The notes under the pieces were generated by a model that saw only the letters and a program-made list of their open reading frames with translations, was not told the origin of the DNA and did not search any database. From an uncultured Geobacteraceae bacterium (lineage in GTDB: Bacteria; Desulfobacterota; Desulfuromonadia; Geobacterales; Pseudopelobacteraceae): a stretch of DNA of 43,191 nt. The DNA is taken from assembly GCA_903901875.1 (NCBI GenBank), contig CAIUSO010000142.1, positions 73,836 through 117,026 of the forward strand, in the 5' to 3' direction. The position numbers and the translations under genes are program-made. Below, piece after piece: positions 1-43,191 of this stretch; the stretch's first letter is position 1, and each line of letters opens with the position of its first letter.

Positions 1-183
1 CGTTGGACTCCTGATACCGATTTTGGCGGTGTCCATACCGATGTCTGGACCGCCGGTTTCAACTGGTTCTTTGCTGCGACGACCAAGTTACAGGTGAACT
101 ATAATGTCACCCGCGACTACAAGAGCGATGGCGGAGTTTATGATAGTGATGCCTTCCTGGCTCAGTTCCAGTTTGGTTTCTGA
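1..183 (+). CDS. C-terminal end of an outer-membrane porin (partial)
   Basis: The window opens inside a reading frame of 60 codons ending in TGA. The peptide alternates hydrophobic and polar residues as in beta strands, is rich in aromatic residues, and ends in the outer-membrane signature FGF with a terminal Phe (last residues AQFQFGF). The strand VWTAGFNWFFAATTKLQVNY resembles phosphate-selective (OprP/OprO-like) porins, although the family cannot be fixed from 60 residues. It lies 62 bases upstream of an ABC substrate-binding protein on the same strand, so it may be the outer-membrane entry point for that importer. The start lies outside the window. Confidence 0.75.
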   Translation, partial: RWTPDTDFGGVHTDVWTAGFNWFFAATTKLQVNYNVTRDYKSDGGVYDSDAFLAQFQFGF

Positions 184-245
184 CCAGCAGCAAGGCACAC
201 GGCGACCGTGGTATTTGAACTTACAACAGTAAAGGAGACAGTAAC

Positions 246-1292
246 ATGAATAAGCTTATCTCTATCATAATGACGTTGGTGCTGGGGGTGGTTACCCTGG
301 TGACTGTTCCGGCATATGCCGAGGAAAAAGTGGTACGTATCGGTTTTCCCGGTGCGACAACCAGCCGTCCGCAAAGCGGCCTTGGCTGGGGGTATGTGCA
401 GGCAAAGCACCTGTTCGATGAAGAGTTTAAAAAAGATGGCTGGACTATCGATTATAACTACATTGCTGCCGCCGGTCCCGGCGTAAACGAAGGACTTGCC
501 AACAACTCCCTCGATTTTGGCTTCCATGGCGATCTGCCGGTACTGGCGGCACGGTCAAACGGCCTCAAGATCAAGGCACTTGGCGCGGTACGTGGCGGAA
601 CATCTCATCTGCTGGTTCCGACGAACTCACACATTAAAACAATTAAGGATTTGAAGGGCAAAAGGGTTGGCGTCAGTGTTGGTACCTGGACCCATGCTCT
701 GCTGCTCAAAGTGTTACAGGATAACGGAATGACCATAAAGGATCTGAAGGTAATCAATACCTCTGGAACCGCCTTTGAAACATCATTGGCAACCGGGGAT
801 ATTGAAGCAGGATTTGGCAGCCTCTCACTGATCCGCCGTGGTGTGGCACGGGAAATCTGGTCTACGGTGGGCAAACATGTCCGTTATCAGAATACCAATA
901 CCTTTGTCGTCAGGGAAGAGTTCCTCAGAAAACATCCCGATATCGTCAAACGTTTGGTCAAGGTGTTTGTCAAAGGATTTTATCAGGCCAGTCTGAATAA
1001 GAATGAGACCCTTAAATTTAATACCAGAACAGGTACAGCCTTGGCTGATCTTATTGAGGAAAATGCCGGGCAATCGATCAAGTATCTCACGTCACCAAAG
1101 CTTGATGGGCAGGTGACAAAACAATACAAAGATTCACTTGCGTTGTTCAAGGAAAATGGTTTGATTCGCAGGAACTTCGATCCTGAAGCAGAGTTGTATG
1201 ACCGGAGCTACCTGGATGCTGCATTAAAAGAGCTGAAACTGGAAAATCACTGGCCGGATTATGACTCAAACGGTAATCCGATCAAGAAATAA
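246..1292 (+). CDS. SsuA/TauA-type periplasmic substrate-binding protein (importer 1)
   Basis: 348 residues with a clear Sec signal peptide: two Lys/Asn near the start, a hydrophobic core, and a likely cut after VPAYA before EEK. The mature part has the nitrate/sulfonate/taurine binding-protein (NMT1/SsuA-like) pattern: an early VRIGFPGATTSRPQ strand, LANNSLDFGFHGDLPVL typical of the ligand cleft, and KTIKDLKGKRVGVSVGTWTH at the domain hinge. A GGAG-type ribosome site (aaaggagac) sits 8 bases before the ATG. It is followed by a strong intercistronic hairpin and then two permeases and an ATPase, forming a complete importer. The ligand is unknown. Aliphatic sulfonates or other organosulfur compounds are the inference from family and context. 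Confidence 0.9.
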   Translation: MNKLISIIMTLVLGVVTLVTVPAYAEEKVVRIGFPGATTSRPQSGLGWGYVQAKHLFDEEFKKDGWTIDYNYIAAAGPGVNEGLANNSLDFGFHGDLPVLAARSNGLKIKALGAVRGGTSHLLVPTNSHIKTIKDLKGKRVGVSVGTWTHALLLKVLQDNGMTIKDLKVINTSGTAFETSLATGDIEAGFGSLSLIRRGVAREIWSTVGKHVRYQNTNTFVVREEFLRKHPDIVKRLVKVFVKGFYQASLNKNETLKFNTRTGTALADLIEENAGQSIKYLTSPKLDGQVTKQYKDSLALFKENGLIRRNFDPEAELYDRSYLDAALKELKLENHWPDYDSNGNPIKK

Positions 1293-1296
1293 GAGA

Positions 1297-1330
1297 TGTG
1301 CTGCGCCGGACATCTGTTCGGCGCAGCACA
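1297..1330 (+). promoter_or_regulatory. Intercistronic stem-loop after the binding-protein gene
   Basis: A 12-base-pair perfect stem (TGTGCTGCGCCG with CGGCGCAGCACA) with a 10-base loop begins a few bases after the stop codon. No T-run follows, so it is more likely an mRNA 3'-end stabiliser or partial attenuator than a full terminator. That would keep binding-protein mRNA in excess over the permease mRNA, as known for malE and other binding-protein operons. Confidence 0.7.
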
Positions 1331-1352
1331 ACTCTGAAGGAAAGGTTTGGGC

Positions 1353-2126
1353 ATGAAGATACATGTTTTTTTCAGTCGGTTACTTGGCCTGCTCATCCCG
1401 TTGTTTCTCGTTGCATCGTGGCACTATCTTTCAGTGCATGAGGTGGTTCCGACAACATTGCTGCCACTCCCTTCGGTGCTCTTTGATACCTGGTGGGATA
1501 TGCAGAAGAGCGGAGAACTTCTGCTCAATATGAAAATGAGTCTGTTGCGGGTCGGAGGTGGTTTTCTGGTGGGAGCTTCTGTCGGTTTCCTGCTTGGCAC
1601 TGTCATGGGGGTGTGGAAACCGGTCGAATTGTATCTTTATCCGGTGTTTAATTTCTTTCGTCAGGTACCGGTGGTTGCCTGGATTCCGTTTCTCTTGATC
1701 TGGCTTGGAATTGGCGAATGGTTCAAGATTGTATTCATATCCTGCGGTGCCATTATTCCCATGGCTCTCAAAACTTTTGAAGGGATCAGGGGGGTGCCGA
1801 CTTCGTATCTGGAGGTGGTCAGAGCTTTTGAATATGGCAAGTTCAGAATGTTTCGGACCGTCATACTTCCTTCCGCGCTGCCGTCGATACTTACCGGATT
1901 GCGGATCAGCCTGAGCGAAGCATGGATGCTGGTCATCGGTGCCGAGCTGGTGGCAGCGGGGGAGGGGATCGGTAATGTTATGATTATCGCCCGCCGCCTG
2001 TTTCAAACTGATGTTGTTCTGGTGGGGGTTGTGGTGATCGCCGTTACCGGTTTCATAATGGATAAACTGCTTGACCTGCTGGAAACACGTTTTCTCGGCT
2101 GGCGGCGTATCCAGAATGTACAGTAG
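1353..2126 (+). CDS. SsuC/TauC-type ABC permease (importer 1, first)
   Basis: About 257 residues with roughly six membrane segments, in the BPD_transp_1 family. The cytoplasmic EAA loop that contacts the ATPase is seen as EVVRAFEYGKFRMFRTVILP. ATG at 1353 is preferred over an in-frame TTG six bases earlier because GGAAAGG sits 7 bases before it. A second, homologous permease gene follows after 20 bases, so this importer probably uses a heterodimeric channel. The other three importers of the window have a single permease gene each and are presumably homodimeric. Confidence 0.88.
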   Translation: MKIHVFFSRLLGLLIPLFLVASWHYLSVHEVVPTTLLPLPSVLFDTWWDMQKSGELLLNMKMSLLRVGGGFLVGASVGFLLGTVMGVWKPVELYLYPVFNFFRQVPVVAWIPFLLIWLGIGEWFKIVFISCGAIIPMALKTFEGIRGVPTSYLEVVRAFEYGKFRMFRTVILPSALPSILTGLRISLSEAWMLVIGAELVAAGEGIGNVMIIARRLFQTDVVLVGVVVIAVTGFIMDKLLDLLETRFLGWRRIQNVQ

Positions 2127-2146
2127 CTGCGTAAAGGAGTGGTGAG

Positions 2147-2932
2147 ATGAGTAGTATCGCAAATTTACCGGCAGTTATACGGAACAGGTATCATGGATTT
2201 ATTTCCTTCCTGTTTCTCTTGGGTCTTTGGAGTGCCGCAAGTCATTATAACCTGTTCTCCCGAGAGTATCTGCCGACACCGGTCGCCGTTGTAACAGCTT
2301 TTATCAGGTTACTCTCGTCCGGACAGCTCTGCATAAGTCTGGGGAGCAGTCTGTTACGGATTATAGCCGGTTTCTTTGTCGGCACCTCACTTGGTTTTGT
2401 CTTCGGAGCTGCCATGGGAGTTTCTCAGACAATGGAAAAACTGTTTGCTCCGCTGTTCAATGCACTTCGCCAGGTGCCGGTCATCGGCTGGATACCGCTC
2501 ATTATCGTCTGGTGCGGAATTGCCGAGACATCCAAGATAACCTTCATAGCCATCGGTGCCTTTTTCCCGATCCTTATCAGTACGTTTGAGGGGATCAGGT
2601 CAGTTTCTCCGTCCTATGTGGATGTGGCACGGGTCTTTGAATACAGCAGATTTAAACTGCTCTCCACCATCGTACTGCCCGGCGCGCTTCCCGGCATTGT
2701 TTCAGGAATCAGGCTTAGTATGGGCACCTCCTGGTTGCTGGTTGTCTGGGCTGAAATCAATACCCGCTCCGCTGCCGGTATCGGTGACCTCCTCACCCGC
2801 TCAAGTGAGGGGAAAAAAGCGGATGTGGCATTCGTCTGCATTATTGTGATCGGTATCGTTGCGTGTCTTATCAACGAACTTTTCGGGCAGTTGGAAACAC
2901 GCCTGAGCAGCTGGAGAAAGTCGTACCGCTGA
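2147..2932 (+). CDS. SsuC/TauC-type ABC permease (importer 1, second)
   Basis: 261 residues, paralogous to the preceding permease. It shares NxxRQVPVIGWIPLIIVWCGI and the EAA loop (DVARVFEYSRFKLLSTIVLP). About six hydrophobic segments are visible. AAAGGAG lies 8 bases before the ATG. It comes between the first permease and the ATPase gene, with short gaps and no terminator, so all belong to one transcript. Two non-identical permeases in one Ssu-type importer are less usual than one, which suggests a specialised or asymmetric channel. Confidence 0.88.
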   Translation: MSSIANLPAVIRNRYHGFISFLFLLGLWSAASHYNLFSREYLPTPVAVVTAFIRLLSSGQLCISLGSSLLRIIAGFFVGTSLGFVFGAAMGVSQTMEKLFAPLFNALRQVPVIGWIPLIIVWCGIAETSKITFIAIGAFFPILISTFEGIRSVSPSYVDVARVFEYSRFKLLSTIVLPGALPGIVSGIRLSMGTSWLLVVWAEINTRSAAGIGDLLTRSSEGKKADVAFVCIIVIGIVACLINELFGQLETRLSSWRKSYR

Positions 2933-2949
2933 ATACAAAGGAAGAAATT

Positions 2950-3726
2950 ATGGAACGGTTAGGCACACTTGAAGTTAAACATCTGCAAAAAAGGTATCGT
3001 ACCCGGAATGATGATCTGACGGTGCTTGACGATATAAATCTGACGGTACAGCCGGGTGAATTTATCAGCATTATCGGTTCAAGCGGCTGCGGTAAGACCA
3101 CCTTTTTGCGGCTGGTAGTGGGACTTGAAAAAGGGTACGAAGGGGAAATTCTTCTGGACGGTCAGAAACTCAACGGACCGAGCCTGAAACGAGGGGTGGT
3201 ATTTCAGGATCATCGCCTGCTCCCCTGGTTTTCCATTGAAAAAAATGTGGGACTTGGTTTGAAGCATCCAAAAAGTGCCGAATCCCGGAAGACCATCCAG
3301 GAACATCTGGAACTGGTTGGTTTGAAAGGGTTTGAAAAGCATTATCCCCATCAGCTCTCTGGTGGAATGTCCCAGCGGGCGGCAATTGCCCGTGCGCTGG
3401 TCAATCGGCCGGAAATATTGCTGCTGGATGAGCCGCTTGGGGCACTTGACGCTCTTACCCGCATGTACATGCATCAGGAGCTTGAGCGGATCTGGAAGCA
3501 GGAGGGTATCACCATGATCATGATAACCCATGATGTTGACGAAGCCATTGTGCTGTCCGACAAGATTGTTGTGATGTCGAGCCGCCCGGGAACAATTAAA
3601 AAAATAATCCCGGTGCCCCTTGCCCGTCCCCGTGACCGTGCCAGCTATGATTTTGTCAAAATCAAGGAAGAGGTGCTGGAAGAATTTCAGCTCCATACGG
3701 ATTATCCGTTTACGTACACAATTTAA
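2950..3726 (+). CDS. SsuB/TauB-type ABC importer ATPase (importer 1)
   Basis: 258 residues. Walker A is GSSGCGKTTFL, the Q-loop region is VVFQDHRLLPW, the signature is LSGGMSQRAAIARAL, Walker B is LLLDEPLGALD, and the switch His lies in MITHDVDEA. These are the hallmarks of the nitrate/sulfonate/taurine ATPase family. The frame is open further upstream, inside the second permease gene, but ATG 2950 with AAGGAAG just before it gives the usual family N-terminus (LEVKHLQKRY). It completes importer 1. Confidence 0.9.
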   Translation: MERLGTLEVKHLQKRYRTRNDDLTVLDDINLTVQPGEFISIIGSSGCGKTTFLRLVVGLEKGYEGEILLDGQKLNGPSLKRGVVFQDHRLLPWFSIEKNVGLGLKHPKSAESRKTIQEHLELVGLKGFEKHYPHQLSGGMSQRAAIARALVNRPEILLLDEPLGALDALTRMYMHQELERIWKQEGITMIMITHDVDEAIVLSDKIVVMSSRPGTIKKIIPVPLARPRDRASYDFVKIKEEVLEEFQLHTDYPFTYTI

Positions 3727-3754
3727 CACGCATATACCACGAGGAGTATAACCC

Positions 3755-4228
3755 ATGGCTTTGGAACAGAAACAATCAGAAATTGCAGGTTACGCCAATT
3801 CCGCCCGGTTTGCCAGTCTGGCCTACATTCGTCACGACGGTTCACCGGTACTTCGTACTCTCGGAAGCTTTGCACTGACCGGGTACGACGTGATTTTTTC
3901 GACAAAAAAAGAGGCTGCAAAGGTTCGTGAAATCTCGGAAAATAATAAAGTATCTTTTTACTTTGAACATGATGGTCAACAGCTGCCCACCTGGAAAAGT
4001 GCTCTCTTCATCGGTGAAGCGCATAAGGTCGAAGATGCTCGTGAACTTGACTGGGCGGTTGGAATTCTCAGTGATCGAAATCCCCGTTTCAAGGAGCGTA
4101 TTGCACGGGGAGAATTGCCCACCATACAGCTGTTCAAGGTTAAAACCAGGGATATCGAATACATCGATTATGGAAAAGGTCCCGGTCATGTGGAGAAGTT
4201 TACACTGAGCAAAGAGGAAGAAAACTAA
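3755..4228 (+). CDS. FMN-binding split-barrel (pyridoxamine 5'-phosphate oxidase-like) protein
   Basis: 157 residues. The N-terminus (FASLAYIRHDGSPVLRTLGSF) and the strand DVIFSTKKEAAKVREISEN are typical of the PNPOx-like/general-stress split-barrel fold, which binds flavin or F420-like cofactors or heme. A GAGGAG ribosome site precedes the ATG. It sits between the ATPase of importer 1 and a radical SAM gene with short gaps. A second split-barrel gene at 32623 is again beside a radical SAM gene and an Ssu-type importer, so it probably acts in the same pathway as the radical SAM protein. The reaction is unknown. I see nothing that makes it a vitamin B6 enzyme. Confidence 0.75.
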   Translation: MALEQKQSEIAGYANSARFASLAYIRHDGSPVLRTLGSFALTGYDVIFSTKKEAAKVREISENNKVSFYFEHDGQQLPTWKSALFIGEAHKVEDARELDWAVGILSDRNPRFKERIARGELPTIQLFKVKTRDIEYIDYGKGPGHVEKFTLSKEEEN

Positions 4229-4275
4229 GAAATTAACCAAATTAATCACAATGGAATTTCAAAAGGAGAATGAAC

Positions 4276-5469
4276 ATGGCGTACACCGAGCAGGATAAGG
4301 AAGCACAAAAGCAAGTATTGCTTGAAGAAGCGCGTTTGAGTACCGAACTGTTTGAACATGGGATTACCTATGATCTGGAAGCGATCAAGCCGCTGCTGGA
4401 TCCCCTTGAACAGAAATCAGGTTTCAACCGTGCCGGTGGTCTCACCGGTTTTACCCTGCCGAATGGGTATAGTGCCCGGGGTAATTTTAATCGCTGGACC
4501 CCTTACTCATTGTTGGTAGAGGATGGTCAGCCTGTTCTGTATAATGAAAAAACACCAATCGGTGTAATAAACTTTAACAAGGGTAACCCGGTAGGGGACG
4601 AACTGCTCAGCACCGGTGAACGGGTCCGCGATATTGTCAACGTCAGTGCCTTTGGCGGGCTTCATTGTACCTACAGTACCGAGTGTTCGTTAAAAGATCA
4701 GGGCGAAGATTGCTATTTCTGCGCGGTGAATGAACGGGCAAAAGATGGTGAGCGAAATCCGGTGCTGTTGAAATCGCCGAAGCAGGTCGCCGAAGCGTAT
4801 GACATAGCGCGAAAAAATGGTGTTGCCAACCATTTCCGCATCACCGGCGGTTTTGTCCCGGAACGGCGTGAGTTGGAATATTATCTCGATGTGGCCGATG
4901 CCATTAGAACCAAATACGACACTTTTTACGGCTGCGCAGTCGTCGGTGCCCCGGCTGATCTCTCCGTACTCCCCAAATATAAGGAAGCCGGTTTCGACAA
5001 TATTTCGACCAACATCGAAGTGTGGGATAGGAATATTTTTGCGTCTATCTGCCCCGGTAAAGAAAAGCGCAATGGCGGCTATAAACATTGGGTCGAGTCT
5101 CTTGAACGTTCGGTGGATATTTTCGGTAAAGGGAATGTTCATTCTACGATTGTTGGCGGACTTGAGCCGAAGGAATCAACTCTTGAAGGGATCGAGTACC
5201 TGGCATCAAAGGGGGTTGTTTGTCATTTCAGTGCCTTCCGCCCGGAAAAGGGGACACCTTTCTTCGGTTACCGGAGTCCGGAAGCTTCGTTCCATTGGGA
5301 TATTCTCGACAAGGGGACCGATATTTACCGTCGGTACGGTTTTACAACGCTTCAGCTTCACAGCGGTCCCGCTTCAGGTCCGCACAGTGCCCAGCTTTTC
5401 CAGATTAAAAATGGAGAATTTACTGAAGAAGGGAAGTTGACTCAATGGAAGTTCCCGTCGCTTGACTAG
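4276..5469 (+). CDS. Radical SAM protein with a Cx8CxxC cluster motif (paralog 1)
   Basis: 397 residues from ATG 4276, chosen over ATG 4270 because AAAGGAG would be only one base from the latter. The radical SAM cluster motif is unusual: Cys137, Cys146 and Cys149 (ECSLKDQGEDCYFC, Cx8CxxC) instead of CxxxCxxC, with one more Cys at 131. After it come the expected TIM-barrel strands (FRITGGFVPERRELEYY, GAPADLSVLPKYKEAGF, TNIEVWDRNIFASICPGK). The FRITGG segment probably serves as the SAM-binding GGE-like motif. It is strongly similar to the gene at 6814 and more distantly to those at 5587 and 31366. The substrate is unknown. Its place between Ssu-type importers suggests processing of an imported small molecule, or maturation of a cofactor. 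Confidence 0.8.
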   Translation: MAYTEQDKEAQKQVLLEEARLSTELFEHGITYDLEAIKPLLDPLEQKSGFNRAGGLTGFTLPNGYSARGNFNRWTPYSLLVEDGQPVLYNEKTPIGVINFNKGNPVGDELLSTGERVRDIVNVSAFGGLHCTYSTECSLKDQGEDCYFCAVNERAKDGERNPVLLKSPKQVAEAYDIARKNGVANHFRITGGFVPERRELEYYLDVADAIRTKYDTFYGCAVVGAPADLSVLPKYKEAGFDNISTNIEVWDRNIFASICPGKEKRNGGYKHWVESLERSVDIFGKGNVHSTIVGGLEPKESTLEGIEYLASKGVVCHFSAFRPEKGTPFFGYRSPEASFHWDILDKGTDIYRRYGFTTLQLHSGPASGPHSAQLFQIKNGEFTEEGKLTQWKFPSLD

Positions 5470-5505
5470 TTGGGAAGAGACGCAATGTACATTCTAATCT
5501 TATTG

Positions 5506-5557
5506 GTTGACTAGAAAACTAGAGACCGACTGCCATCGTGCGTCGGTCTATTTTTTT
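5506..5557 (+). promoter_or_regulatory. Leader/attenuator element, copy 1
   Basis: TGA, then hairpin CTAG-AAAA-CTAG, then A, then terminator hairpin GACCGAC/GTCGGTC followed by seven T. It lies between two radical SAM genes and ends 29 bases before the ATG of the second, so it can terminate or regulate transcription inside the operon. The small stem is CTAG/CTAG here but CCAG/CTGG, CCTG/CAGG or CCAT/ATGG in other copies, which is compensatory change. No obvious CTATA dyad accompanies this copy. It could be a plain terminator with a chance hairpin, but its match to six other leaders argues against that. Confidence 0.75.
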
Positions 5558-5586
5558 ATGTGCCGGATTCAGAGGAGTAGACACCC

Positions 5587-6789
5587 ATGGCTCATTCAGG
5601 ACATGATAAAAAAGCCCGTAAAGAGGCACTCTACAAAGAACTGGAGTTACAGCTCGATCTGGCCATCAACGGCATCACTGTCGACAGTGAGGAGATTGGT
5701 AAGCTAGATGCCGTCTACGCCAGAAGGCTTACCTCCATTTCGCACGCGACCCCACTTTCCTTTAATTTCGTCGGTGGAAAAATTAAAGGCCCGGGTTTTG
5801 ATGCCGGTTTTCGGCAACAAAAGGATTCCATATACGGTCTGGAAGCGGAAGATGGCAAGCCGGTTATTTATAAGTATGGCAGGATTAAAACCAGGGTCGG
5901 TGCCATTGAATTTCGCGAGAAGGAACGCCATCCCTTACTCGACATTACTACCCGTGACGGAGTCCCTTTTCATACCATTGCAGCCATTCGAGAGGATGGA
6001 CAGGTGCATGTCAATTACAGCCAGGAATGCGTTTTGAAGGAAAAGGGTGAAGACTGCCTGTTCTGCAACTACAGTGTCAGAGAGGCGACCCTGAAGACTC
6101 CCCAGCAGGTTGGGGAAGTGTTTTCCACCCTCTATAATGCGGGGGTTGGTAAACATCTAAACCTGACAAGTGGGTTTCTCTATGAGCGAAAAGAGCTTGA
6201 TTACTATCTGGATGTTGCGGACGAAATACAGAGTCGAACCGGCTTGAAAGAGTTCCGGGCCACTGCGGTTATCGGTGCGCCCCTCGATTTCAGTGTGATA
6301 GACAAATATAAGGAAGCCGGATATTTCAGCGTCCGGATGAATATTGAAATCTGGGACAAAAATATCTGGAATGCCATTTGTCCCGGCAAGCGAAATCATT
6401 GCGGTGGATGGGAAAACTGGGTTAAAGCCCTGGAATACGCGGTCGGAGTATTCGGGAGGGGGAGGGTGGCATCGAATATAGTTGGTGGCATTGAACCCAA
6501 GAATTCCATACTCGAAGGGGTTGAGTACAAACTTTCCAAAGGGATTGTGGCTTCTGCCTCATCCTGGCGACCGGTTGCAGGTTCGGTGCTGGAGGGGCAC
6601 CGTTCTCCTGAAACGGCATGGCATTTTGATCTTCAGCGACAGATCGCCGCTCTCTATAAACGCTATAACTTTTCACTTACCGATCTTCATAACGTGAGCC
6701 CCTCGGCGGGTCTGGCAGTAACACTCTTCCAGATTGATCAGGAAGATTTTGACGAGAATGGTGAATTGAGGGCGTGGCAATATCCGTAA
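5587..6789 (+). CDS. Radical SAM protein with a Cx8CxxC cluster motif (paralog 2)
   Basis: 400 residues; AGAGGAG lies 9 bases before the ATG. The cluster cysteines are 148, 157 and 160 (ECVLKEKGEDCLFC). The same landmarks follow: HLNLTSGFLYERKELDYY, GAPLDFSVIDKYKEAGY, and MNIEIWDKNIWNAICPGK. It is clearly paralogous to the genes on both sides but the most divergent of the three in tandem, so it is not a recent duplicate and may act on a different substrate. It is separated from paralog 1 by a leader/terminator element, so its expression can be uncoupled. The function is not recognised. Confidence 0.78.
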   Translation: MAHSGHDKKARKEALYKELELQLDLAINGITVDSEEIGKLDAVYARRLTSISHATPLSFNFVGGKIKGPGFDAGFRQQKDSIYGLEAEDGKPVIYKYGRIKTRVGAIEFREKERHPLLDITTRDGVPFHTIAAIREDGQVHVNYSQECVLKEKGEDCLFCNYSVREATLKTPQQVGEVFSTLYNAGVGKHLNLTSGFLYERKELDYYLDVADEIQSRTGLKEFRATAVIGAPLDFSVIDKYKEAGYFSVRMNIEIWDKNIWNAICPGKRNHCGGWENWVKALEYAVGVFGRGRVASNIVGGIEPKNSILEGVEYKLSKGIVASASSWRPVAGSVLEGHRSPETAWHFDLQRQIAALYKRYNFSLTDLHNVSPSAGLAVTLFQIDQEDFDENGELRAWQYP

Positions 6790-6813
6790 CTAAACTCAAG
6801 AGGAGAAGGCATC

Positions 6814-8037
6814 ATGGCAGATACTGAACAAAATATCACCCCTGCGTCCGATAGATCCGTGGCCGAAAAGGAAGCCGCGCGACAGATTCTTATCAGTGAA
6901 GTGCAACTGGGGTTAAAGCTGGCACAGTATGGCATCAATTATAATGCCGGTGAAATCAGGCCATTTCAGGACGGTTTTGAACAGGCATCGGCATATAATC
7001 GTCAACGGGGATTGACGGGAATCAAGCTTCCCCATGGAGTGACCGCCCGTGGTGGCTACAGCCGATTTACCCCATATTCGCTGGTTGTTGAAGATGGTAA
7101 GCCGGTGCTGTATGACGAGAAGGGACCGATCGGTGTCATCTCTTTTCACATCGCCCATCCGGTTACAGAAGAGCTTCTCAGCAGCGGTGAAAAATTTCGT
7201 CATATCGCCAATGTCAGTAATGAAGGTGGCGTCAGTGTGGCCTACAGTTCCGAATGTTCTCTCAAGGATCTGGGGGAAGATTGCTGGTTCTGTTCCATTA
7301 ATGAACGGGCCAAGGATGGCGATCTGAACAAGGTGCTGATCAAATCGCCGAAACTTGTGGCCGAAGCGTATCATCGTGCCCGTCAGGCAGGTGTAGCCAA
7401 TCATTTCCGGATTACCGGCGGTTTTGTGCCTGAACGGCGTGAACAGGAATATTACCTTGATGTGGCCGATGCCATCCGGGAAAAGTACAGTTCCTTTTAT
7501 GGCGTCGGCATCATCGGTGCACCGGCTGATTTTTCAGTGCTGCCCAAATACAAAGAAGCCGGTTTCGACAATATTTCACACAACCTTGAGGTGTGGGACC
7601 GCAATCTCTTCGCAGCCATCTGCCCCGGTAAGGAAAAGCGCAATGGTGGCTGGCAGCATTGGGTTGACTCACTGGAACACTCGGTTGGGATATTTGGAAA
7701 GGGCAATGTTCATACCAATGTTGTCGGTGGTCTGGCCCCGCTCGATTCAACTCTGGAAGGAATTGAATATCTGGCGTCAAAGGGGGTTGTCTGCCATTTC
7801 AGTGCCTTTAGGCCTGAAAAAGGGACGCCGTTGTACGGCTATCGAAGTCCGGAAGCCTGGTGGCATTGGGAACTGCTGGATAAAGGGACCGATATCTATA
7901 AACGCTATGGTTTCACTACCCTGCAAATGTATAGCGGACCGGCTTCTGCACCGCACCACGGGCAGGTGTTTCAAATTAAAAACGGTGAATTCGAGGGGGA
8001 TACTCTTGCGCAGTGGAAGTTCCCTGCACTTGATTGA
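6814..8037 (+). CDS. Radical SAM protein with a Cx8CxxC cluster motif (paralog 3)
   Basis: 407 residues; GAGGAGAAGG lies before the ATG. The cluster cysteines are 148, 157 and 160 (ECSLKDLGEDCWFC). Long stretches match paralog 1, for example NHFRITGGFVPERR and ICPGKEKRNGGW, and both end in a QWKFP-type tail. That indicates duplication with conserved function, with an N-terminal extension of about 11 residues relative to paralog 1. It closes the radical SAM group and is followed after 30 bases by importer 2. Three tandem copies may be enzymes for related substrates or subunits of one complex. The sequence does not decide this. Confidence 0.8.
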   Translation: MADTEQNITPASDRSVAEKEAARQILISEVQLGLKLAQYGINYNAGEIRPFQDGFEQASAYNRQRGLTGIKLPHGVTARGGYSRFTPYSLVVEDGKPVLYDEKGPIGVISFHIAHPVTEELLSSGEKFRHIANVSNEGGVSVAYSSECSLKDLGEDCWFCSINERAKDGDLNKVLIKSPKLVAEAYHRARQAGVANHFRITGGFVPERREQEYYLDVADAIREKYSSFYGVGIIGAPADFSVLPKYKEAGFDNISHNLEVWDRNLFAAICPGKEKRNGGWQHWVDSLEHSVGIFGKGNVHTNVVGGLAPLDSTLEGIEYLASKGVVCHFSAFRPEKGTPLYGYRSPEAWWHWELLDKGTDIYKRYGFTTLQMYSGPASAPHHGQVFQIKNGEFEGDTLAQWKFPALD

Positions 8038-8067
8038 GCCACTATACTACGTACAGTGAGGAATAAC

Positions 8068-8991
8068 ATGACGTCAGCACATCCTGAGCGGAACGGTGCG
8101 GAGAGCACGGAACTACTGGCTAAGTATCCGGCAGCCTCAAAAAAAATGGGTAATGTGGTGAAGTTTGCCAGTGACAATCGACGCCCCTATACGCCCGTCG
8201 ATAGTCGCATTATTAAGCTTTCTGTTAAAGATCTGGTGATCGGCTATCTTGATAAACAGACCGGCAATACTATGGTGGCTGTTGATAAGGTAACGGTTGA
8301 TATCCGGGAAGGGGAGTTTGTGACAATTGTTGGACTCTCCGGGTGCGGCAAATCGACCTTTCTCAACTCGGTTGCCGGGTTGGTAAAACACCAGCAGGGT
8401 GAAATACGGGTTAATGACCGCATCGTCACTGGTCCGGGGAGAGATCGGTCGGTGGTGTTTCAAAAGGCATCATTACTGCCCTGGCGCAAGGTGGGACGGA
8501 ACATCACCTACGGGCTGGAACTGAGCGGAATGAAACCTGCCGAGGCCAGGATTAAGGCGAGTCATTACGTGAACCTGATCCGTCTCAATGGCTTTGAGGA
8601 TCATTATCCCCATCAGTTGTCAGGAGGTATGCAACAACGGGTTAATCTGGCCCGCGCTCTGGCATGTGATCCTGAGGTGCTGCTGCTGGACGAGCCGTTT
8701 GCCGCTCTGGATGCCATTACCCGTGAGTTGATGCAGGGGGAGCTGCTTGAATTGTGTGAAAAAGTGGGTAAAACTGTCCTGATGGTTACCCATCAGATTG
8801 ATGAAGCGGTGCTCCTCTCCGATCGGGTCATCATTTTTTCGGCCCGTCCGGCCCATGTGCTGGCTGATATCAGTATCCCCATTCCCCGTCCTCGCAAGAA
8901 CCATGTCAAAGACTCTGATCAGTTCCGAGAACTTATGGCGCAGATCTGGTCAGTCATTGAAGGTAACGCCAACATTGGGGGTGGCATATGA
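8068..8991 (+). CDS. SsuB/TauB-type ABC importer ATPase (importer 2)
   Basis: 307 residues from ATG 8068, which has AGTGAGGA just upstream; an in-frame GTG 12 bases earlier overlaps that site and is less likely. Walker A is GLSGCGKSTFL, the signature is LSGGMQQRVNLARAL, Walker B is LLLDEPFAALDAITR, and the switch region is MVTHQIDEA. Compared with its family it has an extra N-terminal tail of about 45 residues before the first beta strand (IIKLSVKDLVIGYL). The stop overlaps the start of the permease gene (ATGA), which implies translational coupling. Confidence 0.9.
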   Translation: MTSAHPERNGAESTELLAKYPAASKKMGNVVKFASDNRRPYTPVDSRIIKLSVKDLVIGYLDKQTGNTMVAVDKVTVDIREGEFVTIVGLSGCGKSTFLNSVAGLVKHQQGEIRVNDRIVTGPGRDRSVVFQKASLLPWRKVGRNITYGLELSGMKPAEARIKASHYVNLIRLNGFEDHYPHQLSGGMQQRVNLARALACDPEVLLLDEPFAALDAITRELMQGELLELCEKVGKTVLMVTHQIDEAVLLSDRVIIFSARPAHVLADISIPIPRPRKNHVKDSDQFRELMAQIWSVIEGNANIGGGI

Positions 8992-9797
8992 GGCTATTGA
9001 CGGTACTGCCGAAGTCCCGGGTGGCTCAGCGTGAGAAAATTATCAGTCTGGCGCTGGGGGGGAGCGTGATACTGTTGTTTCTGATCGGTTGGGAAATTCT
9101 GTTTCAAAGTAAAATTGTCAATCCTCTTTTCATCAGTGCTCCGTCCCGGGTGGTTCTTGCAGGAATAACCATCATCAAGGATGGTACATTGCTGCACCAT
9201 CTGGGGATCAGTGCCAGAGAATTTGCCCTTGGCTATGGTGCTGCGGTCGTCGTCGGCTTTCCGATTGGAATCATTCTCGGATGGTTCAAGCTTGCCAGGG
9301 CCACATTCGGGCCGTTTATCGCCGCCATGCAGGCGACGCCCCGTATTGCCCTGATGCCGCTCTTTATTATCTGGTTCGGGCTTGGTATGACCTCAAAAAT
9401 TATCATTGTCCTGTTAAGCGCGATCTTCCCCCTGATAGTTAATCTCCAGGTTGCCATGGGTACTATTGATGCTGATCTGGTACAGGTCGCCCGTTCATAC
9501 GGCGCGACACGCTGGCAGATATTTCGTACCATCGCCCTCCCTACATCAGTACCATTTTTAATAACCGGTCTGCGTCTGGCGGCGGGACGGGGTCTGCTGG
9601 GGGTAATCGTGGCTGAAGTTTTTGGCGGAGCCGAGGGTATCGGCTACATGATTCAATACGCCGGTTCCACTTTTCAAACCGATAAGGTCTTTGCCGGGGT
9701 GCTGGTTGTCGCGGTGACCGGCATCACTCTGGACGTTGTTCTGGACCGGCTTGGCCGGCATTTTGGCAAATGGCGGAGCGAGGCAGCAGTACATTAA
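8988..9797 (+). CDS. SsuC/TauC-type ABC permease (importer 2)
   Basis: 269 residues with about six membrane segments. The EAA loop is VQVARSYGATRWQIFRTIAL, and the segment QATPRIALMPLFIIWFGLG is typical of the family. The ATG overlaps the ATPase stop by four bases. The binding-protein gene follows after 43 bases. The gene order ATPase-permease-binding protein differs from importers 1 and 4, so the importers are not simple recent tandem duplications. Confidence 0.9.
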   Translation: MRLLTVLPKSRVAQREKIISLALGGSVILLFLIGWEILFQSKIVNPLFISAPSRVVLAGITIIKDGTLLHHLGISAREFALGYGAAVVVGFPIGIILGWFKLARATFGPFIAAMQATPRIALMPLFIIWFGLGMTSKIIIVLLSAIFPLIVNLQVAMGTIDADLVQVARSYGATRWQIFRTIALPTSVPFLITGLRLAAGRGLLGVIVAEVFGGAEGIGYMIQYAGSTFQTDKVFAGVLVVAVTGITLDVVLDRLGRHFGKWRSEAAVH

Positions 9798-9840
9798 TGC
9801 AATGGATGCGTGTGGACTATAAAACAAGGAGAGTACGAAA

Positions 9841-10821
9841 ATGAACGTAAAGCACCTATCATACATCGCGACACTACTGATGACAGTCCTGTTGGCAATC
9901 GGCTGCACGAAAAAAGCTGATAAACCGCTTCAGAATGGTGAAAAGGCGAAAACAGTTATCAGGTTTGCCACCAGTGCAGGTAATCTCCCCATTAATTTTG
10001 GCATCAAGAAGGGATATTTTGCCGAACAGGGTCTGGATGTGAAAATAGTCAGCATAGCCGGAGGTGTTGAGGCTGTGACGGCCGCTGCAGCGGGTGAGGC
10101 AGAGCTGGGTGGTATGGGATCGCCAATTATTGTGGGGGCGGCCGCCGGAGTGCCGATCACGATTGTCGGGTCGCCGCCCTCTTCAGGCCAGCATTTTGTC
10201 CTGGTATCAAAGCCGCAGTACAAGAGTTTAGCCGCGTTGAAAGGTAAACCGGTCAGTCCCGGTGGCCCCGGCCAGGGGACCATCCAGGCATTTAATGTTA
10301 TTGCAAAAGCCAAGGGGTTCAAACCGTCGGACTTTAAAAATGTCAATGCCGGGACAACCGCCAATGCGCTCGCGGCTCTTCAGGCCGGCAAGGTAGAGGC
10401 AATTATAACCTCGGAAACAACCGGGGTGAAGGCGGAGCTTGAGGGGTTCGGCAAAATACTTGAACGTGCTGTAGATTATTTTGGCCATTATCAACATACA
10501 TTCACATTTGCAACCAATGCGTTTATCAAGGATAAGCCGGAAGCGGTCCGTGGCTTTCTCTTGGCTTATCGTAAAACGGTTGAATATCTGAAAGCCCACC
10601 CGGATGAAGCGATTCAGTTTGCGGTTAAGGAGCTGCAACAGGATGAAATTCCTTATAAAAAAGTCTATGGCGCGGAGATTCCCACCTGGGATACCAGTGG
10701 TCGGATAGATTTTGAGGGGACGGAAAACGCCATCAGGATTCTGAAGGATCTTGGTGATGTTGATCCGAAAAATCCGATTACCGCCAAGCAGATTGTGGAT
10801 GAGCAGTTCCTGCCAAAGTAG
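9841..10821 (+). CDS. Lipoprotein substrate-binding protein of SsuA/TauA type (importer 2)
   Basis: 326 residues. The N-terminus MNVKHLSYIATLLMTVLLAI ends at a lipobox-like AIGC with Cys22, so this is probably a membrane-anchored binding lipoprotein. The mature part shows IRFATSAGNLPINFGIKKGY, the AAAGEAELGGMGSPIIVGAA cleft and LAALKGKPVSPGGPGQGT, typical of NMT1/SsuA-like binding proteins. AAGGAGAG precedes the ATG. It is the last gene of importer 2 and is followed after 62 bases by an ABC exporter. The ligand is unknown. Confidence 0.88.
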   Translation: MNVKHLSYIATLLMTVLLAIGCTKKADKPLQNGEKAKTVIRFATSAGNLPINFGIKKGYFAEQGLDVKIVSIAGGVEAVTAAAAGEAELGGMGSPIIVGAAAGVPITIVGSPPSSGQHFVLVSKPQYKSLAALKGKPVSPGGPGQGTIQAFNVIAKAKGFKPSDFKNVNAGTTANALAALQAGKVEAIITSETTGVKAELEGFGKILERAVDYFGHYQHTFTFATNAFIKDKPEAVRGFLLAYRKTVEYLKAHPDEAIQFAVKELQQDEIPYKKVYGAEIPTWDTSGRIDFEGTENAIRILKDLGDVDPKNPITAKQIVDEQFLPK

Positions 10822-10883
10822 ATTGATGGCTGGTTTACATGGCACACACCGGGCTTTTGCCCTGATACCCAGAAAGGAAGTTC

Positions 10884-12740
10884 ATGTCAGGTTTTCGTTT
10901 GGTAACTTCATATATTCGCCAGCACTGGTTCATCTTTCTTACCGGAATAATAATGGTTTCGGTCGCAAGCCTGTTAATGGCGGTGATTCCACGGATTCTC
11001 GGAGATATCACCAATCAGTTGCACCACGGCACCCTGAACAGGGCCGATATGGCACGCTATGTCAAAATAATCTGCGCGGTTGGTCTGCTGCGGGTTTTGA
11101 CCGGATGGGGAGGGCGTATTCTAATCCACCAGAAGGGGCGGACCCTGACGTATACCCTGAGACGCCGCTTGTTTGAAAAATGGAACTCCCTCTCACCGGC
11201 TTATTACCACCGTCACAGCGTTGGTGATCTGGTTGCCCACGCATTAAGTGATGTGGAAGTGGTCCGGGAGCTGGTTTCAATGGGTATTTGCCAGGCTTTC
11301 AGTGGGTTGGCGGCACTGGCAGGTGTTATCTATCTGATGGCGATTCATGTTGACTGGCGCTTGTCACTGGCAGGTTTGGGGCCAATACTGTCCATTCCGC
11401 TCCTGGTAAAATGGCTTGGCCCAAAAATCAAAAAGCAGTCCCAACGCTCCCAGGAAGCACTGGGGAGTATGTCTCAAATCGTGGAGGAGGTTATTGACGG
11501 AATTCGTGCCGTAAAGGCCTTTGGTACCGAGCAGGTGGTTATTGGCCGCTTCATTGGCACGGTTGACACTATTGTTACGGAAAAAATGCGTTTTGTGCGG
11601 CTCTCCTCGTTGTTCAGTTCGCTTGTACCGCTCATGGTAAATCTCGGTTTTGTGTTCGTTCTCGGCTATGGCGGTGTTCTTGTCACGCTGCATCTGGTCT
11701 CACTGGGAGATTTTGTCGCGTTTACCCTGTACATAACCATGCTGCGTCAGCCGATGGAGCAGTTTGGTAATGTGCTTAACATCGTTCAGCGTTCCAGCGC
11801 ATCCATCAAACGTGTCGAAACACTGCTGAATGTTGATTCCGATGTCATTGATCGTCCCGGAGTACTCCTCGATCGGCCATTGCAGGGAGAACTGCGGGTG
11901 CAGGGATTGAACTTCACCTATCCGGGAACGGATCGCAGGATACTGGAAAATATCTCCTTCTCGCTCAAACCGGGGCAGACACTCGGCATTATCGGTGCTA
12001 CCGGCAGTGGCAAAAGTACGTTGGCCGATGTGCTGCTGCGGCTCTACGAACCGCCGGAGGGGAGTGTTACCTTTGATGGCCGGGATATCCTGAACTACCC
12101 GCTGGCCCGCCTCCGTGACGGCATTGCCTATGTCCCGCAGGATGGTTTCCTCTTTTCCACTTCGGTGCTGGAAAATATCTGTTTCTCCGACGATTATCCG
12201 GACCGTGAACGGGCCGAACAGTGCGCCCATGTTACGGCGGTTTACGAAAATATCCTGAACTTCCCTGAAGGCTTTGATACCGAGATTGGTGAGCGGGGTG
12301 TGCGTCTCTCCGGTGGTCAGAAACAGCGGGTTGCCATCGCCCGGATGATTTACAAGAATGCGCCCTATCAGATACTTGATGATTCATTGAGTGCCATTGA
12401 TACGTCAACTGAACGTCAGATTCTGCAAAACATGCGTGAAGTGAATGACCGCACCGTCGGTACAGGCAAGAGTACCATTATTATTTCTCACCGGCTGAGT
12501 GCCGTGCAGCATGCCGATGAAATTCTGGTACTTGACCGGGGGAGAATAGTCGAGCGGGGAAGTCACCGGCAGTTGATAACCTTACGTGGTCTCTATGCCG
12601 ATCAATGGTATATGCAGGCGGGTATTGAACCGGGAACCGGCCTTGAGGAAGAACTGCGGGAACCGGTCGCGGAGGCAGAGCGGGATCTTAATGAAGAGAT
12701 GGCACAGCTCGAAACCGGGCAGATGGAGGAGGCAGCGTGA
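10884..12740 (+). CDS. Heterodimeric ABC exporter, subunit with degenerate Walker B (exporter A1)
   Basis: 618 residues: an N-terminal six-helix exporter domain (about 1-310) fused to an ATPase domain (about 335-580). Walker A is GATGSGKSTL at 371-380 and the signature is LSGGQKQRVAIAR. The catalytic Glu after Walker B is replaced by Asp500 (QILDDSLSAID), as in the non-canonical subunit of heterodimeric exporters such as TM287/288. An acidic tail of about 40 residues follows the ATPase. The next gene starts on its stop codon (GTGA) and encodes the partner. The likely role is export of a hydrophobic or peptide-like compound; the substrate is unknown. Confidence 0.88.
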   Translation: MSGFRLVTSYIRQHWFIFLTGIIMVSVASLLMAVIPRILGDITNQLHHGTLNRADMARYVKIICAVGLLRVLTGWGGRILIHQKGRTLTYTLRRRLFEKWNSLSPAYYHRHSVGDLVAHALSDVEVVRELVSMGICQAFSGLAALAGVIYLMAIHVDWRLSLAGLGPILSIPLLVKWLGPKIKKQSQRSQEALGSMSQIVEEVIDGIRAVKAFGTEQVVIGRFIGTVDTIVTEKMRFVRLSSLFSSLVPLMVNLGFVFVLGYGGVLVTLHLVSLGDFVAFTLYITMLRQPMEQFGNVLNIVQRSSASIKRVETLLNVDSDVIDRPGVLLDRPLQGELRVQGLNFTYPGTDRRILENISFSLKPGQTLGIIGATGSGKSTLADVLLRLYEPPEGSVTFDGRDILNYPLARLRDGIAYVPQDGFLFSTSVLENICFSDDYPDRERAEQCAHVTAVYENILNFPEGFDTEIGERGVRLSGGQKQRVAIARMIYKNAPYQILDDSLSAIDTSTERQILQNMREVNDRTVGTGKSTIIISHRLSAVQHADEILVLDRGRIVERGSHRQLITLRGLYADQWYMQAGIEPGTGLEEELREPVAEAERDLNEEMAQLETGQMEEAA

Positions 12741-14497
12741 AAAATACCAACGCGACACGTAGTACTCTTAAAATTCTGCTTCCCTATTTGCGTGACTACC
12801 GTGGACGTCTGGCTGTCGTCGGTACCCTGGTAATCGCCACCGTACTGATCGATCTCGTGCAGCCGTACCTCGTCAAAGAAGCGATTGACACCTACGTGTC
12901 GATCACGAATCCGAACAGAACCGCCATAATTCGCATGGCCCTGGCGTACTTTGCCCTGATCATCGCCAGCTGTGCCATGACCTACTACCAGGAGATCTTG
13001 CTCCAGCAGGTTGGTCTTTCCATTGTGCGGAAAATACGTATCGACCTGTTCAACCATATTCAACGCCTGGCGTTACGCTACTTTGATCAGAACAGTTCCG
13101 GGCGTATCATCACCAACGTGGTCAGCGATACGGAAGCACTTAACAACTTTTTTACACAGTTTCTGGCCAATATTATCCGTGGCAGTTTTTCTCTGCTTCT
13201 GATCATGGGCTTCATGCTGCGCCTCAATGTTACCATTGCCCTCTACTGTTTCCTGCTGATCCCTCTCGTTGCGACCATCACGGTGTTTTTTCAGAAACGG
13301 CTTCGCAAGGTAAACGCCGAAGTAAGAAACCGTCTCGGTATTGCCATCGGTTTTCTTGCTGAAAATCTGAGGGGAATGTCGATTATTCAGATTTTTCATC
13401 AGGAGAAAAAACAGCAGCAGCGTTACAACGAACGGAACAGGGCCCTGATGCGGGCCACCATTATTGAAAACCGCTATATCCTTTCATTTTTCAATGTTAC
13501 GGAACTACTTGGTGATCTTGGCATTGCGACATTACTCTGGTTTGGCGGTGGCGCGGTGATCAAGGGAACCTTGTCATTCGGGGTGCTCTACGCGTTTGTC
13601 AGTTATATTCGCCGTTTTTTCCAGCCCATCAATACCATTTCCCAACAGATGAATGCCCTGCAATCTGCAATTGTGGCAGTGGACCGCATTTCAACCACGC
13701 TGAGGGAGACACCGGATATCAAAGAATCACCCGAAGCATGTGCTCCCCACGTGAAGGGGCGGATCGAACTTGTCGGAGCGTCACTTGCCTATCGTCCCGG
13801 ATATCCGATTCTCCACGATATTCACCTGACAGTCGAGCCGGGCCAACGTATCGGTTTTGTCGGTGCGACCGGAGCAGGCAAGTCGTCGATCATGAATCTG
13901 GTTACCCGGTTTTACGATGTTACCGCCGGTGCGGTGATTATTGACGGTGTCGATGTACGCCAATGGCCCCTTGAAGACCTGCGGCGCTCCGTTGGTATTG
14001 TCCAGCAGGATGTTACCCTTTTCTCCGGTACGATCACAGATAATATCCGTTTCTTTCAGCCGGAGATATCAGAAGAGCGGGTCCGGGATGCCTGCCGTAG
14101 TATCGGTGCCGAATCGTTTATTTTGCGGCAGTCGCAGGGGTATGATACCGTCTTGTCAGAAAGGGGAAGCACTCTTTCCGCCGGAGAACGACAGCTGCTT
14201 TCTTTTGCAAGGGTTTTGGTGTTTGATCCGCGCATCCTTATTCTGGATGAAGCGACTGCGTGTCTGGATTCAAATACCGAAGAGATACTTCAGAAAGCCA
14301 TCCACCGTGTTTCGCGGGGTCGTACCCTGCTGGTAATTGCCCATCGTCTGTCGACAATCCAGCAGATGGATCTGATCTGTGTTCTCGAACAGGGGAAAAT
14401 TGTTGAACGGGGCACCCATGGTGAACTGTTGCGTAAACAGGGTAATTACTGGCAGCTGCATCAGTCGGGCGTCATGCAGCTGGATGAGGCTGCCTGA
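12737..14497 (+). CDS. Heterodimeric ABC exporter, catalytic subunit (exporter A2)
   Basis: 586 residues with a transmembrane domain and then an ATPase domain (Walker A GATGAGKSS). The start is GTG, overlapping the previous stop, with GGAGGAGGC as ribosome site. Here the catalytic Glu is kept (LILDEATACLD) but the signature is LSAGERQLLSFAR instead of LSGGQ. It is thus complementary to exporter A1: the Glu of this subunit and the intact signature of A1 make the one consensus ATP site, while the Asp of A1 and this altered signature make the degenerate one. Together they form an MdlAB/TM287-288-like exporter downstream of importer 2. Confidence 0.88.
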   Translation: MKNTNATRSTLKILLPYLRDYRGRLAVVGTLVIATVLIDLVQPYLVKEAIDTYVSITNPNRTAIIRMALAYFALIIASCAMTYYQEILLQQVGLSIVRKIRIDLFNHIQRLALRYFDQNSSGRIITNVVSDTEALNNFFTQFLANIIRGSFSLLLIMGFMLRLNVTIALYCFLLIPLVATITVFFQKRLRKVNAEVRNRLGIAIGFLAENLRGMSIIQIFHQEKKQQQRYNERNRALMRATIIENRYILSFFNVTELLGDLGIATLLWFGGGAVIKGTLSFGVLYAFVSYIRRFFQPINTISQQMNALQSAIVAVDRISTTLRETPDIKESPEACAPHVKGRIELVGASLAYRPGYPILHDIHLTVEPGQRIGFVGATGAGKSSIMNLVTRFYDVTAGAVIIDGVDVRQWPLEDLRRSVGIVQQDVTLFSGTITDNIRFFQPEISEERVRDACRSIGAESFILRQSQGYDTVLSERGSTLSAGERQLLSFARVLVFDPRILILDEATACLDSNTEEILQKAIHRVSRGRTLLVIAHRLSTIQQMDLICVLEQGKIVERGTHGELLRKQGNYWQLHQSGVMQLDEAA

Positions 14498-14536
14498 CAG
14501 GAGTCACATATACCGCTCTGGCTGGTAGAAAAACAG

Positions 14537-14578
14537 TTGACATTTGATTTGTTTGATGTAATACTATAAAAAATATAG
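14537..14578 (+). promoter_or_regulatory. Promoter with CTATA-N5-TATAG operator, importer 3 operon
   Basis: -35 TTGACA at 14537 and -10 TAATAC at 14559 (16-base spacer), overlapped by the perfect dyad CTATA-AAAAA-TATAG at 14564-14578. The dyad overlaps the end of the -10 and the start site, which is repressor geometry. The same arrangement recurs at 24323, 31187, 37829 (minus strand) and 37893, the last being the promoter of the Rrf2 regulator itself. The Rrf2 protein is therefore the best candidate to bind here. Confidence 0.65.
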
Positions 14579-14594
14579 ATAACATGAAGTATAG

Positions 14595-14646
14595 GGCTGA
14601 CCTGACAACAGGAGGCCGGGGAATATCTCCGGCCTCCTGTTGTTTT
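14595..14646 (+). promoter_or_regulatory. Leader/attenuator element, copy 2a (first of a tandem pair)
   Basis: TGA, hairpin CCTG-ACAA-CAGG, A, then hairpin GGCCGGGGA/TCTCCGGCC and a T-rich tail. In this copy only, a longer stem is possible: CAACAGGAGGCCGG at 14606-14619 pairs perfectly with CCGGCCTCCTGTTG at 14629-14642. That 14-base-pair stem would destroy the small hairpin, so the two folds are mutually exclusive and could act as a switch. Confidence 0.7.
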
Positions 14647-14655
14647 ACTCAATTT

Positions 14656-14704
14656 GCTGACCAGAAAGCTGGAGGCCAAGGACTACCGTCCCTGGCTTTT
14701 TTTT
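14656..14704 (+). promoter_or_regulatory. Leader/attenuator element, copy 2b (second of a tandem pair)
   Basis: GCTGA, hairpin CCAG-AAAG-CTGG (the last loop G may pair), A, then terminator stem GGCCAAGGAC/GTCCCTGGCT with one mismatch and a run of eight T. It ends 41 bases before the ATG of the importer 3 ATPase and follows copy 2a by 9 bases. Two attenuators in series would give a lower basal level or a two-input gate. Confidence 0.75.
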
Positions 14705-14745
14705 ATAGCCTGAGATTGAACGCATTACGTATGAAGGGGTTGTCT

Positions 14746-15582
14746 ATGGACATTATTGTCTCAAAAGATCTGAAAAAGAAATTCAAACTCAAACATGGAC
14801 AGCGGGTCAATAACAACGGGGTCATATCCAATGAAATTGTCGTGCTGGACGGATTTGATCTGAAGATAAAAAAGGGAGAATTTCTGGTGCTGGTGGGGCC
14901 GAGCGGAAGCGGAAAATCGGTTTTTCTTGATATCGTCGGAGGTTTGAGTACGCCAACAAGCGGAGTAGTCTATCTGGATGACAAGATCGTTGAAGCACCG
15001 AGTGCTAAAACCGGTTACGTATTCCAGCAATATGCACTGTTTCCCTGGCGGACTGCGCTGTCAAATATCGAATTCGGTCTTGAATCCCGTGGTGTTCCCC
15101 CAGAAGAGCGGGTAAAGACAGCACGAGAACTGCTTGCTCTGTTCGGACTCTCAGATTTTGAAGACCGTTTCCCCTATCAGCTTTCCGGCGGGATGCAGCA
15201 GCGGGTAGCCATAGCACGGGCACTTGCAACCAAACCGGAAGTACTGCTGATGGATGAGCCGTTTGCAGCACTCGATGCCCAGACCAGGGAAATTCTGCAA
15301 AACGAATTGATCAGAATCTGGGAAGGTACTGATACGACGGTCATATTCGTTACGCACAGTATCGATGAGGCAGTATTCCTGGCCGATAGGGTTGCTGTGG
15401 TTACCGCCCGGCCTGGTAAAATTAAGGACATCATTGAAATTGACCTGCCACGGCCGAGGGATGGAGACATAAGATCCCGTTGTGAATTTGCTACCAACCG
15501 CCACAAGGTGTGGGATGCACTCAAGGCTGAAGTTAACAAAGCACAACAAGATTGGAAGCTTGCACCGGCATTTGCCTCCTAA
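14746..15582 (+). CDS. SsuB/TauB-type ABC importer ATPase (importer 3)
   Basis: 278 residues from ATG 14746, which has AAGGGG 7 bases before it. The frame stays open upstream through the leader elements, but those residues are not family sequence. Walker A is GPSGSGKSVFL, the signature is LSGGMQQRVAIARAL, Walker B is LLMDEPFAALDAQTR, and the switch is FVTHSIDEA. The first strand carries a lysine-rich insertion (KKKFKLKHGQRVNNNG). It is the first gene after a CTATA-type promoter and two tandem leader elements, so it is probably a regulated importer. Permease and binding-protein genes follow. Confidence 0.9.
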   Translation: MDIIVSKDLKKKFKLKHGQRVNNNGVISNEIVVLDGFDLKIKKGEFLVLVGPSGSGKSVFLDIVGGLSTPTSGVVYLDDKIVEAPSAKTGYVFQQYALFPWRTALSNIEFGLESRGVPPEERVKTARELLALFGLSDFEDRFPYQLSGGMQQRVAIARALATKPEVLLMDEPFAALDAQTREILQNELIRIWEGTDTTVIFVTHSIDEAVFLADRVAVVTARPGKIKDIIEIDLPRPRDGDIRSRCEFATNRHKVWDALKAEVNKAQQDWKLAPAFAS

Positions 15583-15617
15583 GTCCGAATAACCAGTCAG
15601 AATCAAGGAGAATTACC

Positions 15618-16484
15618 ATGTCAGAAGAATTGGTCGCAACGGTAGGTACCGCTGTTAAGCCTCGATCATTCGATTTCAGCGGATTTTTGAAACAGTTTGA
15701 ACAGCTGTTTGACGGTTTGAATAAATGGTCCCACGGCATCCCCCTGGTACTCATTTTTTTCGCAGTTTGGGAAGCACTGCCGAGATTTGGTCTGATTGAT
15801 CCACTGTTTTTACCAACATTCTCAACCACCATCAAGACTCTGTTTGAACTGACTTTTTCAGGTAAATTGTTGCTGCATGTGCTGGTCAGTCTGCAGAGGG
15901 CACTGTTCGGTTTCGGATTGGCTGTTCTGGTTGCCGTACCGCTCGGTTTTCTGATGGGGTGGTACAGTAAGTTTGAACGCTATACCGATCTGTTGATGCA
16001 GGGGTTGAGGAATACCTCCACGTTCGCTCTGTTGCCGATTTTCCTGCTCCTGCTTGGGCTCGGGGAATCTTCCAAGGTTGCGATTATTTTCTACGGAGCC
16101 AGTTGGCAGCTCCTGATGAACACGATCAGTGGTGTCAAGAGCGTTGATCCGATCTATATTAAAGCGGCCAAGTCCATGGGGGTCTCGGATAAGGATCTGT
16201 TCCTCAAGGTAATCCTGCCGGCCAGTATCCCATCCATTGTTATTGGTGCGCGGCTTGCAGCCAAAATTTCCCTGATGGTAGTTATTGCGGCCGAGATGAT
16301 CGGGGCAAAAACCGGGCTCGGGTTCTTTATCCAGAATGCCCAGTTCAATTTTATGGTGCCGGAGATGTATGCAGGAATTCTTGCCCTGGCAATTCTTGGT
16401 TTGGTGATCAACTATCTGCTGGTCTGGTTTGAGAAAAAAGCAACGTACTGGAAGGGTGAAGCGGGCAGCGGGATCATTGGCTAA
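15618..16484 (+). CDS. SsuC/TauC-type ABC permease (importer 3)
   Basis: 288 residues from ATG 15618, which is preceded by AAGGAGAA. The start is taken here rather than at an in-frame ATG inside the ATPase gene. About six membrane segments follow a cytoplasmic N-terminal part of roughly 40 residues. The EAA loop reads IKAAKSMGVSDKDLFLKVIL. The LGLGESSKVAIIFYGASWQL segment is characteristic of the family. The binding-protein gene follows after 15 bases. Confidence 0.9.
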   Translation: MSEELVATVGTAVKPRSFDFSGFLKQFEQLFDGLNKWSHGIPLVLIFFAVWEALPRFGLIDPLFLPTFSTTIKTLFELTFSGKLLLHVLVSLQRALFGFGLAVLVAVPLGFLMGWYSKFERYTDLLMQGLRNTSTFALLPIFLLLLGLGESSKVAIIFYGASWQLLMNTISGVKSVDPIYIKAAKSMGVSDKDLFLKVILPASIPSIVIGARLAAKISLMVVIAAEMIGAKTGLGFFIQNAQFNFMVPEMYAGILALAILGLVINYLLVWFEKKATYWKGEAGSGIIG

Positions 16485-16499
16485 TTCGGGAGGAAGCAC

Positions 16500-17552
16500 A
16501 TGGGAAAAATATCTATATTTATAGTAATATCGGCTATTTCCGTAGCAGTAGCGGCGGGCGGATGGTTCCTCGTCAAAAAAACCAGAGGGCCGAGTGCCGA
16601 AGTACCGATCCGGATTTTTGAATCCACCGGTCCGAATCAGTGGGAGATCGTGAAGAAACTGACCGGGAGAGACATTCTCACGGAAGAGGGGGTCAGGCTG
16701 GAACCTGTTCATTCGGTTTCGGGTGGCGGTGGTGGCACCACTGCTCTTCAGGCACTTTTGGCTAACAATGTTGATGTTGCCGGTTCGGCATGGCCCGCCT
16801 GGGTCAATATTGTTGCCGGCGGGGGTAAAATCAAAGCGGTGCTTGGTACGAGCGTGTCGACTAAAAACAATAAGAGCGGAAAAAGCGGTCTGCTGGTGCT
16901 TGAAGGGAGTTCCGTCCATACCATCAAGGATCTTGTCGGCAAAAGAATCGCGGTAAATGTCCTCGGTGCTGAGGCGGACTATGTGATCAGGGAGTATCTG
17001 AAGCAGAATGGTCTTTCAATTGATCAGGTGCAGCTGGTTGTCGTGCCGGGTGAAAATCAGCAACAGATGCTGCGGAGCAAGCAAGTGGATGCGGCGGCCT
17101 GGACAAGTACCGGTGGTGCCCAATGGGACATGACCGTTGAAAAAGGTGGTGTTCGTGAAATCCCGGGTACCAAAAATTTTGACGTCAAGGGGGAAACCGT
17201 CTTTTTTGGTACCGGTTTCAGGAATGATTTTATCGCACAACATCCTGATACGGTCAGGAAATACGTTCGTGCTTCTGATGCAGCCCGTCGATTGGTGTAT
17301 GACGAATTCCAAAAAGATCCGGAACGGGTGAAAAAAGCATACGCCGACATTGCAATCGAGAAAGGGGGGAATCCCCTCTTGGCAAGATATTATGAGGGCT
17401 CCAGCTGGACGCCGAAGTTTCCTTTCATTGCTGACAAGGATATTCAATGGTGGATTGATCGCTTCTCCGCGAACGGGCAACTGAAACCGGGCCAGATCAA
17501 ACCTTCGGATGTTTATACCAACGAATTTAACCCGAAATACAAGAAAAATTAG
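16500..17552 (+). CDS. Membrane-anchored SsuA/TauA-type substrate-binding protein (importer 3)
   Basis: 350 residues. The N-terminus has a hydrophobic stretch (ISIFIVISAISVAVAAGGWF) followed by positive residues VKKTR and no obvious cleavage site, so it may be an uncleaved signal anchor. The remainder shows LLANNVDVAGSAWPAWVNIV, HTIKDLVGKRIAVNVLGAEA and late aromatic-rich helices, as in the NMT1/SsuA-like family. GGGAGGAAG precedes the ATG. It is the last gene of importer 3; the next gene, an exporter subunit, starts 26 bases later. The ligand is unknown. Confidence 0.85.
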   Translation: MGKISIFIVISAISVAVAAGGWFLVKKTRGPSAEVPIRIFESTGPNQWEIVKKLTGRDILTEEGVRLEPVHSVSGGGGGTTALQALLANNVDVAGSAWPAWVNIVAGGGKIKAVLGTSVSTKNNKSGKSGLLVLEGSSVHTIKDLVGKRIAVNVLGAEADYVIREYLKQNGLSIDQVQLVVVPGENQQQMLRSKQVDAAAWTSTGGAQWDMTVEKGGVREIPGTKNFDVKGETVFFGTGFRNDFIAQHPDTVRKYVRASDAARRLVYDEFQKDPERVKKAYADIAIEKGGNPLLARYYEGSSWTPKFPFIADKDIQWWIDRFSANGQLKPGQIKPSDVYTNEFNPKYKKN

Positions 17553-17578
17553 TCTTATATCATCTCCACGGACGATCC

Positions 17579-19333
17579 ATGTACGCATTGTATAAACTGC
17601 TCCGCTTTTTAAAACCACACTGGGTTTTTGCCGTCATTGCACCGCTGCTCATGGTCGGTGAAGTTCTGCTCGACCTGATGCAGCCGCGACTGATTCAGCG
17701 TATCATCGACGTCGGAATAGCCCGTTCGGATATTCCGGCTGTCATTCATACCGGTTTCTGGATGATTGGTTTCATGCTGATAGCTGGGCTTTTCGGTGCC
17801 GGGTGCGGCTATTTTGCGGTGCGAGCCGCCTACGGAATGGGCGGCGATCTTCGTGGTGCGCTGTTTCGCAAGGTACAGACACTGTCGTTTGCTAATCTGG
17901 ATACGCTTGAGACCGGAGCCATGATCACCCGGTTGACCAGTGACGTTAATCAGGTTCAGGAAATGGTCATGATGATGATGCGCGGCATGGTGCGTATGCC
18001 GCTGCAGCTGGTCGGCTGCCTGGTGATGGCAAGCATGACCAGTCCACGTCTTGGACTGATTTTTATTGTTATTCTGCCGGCACTGCTTATCGCATTGGTT
18101 ACGATTATCCGTAAGACCTTTCCCCTTTATCGCCAGGTGCAGCGGGCTCTTGATGCTGTCAATTCCGTGCTTCAGGAAAATCTGGCAGGGGTTCGGGTGA
18201 TTAAGGCATTTGCCCGTTCAGAACATGAATCGGCCCGTTTTGCCGTGGCAAACAATGCACTGATCAAACAGATGACCACTGCGGTCAGAATGAGTTCGCG
18301 CACGACACCGGTGATGATGTTGACATTGAATATCGGTGTCGTTGCCGCACTCTGGATAGCAGAGGGACAGGTGCAGGTATCCGGCATGAAGGTTGGCGAG
18401 GTTGTGGTTTTTATCAATTATTTGGGGCTTGCCGTCATTACCCTCACCATGTTCAGTAACCTGATTATTCAGATATCCCGCGCCCAGGCATCCGCACGGC
18501 GGGTGGTGGAACTGCTTGAAAGCGAGCCTGCTTTGGAAAAACCGCCAGAAGCTTCGGAGCGAACTACCCATTTGAAGGGAAGGGTTGCATTTGAGAATGT
18601 CAGTTTCAGTTACTACCCGACCGGCCAGGATCCGGTGCTGAAGAATATCAGTTTTGTTGCTGAACCGGGTGAAACGGTGGCCCTGCTCGGTGCGACCGGT
18701 TCCGGCAAATCAACCCTTGTTCAGTTGATTCCCCGCTTTTATGATGCCTGCCAGGGGAGGGTGCTGCTGGACGATGTGGATGTCAGGGATATACCGGAAG
18801 TGGAACTGCGCGCTCATATCAGTATTGCCCTGCAGGAGACGGTACTGTTCAGCACCACAATACGGAACAATATCAGTCTGGGGGTGCCGGAAGCGCCGAT
18901 GGAAAAACTTCAGGAGGTGGCTCACGCTGCGCAGGCGGCAGAATTTATCAACCACCTTCCTGACGGTTATGAAACGGTGGTGGGGCAGCGTGGAGTAAAC
19001 CTGTCGGGGGGGCAGAAACAGCGTCTTGCCATTGCCCGCGCCTTGCTGCCGCAACCGTCGATACTGATATTTGATGATAGCACGAGTGCCGTGGACGTTC
19101 GCACCGAAGCTCACATACAAAGGGCACTTGAAGATAACGATCGACGACAGACACGTTTCATCGTGGCGCAACGGATCAGCAGTGTACTTACTGCCGACAA
19201 AATTATCGTGCTTGATGACGGTGAAATCATTGGTCAGGGTAATCACGCTCAATTGCTTGAATCGTGTGCGGTATACCGCGAAATTTATGATTCGCAAACC
19301 GAAAATGGAGTACTCATTCACAGTGGCCACTAA
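17579..19333 (+). CDS. Heterodimeric ABC exporter, subunit with degenerate Walker B (exporter B1)
   Basis: 584 residues with a six-helix domain followed by an ATPase domain. Walker A is GATGSGKSTL and the signature is LSGGQKQRLAIARAL. The catalytic Glu is Asp (LIFDDSTSAVD), so one ATP site is non-canonical. The ribosome site is weak (cacggacga). The partner gene starts within its 3' end. The domain pattern repeats that of exporter A1/A2, and again the pair lies directly downstream of an Ssu-type importer, so importer-plus-exporter is a repeated theme here. Confidence 0.88.
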   Translation: MYALYKLLRFLKPHWVFAVIAPLLMVGEVLLDLMQPRLIQRIIDVGIARSDIPAVIHTGFWMIGFMLIAGLFGAGCGYFAVRAAYGMGGDLRGALFRKVQTLSFANLDTLETGAMITRLTSDVNQVQEMVMMMMRGMVRMPLQLVGCLVMASMTSPRLGLIFIVILPALLIALVTIIRKTFPLYRQVQRALDAVNSVLQENLAGVRVIKAFARSEHESARFAVANNALIKQMTTAVRMSSRTTPVMMLTLNIGVVAALWIAEGQVQVSGMKVGEVVVFINYLGLAVITLTMFSNLIIQISRAQASARRVVELLESEPALEKPPEASERTTHLKGRVAFENVSFSYYPTGQDPVLKNISFVAEPGETVALLGATGSGKSTLVQLIPRFYDACQGRVLLDDVDVRDIPEVELRAHISIALQETVLFSTTIRNNISLGVPEAPMEKLQEVAHAAQAAEFINHLPDGYETVVGQRGVNLSGGQKQRLAIARALLPQPSILIFDDSTSAVDVRTEAHIQRALEDNDRRQTRFIVAQRISSVLTADKIIVLDDGEIIGQGNHAQLLESCAVYREIYDSQTENGVLIHSGH

Positions 19334-21191
19334 ATTTCAAGACAAAACCCAGACGGCCCAGCCTCCCCATCTTCTGGGTCGGACCGGCAATGGCCGTTCC
19401 CCCGGACCGGTGGAGCGGCCACAGAAAACCGTAGAAACTCTACTGCGTGTCTGGTTCTATCTGCGGCGGCAAAAACGCTCATTGATACTAACTGCAGTGA
19501 TGGTGGTCGGCACGGTCTGCCTTGATCTTTCCGGCCCGATATTGCTCGGTAAAGTCATTGATGGCCATGTGGTGACCCGCACTGCCGACGGCCTGGTTCG
19601 CCTTCTTCTGCTGATGCTCATGGTGTATGTTTCCACGGGCACTCTCTACCTGTTGCAGAGCCATGTCATGGCTGGTGCTGCCCAGCGCACCATGCGGGAT
19701 CTGCGTGCCGATCTCTTTGATAAACTGCAGCACCTTCCGCTCAATTTCTTTGATCGACGCATTCAGGGTGAGCTGATGAGCCGACTTACCTCCGATGTGG
19801 AGAATATCAACCAGGTATTGAGCAACAGTGTCACCCAGATTGTCTCCGGTACTTTGAGTACGGTGGGCGTGGCCATTGCCATGTTCACTATCAATCCACT
19901 TCTGGCTGCTGTAAGTGTTGTTACGATCTCACTCCTGACACTCCTCGGTAACCGCTGGCTTGCTGCCAAGAACCGGGCCAGATTCCGGGCTCAGCAGTCT
20001 GCCCTGGGAAGGCTATACGGTTTTATGGAGGAGACGATTGGTGGCCTGAAGGTGGTTAAGGCCTATGGGCAGGAACAGGCGTTTATCCGTCAATTTGATG
20101 AAGTTAACGAAGATTTTCGTCATGCCGGGATTCGTGCCCAAAGTTTCAGCGGTCTGACAAACCCGATGATGAATACGATTCATAATACGGCCTATGCCAT
20201 CGTGGCAGGTGTTGGCGGTATTCTGGTCATTCACGGCATGACGACCGTCGGTGTGATTGCGATGTTTATCAGCTATACCCGGCAGTTCGGTCGTCCTTTG
20301 AACGAGATTGCCAACCTGTATAATGTGCTCCAGTCGGCCATGGCCGGTGCTGAACGGGTTTTTGAAATCATTGATGAAACACCGGAAATTGACGCCCGTC
20401 AGGGTGAAGCTTCTCCAAAAATACGGGGTGATGTGGTATTTGATCAGGTTTCCTTTGCCTACCGTGCGGATGTGCCGGTTCTGAAAAAGGTATCTCTCCA
20501 CGCTCGCCAGGGGGAAACAATTGCGCTGATTGGCCCGACCGGAGCCGGCAAAACTACGATCGTTAATCTCTTGACCCGTTTTTATGAAATTGCGGGTGGC
20601 ACTATTCTTATTGACGGCCGTGATCTGAGGCATATTCCGAAGGCTGAGTTGCGACGGCAACTTGGCATCGTGTTGCAGGACACCTTCCTCTTTACCGGCA
20701 CGGTCAGGGATAATATCCGCTATGGCCGGTTGGATGCAACCGACGATGATGTTATCGAAGCGGCGCGGTTGGCCAATGCCGACACCTTTATTCATCGTCT
20801 GCCCCAGGGATATGATACCGTGCTTACCGAACGGGGGAGTAACTTCAGTCATGGTCAGCGCCAGATGCTTGCCATTGCCCGTGCCATTCTGGCCGACCCG
20901 GCAATTCTTATTTTGGATGAAGCGACCAGCAGCGTGGATACACGTACGGAAAAGCATATTCAGGAAGCTATGTTACGCCTGATGGAAGGACGTACCAGTT
21001 TCGTTATTGCACATCGACTCAGCACTATTCGCGGAGCCGATCAGATCCTGGTTATCAATCGGGGCGAAGTTACAGAACGTGGTACCCATGCTGAACTGCT
21101 GGCACAGCGGGGATTCTATTATCGCATTTCTTCAAGCCCGCTGAAACAGCATGGTACGACGATCAAGAGGTGCTTGATTGAAAGCAGCTGA
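19305..21191 (+). CDS. Heterodimeric ABC exporter, catalytic subunit (exporter B2)
   Basis: About 628 residues from ATG 19305. ATG 19287 and GTG 19323 are also in frame and no start has a clear ribosome site, so the N-terminus is uncertain by a few residues. A Pro/Gly-rich cytoplasmic tail of roughly 45 residues precedes the first helix. Walker A is GPTGAGKTTI and the catalytic Glu is kept (LILDEATSSVD), but the signature is FSHGQRQMLAIARAI rather than LSGGQ. That complements exporter B1 and gives one consensus and one degenerate ATP site. It overlaps the preceding gene by about 29 bases and the following MFS gene by 14. Confidence 0.85.
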   Translation: MEYSFTVATKFQDKTQTAQPPHLLGRTGNGRSPGPVERPQKTVETLLRVWFYLRRQKRSLILTAVMVVGTVCLDLSGPILLGKVIDGHVVTRTADGLVRLLLLMLMVYVSTGTLYLLQSHVMAGAAQRTMRDLRADLFDKLQHLPLNFFDRRIQGELMSRLTSDVENINQVLSNSVTQIVSGTLSTVGVAIAMFTINPLLAAVSVVTISLLTLLGNRWLAAKNRARFRAQQSALGRLYGFMEETIGGLKVVKAYGQEQAFIRQFDEVNEDFRHAGIRAQSFSGLTNPMMNTIHNTAYAIVAGVGGILVIHGMTTVGVIAMFISYTRQFGRPLNEIANLYNVLQSAMAGAERVFEIIDETPEIDARQGEASPKIRGDVVFDQVSFAYRADVPVLKKVSLHARQGETIALIGPTGAGKTTIVNLLTRFYEIAGGTILIDGRDLRHIPKAELRRQLGIVLQDTFLFTGTVRDNIRYGRLDATDDDVIEAARLANADTFIHRLPQGYDTVLTERGSNFSHGQRQMLAIARAILADPAILILDEATSSVDTRTEKHIQEAMLRLMEGRTSFVIAHRLSTIRGADQILVINRGEVTERGTHAELLAQRGFYYRISSSPLKQHGTTIKRCLIESS

Positions 21192-22476
21192 TTGGTCAAA
21201 GATTCCCGCAGATCGTTGCTCTGCCATGCGTTCGGCTATCTTTTCTCAATGTTTCGGCATGCTTACCCAGCAGATGATTTCGGGGGGGATGTTACTGTTG
21301 TATCTTAACGCAATGGGCATGAAGCCGGCTGTTATTCTGCTGGTTCTGAACGCAACCCCCTTTTTGTCATCGTTTTTATCCATTCCTGTGGCATGGGGTG
21401 CGGATCGCTTCGGGATCAAACGTTTTGGAAATTGGGGCAATTTTCTTATGATCCTGGGGACAGGTTGTATCGTTGGCGGGGCTTTTCTGCGCGATACAGA
21501 GCCGGAACTGGTTCTTCCGGCAATTCTTGCTGGTCTGGTGATACATATGTTTGGCGCGGCTTTTTTTAACACCGGCTGGTTTTCACTTCTTTCCCATATA
21601 GTACCGGGTGAATATACGGGGCGTTTTTTCGGGGTGATACGCTTTTCCTGGCAGATTGTTGCCTTGGCGTTTTTTATCCTGTCCGCCTTTCTGTTTTCCG
21701 CCCGGACGCCAATCTGGATGTATCAGGCGGTGTTGTGTGCAGGGGGGATTTCCGTTGGCTGCCGCTACTTTTTTTATAAGGACATTCCCAATGCACCTCC
21801 CGCAGAACATAGGCCTTTGAATATGGTGAAGTCAGTAACCTCCGCACTTACACTGCCCGGTTTTGCACCCTACCTCGCCTATCTGTTTCTGCTTATATGT
21901 GTGACCGGTAATTGCCAGGATATGCTGCGGTTATCGGCGATTCGAAATTGCGGCCTTGGTGACAATCAGATCCTTTTTCTTACCGTAGGGAGTATGCTTG
22001 GCTCTTTGACCGGTTTTAAATTTATGGGGCGACTTGTTGATCGTCTGGGACCCCATAAGGTTTTCCTTCTCTGTCATGTCGGTTTTGCCCTCGCACTGCT
22101 TTCATTTCCGGCACGGGTGCTGTGTGGTGTCCCACCTTTGGCAGCCGGTATTGTTACGTCAGTGATTCTGGGGTTAACGTCATCGACTCTCAGCCTGACC
22201 ACAACATCACAATCGTTCCAGTTATGTCGCGGAGCGCAGCGTACCATTGCCTATGCCCTGGTTTCGGCTACGCAGTCCATGGGTTCTGGATTATCCGGTT
22301 TTGCACTGGCCGCTCTGTTGTCGCACATGGGTACATCGGTTCCGGGAGGTAACCCATTTGATCTGATCCTGATTGGCCTTGGTGTATTTGTCCTCGTTCA
22401 GATTGCCGCACTCAGACTTCTCGCGCAGAAACGGGAAAGTGTTGAAGATGTGGTTATTGCATCCGCTGTCTCATGA
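21178..22476 (+). CDS. Major facilitator superfamily transporter
   Basis: 432 residues with about twelve hydrophobic segments. The loop after the second helix reads WGADRFGIKRFGNWG, an MFS-type D-R-x-G-x-K/R signature, with a weaker repeat (LVDRLGPHK) in the second half. The start is taken as TTG 21178 because AAGAGG lies just upstream; ATG 21226 is possible but would remove part of the N-terminus. It overlaps the exporter B2 gene and is itself overlapped by ATGA with the next, broken MFS gene, so it closes the exporter operon. The substrate is unknown. Confidence 0.8.
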   Translation: MKAADWSKIPADRCSAMRSAIFSQCFGMLTQQMISGGMLLLYLNAMGMKPAVILLVLNATPFLSSFLSIPVAWGADRFGIKRFGNWGNFLMILGTGCIVGGAFLRDTEPELVLPAILAGLVIHMFGAAFFNTGWFSLLSHIVPGEYTGRFFGVIRFSWQIVALAFFILSAFLFSARTPIWMYQAVLCAGGISVGCRYFFYKDIPNAPPAEHRPLNMVKSVTSALTLPGFAPYLAYLFLLICVTGNCQDMLRLSAIRNCGLGDNQILFLTVGSMLGSLTGFKFMGRLVDRLGPHKVFLLCHVGFALALLSFPARVLCGVPPLAAGIVTSVILGLTSSTLSLTTTSQSFQLCRGAQRTIAYALVSATQSMGSGLSGFALAALLSHMGTSVPGGNPFDLILIGLGVFVLVQIAALRLLAQKRESVEDVVIASAVS

Positions 22477-23094
22477 GCGACAGTAAAACCTATGGAATGG
22501 TGCAACGAACAACCGCTCGCCTACAGGTCTCGTTGCGTGCCCTGAAACACAGAAACTATCGCCTGTTTTTTACCGGTCAGGCAATTTCGCTGATCGGGAC
22601 CTGGATGCAGATGGTAGCCATGAGCTGGCTTGTGTACCGTCTCACCGGGTCTGATCAGCACAATCCGTCTGGCTTCGCGCAAAAGCGTCCTTGGTCTTGG
22701 CAGGCTCATCGCGTACGCTGCCGGTGCGTTTGGTGTTGGAGTTGCATCCTTCGCACTCTCCCATACCCTGGTTCTTTCCATGATTTTCCTCAGTGTGGTC
22801 GGCTTTGGCTCCATGGCGGTGATCTCTTCAAGCAACACGATCTTGCAGACAATTGTTGATGATGACAAGCGGGGGAGGGTGATGAGCTTTTTTACCATGT
22901 CGTTTATGGGCACCACACCGTTCGGAAATCTGGTTGCCGGATTGGTGGCCGATAAAATTGGTCCTCAGAACACTCTGGTCATTGGCGGGACAGTCTGTCT
23001 GGCGGGGGGCCTGTTCTTTGCCCGCCGCCTTCCTGCAATTCGGGAAGACATTCGCCCCATCTATCTGCGGCTAGGGATTGTTGCTTCAAAGTGA
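22473..23094 (+). pseudogene. Broken MFS transporter gene (large internal deletion and frameshift)
   Basis: The first 62 codons give a normal MFS_3-type (EntS-like) N-terminus: ALKHRNYRLFFTGQAISLIG and MSWLVYRLTGS. At about 22655 the similarity jumps to the last third of the same family in another frame (RLASRKSVLGLGRLIA ... DDDKRGRVMSFFTMSFMGTT) and runs to the stop at 23094. The product would normally be about 400-420 residues, so roughly 200 or more codons are missing at the junction and the frame is shifted by one. It overlaps the intact MFS gene upstream (ATGA). It marks the start of a decayed stretch. Confidence 0.8.
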
Positions 23095-23233
23095 CGTCGC
23101 CATTGTGGCGTCAGGTATTAATTACAAATTATGGAGAGAATAAGGATTTTTGTATTTGCTCCCATATCACACTTTTAATTTATATCAGCGTTGTCCGGCT
23201 AGAAAATTGCATGGCGAAAAACGCTGCCTTATC

Positions 23234-23330
23234 CCCTCATCCGGCCTTCGGCCACCTTCTCCCGGGAGGAGAAGGGTTGCGTATTTTTCCTTCTCCCTCT
23301 GGGAGAAGGTGCCCGTCAGGGCGGATGAGG
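23234..23330. repeat. Intergenic palindromic repeat (CTCATCC...GGATGAG type)
   Basis: The left arm at 23234-23263 (ccctcatccggccttcggcc then accttctccc) is nearly the reverse complement of the right arm at 23301-23330 (gggagaaggt then gcccgtcagggcggatgagg), with a 37-base centre that has its own GGGAGGAGAAGG/CCTTCTCCC pairing. Similar GGATGAGGG/CCTTCTCCC palindromes occur as intergenic repeats in many proteobacterial genomes. Open frames across it are not genes. Confidence 0.75.
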
Positions 23331-23391
23331 GCGAACAGTTGCCTCATGCAAAAAACTTCCGTTTGAGTCTCCTTCTGTTCTGGCAATGCCA

Positions 23392-23569
23392 CCGTTGTCC
23401 AAATTGATTTTCCAGCGAGCGAAAAGCGGATGTATCGGGGATTTCATAGATTTGGTCACTGAGGCCGCCATCATGGCTATTGAATCAGGTAAAGACAGGA
23501 TTACTGCAAAGGAGATAAACGAGTGCGATTTCACTCCATCTTCCCTGATACAGCCCCCCGAGAAAACAG
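23392..23569 (+). pseudogene. Remnant resembling the C-terminus of a TniB-type transposition ATPase
   Basis: About 59 codons read LSKLIFQRAKSGCIGDFIDL then VTEAAIMAIESGKDRITAKE. This resembles the AAA+ lid helices near the end of TniB/TnsC-like transposition proteins (IGDxxxLxxxAAxxAIxxGxxxIT). There is no Walker region and no start, and similarity ends where the efflux gene remnant begins. It may be scar sequence from a past Tn5053-like insertion. The short length makes the family call tentative. Confidence 0.45.
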
Positions 23570-23588
23570 GTAAGTATTTCGCTATTTG

Positions 23589-24299
23589 GGAGAGGTTACT
23601 CTTACAGGTACTGTTGAACATGCCATGGCGGTTCTGGTTGGAAAACCTGCCGGAGTTTTCTCGTTGCCACCACTTCCGCTCACTGCTCAACCACCATCAA
23701 TTCCACTGGCAATGCCGTCAGAACTTCTCGAACGACGCCCGGACATCGCATCTGCCGAACGCCATATGGCGTCTGCCAATGCCCAGATTGGTGTGGCACG
23801 GGCCGCCTATTATCCAACGATAAAGCTTGGAATATCGGCGGGGCTGGAAGCTTCAGATATAACAAAGCTACTGTCATGGCCGAGCCGTTTTTGGTCGATG
23901 GGGCCGACCGTTTCCCAGACCATGTTTGATGGTGGATTGCGTAAAGCCCAGAATGCTCAGGTTCTGGCTCTGTTCGATGGAACCGAGGCCAGTTACCGGC
24001 AGACGGTACTGGGCGCATTCAAGGAGGTGGAAGATAACGTTGCGGTGTTAAGGATTCTGGCCGAAGAGGCACAGATTCAAAATGACGCGGTCGAAGCGGC
24101 ACGGCAAACGGTGCAGAGTACTATTAACCAGTATCAGGCCGGTATTGTCGGGTATCCGAATGTCATTTCTGCCCAGACCCTCGAATTGACCAGTAAAATT
24201 ACCGCTATTCAGATTCTCGGGAGGCGGATGATTGCAGCAGTTCAGCTTATGAAAGCACTGGGCGGAGGGTGGAGCCAAGAAAAAATATCCCGGTACTGA
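23589..24299 (+). pseudogene. 5'-truncated NodT/OprM-type outer-membrane efflux factor
   Basis: About 236 codons match the C-terminal half of RND outer-membrane factors: ELLERRPDIASAERHMASAN, AQIGVARAAYYPTIKL, TVSQTMFDGGLRKAQ and QYQAGIVGYPNVISAQ. The normal protein is about 470 residues with a lipoprotein signal, so the first half is gone and no start with a ribosome site is present. It directly abuts the transposition-gene remnant. No intact RND pump gene is nearby. The outer-membrane channel is therefore probably not made. Confidence 0.85.
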
Positions 24300-24322
24300 A
24301 TGATGATTGGGCACTTTTGCTC

Positions 24323-24366
24323 TTGACATTGGTCACAGTCTCTGTTAAATAATCTATAAAATATAG
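24323..24366 (+). promoter_or_regulatory. Promoter with CTATA-N3-TATAG operator
   Basis: -35 TTGACA at 24323 and -10 TAAATA at 24346 with a 17-base spacer. The perfect dyad CTATA-AAA-TATAG follows at 24354-24366, over the expected start site. A second dyad TCAATAGATAATTGA lies at 24370-24384, and GGAGAGCTCC follows it. This is the cleanest example of the shared promoter-operator design. It drives leader copy 3 and the lipoprotein gene, possibly with read-through into the nitrogenase-like operon. Confidence 0.7.
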
Positions 24367-24409
24367 ATGATCAATAGATAATTGATCTGGAGAGCTCCTG
24401 TAAACCTAA

Positions 24410-24456
24410 GCTGACCATAGATAATGGAGGCCGATGATACTTTCATCGGTCTTTTT
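24410..24456 (+). promoter_or_regulatory. Leader/attenuator element, copy 3
   Basis: GCTGA, hairpin CCAT-AGATA-ATGG, A, then terminator stem GGCCGATGA/TCATCGGTC (one G-T pair) and five T. The small stem CCAT/ATGG differs from CCAG/CTGG at both sides, which preserves pairing. It lies about 38 bases before the lipoprotein start and about 45 bases after the CTATA operator. Confidence 0.75.
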
Positions 24457-24493
24457 ACTTTTATGGGGCTGGCAATTCATGTGGTGGATTTTC

Positions 24494-24982
24494 ATGGGTA
24501 AATTACAAGTAAAAATTGTGGTAGCGTATATAACGCTCTGCACCCTTTCTGGATGTGCAACACATCTTACTGAATCCGGCAAGAGGATACGGGTGTATCG
24601 GAGTGGCTCGGTGGCAAGTGTTAAAAACTGTGAATTTTTGAGTACCGTTACCGGTACCACCGAATCATTTATTACCAACGGTGATTATGGCGTTATCTAC
24701 GCAACTAACGACGCCAGAAACAGGGCGGGAAACATACCCTCGGCTGATACACTGATTCTCACCGATGACGAACCCAGACGTTTTGGTGGTGAAGTGACCG
24801 GAATCGTCTATAACTGCCTATCACCTCGAACGGTTCAAAGCGTCAAGGGTCTTGATCAGGCAGGAAAGAATAATGAATCTCTGCTGGAAGAAAGTAATAC
24901 GGTACTGTTTGAAAAAGCAAAAAAATGTCAGGCAAAGGGGGGAGTATGGGTCAACAATACCTGTGTCATCCCGATCGAATAA
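24494..24982 (+). CDS. Small lipoprotein, DUF4156-like
   Basis: 162 residues from ATG 24494. The signal sequence ends in the lipobox LSGC followed by ATHLT. The mature part (RIRVYRSGSVASVKNCEF, then ATNDARNRAGNIPSADTLIL) resembles DUF4156-type lipoproteins, which have a conserved Cys after the first strand and an ARNDLRNKA-like helix. A second Cys pair near the end (KKCQAKGGVWVNNTC) may form a disulfide. The function is unknown. It is preceded by the operator and leader 3 and ends 28 bases before the next leader, so it belongs to the same regulon as the nitrogenase-like operon. Confidence 0.7.
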   Translation: MGKLQVKIVVAYITLCTLSGCATHLTESGKRIRVYRSGSVASVKNCEFLSTVTGTTESFITNGDYGVIYATNDARNRAGNIPSADTLILTDDEPRRFGGEVTGIVYNCLSPRTVQSVKGLDQAGKNNESLLEESNTVLFEKAKKCQAKGGVWVNNTCVIPIE

Positions 24983-25006
24983 CGGTTCAAAACGATATCA
25001 TTGTCC

Positions 25007-25077
25007 TATAATTCGGTTGACCAGAAATACTGGAGGCCAGGTTCTCATCGAGAGAGAACTTGGCCTCTTCTTGTTTG
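25007..25077 (+). promoter_or_regulatory. -10 box and leader/attenuator element, copy 4 (nitrogenase-like operon)
   Basis: TATAAT at 25007-25012 has only a poor -35 (GGTTCA, 17 bases before). The leader starts a few bases later: TGA, hairpin CCAG-AAATA-CTGG, A, then the long terminator stem GGCCAGGTTCTC/GAGAACTTGGCC and a weak T/C-rich tail. If TATAAT is used, the transcript begins at or near the TGA, so the element would be the extreme 5' end of the mRNA. It ends 34 bases before the ATG of the H-like gene. No CTATA dyad is visible, and the poor -35 hints at an activator or at read-through from upstream. Confidence 0.65.
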
Positions 25078-25110
25078 TACATAATAACTATCAGGAAAAA
25101 GGGGCATTAC

Positions 25111-25986
25111 ATGAGTGGAAAAATAGGCAAACATATCGCCATATACGGCAAAGGGGGCATTGGTAAATCAACAACGACGTCGAATATCAGTGCTGCCCTT
25201 GCGGAATCCGGGTATCGGGTAATTCAGATCGGCTGCGATCCGAAGAGTGACTCCACCACGATCCTGCGGGGTGGTAACGATCTTCCCACCGTTCTCGATA
25301 CGCTGCGCGAACAGAGCAAGGTGAGGATAGAGGATATTTCGGCAATTGGTTTTGGCGGGGTGCTTTGCATCGAGGCGGGGGGGCCGGTGCCTGGAGTTGG
25401 CTGCGCGGGGCGTGGTATTAACGCTGCAGTTGAGCAACTTCAGGATTTGAAAGTGTTCGAGGAATTCAAACCTGATTTTGTTCTGTATGATGTTCTGGGT
25501 GATGTGGTGTGCGGCGGGTTTGCCGTGCCCATTCGAGATGGATTGGCTGACCGAGCCTTTGTGGTGACCTCATCGGATTTTATGGCTATTTTTGCCGCCA
25601 ACAATCTCTTTAAAGCCGTTACAAAATATGCTCCTTCGGGAGGAGCGCGTCTGGGCGGAGTGATTGCCAACAGTCTCCAGGCACCCTATGCAAAATCATT
25701 GATTGATGATTTTGCCGACAGGACCGGCTCCCGCGTGATCGGATACGTGCCGCGGTCACTTACGGTCGCACAGAGTGAATTGTACGGAAAAACGGTTATT
25801 GAGGCTGTGCCGCATTCCGATCAAGCCCAGGTGTATCGTGATCTGGCCACATTCATCGATAGGGATGAGGATGCCGTGATTCCCCGACCGCTTAACGGGC
25901 CGGAGCTAAAAAAATGGGCTCGGGAATGGGGCGACCGGATCTTCGAAGTTGAAGCCGGCGTTGTCCACGAAATGGGTTCAATTTAA
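25111..25986 (+). CDS. NifH-like nitrogenase-family reductase (iron protein)
   Basis: 291 residues from ATG 25111; AAAAAGGGGC gives the ribosome site, and the open frame upstream runs through the leader. It has the full iron-protein set: P-loop GKGGIGKST at 13-21, the switch CDPKSDS, cluster ligands Cys98 (VGCAGRGI, with the Arg that is ADP-ribosylated in NifH) and Cys134 ([11 protein letters not shown]). It should be an ATP-driven dimeric electron donor with one 4Fe-4S cluster. The C-terminus diverges from true NifH. The catalytic partner genes follow on the same strand, separated by an insertion-like repeat. It is probably a nitrogenase-like (non-N2-fixing) group member, as no other nif genes are in view. 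Confidence 0.92.
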
Positions 25987-25996
25987 TAATTCCCTG

Positions 25997-26115
25997 TTGC
26001 AATCAAGATGACACCACTCGTAGGGGCGTATGGCCATACGCCCGCCTTTTGCTGTTCGCCACATTGGGGAGTATGTCATATGTACACCAATGTTTTAACG
26101 TCATCTTGGTTGCAA
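25997..26115. repeat. Short element with 16-base terminal inverted repeats between the H-like and D-like genes
   Basis: TTGCAATCAAGATGAC at 25997-26012 faces GTCATCTTGGTTGCAA at 26100-26115, an inverted repeat with one mismatch (15 of 16). Inside lies the perfect 20-base palindrome GGGCGTATGGCCATACGCCC at 26024-26043, followed by a short T-run. The whole is 119 bases and has no reading frame. It looks like a miniature inverted-repeat element, or a REP-type hairpin, lodged in the operon. The inner hairpin with its T-run could also lower expression of the downstream D/K genes. Confidence 0.6.
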
Positions 26116-26149
26116 TACAGAATAAAGTATCTTTAAAAGGAACAATACC

Positions 26150-27562
26150 ATGAGTCCATTACGTTCAAAAGCTCCCCGCAGCCGGGAAAAACGGCTTGAT
26201 ACCCTCGGGGCATGGCTGGGGCCTGTTTCCGTTGCGGCAAAGGAATTTGCCGCAACGGAGGTCTTTCAGCGAATTCGTACCTTTGCCCAGAGCAGCTCCG
26301 ATGATTTGCTCTATGCACTCCGCATCCTGACCGGCATCAAAGAGAGTGTAACCATTATTCATGGTCCCCGTGGTTGCGTCGCCGCCGGCTTGTACCATAT
26401 CGCCGCCGGGAGCGAAACCCGCTGGATAGTTACCAACCTTGATGAACGGGACACCATCATGGGTGCTGACCGTAAACTGCGCACAGCGGTTAAAGCATTG
26501 TATCAGCGCTATCGCCCTCAGGTGGCGTTCATAGTGGCCAACCCGGTCGTGGCTATCAATAATGATGATATACAGTCGGTGGTGGAAGAGTTGCAGGAAG
26601 AGTTGGATCTGTTGATAGTACCGATCTACGTGACCGGCTTTTCATCGCAAAATGCTGTCTCCGGCTACGATACGGCACTCCACGCATTGTTGAAATATCT
26701 CTCCGGCACCACTACGGTCACTGAAAAAAGTGGTGCAGTGAACCTGCTCTCTGTGGCTGAACATCCACTGGACCGGAAAGAGGCGCAGGCTCTTCTGGAA
26801 GCTCTCGGCATTGAATTGAATATACTTCCCGACGATTCAACGGTGGAGTCATTCAAGTCGGCACCGGCAGCCCGTTTCTCAATACCGCTCTGTCCCGATG
26901 CTCCGGAATATCTCGGTTTAATTCTGAAGGAAAAGTACGGCGTGCCGTTCGTTGATGCACCCCGTCCGGTGGGTCTTGAGGGGACCGGTCGCTGGCTCAA
27001 GGCCATAGGTGCGGCCCTTGACGTTGCCGATGGGGCAGAGGAGCTGCATTCCCGAAAGACTGCAGAGACGCTTCAGCAGTTGGGGGACTTTTCGCTTGCC
27101 GGGACAACCGTGTATCTCTCTTTATCATCCGCAAACGCATTCAGCCTCATCCCTTTCATTGAAGAGTTTGGTGGCGTAATAGCGGGAATTACTGTAACTC
27201 ATCTTGATCGCCTCCATGTCCGCTCTCTTAATGAACTTGCTTCCCAAAATCCTGACCTGCAGATACATGTGGCTGACGGTCAGGAGTTCGAAGTGATTTC
27301 CATTCTCCGCCGGCTTTCTCCCGATCTCTATCTGGGTGACTCTACCCATGTCGGTCAGGTTGCCCGTCTGGGCATACCGACGGTATCCCTGGAATCAATC
27401 GGAATAGTCGGGTATGGCGGTGTTCTTCGACTGGCGCGCCGTATAAAAAGTGCGCTGGCAAATCGCTCATTTGGAGACACACTTTCCAGGGTCATTCCAC
27501 CGTACCGTGAATCCTGGTACAACCGGAGTGATAACTGGCATATCAAGCAGGAGGTTAAATAG
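26150..27562 (+). CDS. NifD-like nitrogenase-family catalytic subunit
   Basis: 470 residues of the nitrogenase component 1 family; AAAAGGAAC precedes the ATG. It has only two cysteines. Cys76 (HGPRGC) matches NifD Cys88 of the P-cluster. The positions of NifD Cys62 and Cys154 are Ser-rich (SSSDDLL) and ANPVVAINNDD without Cys. Cys248 (PLCPDAPEY, with KYGVPF 14 residues on) aligns without gaps, at identical spacing to the KYG motif, with NifD Cys275, the FeMo-cofactor ligand. The position of the cofactor His442 is Glu415 (GIPTVSLE). I infer it holds part of a simpler bridging cluster and perhaps an active-site metal cluster. The substrate is unknown; organosulfur reduction is the hypothesis from context. 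The next gene starts immediately after its stop codon. Confidence 0.9.
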   Translation: MSPLRSKAPRSREKRLDTLGAWLGPVSVAAKEFAATEVFQRIRTFAQSSSDDLLYALRILTGIKESVTIIHGPRGCVAAGLYHIAAGSETRWIVTNLDERDTIMGADRKLRTAVKALYQRYRPQVAFIVANPVVAINNDDIQSVVEELQEELDLLIVPIYVTGFSSQNAVSGYDTALHALLKYLSGTTTVTEKSGAVNLLSVAEHPLDRKEAQALLEALGIELNILPDDSTVESFKSAPAARFSIPLCPDAPEYLGLILKEKYGVPFVDAPRPVGLEGTGRWLKAIGAALDVADGAEELHSRKTAETLQQLGDFSLAGTTVYLSLSSANAFSLIPFIEEFGGVIAGITVTHLDRLHVRSLNELASQNPDLQIHVADGQEFEVISILRRLSPDLYLGDSTHVGQVARLGIPTVSLESIGIVGYGGVLRLARRIKSALANRSFGDTLSRVIPPYRESWYNRSDNWHIKQEVK

Positions 27563-28879
27563 ATGTCCCATCATATTGAAGGTTCCCGGAACTCCTGCGC
27601 CCTCCATGGTGCATTGCAGGTATTTGAAGCAATTGAAGGAACGGTTCCGGTTATTCACAGTACATCCGGTTGTGGCGTTCAGCATTATCTGGGAGGCACA
27701 CGCCTCTCCGGCGGTAACGACCCCTTTGGCAGTCCGCCGGTTTCATCCACCAATATCAGGGAGAAACATGTCGTTTTCGGAGGCGGTTCCCGCTTGCGTG
27801 AACAGCTGAAAAACAGTGTCAAGGTTGTCCAGGGGGATCTGTACGCCATTGTTACCGGCTGTTCAATAGAGATGGTCGGTGACGATGTGCCGGCAATGGC
27901 CAAGGAAGGGGTTGATCAGGATTGGCCGGTAATATACACCAACACCCCCGGTTTTCGGGGTGATGTGCATCAAGGGTATCAACTGGCACTGCGTGCCCTC
28001 ATCGAACAGCTGCCGGGGCTCCGCACAGAGTCAGTAGCTGTTCAAGCAGGACAGGTGAATATTTTAGGGGTGATTCCGAATCAAGACCCGTTCTGGCGCG
28101 GCAATTTGCAGGAGGTGGCTCGGCTGCTGGAGGCGATTGGCCTGTTTCCAAATCTGTTGCTGGGTGATGGTCAGGATGTCAATTCCTGGCATCAGGTGCC
28201 GGGGGCCGCTCTGAATCTGGTCCTGTCCCACTGGGGCGAACAGTCTGCACGGCTTCTTGAGGAACGCTACGGTACTCCGTCGATTTCTCTGGATGGTCTG
28301 CCGGTTGGCACCGCTTTCGCTGCTCTGCTGCTCCAGGTGACTGAAAAGCTGGGCCTCGATCCCGAGCGTACCAATGGGGTGATCGCCCGTGAGGAGGTTC
28401 GTTTACGTCAACAGTTTGCCCGATTGGCCGATATCTATTACCGAACGGGATTTCAGCGTGAATTTGCCCTGGTCGGCGAGAGTGCTCTGGTCGTCGGCAT
28501 TGGGGAGTTTCTGGGTAAAAACCTGGGCCTGCTGCCCCGTACCCTGGTGATAACGGACAATCCGCCGGAAAGTGTCCAGAAATCACTGGCCGCCCGGCTT
28601 GGGTCAATTGTTCCCGGCTTTGATACAAAAATTTTATTCAGTGAAGATCGGTCAGAGATAGCCGATGTAGTAAGAACGGGCAAGGCCGGTATTGTTCTGG
28701 GGAGCAGCCTGGAAGAGGATGTGGCACAGGACCTGGGGGTGCCCTTTTTAGCGGTCTCATTTCCCCTCTTCAACCGTATTATCCTTGAGAGAGGCTATGC
28801 CGGCTATGGGGGAGCAGCAGCATTGCTTGAAGATGTGGGCAGCGTGATTCTTGCTGACAGTTTAATACATTCAGTCTAA
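27563..28879 (+). CDS. NifK-like nitrogenase-family catalytic subunit
   Basis: 438 residues, starting directly after the D-like gene with CAGGAGG as ribosome site. All three P-cluster-type ligands are present: Cys12 (NSCALHG), Cys37 (TSGCGVQ) and Cys100 (TGCSIEMVGDD), matching NifK Cys70, Cys95 and Cys153. The N-terminal arm of NifK is absent and the protein begins almost at the first ligand, as in nitrogenase-like enzymes. Together with Cys76 of the D-like partner this gives four cysteines per alpha-beta pair. That fits a 4Fe-4S cluster (compare the three-plus-one NB cluster of dark-operative protochlorophyllide reductase) better than an 8Fe P-cluster. It is followed after 13 bases by a nucleosidase gene. 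Confidence 0.9.
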   Translation: MSHHIEGSRNSCALHGALQVFEAIEGTVPVIHSTSGCGVQHYLGGTRLSGGNDPFGSPPVSSTNIREKHVVFGGGSRLREQLKNSVKVVQGDLYAIVTGCSIEMVGDDVPAMAKEGVDQDWPVIYTNTPGFRGDVHQGYQLALRALIEQLPGLRTESVAVQAGQVNILGVIPNQDPFWRGNLQEVARLLEAIGLFPNLLLGDGQDVNSWHQVPGAALNLVLSHWGEQSARLLEERYGTPSISLDGLPVGTAFAALLLQVTEKLGLDPERTNGVIAREEVRLRQQFARLADIYYRTGFQREFALVGESALVVGIGEFLGKNLGLLPRTLVITDNPPESVQKSLAARLGSIVPGFDTKILFSEDRSEIADVVRTGKAGIVLGSSLEEDVAQDLGVPFLAVSFPLFNRIILERGYAGYGGAAALLEDVGSVILADSLIHSV

Positions 28880-28892
28880 AAGGAAGTAATAG

Positions 28893-29825
28893 ATGCAGGT
28901 ATTATCGATCCGTTTACTGTTTCTGATACTCTGTGGTACCCTTGTTACCGGATGTGCGGTGACAAAGCCGACTGTTTCCCGGCTTGATCCGATTCCGCGC
29001 CTCGCGGTAATTTCAGCGTTTGATGCAGAACTGGAAAAACTGCGCTCTGCGGCGAAAATTACCGGTACGGAAGTGATTAACGGTCGCACCCACTATCTGG
29101 GAACATTGGAAGGGCATGATGTGGTGCTGCTTTTAAGCGGCTACAGCATGGTTAATGCAGCCATGACGACCCAAGCACTGTTTGATCATTTTGCGGTGAA
29201 AGGTGTTGTCTTTTCGGGAATTGCCGGCGGTGTCAACCCCGACCTGCAGGTGGGGGATGTTACCGTAGCCGCCCAATGGGGTAATTATCAGGAAAGTCAT
29301 TTCGGCAGAGAAAGCGTATCCGGTTTTGATCCGGGTCGTGCTCCCGCTGAGTTTAAAAACTATGGCATGATGTTTCCCCGCAGCAGCTCCGTGCCGGTTT
29401 TAGGTGCTGTTCCTGACAAACTGGAAAAACGATTCTGGTTTCCGGTTGATCCGGAAGCATTGAAGACGGCAACGAGACTGGCGGGAAGTGTGAAGCTGAG
29501 CCGCTGTACCCCTGCAGGCGATTGTCTGGAAAAGGAGCCACGGCTGATTGTTGGCGGTAATGGTGTCAGTGGCCCGACGTTCGTTGACAATGGCGCGTAT
29601 CGTCAGTGGGCGTGGGAAACGTTCAGGGCTGACGCACTGGATATGGAAACCGCTGCTGTTGCGCACGTGGCGTATGTTAACCGTATTCCGTACATCGCCT
29701 TTCGTTCGCTCTCCGATCTGGCGGGAGGAGGGGTGGGGAAAAATGAAGGAAAAATCTTTGGCAAACTGGCGGCCAACAACTCGGCGGCTGTTGTCATCGA
29801 ATACCTGAAACTGAGCAAGGAGTAA
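28893..29825 (+). CDS. Lipoprotein MTA/SAH-nucleosidase-like purine nucleosidase
   Basis: 310 residues. The signal peptide ends in a lipobox (LVTGC, Cys21), so the enzyme is probably outside the cytoplasmic membrane. The rest is a PNP/UDP phosphorylase-family domain: AVISAFDAELEKL at about 39-51 carries the early acidic residue, FSGIAGGVNPDLQVGDV is the family glycine-rich strand, DMETAAVAHV has Met251-Glu252 for ribose binding, and RSLSDLA has Asp275, the general acid of MTA/SAH nucleosidases. Insertions of about 60 residues separate the middle from the end compared with MtnN. It would cleave adenine from methylthioadenosine or a related nucleoside. A periplasmic location is unusual for this family. 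It lies in the nitrogenase-like operon and is followed after 5 bases by a purine permease. Confidence 0.8.
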   Translation: MQVLSIRLLFLILCGTLVTGCAVTKPTVSRLDPIPRLAVISAFDAELEKLRSAAKITGTEVINGRTHYLGTLEGHDVVLLLSGYSMVNAAMTTQALFDHFAVKGVVFSGIAGGVNPDLQVGDVTVAAQWGNYQESHFGRESVSGFDPGRAPAEFKNYGMMFPRSSSVPVLGAVPDKLEKRFWFPVDPEALKTATRLAGSVKLSRCTPAGDCLEKEPRLIVGGNGVSGPTFVDNGAYRQWAWETFRADALDMETAAVAHVAYVNRIPYIAFRSLSDLAGGGVGKNEGKIFGKLAANNSAAVVIEYLKLSKE

Positions 29826-29830
29826 TAGCG

Positions 29831-31132
29831 ATGCACCGCTATTTTGATTTCGCCGGCAACGGCACCAGTTATCGACAGGAAATTGTTGCCGGTCTTACGA
29901 CGTTTCTCACCATGGCATATATTATCGTGGTCAACCCGGCAATCCTTGAGGCCGCTGGAATTCCCAAAGGGGCGTCGATGACCGCCACCATAATCTCGGC
30001 GGCATTTGGGACGCTGGTGATGGGTGTCTATGCGAAACGCCCCTTTGCCATAGCTCCCTATATGGGTGAAAATGCATTTATCGCGTTTACGGTCGTCAAG
30101 GTAATGGGCTTTTCCTGGCAAATTGCCCTGGGGGCAATTTTTCTGGCCGGGGTACTGTTCACCGTGTTAACCGTCCTGCGGATACGGGGATGGCTGGCCG
30201 ACGCTATTCCTCTCAATCTTAAATATAGTTACGCTGTTGGCATCGGACTGTTTCTCACCTTCATCGGCCTGAACGAAGTAGGTCTCGTTACGCTCGGTGT
30301 ACCGGGGGCACCTGTCTCACTTGGTAATATAAGTCATACCACTGTGCTGCTGGCTCTCTTCGGTTTTGGCCTGATGGCGTGGTTATCGGTCAAGCGGGTT
30401 CATGGTGCTCTCATGATCGGTATTATCACGGTTACCGCCCTGTCAATTGCGGCTGGATTGACACCGTTGCCACAAGCGATCTTCGGAATGCCTTCCGCTC
30501 TTACTCCCCTGTTTGCCCAACTCGACATCATGGGGGCCCTTTCGCCCAAAGCCTGGCCGGTTGTTCTCATCGTCTTTGTCATGGCCTTTGTTGACACGAT
30601 TGGCACGCTGATTGGTCTGTCAGCCAGGGCCGGTTTTCTGGATGAAAAAGGAAATCTCCCCGATATTGAGCGACCCATGCTGGCTGATGCACTGTCAAAC
30701 CTGGTGGCTCCCCTGCTTGGTACGACTACGACCGGTGCATATATTGAATCGGCCGCTGGTATTGAAGAGGGGGGTAAAACCGGTTTTACCTCGGTTGTTG
30801 TTGCCATATTATTTTTATGTTCTCTGTTTCTTGCGCCGATTCTGACGATTGTTCCTGCCCATGCCTACGGCCCTGTTCTGGTGATTATCGGCAGTTTCAT
30901 GATCAAGCCGGTTGCCAAGCTCGACTTCGATGACCTGACGGAGTTGATTCCCTCTTTTTTGACGATTACCTTGATAAGCTTTACCTACAATATCGGCGTC
31001 GGCATGACCGCCGGTCTGCTTTCTTACCCTTTACTTAAAACGGTCACCGGTCGCGGTAAGGAAGTGCCGGCAGCCTTGTGGGTACTGGCAGGTCTGTCGC
31101 TTCTGTTTTATATTTCCTATCCATACCATTGA
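29831..31132 (+). CDS. NCS2-family purine permease, AzgA type
   Basis: 433 residues with 12 or more hydrophobic segments. The N-terminus (RQEIVAGLTTFLTMAYIIVV) and APYMGENAFIAFTVV are diagnostic of the AzgA branch, which transports adenine, hypoxanthine or guanine with protons. The FVDTIGTLIGLSARAGFLDE segment is also characteristic. It starts 5 bases after the nucleosidase stop. The pair reads naturally as extracellular nucleoside cleavage followed by uptake of the free base. A terminator hairpin follows directly, ending the nitrogenase-like operon. Confidence 0.9.
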   Translation: MHRYFDFAGNGTSYRQEIVAGLTTFLTMAYIIVVNPAILEAAGIPKGASMTATIISAAFGTLVMGVYAKRPFAIAPYMGENAFIAFTVVKVMGFSWQIALGAIFLAGVLFTVLTVLRIRGWLADAIPLNLKYSYAVGIGLFLTFIGLNEVGLVTLGVPGAPVSLGNISHTTVLLALFGFGLMAWLSVKRVHGALMIGIITVTALSIAAGLTPLPQAIFGMPSALTPLFAQLDIMGALSPKAWPVVLIVFVMAFVDTIGTLIGLSARAGFLDEKGNLPDIERPMLADALSNLVAPLLGTTTTGAYIESAAGIEEGGKTGFTSVVVAILFLCSLFLAPILTIVPAHAYGPVLVIIGSFMIKPVAKLDFDDLTELIPSFLTITLISFTYNIGVGMTAGLLSYPLLKTVTGRGKEVPAALWVLAGLSLLFYISYPYH

Positions 31133-31137
31133 GAGCA

Positions 31138-31155
31138 GGCGTCTGGACGCCTTTT
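31138..31155 (+). terminator. Terminator of the nitrogenase-like operon
   Basis: GGCGTC-TG-GACGCC followed by TTTT, beginning 5 bases after the permease stop. The stem is short but GC-rich. It separates the H-D-K-nucleosidase-permease operon from the next CTATA-type promoter. Confidence 0.55.
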
Positions 31156-31186
31156 ATCGCAGGGCACCGCATGGGATACCCACAGG

Positions 31187-31236
31187 TTGACTTCTTAATC
31201 TACAAAAATTATAGTTTTTATATTATTATATTGACG
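31187..31236 (+). promoter_or_regulatory. Promoter region with CTACA-N5-TATAG operator
   Basis: TTGACT at 31187 and TATAGT at 31210 are 17 bases apart, and the dyad CTACA-AAAAT-TATAG at 31200-31214 (one mismatch) overlaps the -10. A second possible promoter is TTGACG 31231 with TTACTG 31254, also 17 bases apart, which would start the RNA close to leader copy 5. The first fits the operator geometry seen elsewhere; the second puts the operator upstream. Sequence alone does not decide which is used. Confidence 0.55.
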
Positions 31237-31273
31237 TAGCGGTGTGTTCTATGTTACTGCTGAGTAACGTTGA

Positions 31274-31344
31274 GCTGACCAGAAAAACTGGAGGCCGGAC
31301 GGATTAGGTGTTACGCACTAATCTTGTCCGGCCTTCTTTGTTTT
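31274..31344 (+). promoter_or_regulatory. Leader/attenuator element, copy 5
   Basis: GCTGA, hairpin CCAG-AAAAA-CTGG, A, then a long terminator stem: GGCCGGAC pairs with GTCCGGCC, and GGATTAG continues with CTAATCT. A T-rich tail (ttctttgtttt) follows. It ends 22 bases before the ATG of the fourth radical SAM gene, so read-through is needed for expression of the fourth importer operon. Confidence 0.75.
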
Positions 31345-31365
31345 GGTGAATAGGATGGTACGGAA

Positions 31366-32610
31366 ATGACGCAAAAATTACAGACAAATCTTGATCAGAT
31401 TGTGGCCCGTTATCCTGATGTGCCTCCCTTGATTATACTCAAGACAGACGTGCAGCGCCGGGGAGTTTTTTACAGCAAAGCAGCATTGGAGCTGCTTGAT
31501 GAGGCAGCGCATCAAACCACCGGTACCCACATTTTCGGTGCCCGCGATGGAATGATTGCCCTTCGTCCTGAATCGTTGCTGCTTCGGGACGGAACTTCGA
31601 TCATTACGACGCCGACTCCCCTGGATGAAAATCCCTATCTTGTTGATGTCAAGGATGGTTCCCCCTGGTTGTTCGATGACGGTGTGGCACTGGAGGCGGT
31701 TGATTACTGGCCAGCACCCGATTTTTATGCAAAAAGCAGCAGTTCGGGCGTGCCGATGAAAAATATTGTCAGTGCTCGGCCGCAACGGCTCAATATCTTT
31801 CCGTATCGCTACTGCACGTTCTGGAATAATAACAAGGGGTGCTCGTTCTGCGATATCGTGTCCCAGTTAAAAAAAGGGGGGAAAGAACTCAATATTCCGG
31901 CAAAGCTTGACCCCCATGAGGTCGGCGTGGTCGTCGGCGAAGCCTTGAAAGAACCGGGGCGCTTCTCGGCGGTATTTCTGACATCCGGCTCAATATTCAG
32001 CGGCGCGGAGCCCTTTGATGACGAGGTAGAGTACTACATCGAGATCCTCAAGGAAGTGGGAAAACAGTTCCGCACCAAAAAATTTCCCAGTCAGATCATC
32101 GGTACCGCATTTACAAAAAAACAGCTTCAGCACTTGTACGACGAAACCGGCTTAATGAGCTACACCGCAGATATTGAGGTTCTCAATGAAGGGCTGTTCG
32201 ACAGGCTCTGCCCGGGAAAGTCGGAGTGGATCGGTTACCAGGGATGGAAAAAGCGGCTGGTCGATGCGGTAGACGTTTTTGGCCCTGGCCGCGTCAATAC
32301 CGGGTTGGTTGCGGGCATTGAGCTGACATCACCCCATGGTTTCATCTCCGAAGATGAGGCTCTGCAGCATACACTTTCCGAGGCGGAAGATCTGGCACGT
32401 CAGGGGGTAAGTACGGTCTTTATCGTCTGGTCACCCCGTCCCCACACGCCACTCGGAAATCAGAAAAACGCCTCCCTTGATTACTACATCAGGTTGGCCC
32501 GGGGACTCCACGCCCTCCGCGTTAAATACCGTCTGCCGATTGGCTACGACGATTACCGGCATTGTGGTAATCACCCGGACAGTGACCTGTCGCGGTTACT
32601 GCCCTACTGA
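31366..32610 (+). CDS. Radical SAM protein with a Cx8CxxC cluster motif (paralog 4)
   Basis: 414 residues. The cluster cysteines are 150, 159 and 162 (YCTFWNNNKGCSFC, again Cx8CxxC). The later landmarks are kept: FLTSGSIFSG, ADIEVLNEGLFDRLCPGKSE and VNTGLVAGIELTSPHGF. It is the most distant of the four paralogs, with a different N-terminal domain (RYPDVPPLIILKTDVQRRGV). Near the end it has YDDYRHCGNHPDSD. It is first in an operon with a split-barrel protein and a complete Ssu-type importer, a second instance of the grouping at 246-5469. The reaction is unknown. Confidence 0.78.
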   Translation: MTQKLQTNLDQIVARYPDVPPLIILKTDVQRRGVFYSKAALELLDEAAHQTTGTHIFGARDGMIALRPESLLLRDGTSIITTPTPLDENPYLVDVKDGSPWLFDDGVALEAVDYWPAPDFYAKSSSSGVPMKNIVSARPQRLNIFPYRYCTFWNNNKGCSFCDIVSQLKKGGKELNIPAKLDPHEVGVVVGEALKEPGRFSAVFLTSGSIFSGAEPFDDEVEYYIEILKEVGKQFRTKKFPSQIIGTAFTKKQLQHLYDETGLMSYTADIEVLNEGLFDRLCPGKSEWIGYQGWKKRLVDAVDVFGPGRVNTGLVAGIELTSPHGFISEDEALQHTLSEAEDLARQGVSTVFIVWSPRPHTPLGNQKNASLDYYIRLARGLHALRVKYRLPIGYDDYRHCGNHPDSDLSRLLPY

Positions 32611-32622
32611 GAGGAATGAATT

Positions 32623-33114
32623 ATGTTACAGGTATCGGAAGAGTTGATTGATCTTATTCAGAATAGAGCGGTAGTAAAGGTGATTGCCACACTTGATGAA
32701 CGGGGAGAGCCGTATGCTGTTCCTGCACCGTTTTTACAGTGGTCAGAGCGGGGAGAGTTGGTGCATCTTGAACCGCTGGAAAAGTCAGCCACCAACAGAA
32801 ACCTGTTGCGCAGTCTCTGGTTCGGGCGGACCGTTTCAGTTACGGTGTACGGTCCCCTGGGGGAGAGCTTTGTAATCTCGGGCCATCCGATCAAGGCCCA
32901 CATCTGCGGCCCGCTCTTTCGCCATTACTATCAACAGCTGCGCAGTATCATACACGATGCCGATCTGTCGACGGCCTGGATAATCAAACCGATCAGCATA
33001 ACGGATGAAACTTATTCCAGGGTGAAAATTAAAGAGGAAGATGAGTTTCCCTTTTCTGTGCATCTAGACCGCCTGAGAGCAGACCACTATACAACGGAAA
33101 GGATTTTGTCATGA
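32623..33114 (+). CDS. FMN-binding split-barrel (pyridoxamine 5'-phosphate oxidase-like) protein
   Basis: 163 residues. The opening KVIATLDERGEPYAVPAPFL and the strand GELVHLEPLEKSATNRNLLR match the PNPOx-like split-barrel fold. GAGAGGAATG lies before the ATG. It follows the radical SAM gene by 12 bases, and its stop overlaps the binding-protein start (ATGA). It is only distantly similar to the protein at 3755, but the pairing with a radical SAM protein is the same. A redox or flavin-delivery partner role is inferred. Confidence 0.7.
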   Translation: MLQVSEELIDLIQNRAVVKVIATLDERGEPYAVPAPFLQWSERGELVHLEPLEKSATNRNLLRSLWFGRTVSVTVYGPLGESFVISGHPIKAHICGPLFRHYYQQLRSIIHDADLSTAWIIKPISITDETYSRVKIKEEDEFPFSVHLDRLRADHYTTERILS

Positions 33115-34127
33115 TGGTAAAGCGGATTATACGAAATGTTGGAGCTGTGGTTGCTGTCGCACTTGCGCTGTTTTCCTCTTATGGGAATGCGTCTGCTGAG
33201 GTCAAGGAAGTACGCCTGGCAAAACAGTACGGTCTCAGTTACTTGTCTTTGATCGTTATGGAGGAACAGAAGCTGATTGAGAAACATGCCAAGAAAGCAG
33301 GCTTGGGTGACATAAAGGTCAGTTGGGCAACCTTCAGTTCCGGTTCCGTCATGAATGACGCCCTTCTGTCGGGCAGTGTGGATTTTGCTTCCGGTGGGGT
33401 TGCACCGCTCCTGACACTGTGGGATAAGACAAAAGGTGAAGTGAAAGGTGTGGCTGCCCTTGATACTATTCCGCTCTATCTCAACTCCAACAATCCGGCG
33501 GTCAAGAGCGTCAAGGATCTGAGCAGCAAAGATCGTATTGCTCTGCCGACGGTAAAGGTATCGATCCAGGCGGTTACCCTGCAGATGGCTGCCGCCAAAC
33601 TGTTCGGGCAGAAGAATTACGATAAACTGGACAAATTAACGGTGTCCATGAAACATCCCGATGCCCAGGCAGCCCTGCTCTCGCCAAAATCAGAGATCAC
33701 CGCACATTTTGCCAGTCCCCCCTTTATGTTCCAGGAGCTGAAAGATCCCCGTGTCCATACCATAGTGAATTCATTTGAACTCCTTGGTGGTCCCCATACC
33801 TTTGATGTGGTATGGGCCCATGAGCGTTTTCATGATGCCAATCCCAAAACCTATGCCGCCGTCCTGGCCGCGCTGGAGGAGGCAATTGCATACATTAACC
33901 GGGATAAGCGCGGGGCCGCCGAATTGTATGTCAAGGCATCAAAATCAAAGGAGCCGGTTGATGTTATCTATGGCTACCTGACCAAAGAGCCGATAGGTTA
34001 CACAACGACGCCACTCAATATTACCAAGTACTCTGACTTCATGTATCAATCGGGCAGCATCAAGAACAAGCCGAACAGCTGGAAGAGTCTCTTCTTCACC
34101 AATATCCACAATAAGCAGGGGAGCTAG
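33111..34127 (+). CDS. SsuA/TauA-type periplasmic substrate-binding protein (importer 4)
   Basis: 338 residues with a cleavable signal peptide (cut after GNASA). VRLAKQYGLSYLSLIVMEEQ and LLSGSVDFASGGVAPLLTLW are typical of the NMT1/SsuA-like family. The start is ATG 33111, overlapping the split-barrel stop; ATG 33114 is equally possible. The next gene starts 2 bases after its stop. The ligand is unknown and differs enough from the other three binding proteins to suggest another specificity. Confidence 0.9.
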   Translation: MMVKRIIRNVGAVVAVALALFSSYGNASAEVKEVRLAKQYGLSYLSLIVMEEQKLIEKHAKKAGLGDIKVSWATFSSGSVMNDALLSGSVDFASGGVAPLLTLWDKTKGEVKGVAALDTIPLYLNSNNPAVKSVKDLSSKDRIALPTVKVSIQAVTLQMAAAKLFGQKNYDKLDKLTVSMKHPDAQAALLSPKSEITAHFASPPFMFQELKDPRVHTIVNSFELLGGPHTFDVVWAHERFHDANPKTYAAVLAALEEAIAYINRDKRGAAELYVKASKSKEPVDVIYGYLTKEPIGYTTTPLNITKYSDFMYQSGSIKNKPNSWKSLFFTNIHNKQGS

Positions 34128-34129
34128 TG

Positions 34130-34915
34130 ATGGTGACGGCAGTATCCCCTTTGCTGGACGTACGGGACGTTACGTTGCAGTACAAGACCAGTGAACAACT
34201 GGTTACTGCCACCTGGAAAGTCAGTTTTCAGGCGGACCGCTCCGATCGTCTGGTTCTCCTGGGCCCCTCGGGATGCGGTAAATCGACATTGCTGAAGGCG
34301 ATTGGCGGTTATCTTACGCCGGCGGAAGGGGCCATTACCCTTGAGGGGAAGCCTGTTCGGGGGCCGGGCCCGGACCGGGTCATGGTATTTCAGGAAACAG
34401 AGCAGCTGCTCCCCTGGAAGACGGTGAAGCAAAATGTGGCCTTTGCTCTGATCGCCAGTGGCAGGGCGTCCCGGCAGGATGCTGCTGATCAGGCCATGAA
34501 CGCAATTCGCACGGTGAAACTTGAAAAGTTTGCAGACGCTTATCCCCACACGCTTTCAGGGGGGATGAAGCAACGGGTCGCCATTGCCCGCTGCCTGGCC
34601 ATGAAGCCGGATATCGTTCTGATGGATGAACCGTTTGCTGCGCTGGATGCCCTGACACGTCAGCAGATGCAGGAAGAGTTGCTGGAGTTGTGGGACCGGT
34701 CAAAGTTTACCCTGATTTTTGTTACCCATTCCATAGAAGAAGCAATTCTTCTTGGTAACCGCGTCGTTCTTTTGTCTCCCCATCCGGGGCAGGTGAAGGA
34801 AATTCTGGAGGTGAATCTGGACGACCCGGACAACCGTTTTTACGGTTGTTACGATCAGCTGCGGGACACTATCAATCGAGTTCTGTTCAAGGATGTGGGT
34901 GATTATGTCATCTGA
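34130..34915 (+). CDS. SsuB/TauB-type ABC importer ATPase (importer 4)
   Basis: 261 residues from ATG 34130, with CAGGGGAG 6-9 bases before it; an in-frame GTG directly upstream is less likely. Walker A is GPSGCGKSTLL, the signature is LSGGMKQRVAIARCL, Walker B is VLMDEPFAALDALTR, and the switch is FVTHSIEEA. It is co-translated with its neighbours: it follows the binding-protein gene by 2 bases and overlaps the permease start. Confidence 0.9.
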   Translation: MVTAVSPLLDVRDVTLQYKTSEQLVTATWKVSFQADRSDRLVLLGPSGCGKSTLLKAIGGYLTPAEGAITLEGKPVRGPGPDRVMVFQETEQLLPWKTVKQNVAFALIASGRASRQDAADQAMNAIRTVKLEKFADAYPHTLSGGMKQRVAIARCLAMKPDIVLMDEPFAALDALTRQQMQEELLELWDRSKFTLIFVTHSIEEAILLGNRVVLLSPHPGQVKEILEVNLDDPDNRFYGCYDQLRDTINRVLFKDVGDYVI

Positions 34916-35759
34916 TAAAGTTCTCACTTTTACTCCCCCCACGGTAGAGGCCATTGCAGATATCGCCCGTCCGTTGTCGAGAGCAGAAAGAATCTGGAAC
35001 CAAGCACTGGTGCGCAAGGGGTTCATATTGCTGCTGTTGGCGGTACTCTGGCAATTGTATGCCCGGCAACTGAACAATCCGCTGATATTTCCTACCTTCT
35101 CCGAATCTGTTGTTGCTCTTTGGCAGGCTTTTGTGCATGGTGAGCTGGGGAGCCGGGTACAGACATCGCTTACCATTTTGTTAAGCGGTTATGCCATCGG
35201 TATTGTGCTGGCAACTTTATTGGCGGCCCTTGCCAATGGCACTCGACTCGGTAATGACCTTCTGGAAGTACTGACGGCAATGTTCAATCCGCTGCCGGCA
35301 ATTGCCCTGCTCCCCCTGGCGTTGCTCTGGTTCGGGCTCGGCAACGGCAGCATCACATTCGTGTTGGTTCATGCTGTCCTCTGGCCGGTGGCACTCAGCA
35401 CCCATAGCGGGTTTGCGTCCATCAGTCCCACGATCCGGATGGTTGGGCGCAACTACGGCCTTACCGGCATGCAGTTTGTACTTCAAATTCTCATACCGGC
35501 CGCCTTCCCGGCGATTCTTACCGGGCTCAAAAACGGCTGGGCCTTTGCCTGGCGCACACTTATTGCGGCTGAACTGGTTTTTGGGGTCAGTTCCGGTTCC
35601 GGTGGTATCGGATGGTTTATTTATGAGAACAAGAATCAGCTTGAGATTGCCTATGTCTTTGCCGGCTTATTGACGGTCATCGCCATTGGTGTGGCGATGG
35701 ACAGCTTGTTTCGCTTGGTTGAGCAACGAACGGTCAACCGCTGGGGGATGAAATACTGA
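34905..35759 (+). CDS. SsuC/TauC-type ABC permease (importer 4)
   Basis: 284 residues from ATG 34905, inside the end of the ATPase gene; GTG 34893 is the alternative. About six membrane segments follow a cytoplasmic N-terminal part of about 40 residues. The EAA loop is degenerate (IRMVGRNYGLTGMQFVLQIL). FNPLPAIALLPLALLWFGLG is characteristic of the family. It completes importer 4; the FAD oxidoreductase gene starts 4 bases after its stop. Confidence 0.9.
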   Translation: MSSDKVLTFTPPTVEAIADIARPLSRAERIWNQALVRKGFILLLLAVLWQLYARQLNNPLIFPTFSESVVALWQAFVHGELGSRVQTSLTILLSGYAIGIVLATLLAALANGTRLGNDLLEVLTAMFNPLPAIALLPLALLWFGLGNGSITFVLVHAVLWPVALSTHSGFASISPTIRMVGRNYGLTGMQFVLQILIPAAFPAILTGLKNGWAFAWRTLIAAELVFGVSSGSGGIGWFIYENKNQLEIAYVFAGLLTVIAIGVAMDSLFRLVEQRTVNRWGMKY

Positions 35760-35763
35760 ATAC

Positions 35764-37158
35764 ATGAGAACTATAATGACAGATCACACTGTTTCTGAAC
35801 ATACATTCGATGTAGCAGTTATTGGTGCCGGTGCCAGCGGTACTCTTCTGGCGAGCCAGTACCATAAAAGAGCGGTGCCCGGTGCCCGTCTGGCTCTCAT
35901 TGATGCTGCTGCCCGTCCGGGGCGTGGCGTGGCTTATGAAACACCCTTTCTGGCCAATGTGCTCAATGTACCGGCAGGTAACATGAGTGCCTTTCCTGAT
36001 GACAAACTGCATTTTGTCCGGTGGCTTGCCAAGCGGTTGCCCTACGCTGACGAGTCAACATTTGCGCCGCGAACTGTGTATGGTGATTACCTTGAAGAGA
36101 TTCTTGCGGAAAGCCTGCAGGGTGATTCGGTGCAGTTGGTGAAAGCACGGGCTACCGGCCTGTACCTTCAGGGCGGTTTCTGGATTGTACCGCTCCATGA
36201 CGGTCGAACCATTGCAGCCCGCGCTATTGTGCTGGCCATCGGTAATGCGCTCATACCGGCTGATCCACTCAATGTTTCCCGGATTACGCCGTACTATCGC
36301 GGTACTCCCTGGGGAGCAGATGCCGTTCGGGGGCTCGCCGATGACGCATCGGTGTTGCTTATCGGTACCGGGCTCACAACGGTAGACGTTGCACTGTCTC
36401 TGCGTGAAACGGGCCATCGGGGACCCATGTATGCCGTATCCCGCCATGGTAAATTATATCAGCATCACCGGCCATATACCCCCAAGCCGTTGGATGCACT
36501 TCCTTCTGAATTTCTCTCTCCCCGTGGTGCTTTTCGCTGGGTGCGCAGCGCAATAGGGACGCAGCAGGCTGCCGGCGGGGATTGGCGTGCCGTTATAGAC
36601 AGTCTTCGTCCACATATTCCTCAAATCTGGCATGGCTGGACGCTCCGGCAGCGTGCTTCATTTCTGCGTCACATCCGCAATCTCTGGGATATTCACCGCC
36701 ACCGGATGGCACCTGAAGTTTTTACGCAACTCACCGGACTTCTGGATGACGGCACTCTCACCATTTATGCCGGACGGTTGCTCACGGCAGAAACTGACGG
36801 GTTACAGGCTCGTGTTACCATCCGTGCTGCCCACTCAGAAGATGTCATTAGTGTATTGGCAGACCGGGTCATTAATTGTACCGGTCCCAGCCGGAACTAT
36901 ACGACAACGGATATCCCGCCGATTGCCGGGATGCGTGAACAGGGATTGCTCAGGCCGGATCCATTGAAACTGGGGATTGAGTCAGATGCGGAGGGGCGGC
37001 TCATAGCTGCCGATGGCAGCATCGTCCACGATATATACACTATTGGTCCGTTACGTATACCGTCTCTGTTTGAATCCATTGCTATGCCTGAAATTCGCGT
37101 TCAGGCCGAAAAGCTGGCAACAGTGCTTGCAGCTGTATCACCGAGAGATGATGGTTGA
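35764..37158 (+). CDS. FAD/NAD(P)-binding oxidoreductase, COG4529 (YdhS-like) family
   Basis: 464 residues. It opens with a Rossmann dinucleotide motif (VAVIGAGASGTLLASQYHKR) and continues with PGRGVAYETPFLANVLNVPA and FPDDKLHFVRWL, the hallmark of COG4529. A second nucleotide-binding segment is SVLLIGTGLTTVDVALSLRE. ATG 35764 or ATG 35779 could start it; neither has a strong ribosome site, but the short gap to the permease implies coupling. It is the last gene of the operon that begins with a radical SAM protein, so it may oxidise or reduce the imported substrate. A terminator hairpin follows. Confidence 0.85.
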   Translation: MRTIMTDHTVSEHTFDVAVIGAGASGTLLASQYHKRAVPGARLALIDAAARPGRGVAYETPFLANVLNVPAGNMSAFPDDKLHFVRWLAKRLPYADESTFAPRTVYGDYLEEILAESLQGDSVQLVKARATGLYLQGGFWIVPLHDGRTIAARAIVLAIGNALIPADPLNVSRITPYYRGTPWGADAVRGLADDASVLLIGTGLTTVDVALSLRETGHRGPMYAVSRHGKLYQHHRPYTPKPLDALPSEFLSPRGAFRWVRSAIGTQQAAGGDWRAVIDSLRPHIPQIWHGWTLRQRASFLRHIRNLWDIHRHRMAPEVFTQLTGLLDDGTLTIYAGRLLTAETDGLQARVTIRAAHSEDVISVLADRVINCTGPSRNYTTTDIPPIAGMREQGLLRPDPLKLGIESDAEGRLIAADGSIVHDIYTIGPLRIPSLFESIAMPEIRVQAEKLATVLAAVSPRDDG

Positions 37159-37192
37159 TTTTCGATGTGACTGTATTATAATTTTGAACTTA

Positions 37193-37240
37193 CCGTTGCC
37201 ATCTGTGAGTAATCCTCTTCAGATGGCAACGGCCTGTTTT
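37193..37240 (+). terminator. Terminator of the importer 4 operon
   Basis: CCGTTGCCATCTG and CAGATGGCAACGG form a perfect 13-base-pair stem with a 14-base loop, followed by cctgttttg. It begins 34 bases after the FAD oxidoreductase stop and separates it from the converging DUF2325 gene. Confidence 0.7.
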
Positions 37241-37316
37241 GCTTCTCATTTACTCCTCGCTTGTTTTTTGTTCTGTATTTTTCCTCTTGCATGAGAATCG
37301 TAACGGGTGTCGATGC

Positions 37317-37631
37317 TTAGTGACCGGTGACTGTCCCTGGTGGTGGTCCGATAATCCCAAGGCAATTCAGGCATTCACGGAGACTGCATACTCCGCAGGA
37401 GTGGTGCAGAAATACAGGTATCCCTTCATTCTTTGCGGCGTTTAACGCTCTGTTACGTGCCTGATGTGATATCATGTTGGTAAAGATCACCACACCTTCG
37501 GCTTTTTTTATCTTTGAGCACATACTGCGGTCGTCCTGACTGAATATCTGAATATCCATGCCATGTCGCTGTGCCTCCATACGGTATTGGTCGTCCAATC
37601 GGTCCATGCCGCCTACAAGAATTACACTCAT
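37317..37631 (-). CDS. DUF2325 protein with a cysteine-rich C-terminus
   Basis: 104 residues from the ATG at 37631, where GGAGGA lies 5 bases upstream; an ATG 15 bases earlier has no such site. MSVILVGGMDRLDDQYRMEA and the EGVVIFTNMISHQARNRALN segment are typical of DUF2325, a small Rossmann-like family of unknown function. Four cysteines near the end (SCGVCSLRECLNC, CxxCx4CxxC) could bind metal. It is transcribed away from the Rrf2 regulator behind leader copy 6, so it belongs to the same regulon. Confidence 0.8.
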   Translation of the reverse strand: MSVILVGGMDRLDDQYRMEAQRHGMDIQIFSQDDRSMCSKIKKAEGVVIFTNMISHQARNRALNAAKNEGIPVFLHHSCGVCSLRECLNCLGIIGPPPGTVTGH

Positions 37632-37663
37632 GTTTCCTCCATTCAAATACCGAAGAGTGAATA

Positions 37664-37728
37664 CGGAAAAAGACCGTCAAGGAAGGCGTCTACACACCTT
37701 CTTTTCCGGCCTCCAGTTTTTGGTCAGC
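37664..37728 (-). promoter_or_regulatory. Leader/attenuator element, copy 6 (minus strand)
   Basis: On the minus strand: GCTGA, small hairpin CCA-AAAAC-TGG, A, then GGCCG pairing with CGGTC, an inner stem GAAGG/CCTTC, and five T. It ends about 32 bases before the DUF2325 start. TATAAT lies about 6 bases upstream of the element on the same strand, as in copy 4, so the RNA could begin at the element. The small stem is one pair shorter than in other copies. Confidence 0.7.
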
Positions 37729-37787
37729 CCTGATTATAAAGTACTCTATCAAGGAGGCAGGCTCCTGTCAATAATAAAATATAATAT

Positions 37788-37829
37788 CTATAAATCTTAT
37801 ATGTAATAATTGGGGTATTTTTTTGTCAG
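37788..37829 (-). promoter_or_regulatory. Promoter with CTATA-type operator, DUF2325 side of the divergent region
   Basis: Read on the minus strand: -35 CTGACA (37829-37824), a 17-base spacer, -10 TTACAT (37806-37801), then the imperfect dyad CATATA-AGAT-TTATAG at 37803-37788. The dyad sits just after the -10, the same position as in the other copies. The 320-base region to the Rrf2 gene holds this promoter, leader 6 and the Rrf2 promoter. Confidence 0.5.
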
Positions 37830-37892
37830 GACCGATACACAGCTGGTGCAATACCTTCTTGGTGCTGTTTTTAAATTTATATATGATTCCTG

Positions 37893-37935
37893 TTGACAAG
37901 TATAATCACAGAGGCTAGTATTCCTATCAAAATAG
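37893..37935 (+). promoter_or_regulatory. Promoter of the Rrf2 regulator gene with a CTAT-N4-ATAG operator
   Basis: -35 TTGACA at 37893, a 17-base spacer, -10 TAGTAT at 37916, then CTAT-CAAA-ATAG at 37924-37935. The dyad starts within a few bases of the -10, as at 14564 and 24354. The position in front of an Rrf2-family gene suggests autoregulation. No leader/terminator element follows here. Confidence 0.6.
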
Positions 37936-37950
37936 TCATGTAAGGTATCC

Positions 37951-38349
37951 ATGAAGCTGACCTCAAAAAGTGAATATGCACTTCTGGCACTCATTTATCT
38001 GGCACGGAGCGGTGACAGTTTTGTCCCTGTCCAGTTGATTGCGTCGTCACAGGGTATCCCGCCAAAATTTCTTGAGCAGATACTGTTGATTTTGAAACGC
38101 GCCAAGTATCTGCGCAGTCATCGGGGGCAGTCTGGCGGCTACACGCTTGCCAAGCCGGCCGAACATATCCACCTTGCCGAGATCATCCGGTTGTTCGATG
38201 GTGCCCTTGCTCCGACAGAATCGGTCAGTTCTTATTTTTACGAATCAACCCCCATTGAAAAAGAGCAGAATTTACTGGCTGTTTTTCGTGATATCCGCAA
38301 CTTTGTGTCGGATAAACTGGAAAATACCACGTTGGCAGATGTGAGCTGA
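37951..38349 (+). CDS. Rrf2-family transcriptional regulator, CymR-like
   Basis: 132 residues; GTAAGG lies before the ATG. The N-terminal winged helix (SEYALLALIYLARSGDSFVP, PPKFLEQILLILKRAKYLRS, RGQSGGYTLAKPAEHIHLAE) is a textbook Rrf2 domain. The C-terminus ends LENTTLADVS, like the STTLEDL end of CymR. The protein has no cysteine at all, so it cannot bind an IscR/NsrR-type iron-sulfur cluster by cysteines. CymR of Bacillus and Staphylococcus also lacks a cluster and uses the cysteine synthase CysK as co-repressor. Here a CysK-like gene follows after 66 bases. It probably controls the CTATA-type promoters of this window. Confidence 0.88.
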   Translation: MKLTSKSEYALLALIYLARSGDSFVPVQLIASSQGIPPKFLEQILLILKRAKYLRSHRGQSGGYTLAKPAEHIHLAEIIRLFDGALAPTESVSSYFYESTPIEKEQNLLAVFRDIRNFVSDKLENTTLADVS

Positions 38350-38415
38350 TTTTTTTTGCCACATATATGACTAATTCCATGGGAATAAACTATAATGCAG
38401 CAGGAGGACCTTATT

Positions 38416-39036
38416 ATGAACCAATCAGGAAGTAACGCTCACCGGTGTAGCAGCGAATCCGTTCACCTAAAGTATCTCCACATTATCGAGGGGGTACCGT
38501 CATCCGGTCATGCCACCTTTGGGGGGAGTATCTCCGACTATCTGGCATCGTACCGGGCTGCGGTGACTCTTATTAAGAGTGCTGAAGAACAGGGAACCTT
38601 GAAACCCGGCATGGAGATCGTTGGACCCGCCTGGGGTAGTTGTAGTGTCGCCATCGCTTCGATTGCGGCAGACAGGGGGTATGACCTGATCCTGACCGCT
38701 CCCGAATCCATTGGTAGTGAACAGAAAAATCTTCTGTCCGAGCTTGGTGCCCACTTGGTTTTTACTCCTGCGACCTCTGGCGAGAGGGGGGCAATCAGCC
38801 GGGCGGAGGAACTTGCTTCTGCGGAACCGGGGCGGCGATTTCTCCCCCACATATACCAGATGCCGGACGGGACGCCCCGTTATGGGACCCCCCGTTATGG
38901 GACCACCGATGACGGGGGCATTCCGTCTTATCCACACGGAACTATAACGGTCTCATTGTCAGAAGCCGCTGCGGAAGGTCCTGCCTCCGGTGTTTCCCAT
39001 TATACCAGTCATATCAGGGGACGGCAGAGTTGCTGA
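38416..39036 (+). CDS. Cysteine synthase (CysK)-like pseudoenzyme, truncated
   Basis: 206 residues from ATG 38416, with CAGGAGGACC 8 bases before it. Residues 62-148 align with the N-terminal half of CysK: LKPGMEIVGPAWGSCSVAIA, RGYDLILTAPESIGSEQKNL, GAHLVFTPATSGERGAIS and RRFLPHIYQ. The PLP-binding Lys motif SVKDR is replaced by SISDY (38-42), and the TSGNT substrate loop is replaced by AWGSC (72-76), so it should not bind PLP or make cysteine. The C-terminal half is missing; instead there is a low-complexity tail with a repeat (GTPRYGTPRYGT). The frame has no stop codons. I infer a regulatory partner of the Rrf2 protein, by analogy with CymR-CysK; recent gene decay is the alternative. Confidence 0.7.
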   Translation: MNQSGSNAHRCSSESVHLKYLHIIEGVPSSGHATFGGSISDYLASYRAAVTLIKSAEEQGTLKPGMEIVGPAWGSCSVAIASIAADRGYDLILTAPESIGSEQKNLLSELGAHLVFTPATSGERGAISRAEELASAEPGRRFLPHIYQMPDGTPRYGTPRYGTTDDGGIPSYPHGTITVSLSEAAAEGPASGVSHYTSHIRGRQSC

Positions 39037-39413
39037 CCGAGTACATATCACCAGTTCAAGTGCCTTATCGTTGTGAGTGTGTTCTACACAGGGGGGCGCG
39101 CACCAAATATTTTTTCACGTAAGCGGTTAGTCACGACTTAAGTAGCTGTTATTCCATCGGGCTAATTATATCCACAAAAAATGTGGAAAACCCTGTGGAC
39201 GATGTGGATATGTTTCAAAAATGTAACGGAAAGACTAGCATTTTATCTGTTTGCACAGAGTTTGAACACGATTCGTAACATACTGATTTATCGTGTCAAT
39301 AGTTATTTTTTGCGTACTTGAAGATAATCATGATAGGACGTAAACGGGAGGATTCTAAAAAATAGGCAGATGGGTAATGCCACTCTTGAAAGCTGTGTAA
39401 GAAGAGATAGTTC
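39037..39413. other. Non-coding stretch with nested TGTGGA inverted repeats
   Basis: I see no gene. At 39169-39176 TATCCACA faces TGTGGATA at 39203-39210, and TCCACA-AAAAA-TGTGGA forms a hairpin at 39171-39187, in AT-rich surroundings. Single-mismatch matches to the DnaA box are included but there is no origin context. The rest is AT-rich without clear signals. Confidence 0.4.
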
Positions 39414-39442
39414 GGGGATCGTAAAATGTCCCCTCTTTTTTT
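39414..39442 (+). terminator. Putative intrinsic terminator
   Basis: GGGGA and TCCCC pair across a 10-base loop, followed by tcttttttt. No gene ends just upstream, so it may end a small RNA or be left from a lost gene. Confidence 0.45.
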
Positions 39443-39522
39443 ATCGAAAAGGAGAGGCACATGACAGCAAACAGTCCGACAGACTCCTGATTCGGCAGAT
39501 GAACAGAGACAAACATGAATAA

Positions 39523-39606
39523 GAGTATGCAGAACTGGGCTATTCAGTTACTGTGTATGAAGCAGCTGACCAAGCGGGTATTCCTTACGAATGTCGATTT
39601 CCATCT
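39523..39606 (+). pseudogene. Fragment of a Rossmann-fold (FAD/NAD) oxidoreductase gene
   Basis: Twenty-eight codons read EYAELGYSVTVYEAADQAG followed by IPYECRFPSK. This matches the second strand and acidic loop of GltD-like or other flavoprotein dinucleotide folds (LGYxVTVYEAxxxAG). A stop codon precedes it and the mobile-element copy starts right after it, so the gene is only a stub. Confidence 0.5.
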
Positions 39607-39789
39607 AAGGAGGCTGGCAACAATAACATGAACATCTTGCATCTCAATCTTCCGGCCATCTTTGACCGTAGCTCAATCACAAAATCCTCAACGTAGATCT
39701 GCTACGCCTGCGGTTTTGTTCAATCGCTCCGGCCAAATCTGACCAAAATCTGAGCGCAATTCTGTTCAACTTATTATTGCCAGCCTCCT
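39607..39789. mobile_element. Short inverted-repeat element (MITE-like), complete copy A
   Basis: About 183 bases bounded by AAGGAGGCTGGCAACAATAA on the left and TTATTATTGCCAGCCTCCT on the right, terminal inverted repeats with one internal mismatch. Inside are further complementary segments (agatctgctacgcctgcgg, ctccggccaaatctgacc) but no transposase frame. The same sequence occurs inverted at 43050 to the end of the window. It is presumably moved in trans by a transposase encoded elsewhere. Confidence 0.8.
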
Positions 39790-40408
39790 AAGCAACTTTT
39801 CAAACCAGTTTACCCAGAGACCAGCGCAGGCACGATTGAACGCGAGATTCATGGGAAGCGGCAGCAAAATGGCATCCGTTATGTTCCGGCCGGAGAAGGG
39901 GGGCCCCGATCTCGATCTCTTTGTAAAAATTGGGGATACCCAGTTGACGGCGATGAACGATGTGCTGCGCTCCTACGGGATTTTGACGTTTCTGCCGGCG
40001 TCTTTTCCCTCGCCACGGAGATCATGGAGTTGGAAGCAATAAACAGCAAAGTAAACTCACGCGGAGACCGCAGAGACCGCGGAGAAAATCTTGATAACGT
40101 CAGTACGCGGAGCGGTGAGTGAGTGAGGGATACTGTAGCCACCTTCACCACTGGAGTTAATATAAATACAGATAACAGCCTGTACAGACGATACAACTGT
40201 TACATATATGCGCAAAGCTGTGGTACACTCAAAAAGGTAAATCATGGTGCGTAAAGACCGACAGTGGATATGCGTAATCCTGATATTTAGAAGCATAACC
40301 AGTTGATTTATCACGTGGTAATGGGATAGGAGTGGGGCACCTGCTACGCATTGGACGATATGAGAAAATGGGATATTATCATTAAATACAATTCAAAAGG
40401 AGATACCG
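39790..40408. other. Intergenic stretch with degenerate coding-like and repeat sequence
   Basis: At 39836-40042 an open frame (PEKGGPDLDLFVKIGDTQLT in part) has no ribosome site or recognised family and is probably remnant sequence. At about 40058-40086 the purine-rich repeat cgcggagaccgcagagaccg recurs within itself; this type of CGCGGAGA repeat is common between genes. The remainder up to the nitroreductase ribosome site (AAAGGAGA) shows nothing clear. Confidence 0.4.
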
Positions 40409-41011
40409 ATGAACGTTTCAACAGCAATTCAGGAAAGACGGGCGGAAAAAATGTTTGACCCTGCTTATACAATTAGCGAACAACAGGTAACGGACCTGCT
40501 GGAAAAGGCCATGCTGTCACCAACAGCATTCAATATCCAGAACTGGCGCATTGTGAATGTCAAAGACCCCGCTTTGCGGCAGAAGATTCGTGAAGTCGCT
40601 TGGAACCAAGACAAGGTAACGGATGCGTCTCTTCTGTTTGTCATCTGTGCTGACCTGAATGCCTGGGCAAAAGAACCGGCTCGTTATTGGGCGGGTGCGC
40701 CGCAGATGTACCTGGACATGCTGATACCCGCTATTGATGCCTACTATCGAGACAAACCTCAGGTACAACGTGATGAAGCCATGCGCTCTAGTGGTCTTAT
40801 TGCCATGTCAATTATGCTCTTGGCTCAGGAACAGGGATGGTATTCTTGTCCTATGGATGGATTTGATTTTGATGCGGTCGGGAAACTAATTAACCTTCCA
40901 GAAGGCCACGTCATCAGCATGATGATTACGATTGGCAAACGCACTCAGGAATCATTTCCACGAGTCGGTAAGATTCCTTTGAATGAAGTCCTGATAAAAA
41001 ACGCGTTCTGA
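40409..41011 (+). CDS. Nitroreductase-family FMN oxidoreductase
   Basis: 200 residues; AAAGGAGATACC precedes the ATG. The first part (VSTAIQERRAEKMFDPAYTI, then LLEKAMLSPTAFNIQNWRIV) is the FMN phosphate-binding start of the nitroreductase fold. IAMSIMLLAQEQGWYSCPMD corresponds to the FMN-contacting helix and loop. Such enzymes reduce nitro, quinone or enone compounds with NAD(P)H. It begins a small redox cluster with an SDR and a flavin reductase, bounded on both sides by copies of one inverted-repeat element. Confidence 0.88.
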   Translation: MNVSTAIQERRAEKMFDPAYTISEQQVTDLLEKAMLSPTAFNIQNWRIVNVKDPALRQKIREVAWNQDKVTDASLLFVICADLNAWAKEPARYWAGAPQMYLDMLIPAIDAYYRDKPQVQRDEAMRSSGLIAMSIMLLAQEQGWYSCPMDGFDFDAVGKLINLPEGHVISMMITIGKRTQESFPRVGKIPLNEVLIKNAF

Positions 41012-41080
41012 AATTAACCAGAGATGATCTCACTAATCTGAACAAATACGTGAAGATGAATATAAGAAAGGGACACTGAT

Positions 41081-41836
41081 ATGATCCGTAAAATTGCGAT
41101 CATTACCGGAGGTAGCCGCGGACTTGGTGCTGGTGCTGCACGTAAACTGGCTGCACGGGGTACCGATCTGATAATTACGTACAAGCAGAACAGCACCGCT
41201 GCTCATGCCGTTGTGGACCAAGTCATTGAGCAAGGTGCAAAAGCGGTTGCAATACAGCTTGATGCCGGTTCTGTTGCCGGTATCCCGGCCTTTGCCGAGG
41301 CGGTCCGCAGTACTTTGGCGCAGTGGGGGGCTGAGCGTTTTGATGTCCTGGTCAACAATGCCGGTATGGGTATTCATGCTGCATTTGCCGATGTTACGGA
41401 AGAACAGTTTGATGCTCTTATGAATGTACACCTGAAAAGTGTGTTCTTTCTGACCCAGGCACTGGTGCCTTTGATGGCAGACGGAGGCCGTATTCTCAAC
41501 GTATCATCAGGGCTCACACGTTTTGCGCTGCCAGGCTACTCAGTGTATGCTTCGATGAAGGGTGCCATTGAAGTGCTGACAAAATATCTGGCAAAGGAAC
41601 TGGGAACACGCGGTATATCGGTTAACGTTCTGGCACCGGGAGCCATTGAAACCGATTTTGGTGGTGGGAGAGTTCGTGATGATACGCAGATAAATGCTTT
41701 CATTGCCTCACAAACGGCACTGGGGCGTGTCGGTTTGCCGGATGATATCGGCACTATCATAGCTGCACTGGTCTCAGACGACTGCAAATGGGTGACCGCA
41801 CAACGTATTGAAGCTTCTGGCGGCATGTTCATATAA
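41081..41836 (+). CDS. Short-chain dehydrogenase/reductase (classical SDR)
   Basis: 251 residues. The cofactor motif TGGSRGLG is at 9-16, NNAG at 93-96, the catalytic Ser at about 143-144 (NVSSGL), and Tyr157-x3-Lys161 (YASMK). That is the full classical SDR set, with an Arg in the glycine-rich motif that usually goes with NADP(H). The late PGAIETDF segment is also typical. AGAAAGGG precedes the ATG. A small membrane protein starts three bases after its stop. The substrate is unknown. Confidence 0.9.
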   Translation: MIRKIAIITGGSRGLGAGAARKLAARGTDLIITYKQNSTAAHAVVDQVIEQGAKAVAIQLDAGSVAGIPAFAEAVRSTLAQWGAERFDVLVNNAGMGIHAAFADVTEEQFDALMNVHLKSVFFLTQALVPLMADGGRILNVSSGLTRFALPGYSVYASMKGAIEVLTKYLAKELGTRGISVNVLAPGAIETDFGGGRVRDDTQINAFIASQTALGRVGLPDDIGTIIAALVSDDCKWVTAQRIEASGGMFI

Positions 41837-41839
41837 CTG

Positions 41840-42010
41840 ATGAAGAAACTACTGACATGGGGAGCTGTTGGGCTTCTGACCACAGCTCTCCTTGACCCGA
41901 TAATCTACGGTATGCTTGATATGCCTATTCCGTGGGTACGAGATGCTGCTATGGGAGTAGGAGGTATTGCCTGTTTCTATCTGGTGGTGAGATTTAGGTC
42001 GTATTTATGA
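41840..42010 (+). CDS. Small membrane protein, 56 residues
   Basis: ATG 41840 begins MKKLLTWGAVGLLTTALLDP, then a short polar linker with a second hydrophobic stretch (AAMGVGGIACFYLVVRF) and ends RSYL. It looks like a two-helix inner-membrane peptide or a signal-anchored peptide. It starts three bases after the SDR stop. No known family is recognised, and a clear ribosome site is lacking, so expression would rely on coupling to the SDR gene. Confidence 0.5.
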   Translation: MKKLLTWGAVGLLTTALLDPIIYGMLDMPIPWVRDAAMGVGGIACFYLVVRFRSYL

Positions 42011-42091
42011 TCGGAGTAATTGCCTGCGCGTCAAAGTTGGGGTATTTATCTTCGATCCAAACCGACGTATAGCTGAACGAGGAGAACTGAA

Positions 42092-42664
42092 ATGAAGAAA
42101 TCAATCGGAGCCAAAACGCAACTGTTCCCGACACCGGTCCTGATGGTCGGCACTTACGACCAGAACGACAAACCAAACCTTATGAACGCCGCCTGGGGTG
42201 GGATCTGCTGCTCCCAACCTCCATGTGTTGCGGTGTCTCTGCGCAAGGCGACCTATTCCTACAACGGCATTGTAGAACGTAACGCTTTCACAGTTGGCAT
42301 CGCGTGCGAATCAAAAATGGCCGAGATCGACTACTGCGGTATCTCTTCTGGACGTGATGTTGACAAATTTGCCGTCACTGGTCTTACCCCGGTCAAAAGT
42401 GATCTGGTTGATGCCCCTTATGCCGCCGAACTGCCGGTGGTGTTGGAGTGCCGTCTGTTGCATACCATCGAAATCGGCCTGCACACCCTGTTCATCGGCG
42501 AGATCATCGACGTCAAAGGAGATGCAGACCTGTTTGCCGATGATGGTCAACTCGATATTATGAAAATTAAGCCGCTCATTTTTGATACATCGCATAAAGG
42601 GTATCATGGCGTCGGGCCATGTCTTGGTCAGGCATTCTCGGTTGGAAAGCAGTTTCAGAAATGA
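42092..42664 (+). CDS. Flavin reductase-like (DIM6/NTAB) FMN-binding protein
   Basis: 190 residues; GAGGAGAACTG precedes the ATG. PTPVLMVGTYDQNDKPNLMN and AWGGICCSQPPCVAVSLRKA are the hallmark N-terminal strands of the flavin reductase/flavoredoxin family, and FTVGIACESKMAEIDYCGIS fits the FMN-contact region. Such proteins carry FMN and reduce it or pass electrons; flavoredoxins occur in sulfate- and metal-reducing bacteria. Its stop overlaps the start of a small Cys-rich gene (ATGA). Confidence 0.88.
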   Translation: MKKSIGAKTQLFPTPVLMVGTYDQNDKPNLMNAAWGGICCSQPPCVAVSLRKATYSYNGIVERNAFTVGIACESKMAEIDYCGISSGRDVDKFAVTGLTPVKSDLVDAPYAAELPVVLECRLLHTIEIGLHTLFIGEIIDVKGDADLFADDGQLDIMKIKPLIFDTSHKGYHGVGPCLGQAFSVGKQFQK

Positions 42665-42873
42665 CCGAATCAGCTGTCACATCTTTTGATAAAGCTCTGG
42701 CAATGGTCTGTGAACTTTGTCCGGTCTGCCTCCATGCTCGACATCACCAGCAGGGTGTCGTATTTAATTTTGTTAAAAGCATTGAAACTGAAATCTGCCC
42801 TTTCTGCAAAGCCTACGAACGCGTTCATGGGCAGAAAGCCCATGAGAAAAGGAATAAATCTACGAAGAGGTAA
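42661..42873 (+). CDS. Small cysteine-rich protein (zinc-ribbon-like), 70 residues
   Basis: The ATG overlaps the flavin reductase stop by four bases. Cysteines at 17, 20, 23 (CELCPVC) and 46, 49 (ICPFC) give two CxxC knuckles 22 residues apart, which suggests one zinc ribbon or a small metal site. The C-terminus is very basic (HEKRNKSTKR). No named family is recognised. Position and overlap suggest it is made with the flavin reductase. Confidence 0.65.
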   Translation: MTESAVTSFDKALAMVCELCPVCLHARHHQQGVVFNFVKSIETEICPFCKAYERVHGQKAHEKRNKSTKR

Positions 42874-43049
42874 TAATGGGTGAACCTTCATTTTTTTGTA
42901 CGTTTGACTGTCTGAGGTAGAACTCTATTCCTTGAGAGGTTGAAGCCGAAAAAATAAGAATTTACTTAATGATGGTGCTGGCAATTTTTGCGCTACTTTC
43001 TGTCTGCGGTGGTGGCTCCTTATTGATGATGTACTATGATAAGGTGATA

Positions 43050-43191
43050 AGGAGGCTGGCAATAATAAGTTGAACAAAATTGCGCTCAGATTTTGGTCAG
43101 ATTTGGCCGGAGCGAATGAACAAAACCGCAGGCGTAGCAGAGCTACGTTGAGGATTTTGTGATTGAGCTACGGTCAAAGATGGCCGGAAGA
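43050..43191. mobile_element. Short inverted-repeat element (MITE-like), copy B, cut by the window end
   Basis: It starts AAGGAGGCTGGCAATAATAA and then reads as the reverse complement of copy A (39607-39789) with few differences, for example gaacaaaattgcgctcag here against gaacagaattgcgctcag. About 40 bases of the element lie beyond the window. It is inserted after a short open frame (42969 onward, MMVLAIFALLSVCGGGSLLM) that runs into the element and may be a truncated small membrane-protein gene. Confidence 0.8.

Follow-up and report, generated by a model that had tools for sequence, protein, structure and literature searches.

A small leader RNA element with antiterminator and terminator forms before sulfur-scavenging genes of a Geobacteraceae bacterium, and its candidate partner YezD/OscA

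The DNA analysed here (the window) is a stretch of 43,191 nucleotides from an uncultured Geobacteraceae bacterium, in which genes of a sulfur-scavenging cluster have seven copies of a short leader element in front of them. A scan of the window placed the TGA of these copies at 5508, 14598, 14658, 24412, 25018 and 31276 on the plus strand and at 37726 on the minus strand, all of them where an earlier note on this DNA had put them. Each copy consists of a small stem of 3–4 bp (CTAG/CTAG, CCTG/CAGG, CCAG/CTGG, CCAT/ATGG or CCA/TGG) with an A-rich loop, a single A, and a terminator beginning with GGCC (once GACC). Copy 1 (5506..5557, +), in which the element overlaps the terminator, precedes the gene of a variant radical SAM protein (5587..6789, +); it combines a GU/AC outer helix, a GA/A loop and a CTAG/CTAG stem, and is a natural compensated variant, with AGACC matched by a T before the TGA. 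Copies 2 (14596..14646, +) and 3 (14656..14704, +), each with its terminator, form a tandem pair before the gene of an SsuB/TauB-type ATPase of an ABC importer (SaoA/taurine type; 14746..15582, +, the start at 14746 being inferred). Copy 4 (24410..24456, +; stem CCAT/ATGG, with terminator) lies before a DUF4156 lipoprotein-like frame (24434..24982, +), the first ATG of which falls inside the terminator of this copy, the true start being later. Copy 5 with its terminator (25016..25076, +) precedes the gene of a NifH-like protein (25111..25986, +), after which come NifD/K-like genes (26150-28879) and an MTA/SAH nucleosidase-like gene. Copy 6 with its terminator (31274..31344, +) stands before a second variant radical SAM gene (31366..32610, +), and copy 7 (37667..37728, −; a 3 bp stem and terminator) before a DUF2325 gene (37317..37646, −). 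The radical SAM, DUF4156, NifH-like and DUF2325 assignments of the earlier note were confirmed. Its TATAAT boxes do occur directly upstream of two copies, but these are the fifth and seventh by coordinate (TGA at 25018 and 37726); the fourth and sixth (24412 and 31276), to which it had assigned them, have none in that place. A separate palindrome is present near some promoters of these elements.

The host genome contains ten copies in total, all recovered by covariance model R1 at E ≤ 9e-5. These ten copies are the seeds of R1 and score high by construction; the informative result is, therefore, the empty gap below them, with no eleventh copy in the host genome and nothing further below an E-value of 0.39. 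Within the window by itself, a crude IUPAC scan yielded seven occurrences against 4.8 expected, which is not above chance. In the collected loci, a terminator follows 145 of 156 hairpins of the element form (counted as four pairs with a stem starting CC, before AGGCC) vs. only 7 of 114 TGA...AGGCC occurrences with other spacings. The loops of these 156 hairpins comprise five bases in 91 cases, four in 64 and three in one. No Rfam family matched the window at the gathering score, and a permissive search of eight loci gave only three weak, unrelated hits, which agrees with the view that the element belongs to no named family. Many of the genes downstream of elements, metK among them, serve sulfur assimilation; this bears out the suggested sulfur link as a raw recurrence.

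The structure departs from that first proposed. Among 75 distinct cores, the two bases before the TGA pair with bases 3–4 of AGGCC and covary with them, the first pair being G-C in 60 and A-U in 11 cores and the second C-G in 60, U-G in 12 and U-A in 3. These 75 remained from 79 distinct cores after four presumed chance matches (L036-, L038+, L039- and L305+) were dropped, which are likewise absent from the core alignment and from later element counts. The outer helix played no part in choosing the sequences for the covariation analysis. Compensated changes on both sides occur in five of the six pairs, the outer non-palindromic ones included, so that covariation of both helices is shown and the proposed selection for RNA structure is supported. 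The resulting ON hairpin of 22–25 bases has an outer helix GYU/GRY, an internal loop GA/A, a stem CCNN/NNGG and an A-rich loop of mostly 4–5 bases; the internal and terminal loops are well conserved across elements. Bases around the TGA that had been described as unpaired thus belong to a longer hairpin. Since the 5′ arm of the terminator is also the pairing partner of the bases before the TGA, hairpin and terminator compete, and the idea that a tiny hairpin stacks on the terminator does not hold. The two states are mutually exclusive, and from its sequence the element is a predicted antiterminator/terminator switch in which a single hairpin, interrupted by the GA/A internal loop, excludes the terminator. 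Folding energies for the ten host copies range from -3.3 to -7.5 kcal/mol for the ON hairpin and from -14.1 to -26.6 kcal/mol for the terminator stretch. As the ON hairpin is weak by itself, a partner would be needed.

The likely partner was outside the view of the earlier note, as the window contains no yezD gene. The host has two genes matching PF10055 (DUF2292), at 62.8 and 62.6 bits against a cut-off of 22, one of them 4 kb upstream of the window and before another copy of the element. Across 277 genomes, element and YezD occur together in 54, the element alone in 5, YezD alone in 14 and neither in 204, raw counts that ignore phylogeny; the phi coefficient is 0.81, whereas the target family SsuA reaches 0.42; within the host's own genus the two values are 0.89 and 0.18. 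The five genomes with strong elements yet no YezD (G138, G144, G239, G254 and G259) are 98, 98, 99, 88 and 100% complete, respectively; G144 holds six elements without a recognisable YezD, and a looser YezD search in the five returned nothing convincing. Conversely, seven YezD genomes of the 277 contain no element even at E 0.01. For 27 of 150 elements a yezD gene precedes the element on the same strand, and in no case does one lie downstream or antisense; these 150 derive from 188 elements after removal of 24 fetched through YezD and 14 with short flanks. Such an arrangement is as expected for a regulator rather than a target and would place yezD outside the control of the element.

The genomic tie to yezD/oscA extends beyond the host's class. 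YezD exceeded the cut-off in 6 of 12 pattern-holding genomes outside the class and directly preceded the element in five. Within 260 bases after the yezD stop, the pattern occurs at 10 of 30 loci in the host's own class vs. 15 of 452 control windows, and at 8 of 30 in the phylum of Syntrophomonas vs. 10 of 468; the loci obtained were 30 from 68 genomes in one set and 30 YezD genes of 35 genomes in another. R1 matched (E ≤ 2e-4 in the fetched stretch) at 16 of 30 YezD loci and not at the other 14. Of 24 oscA loci in Pseudomonadota, 15 carry a hairpin of this form within 260 bases after the oscA stop, vs. 19 of 380 control windows; it is missing at the remaining nine, and R1 finds nothing in this phylum. 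For the 15 Pseudomonadota hairpins, aligned with one row per distinct hairpin (excluding the first hit of L334 and the second of L336), two of five covariation measures failed against shuffles (228/500 and 87/500). In a few leaders of this phylum the hairpin adjoins a second hairpin hiding the ribosome-binding site. Genes for sulfate-binding proteins are preceded by oscA, and the available excerpts of the literature tie oscA to sulfate uptake genes and to chromate resistance, which is weakened by its loss. The eight YezDs scanned matched the OscA model NF033785 at 20.8–33.6 bits, below the equivalog cut-off of 85; they are related to OscA but, by that rule, not orthologous.

With relatives of the element in many bacteria so closely tied to yezD/oscA, the small protein YezD/OscA (DUF2292), whose gene often lies just upstream of a copy, is the probable partner of the switch. 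The original suggestion, that a protein or ligand recognises the element and controls read-through, is supported. In the OFF state, the AGGCC arm would form an intrinsic terminator; in the ON state, the same bases would become the 3′ side of the short hairpin and the terminator would be blocked. When sulfur is short, YezD/OscA would sit on the hairpins and transcription would run on into the downstream genes, whereas the same-form hairpin after oscA in Pseudomonadota would, in a few leaders, release the ribosome-binding site. We consider it likely that YezD/OscA binds the hairpin under sulfur shortage and turns the genes on, with binding, direction and signal inferred.

Other explanations must be weighed. 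The hairpin could be a metabolite riboswitch for a small sulfur-related ligand, with YezD merely travelling with the sulfur regulon: small size is no bar to ligand binding, sulfur genes such as metK are found downstream, and both the GA/A loop and the terminal loop are well conserved. This seems unlikely, as yezD is never downstream of an element (0/150), its co-occurrence is far tighter than that of the SsuA target family, and the hairpin with its short loop is below the usual aptamer size, most aptamers being larger than 22–25 bases. Somewhat less probable still is that YezD belongs to the system but another factor, e.g., a NusG paralog, binds the RNA. The five element genomes without recognisable YezD and the structure comparison, which gave the YezD model no telling relative and no known RNA-binding fold, would fit this; against it, the LicT/BglG-type CAT_RBD is missing from the host and no further adjacent gene was noticed to recur as yezD does, on an unsystematic look.

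An OFF switch, in which YezD on the small inner hairpin reinforces either the terminator or the hairpin that sequesters the ribosome-binding site, finds some basis in RNAfold of the metK leader, where the inner 4 bp hairpin and the terminator are mutually compatible and present together. We regard it as improbable because the terminator is incompatible with the covarying outer helix, and the impaired chromate resistance upon oscA loss, as far as the excerpted reports go, suits a positive role. That CCAG-N4-CTGG is a palindrome, with a separate palindrome near some promoters, might point to an operator in the DNA that a dimeric activator or repressor binds, but the two-sided compensation extending to non-palindromic pairs and the nearly constant company of a terminator make this very improbable.

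Several known systems resemble the one proposed. In the LicT/SacY/BglG antiterminators, a small RNA-binding protein holds a RAT hairpin and thereby allows read-through. As in those RATs, a short hairpin with internal loops here overlaps the 5′ arm of the terminator, but the RNA itself differs, and the candidate partner belongs to DUF2292 instead of carrying a CAT_RBD (PF03123), which has no match in the host genome although the same search was positive in 4 of 14 control genomes. LoaP, a NusG paralog, and ANTAR proteins are recruited by small leader hairpins and override termination, resembling the leader hairpin and protein acting against termination proposed here. ANTAR sites comprise two hairpins with hexanucleotide loops, whereas the element is a single hairpin with a loop of 3–5 bases. 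OscA of Pseudomonas (NF033785, sulfur starvation response protein) shares its domain family with YezD; the passages covered describe its function as unknown and report no RNA target. Geobacter S-box (SAM-I) riboswitches, located before metIC and metX according to the available part of PMC545781, likewise combine leader RNA and terminator upstream of methionine genes in this bacterial group, but form a separate Rfam family, while the present element has no Rfam match. In open-licence PubMed Central papers we found no description of the element or of RNA binding by YezD/OscA, an earlier listing among alignments of Geobacter ‘multicopy sequences’ being possible; the element is not described in the available parts of PMC545781, PMC4239095, PMC2700814, PMC2996986, PMC3543383, PMC2996968, PMC3596284, PMC8466066 and PMC7921472.

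The element is thus a putative new form of protein-linked antitermination. On balance, though with less assurance than for the binding itself, we favour the view that the YezD/OscA proteins are a widespread family, tiny and RNA-binding, whose members hold a GA/A-loop hairpin and so turn on sulfur-starvation genes. This hairpin would act on terminators in Desulfuromonadia, Bacillota, Spirochaetes, Chloroflexi, Nitrospirota and others, and in some Pseudomonadota on a structure that sequesters the ribosome site, so that one old RNA-protein pair would underlie a sulfur response spanning at least seven phyla. Because one recognition hairpin would serve two output structures, the mechanism can be tested directly, and the small size of the hairpin suits fast binding work. 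The element provides a short, searchable RNA signature for a sulfur regulon that here extends to nitrogenase-like genes, and would offer a mechanism for YezD/OscA, a widespread small protein with ties to sulfur starvation and to chromate resistance that has been described as of unknown function.

All seven leader copies described in the earlier note are present in the window, with their TGA at 5508+, 14598+, 14658+, 24412+, 25018+, 31276+ and 37726-. Three further copies, all outside the window, came from pattern searches across the 169 contigs (4.3 Mb) of the host genome. One precedes metK at C142:69856, 4 kb ahead of where the window begins; the other two, whose genes were named by eye, precede a second NifH-like gene and a DsrE-type gene that has a TusA-like gene behind it. 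R1, a covariance model of the element core built from these ten copies, recovered its own seeds, as expected by construction, at E 6e-7 to 9e-5, and nothing else in the host genome fell below E 0.39. The statement that no named riboswitch has this form agrees with the comparison with Rfam 15, which gave zero matches within the window; a permissive Rfam search of eight loci returned only three weak, unrelated matches. Paired elements occur in tandem in the window (14596-14704) and in locus L064 (5145, 5507), and divergently in L019, an arrangement that parallels some known tandem leader switches.

Across 192 sites that combine a TGA, a four-pair C..G hairpin, AG and a terminator, the dinucleotide preceding TGA co-varies with bases 3-4 of AGGCC (GC/GC 134, GT/GC 21, AC/GT 21, AC/GC 4, GC/GT 4, GT/AC 3 and five singletons); the bases around the small hairpin, previously regarded as unpaired, thus form an outer helix. 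This pairing was not used in choosing the sequences, but the consensus patterns and the gathering with R1 favour consensus letters there. Among 75 distinct cores (4 chance matches left out) pairing in the outer helix reaches 98%, and both of its pairs show compensated changes; the inner helix, for which pairing was required in the selection, has such changes in three of its four pairs. Selection for RNA structure, as originally claimed, is supported by this covariation in both helices, the score of which was reached by none of 500 shuffles. Two of the host's own copies (the 5508 and DsrE copies) are natural compensated variants.

The hairpin consensus is 5'-GYU-GA-CCNN-loop-NNGG-A-GRY-3', and since its 3' side is the 5' arm of the terminator, the two states are mutually exclusive. 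Across the ten host copies, folding energies are -3.3 to -7.5 kcal/mol for the hairpin alone, compared with -14.1 to -26.6 kcal/mol for the terminator stretch. In copy 2 (14596-14646) the terminator stem reaches the 3' arm and loop of the small hairpin (CAACAGGAGGCCGG.../CCGGCCTCCTGTTG), so that the inner hairpin also competes with the terminator there.

One exact scan of a species-level genome collection, with a pattern that required no terminator, gave 56 stretches, chiefly from Geobacteraceae/Desulfuromonadales, with other labels comprising Treponema, Syntrophomonas, Nitrospirota, Auribacterota, Chloroflexi, Dehalococcoidia, Armatimonadota and Pyrinomonadaceae. In the loci gathered up to that point, a terminator called by a strict rule accompanies 145 of 156 hairpins of the element form, compared with 7 of the 114 TGA...AGGCC occurrences with another spacing. 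Judged by eye, several of the 11 exceptions have terminators that the rule missed, and three (Verrucomicrobiales, Oscillibacter, Rhodobacteraceae) seem to be chance matches.

An open frame follows 185 of 188 elements (116 once near-duplicates were removed). Genes directly downstream, named by eye, include metK, O-acetylhomoserine sulfhydrylase, cysteine synthase, sulfate-binding proteins, rhodaneses, sulfonate-type importers and NifH/NifB/NifX-like genes. The best 25 of 67 Pfam families among the 116 proteins, as raw counts without a background rate, include NifH (14), Nitro_FeMo-Co (9), rhodanese (8), ABC ATPase (5), radical SAM (5), NMT1_2 (4), and NMT1, PALP, ATP sulfurylase, MetK and Rrf2 (3 each). 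The window cluster holds NifH/D/K-like genes, an MTA/SAH-type nucleosidase, variant radical SAM proteins and SsuA-type binding proteins, a gene set which we take to resemble methylthio-alkane reductase systems. In L046 and L057 an Rrf2-family regulator gene lies directly behind the element, possibly encoding another regulator that acts in this sulfur response.

Upstream of several copies, a palindrome like TCTATA-n3-TATAGA lies on or close to the promoter (window about 14570-14590, 24355-24380, 31180-31215 and, on the minus strand, 37780-37810; also L006). Half-site scores of at least 10/12 occurred in 50 of 183 upstream stretches vs. 4 and 0 of 183 in controls not matched for AT-richness; an 18-base consensus, allowing at most 3 mismatches, had no match in the window. 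It is possibly the operator of a transcription factor in the same regulon.

The candidate partner is YezD/OscA, a small DUF2292 protein (PF10055). The host yezD genes precede the metK copy by 30 bases and the second NifH-like copy by 23, and no others were found in its genome. Among 277 genomes of the class, 54 carry both a strong element (E <= 1e-4) and YezD, 5 the element only, 14 YezD only and 204 neither; seven of the 14 contain a weaker element (E <= 0.01). Uncorrected for phylogeny, phi is 0.81 for YezD vs. 0.42 for the target family SsuA, and 0.89 vs. 0.18 in the host's own genus. Among 150 elements not fetched through YezD, with at least 400 bases on each side, yezD lies upstream on the same strand in 27 (up to 80 bases away in 24 cases, 224-386 bases away in three), and downstream or antisense in none. 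Outside the class the pattern occurs in twelve genomes, six with YezD over the cut-off; in five of these yezD directly precedes the element, and in Syntrophomonas the two are on separate contigs. Two sub-threshold YezD pieces lie at contig ends in a Treponema genome, and no YezD over the cut-off was found in the three chance-match genomes, one Armatimonadota and one Pyrinomonadaceae genome.

The association was also approached from the protein, using GA-hairpin-A within 260 bases after the yezD/oscA stop as the pattern. It was found in 10 of 30 YezD loci of the own class (controls 15/452) and in 8 of 30 of the Syntrophomonas phylum (controls 10/468), where YezD occurs in 35 of 199 genomes and 16 of the 30 loci have an R1 match (E <= 2e-3) at some point along their length. 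YezD/OscA is present in 24 of 398 Pseudomonadota genomes; R1 had no match in these loci, and the pattern lies behind oscA in 15 of 24 vs. 19 of 380 control windows (Fisher 2e-12). The Pseudomonadota outer helix is variable (CCC/GGG, GCC/GGC, GCA/UGC, GCA/UGU, GUGC/GCAC) and better paired than in 23 far-off pattern matches (Mann-Whitney 3e-5). Against 500 shuffles, the 15 distinct hairpins came out ahead every time in paired-cell share, in cells with both sides changed and in covariation score; in the numbers of both-side-changed pairs (228/500) and of pair types (87/500) they did not. By eye, no terminator follows these hairpins. In three leaders (the second element of L323, L332 and L335) predicted folds have a hairpin covering the Shine-Dalgarno site, which in L323 and L332 shares bases with the outer helix of the recognition hairpin and in L335 can coexist with the recognition hairpin. 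The L336 leader appears similar by eye. The Pseudomonas-type oscA-sbp leaders L316, L318 and L321 share an apparently conserved stretch 40-90 bases past the hairpin (CACCGGTA-TGCAGC...GCGAATGCG, by eye), with no evident terminator or Shine-Dalgarno hairpin.

All eight scanned YezDs match the NCBIfam model "sulfur starvation response protein OscA" at 20.8-33.6 bits, below its equivalog cut-off of 85, and a Geobacteraceae YezD modelled with AlphaFold2 consists of one helix and a beta hairpin. Two papers describe the product of oscA in Pseudomonas corrugata 28 as a small protein without a known function; the gene forms one transcription unit with the sulfate-binding protein gene, its level rises after chromate, and its inactivation renders cells chromate-sensitive (PMC2996968, PMC3596284).

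We infer that YezD/OscA binds the hairpin, as well as the direction and the signal of this binding. Counter-evidence comes from five genomes that bear the element but have no recognisable YezD (four are 98-100% complete, and one carries six elements), and from nine of the 24 Pseudomonadota loci, which lack the pattern. S-boxes before Geobacter metIC and metX are already known (PMC545781); they are a different element from this hairpin. RAT antitermination works alike, but its protein family is absent from the host. In the open-licence papers searched, neither the hairpin nor RNA binding by YezD/OscA was found described.

We file the element as protein-linked antitermination, with a likely partner other than the RAT protein family. 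Binding would switch expression on, the held hairpin breaking the terminator or freeing the ribosome site, a logic that fits both output forms. The gene order fits YezD being a regulator that is co-produced with its first target and would act in trans on the remaining ones.
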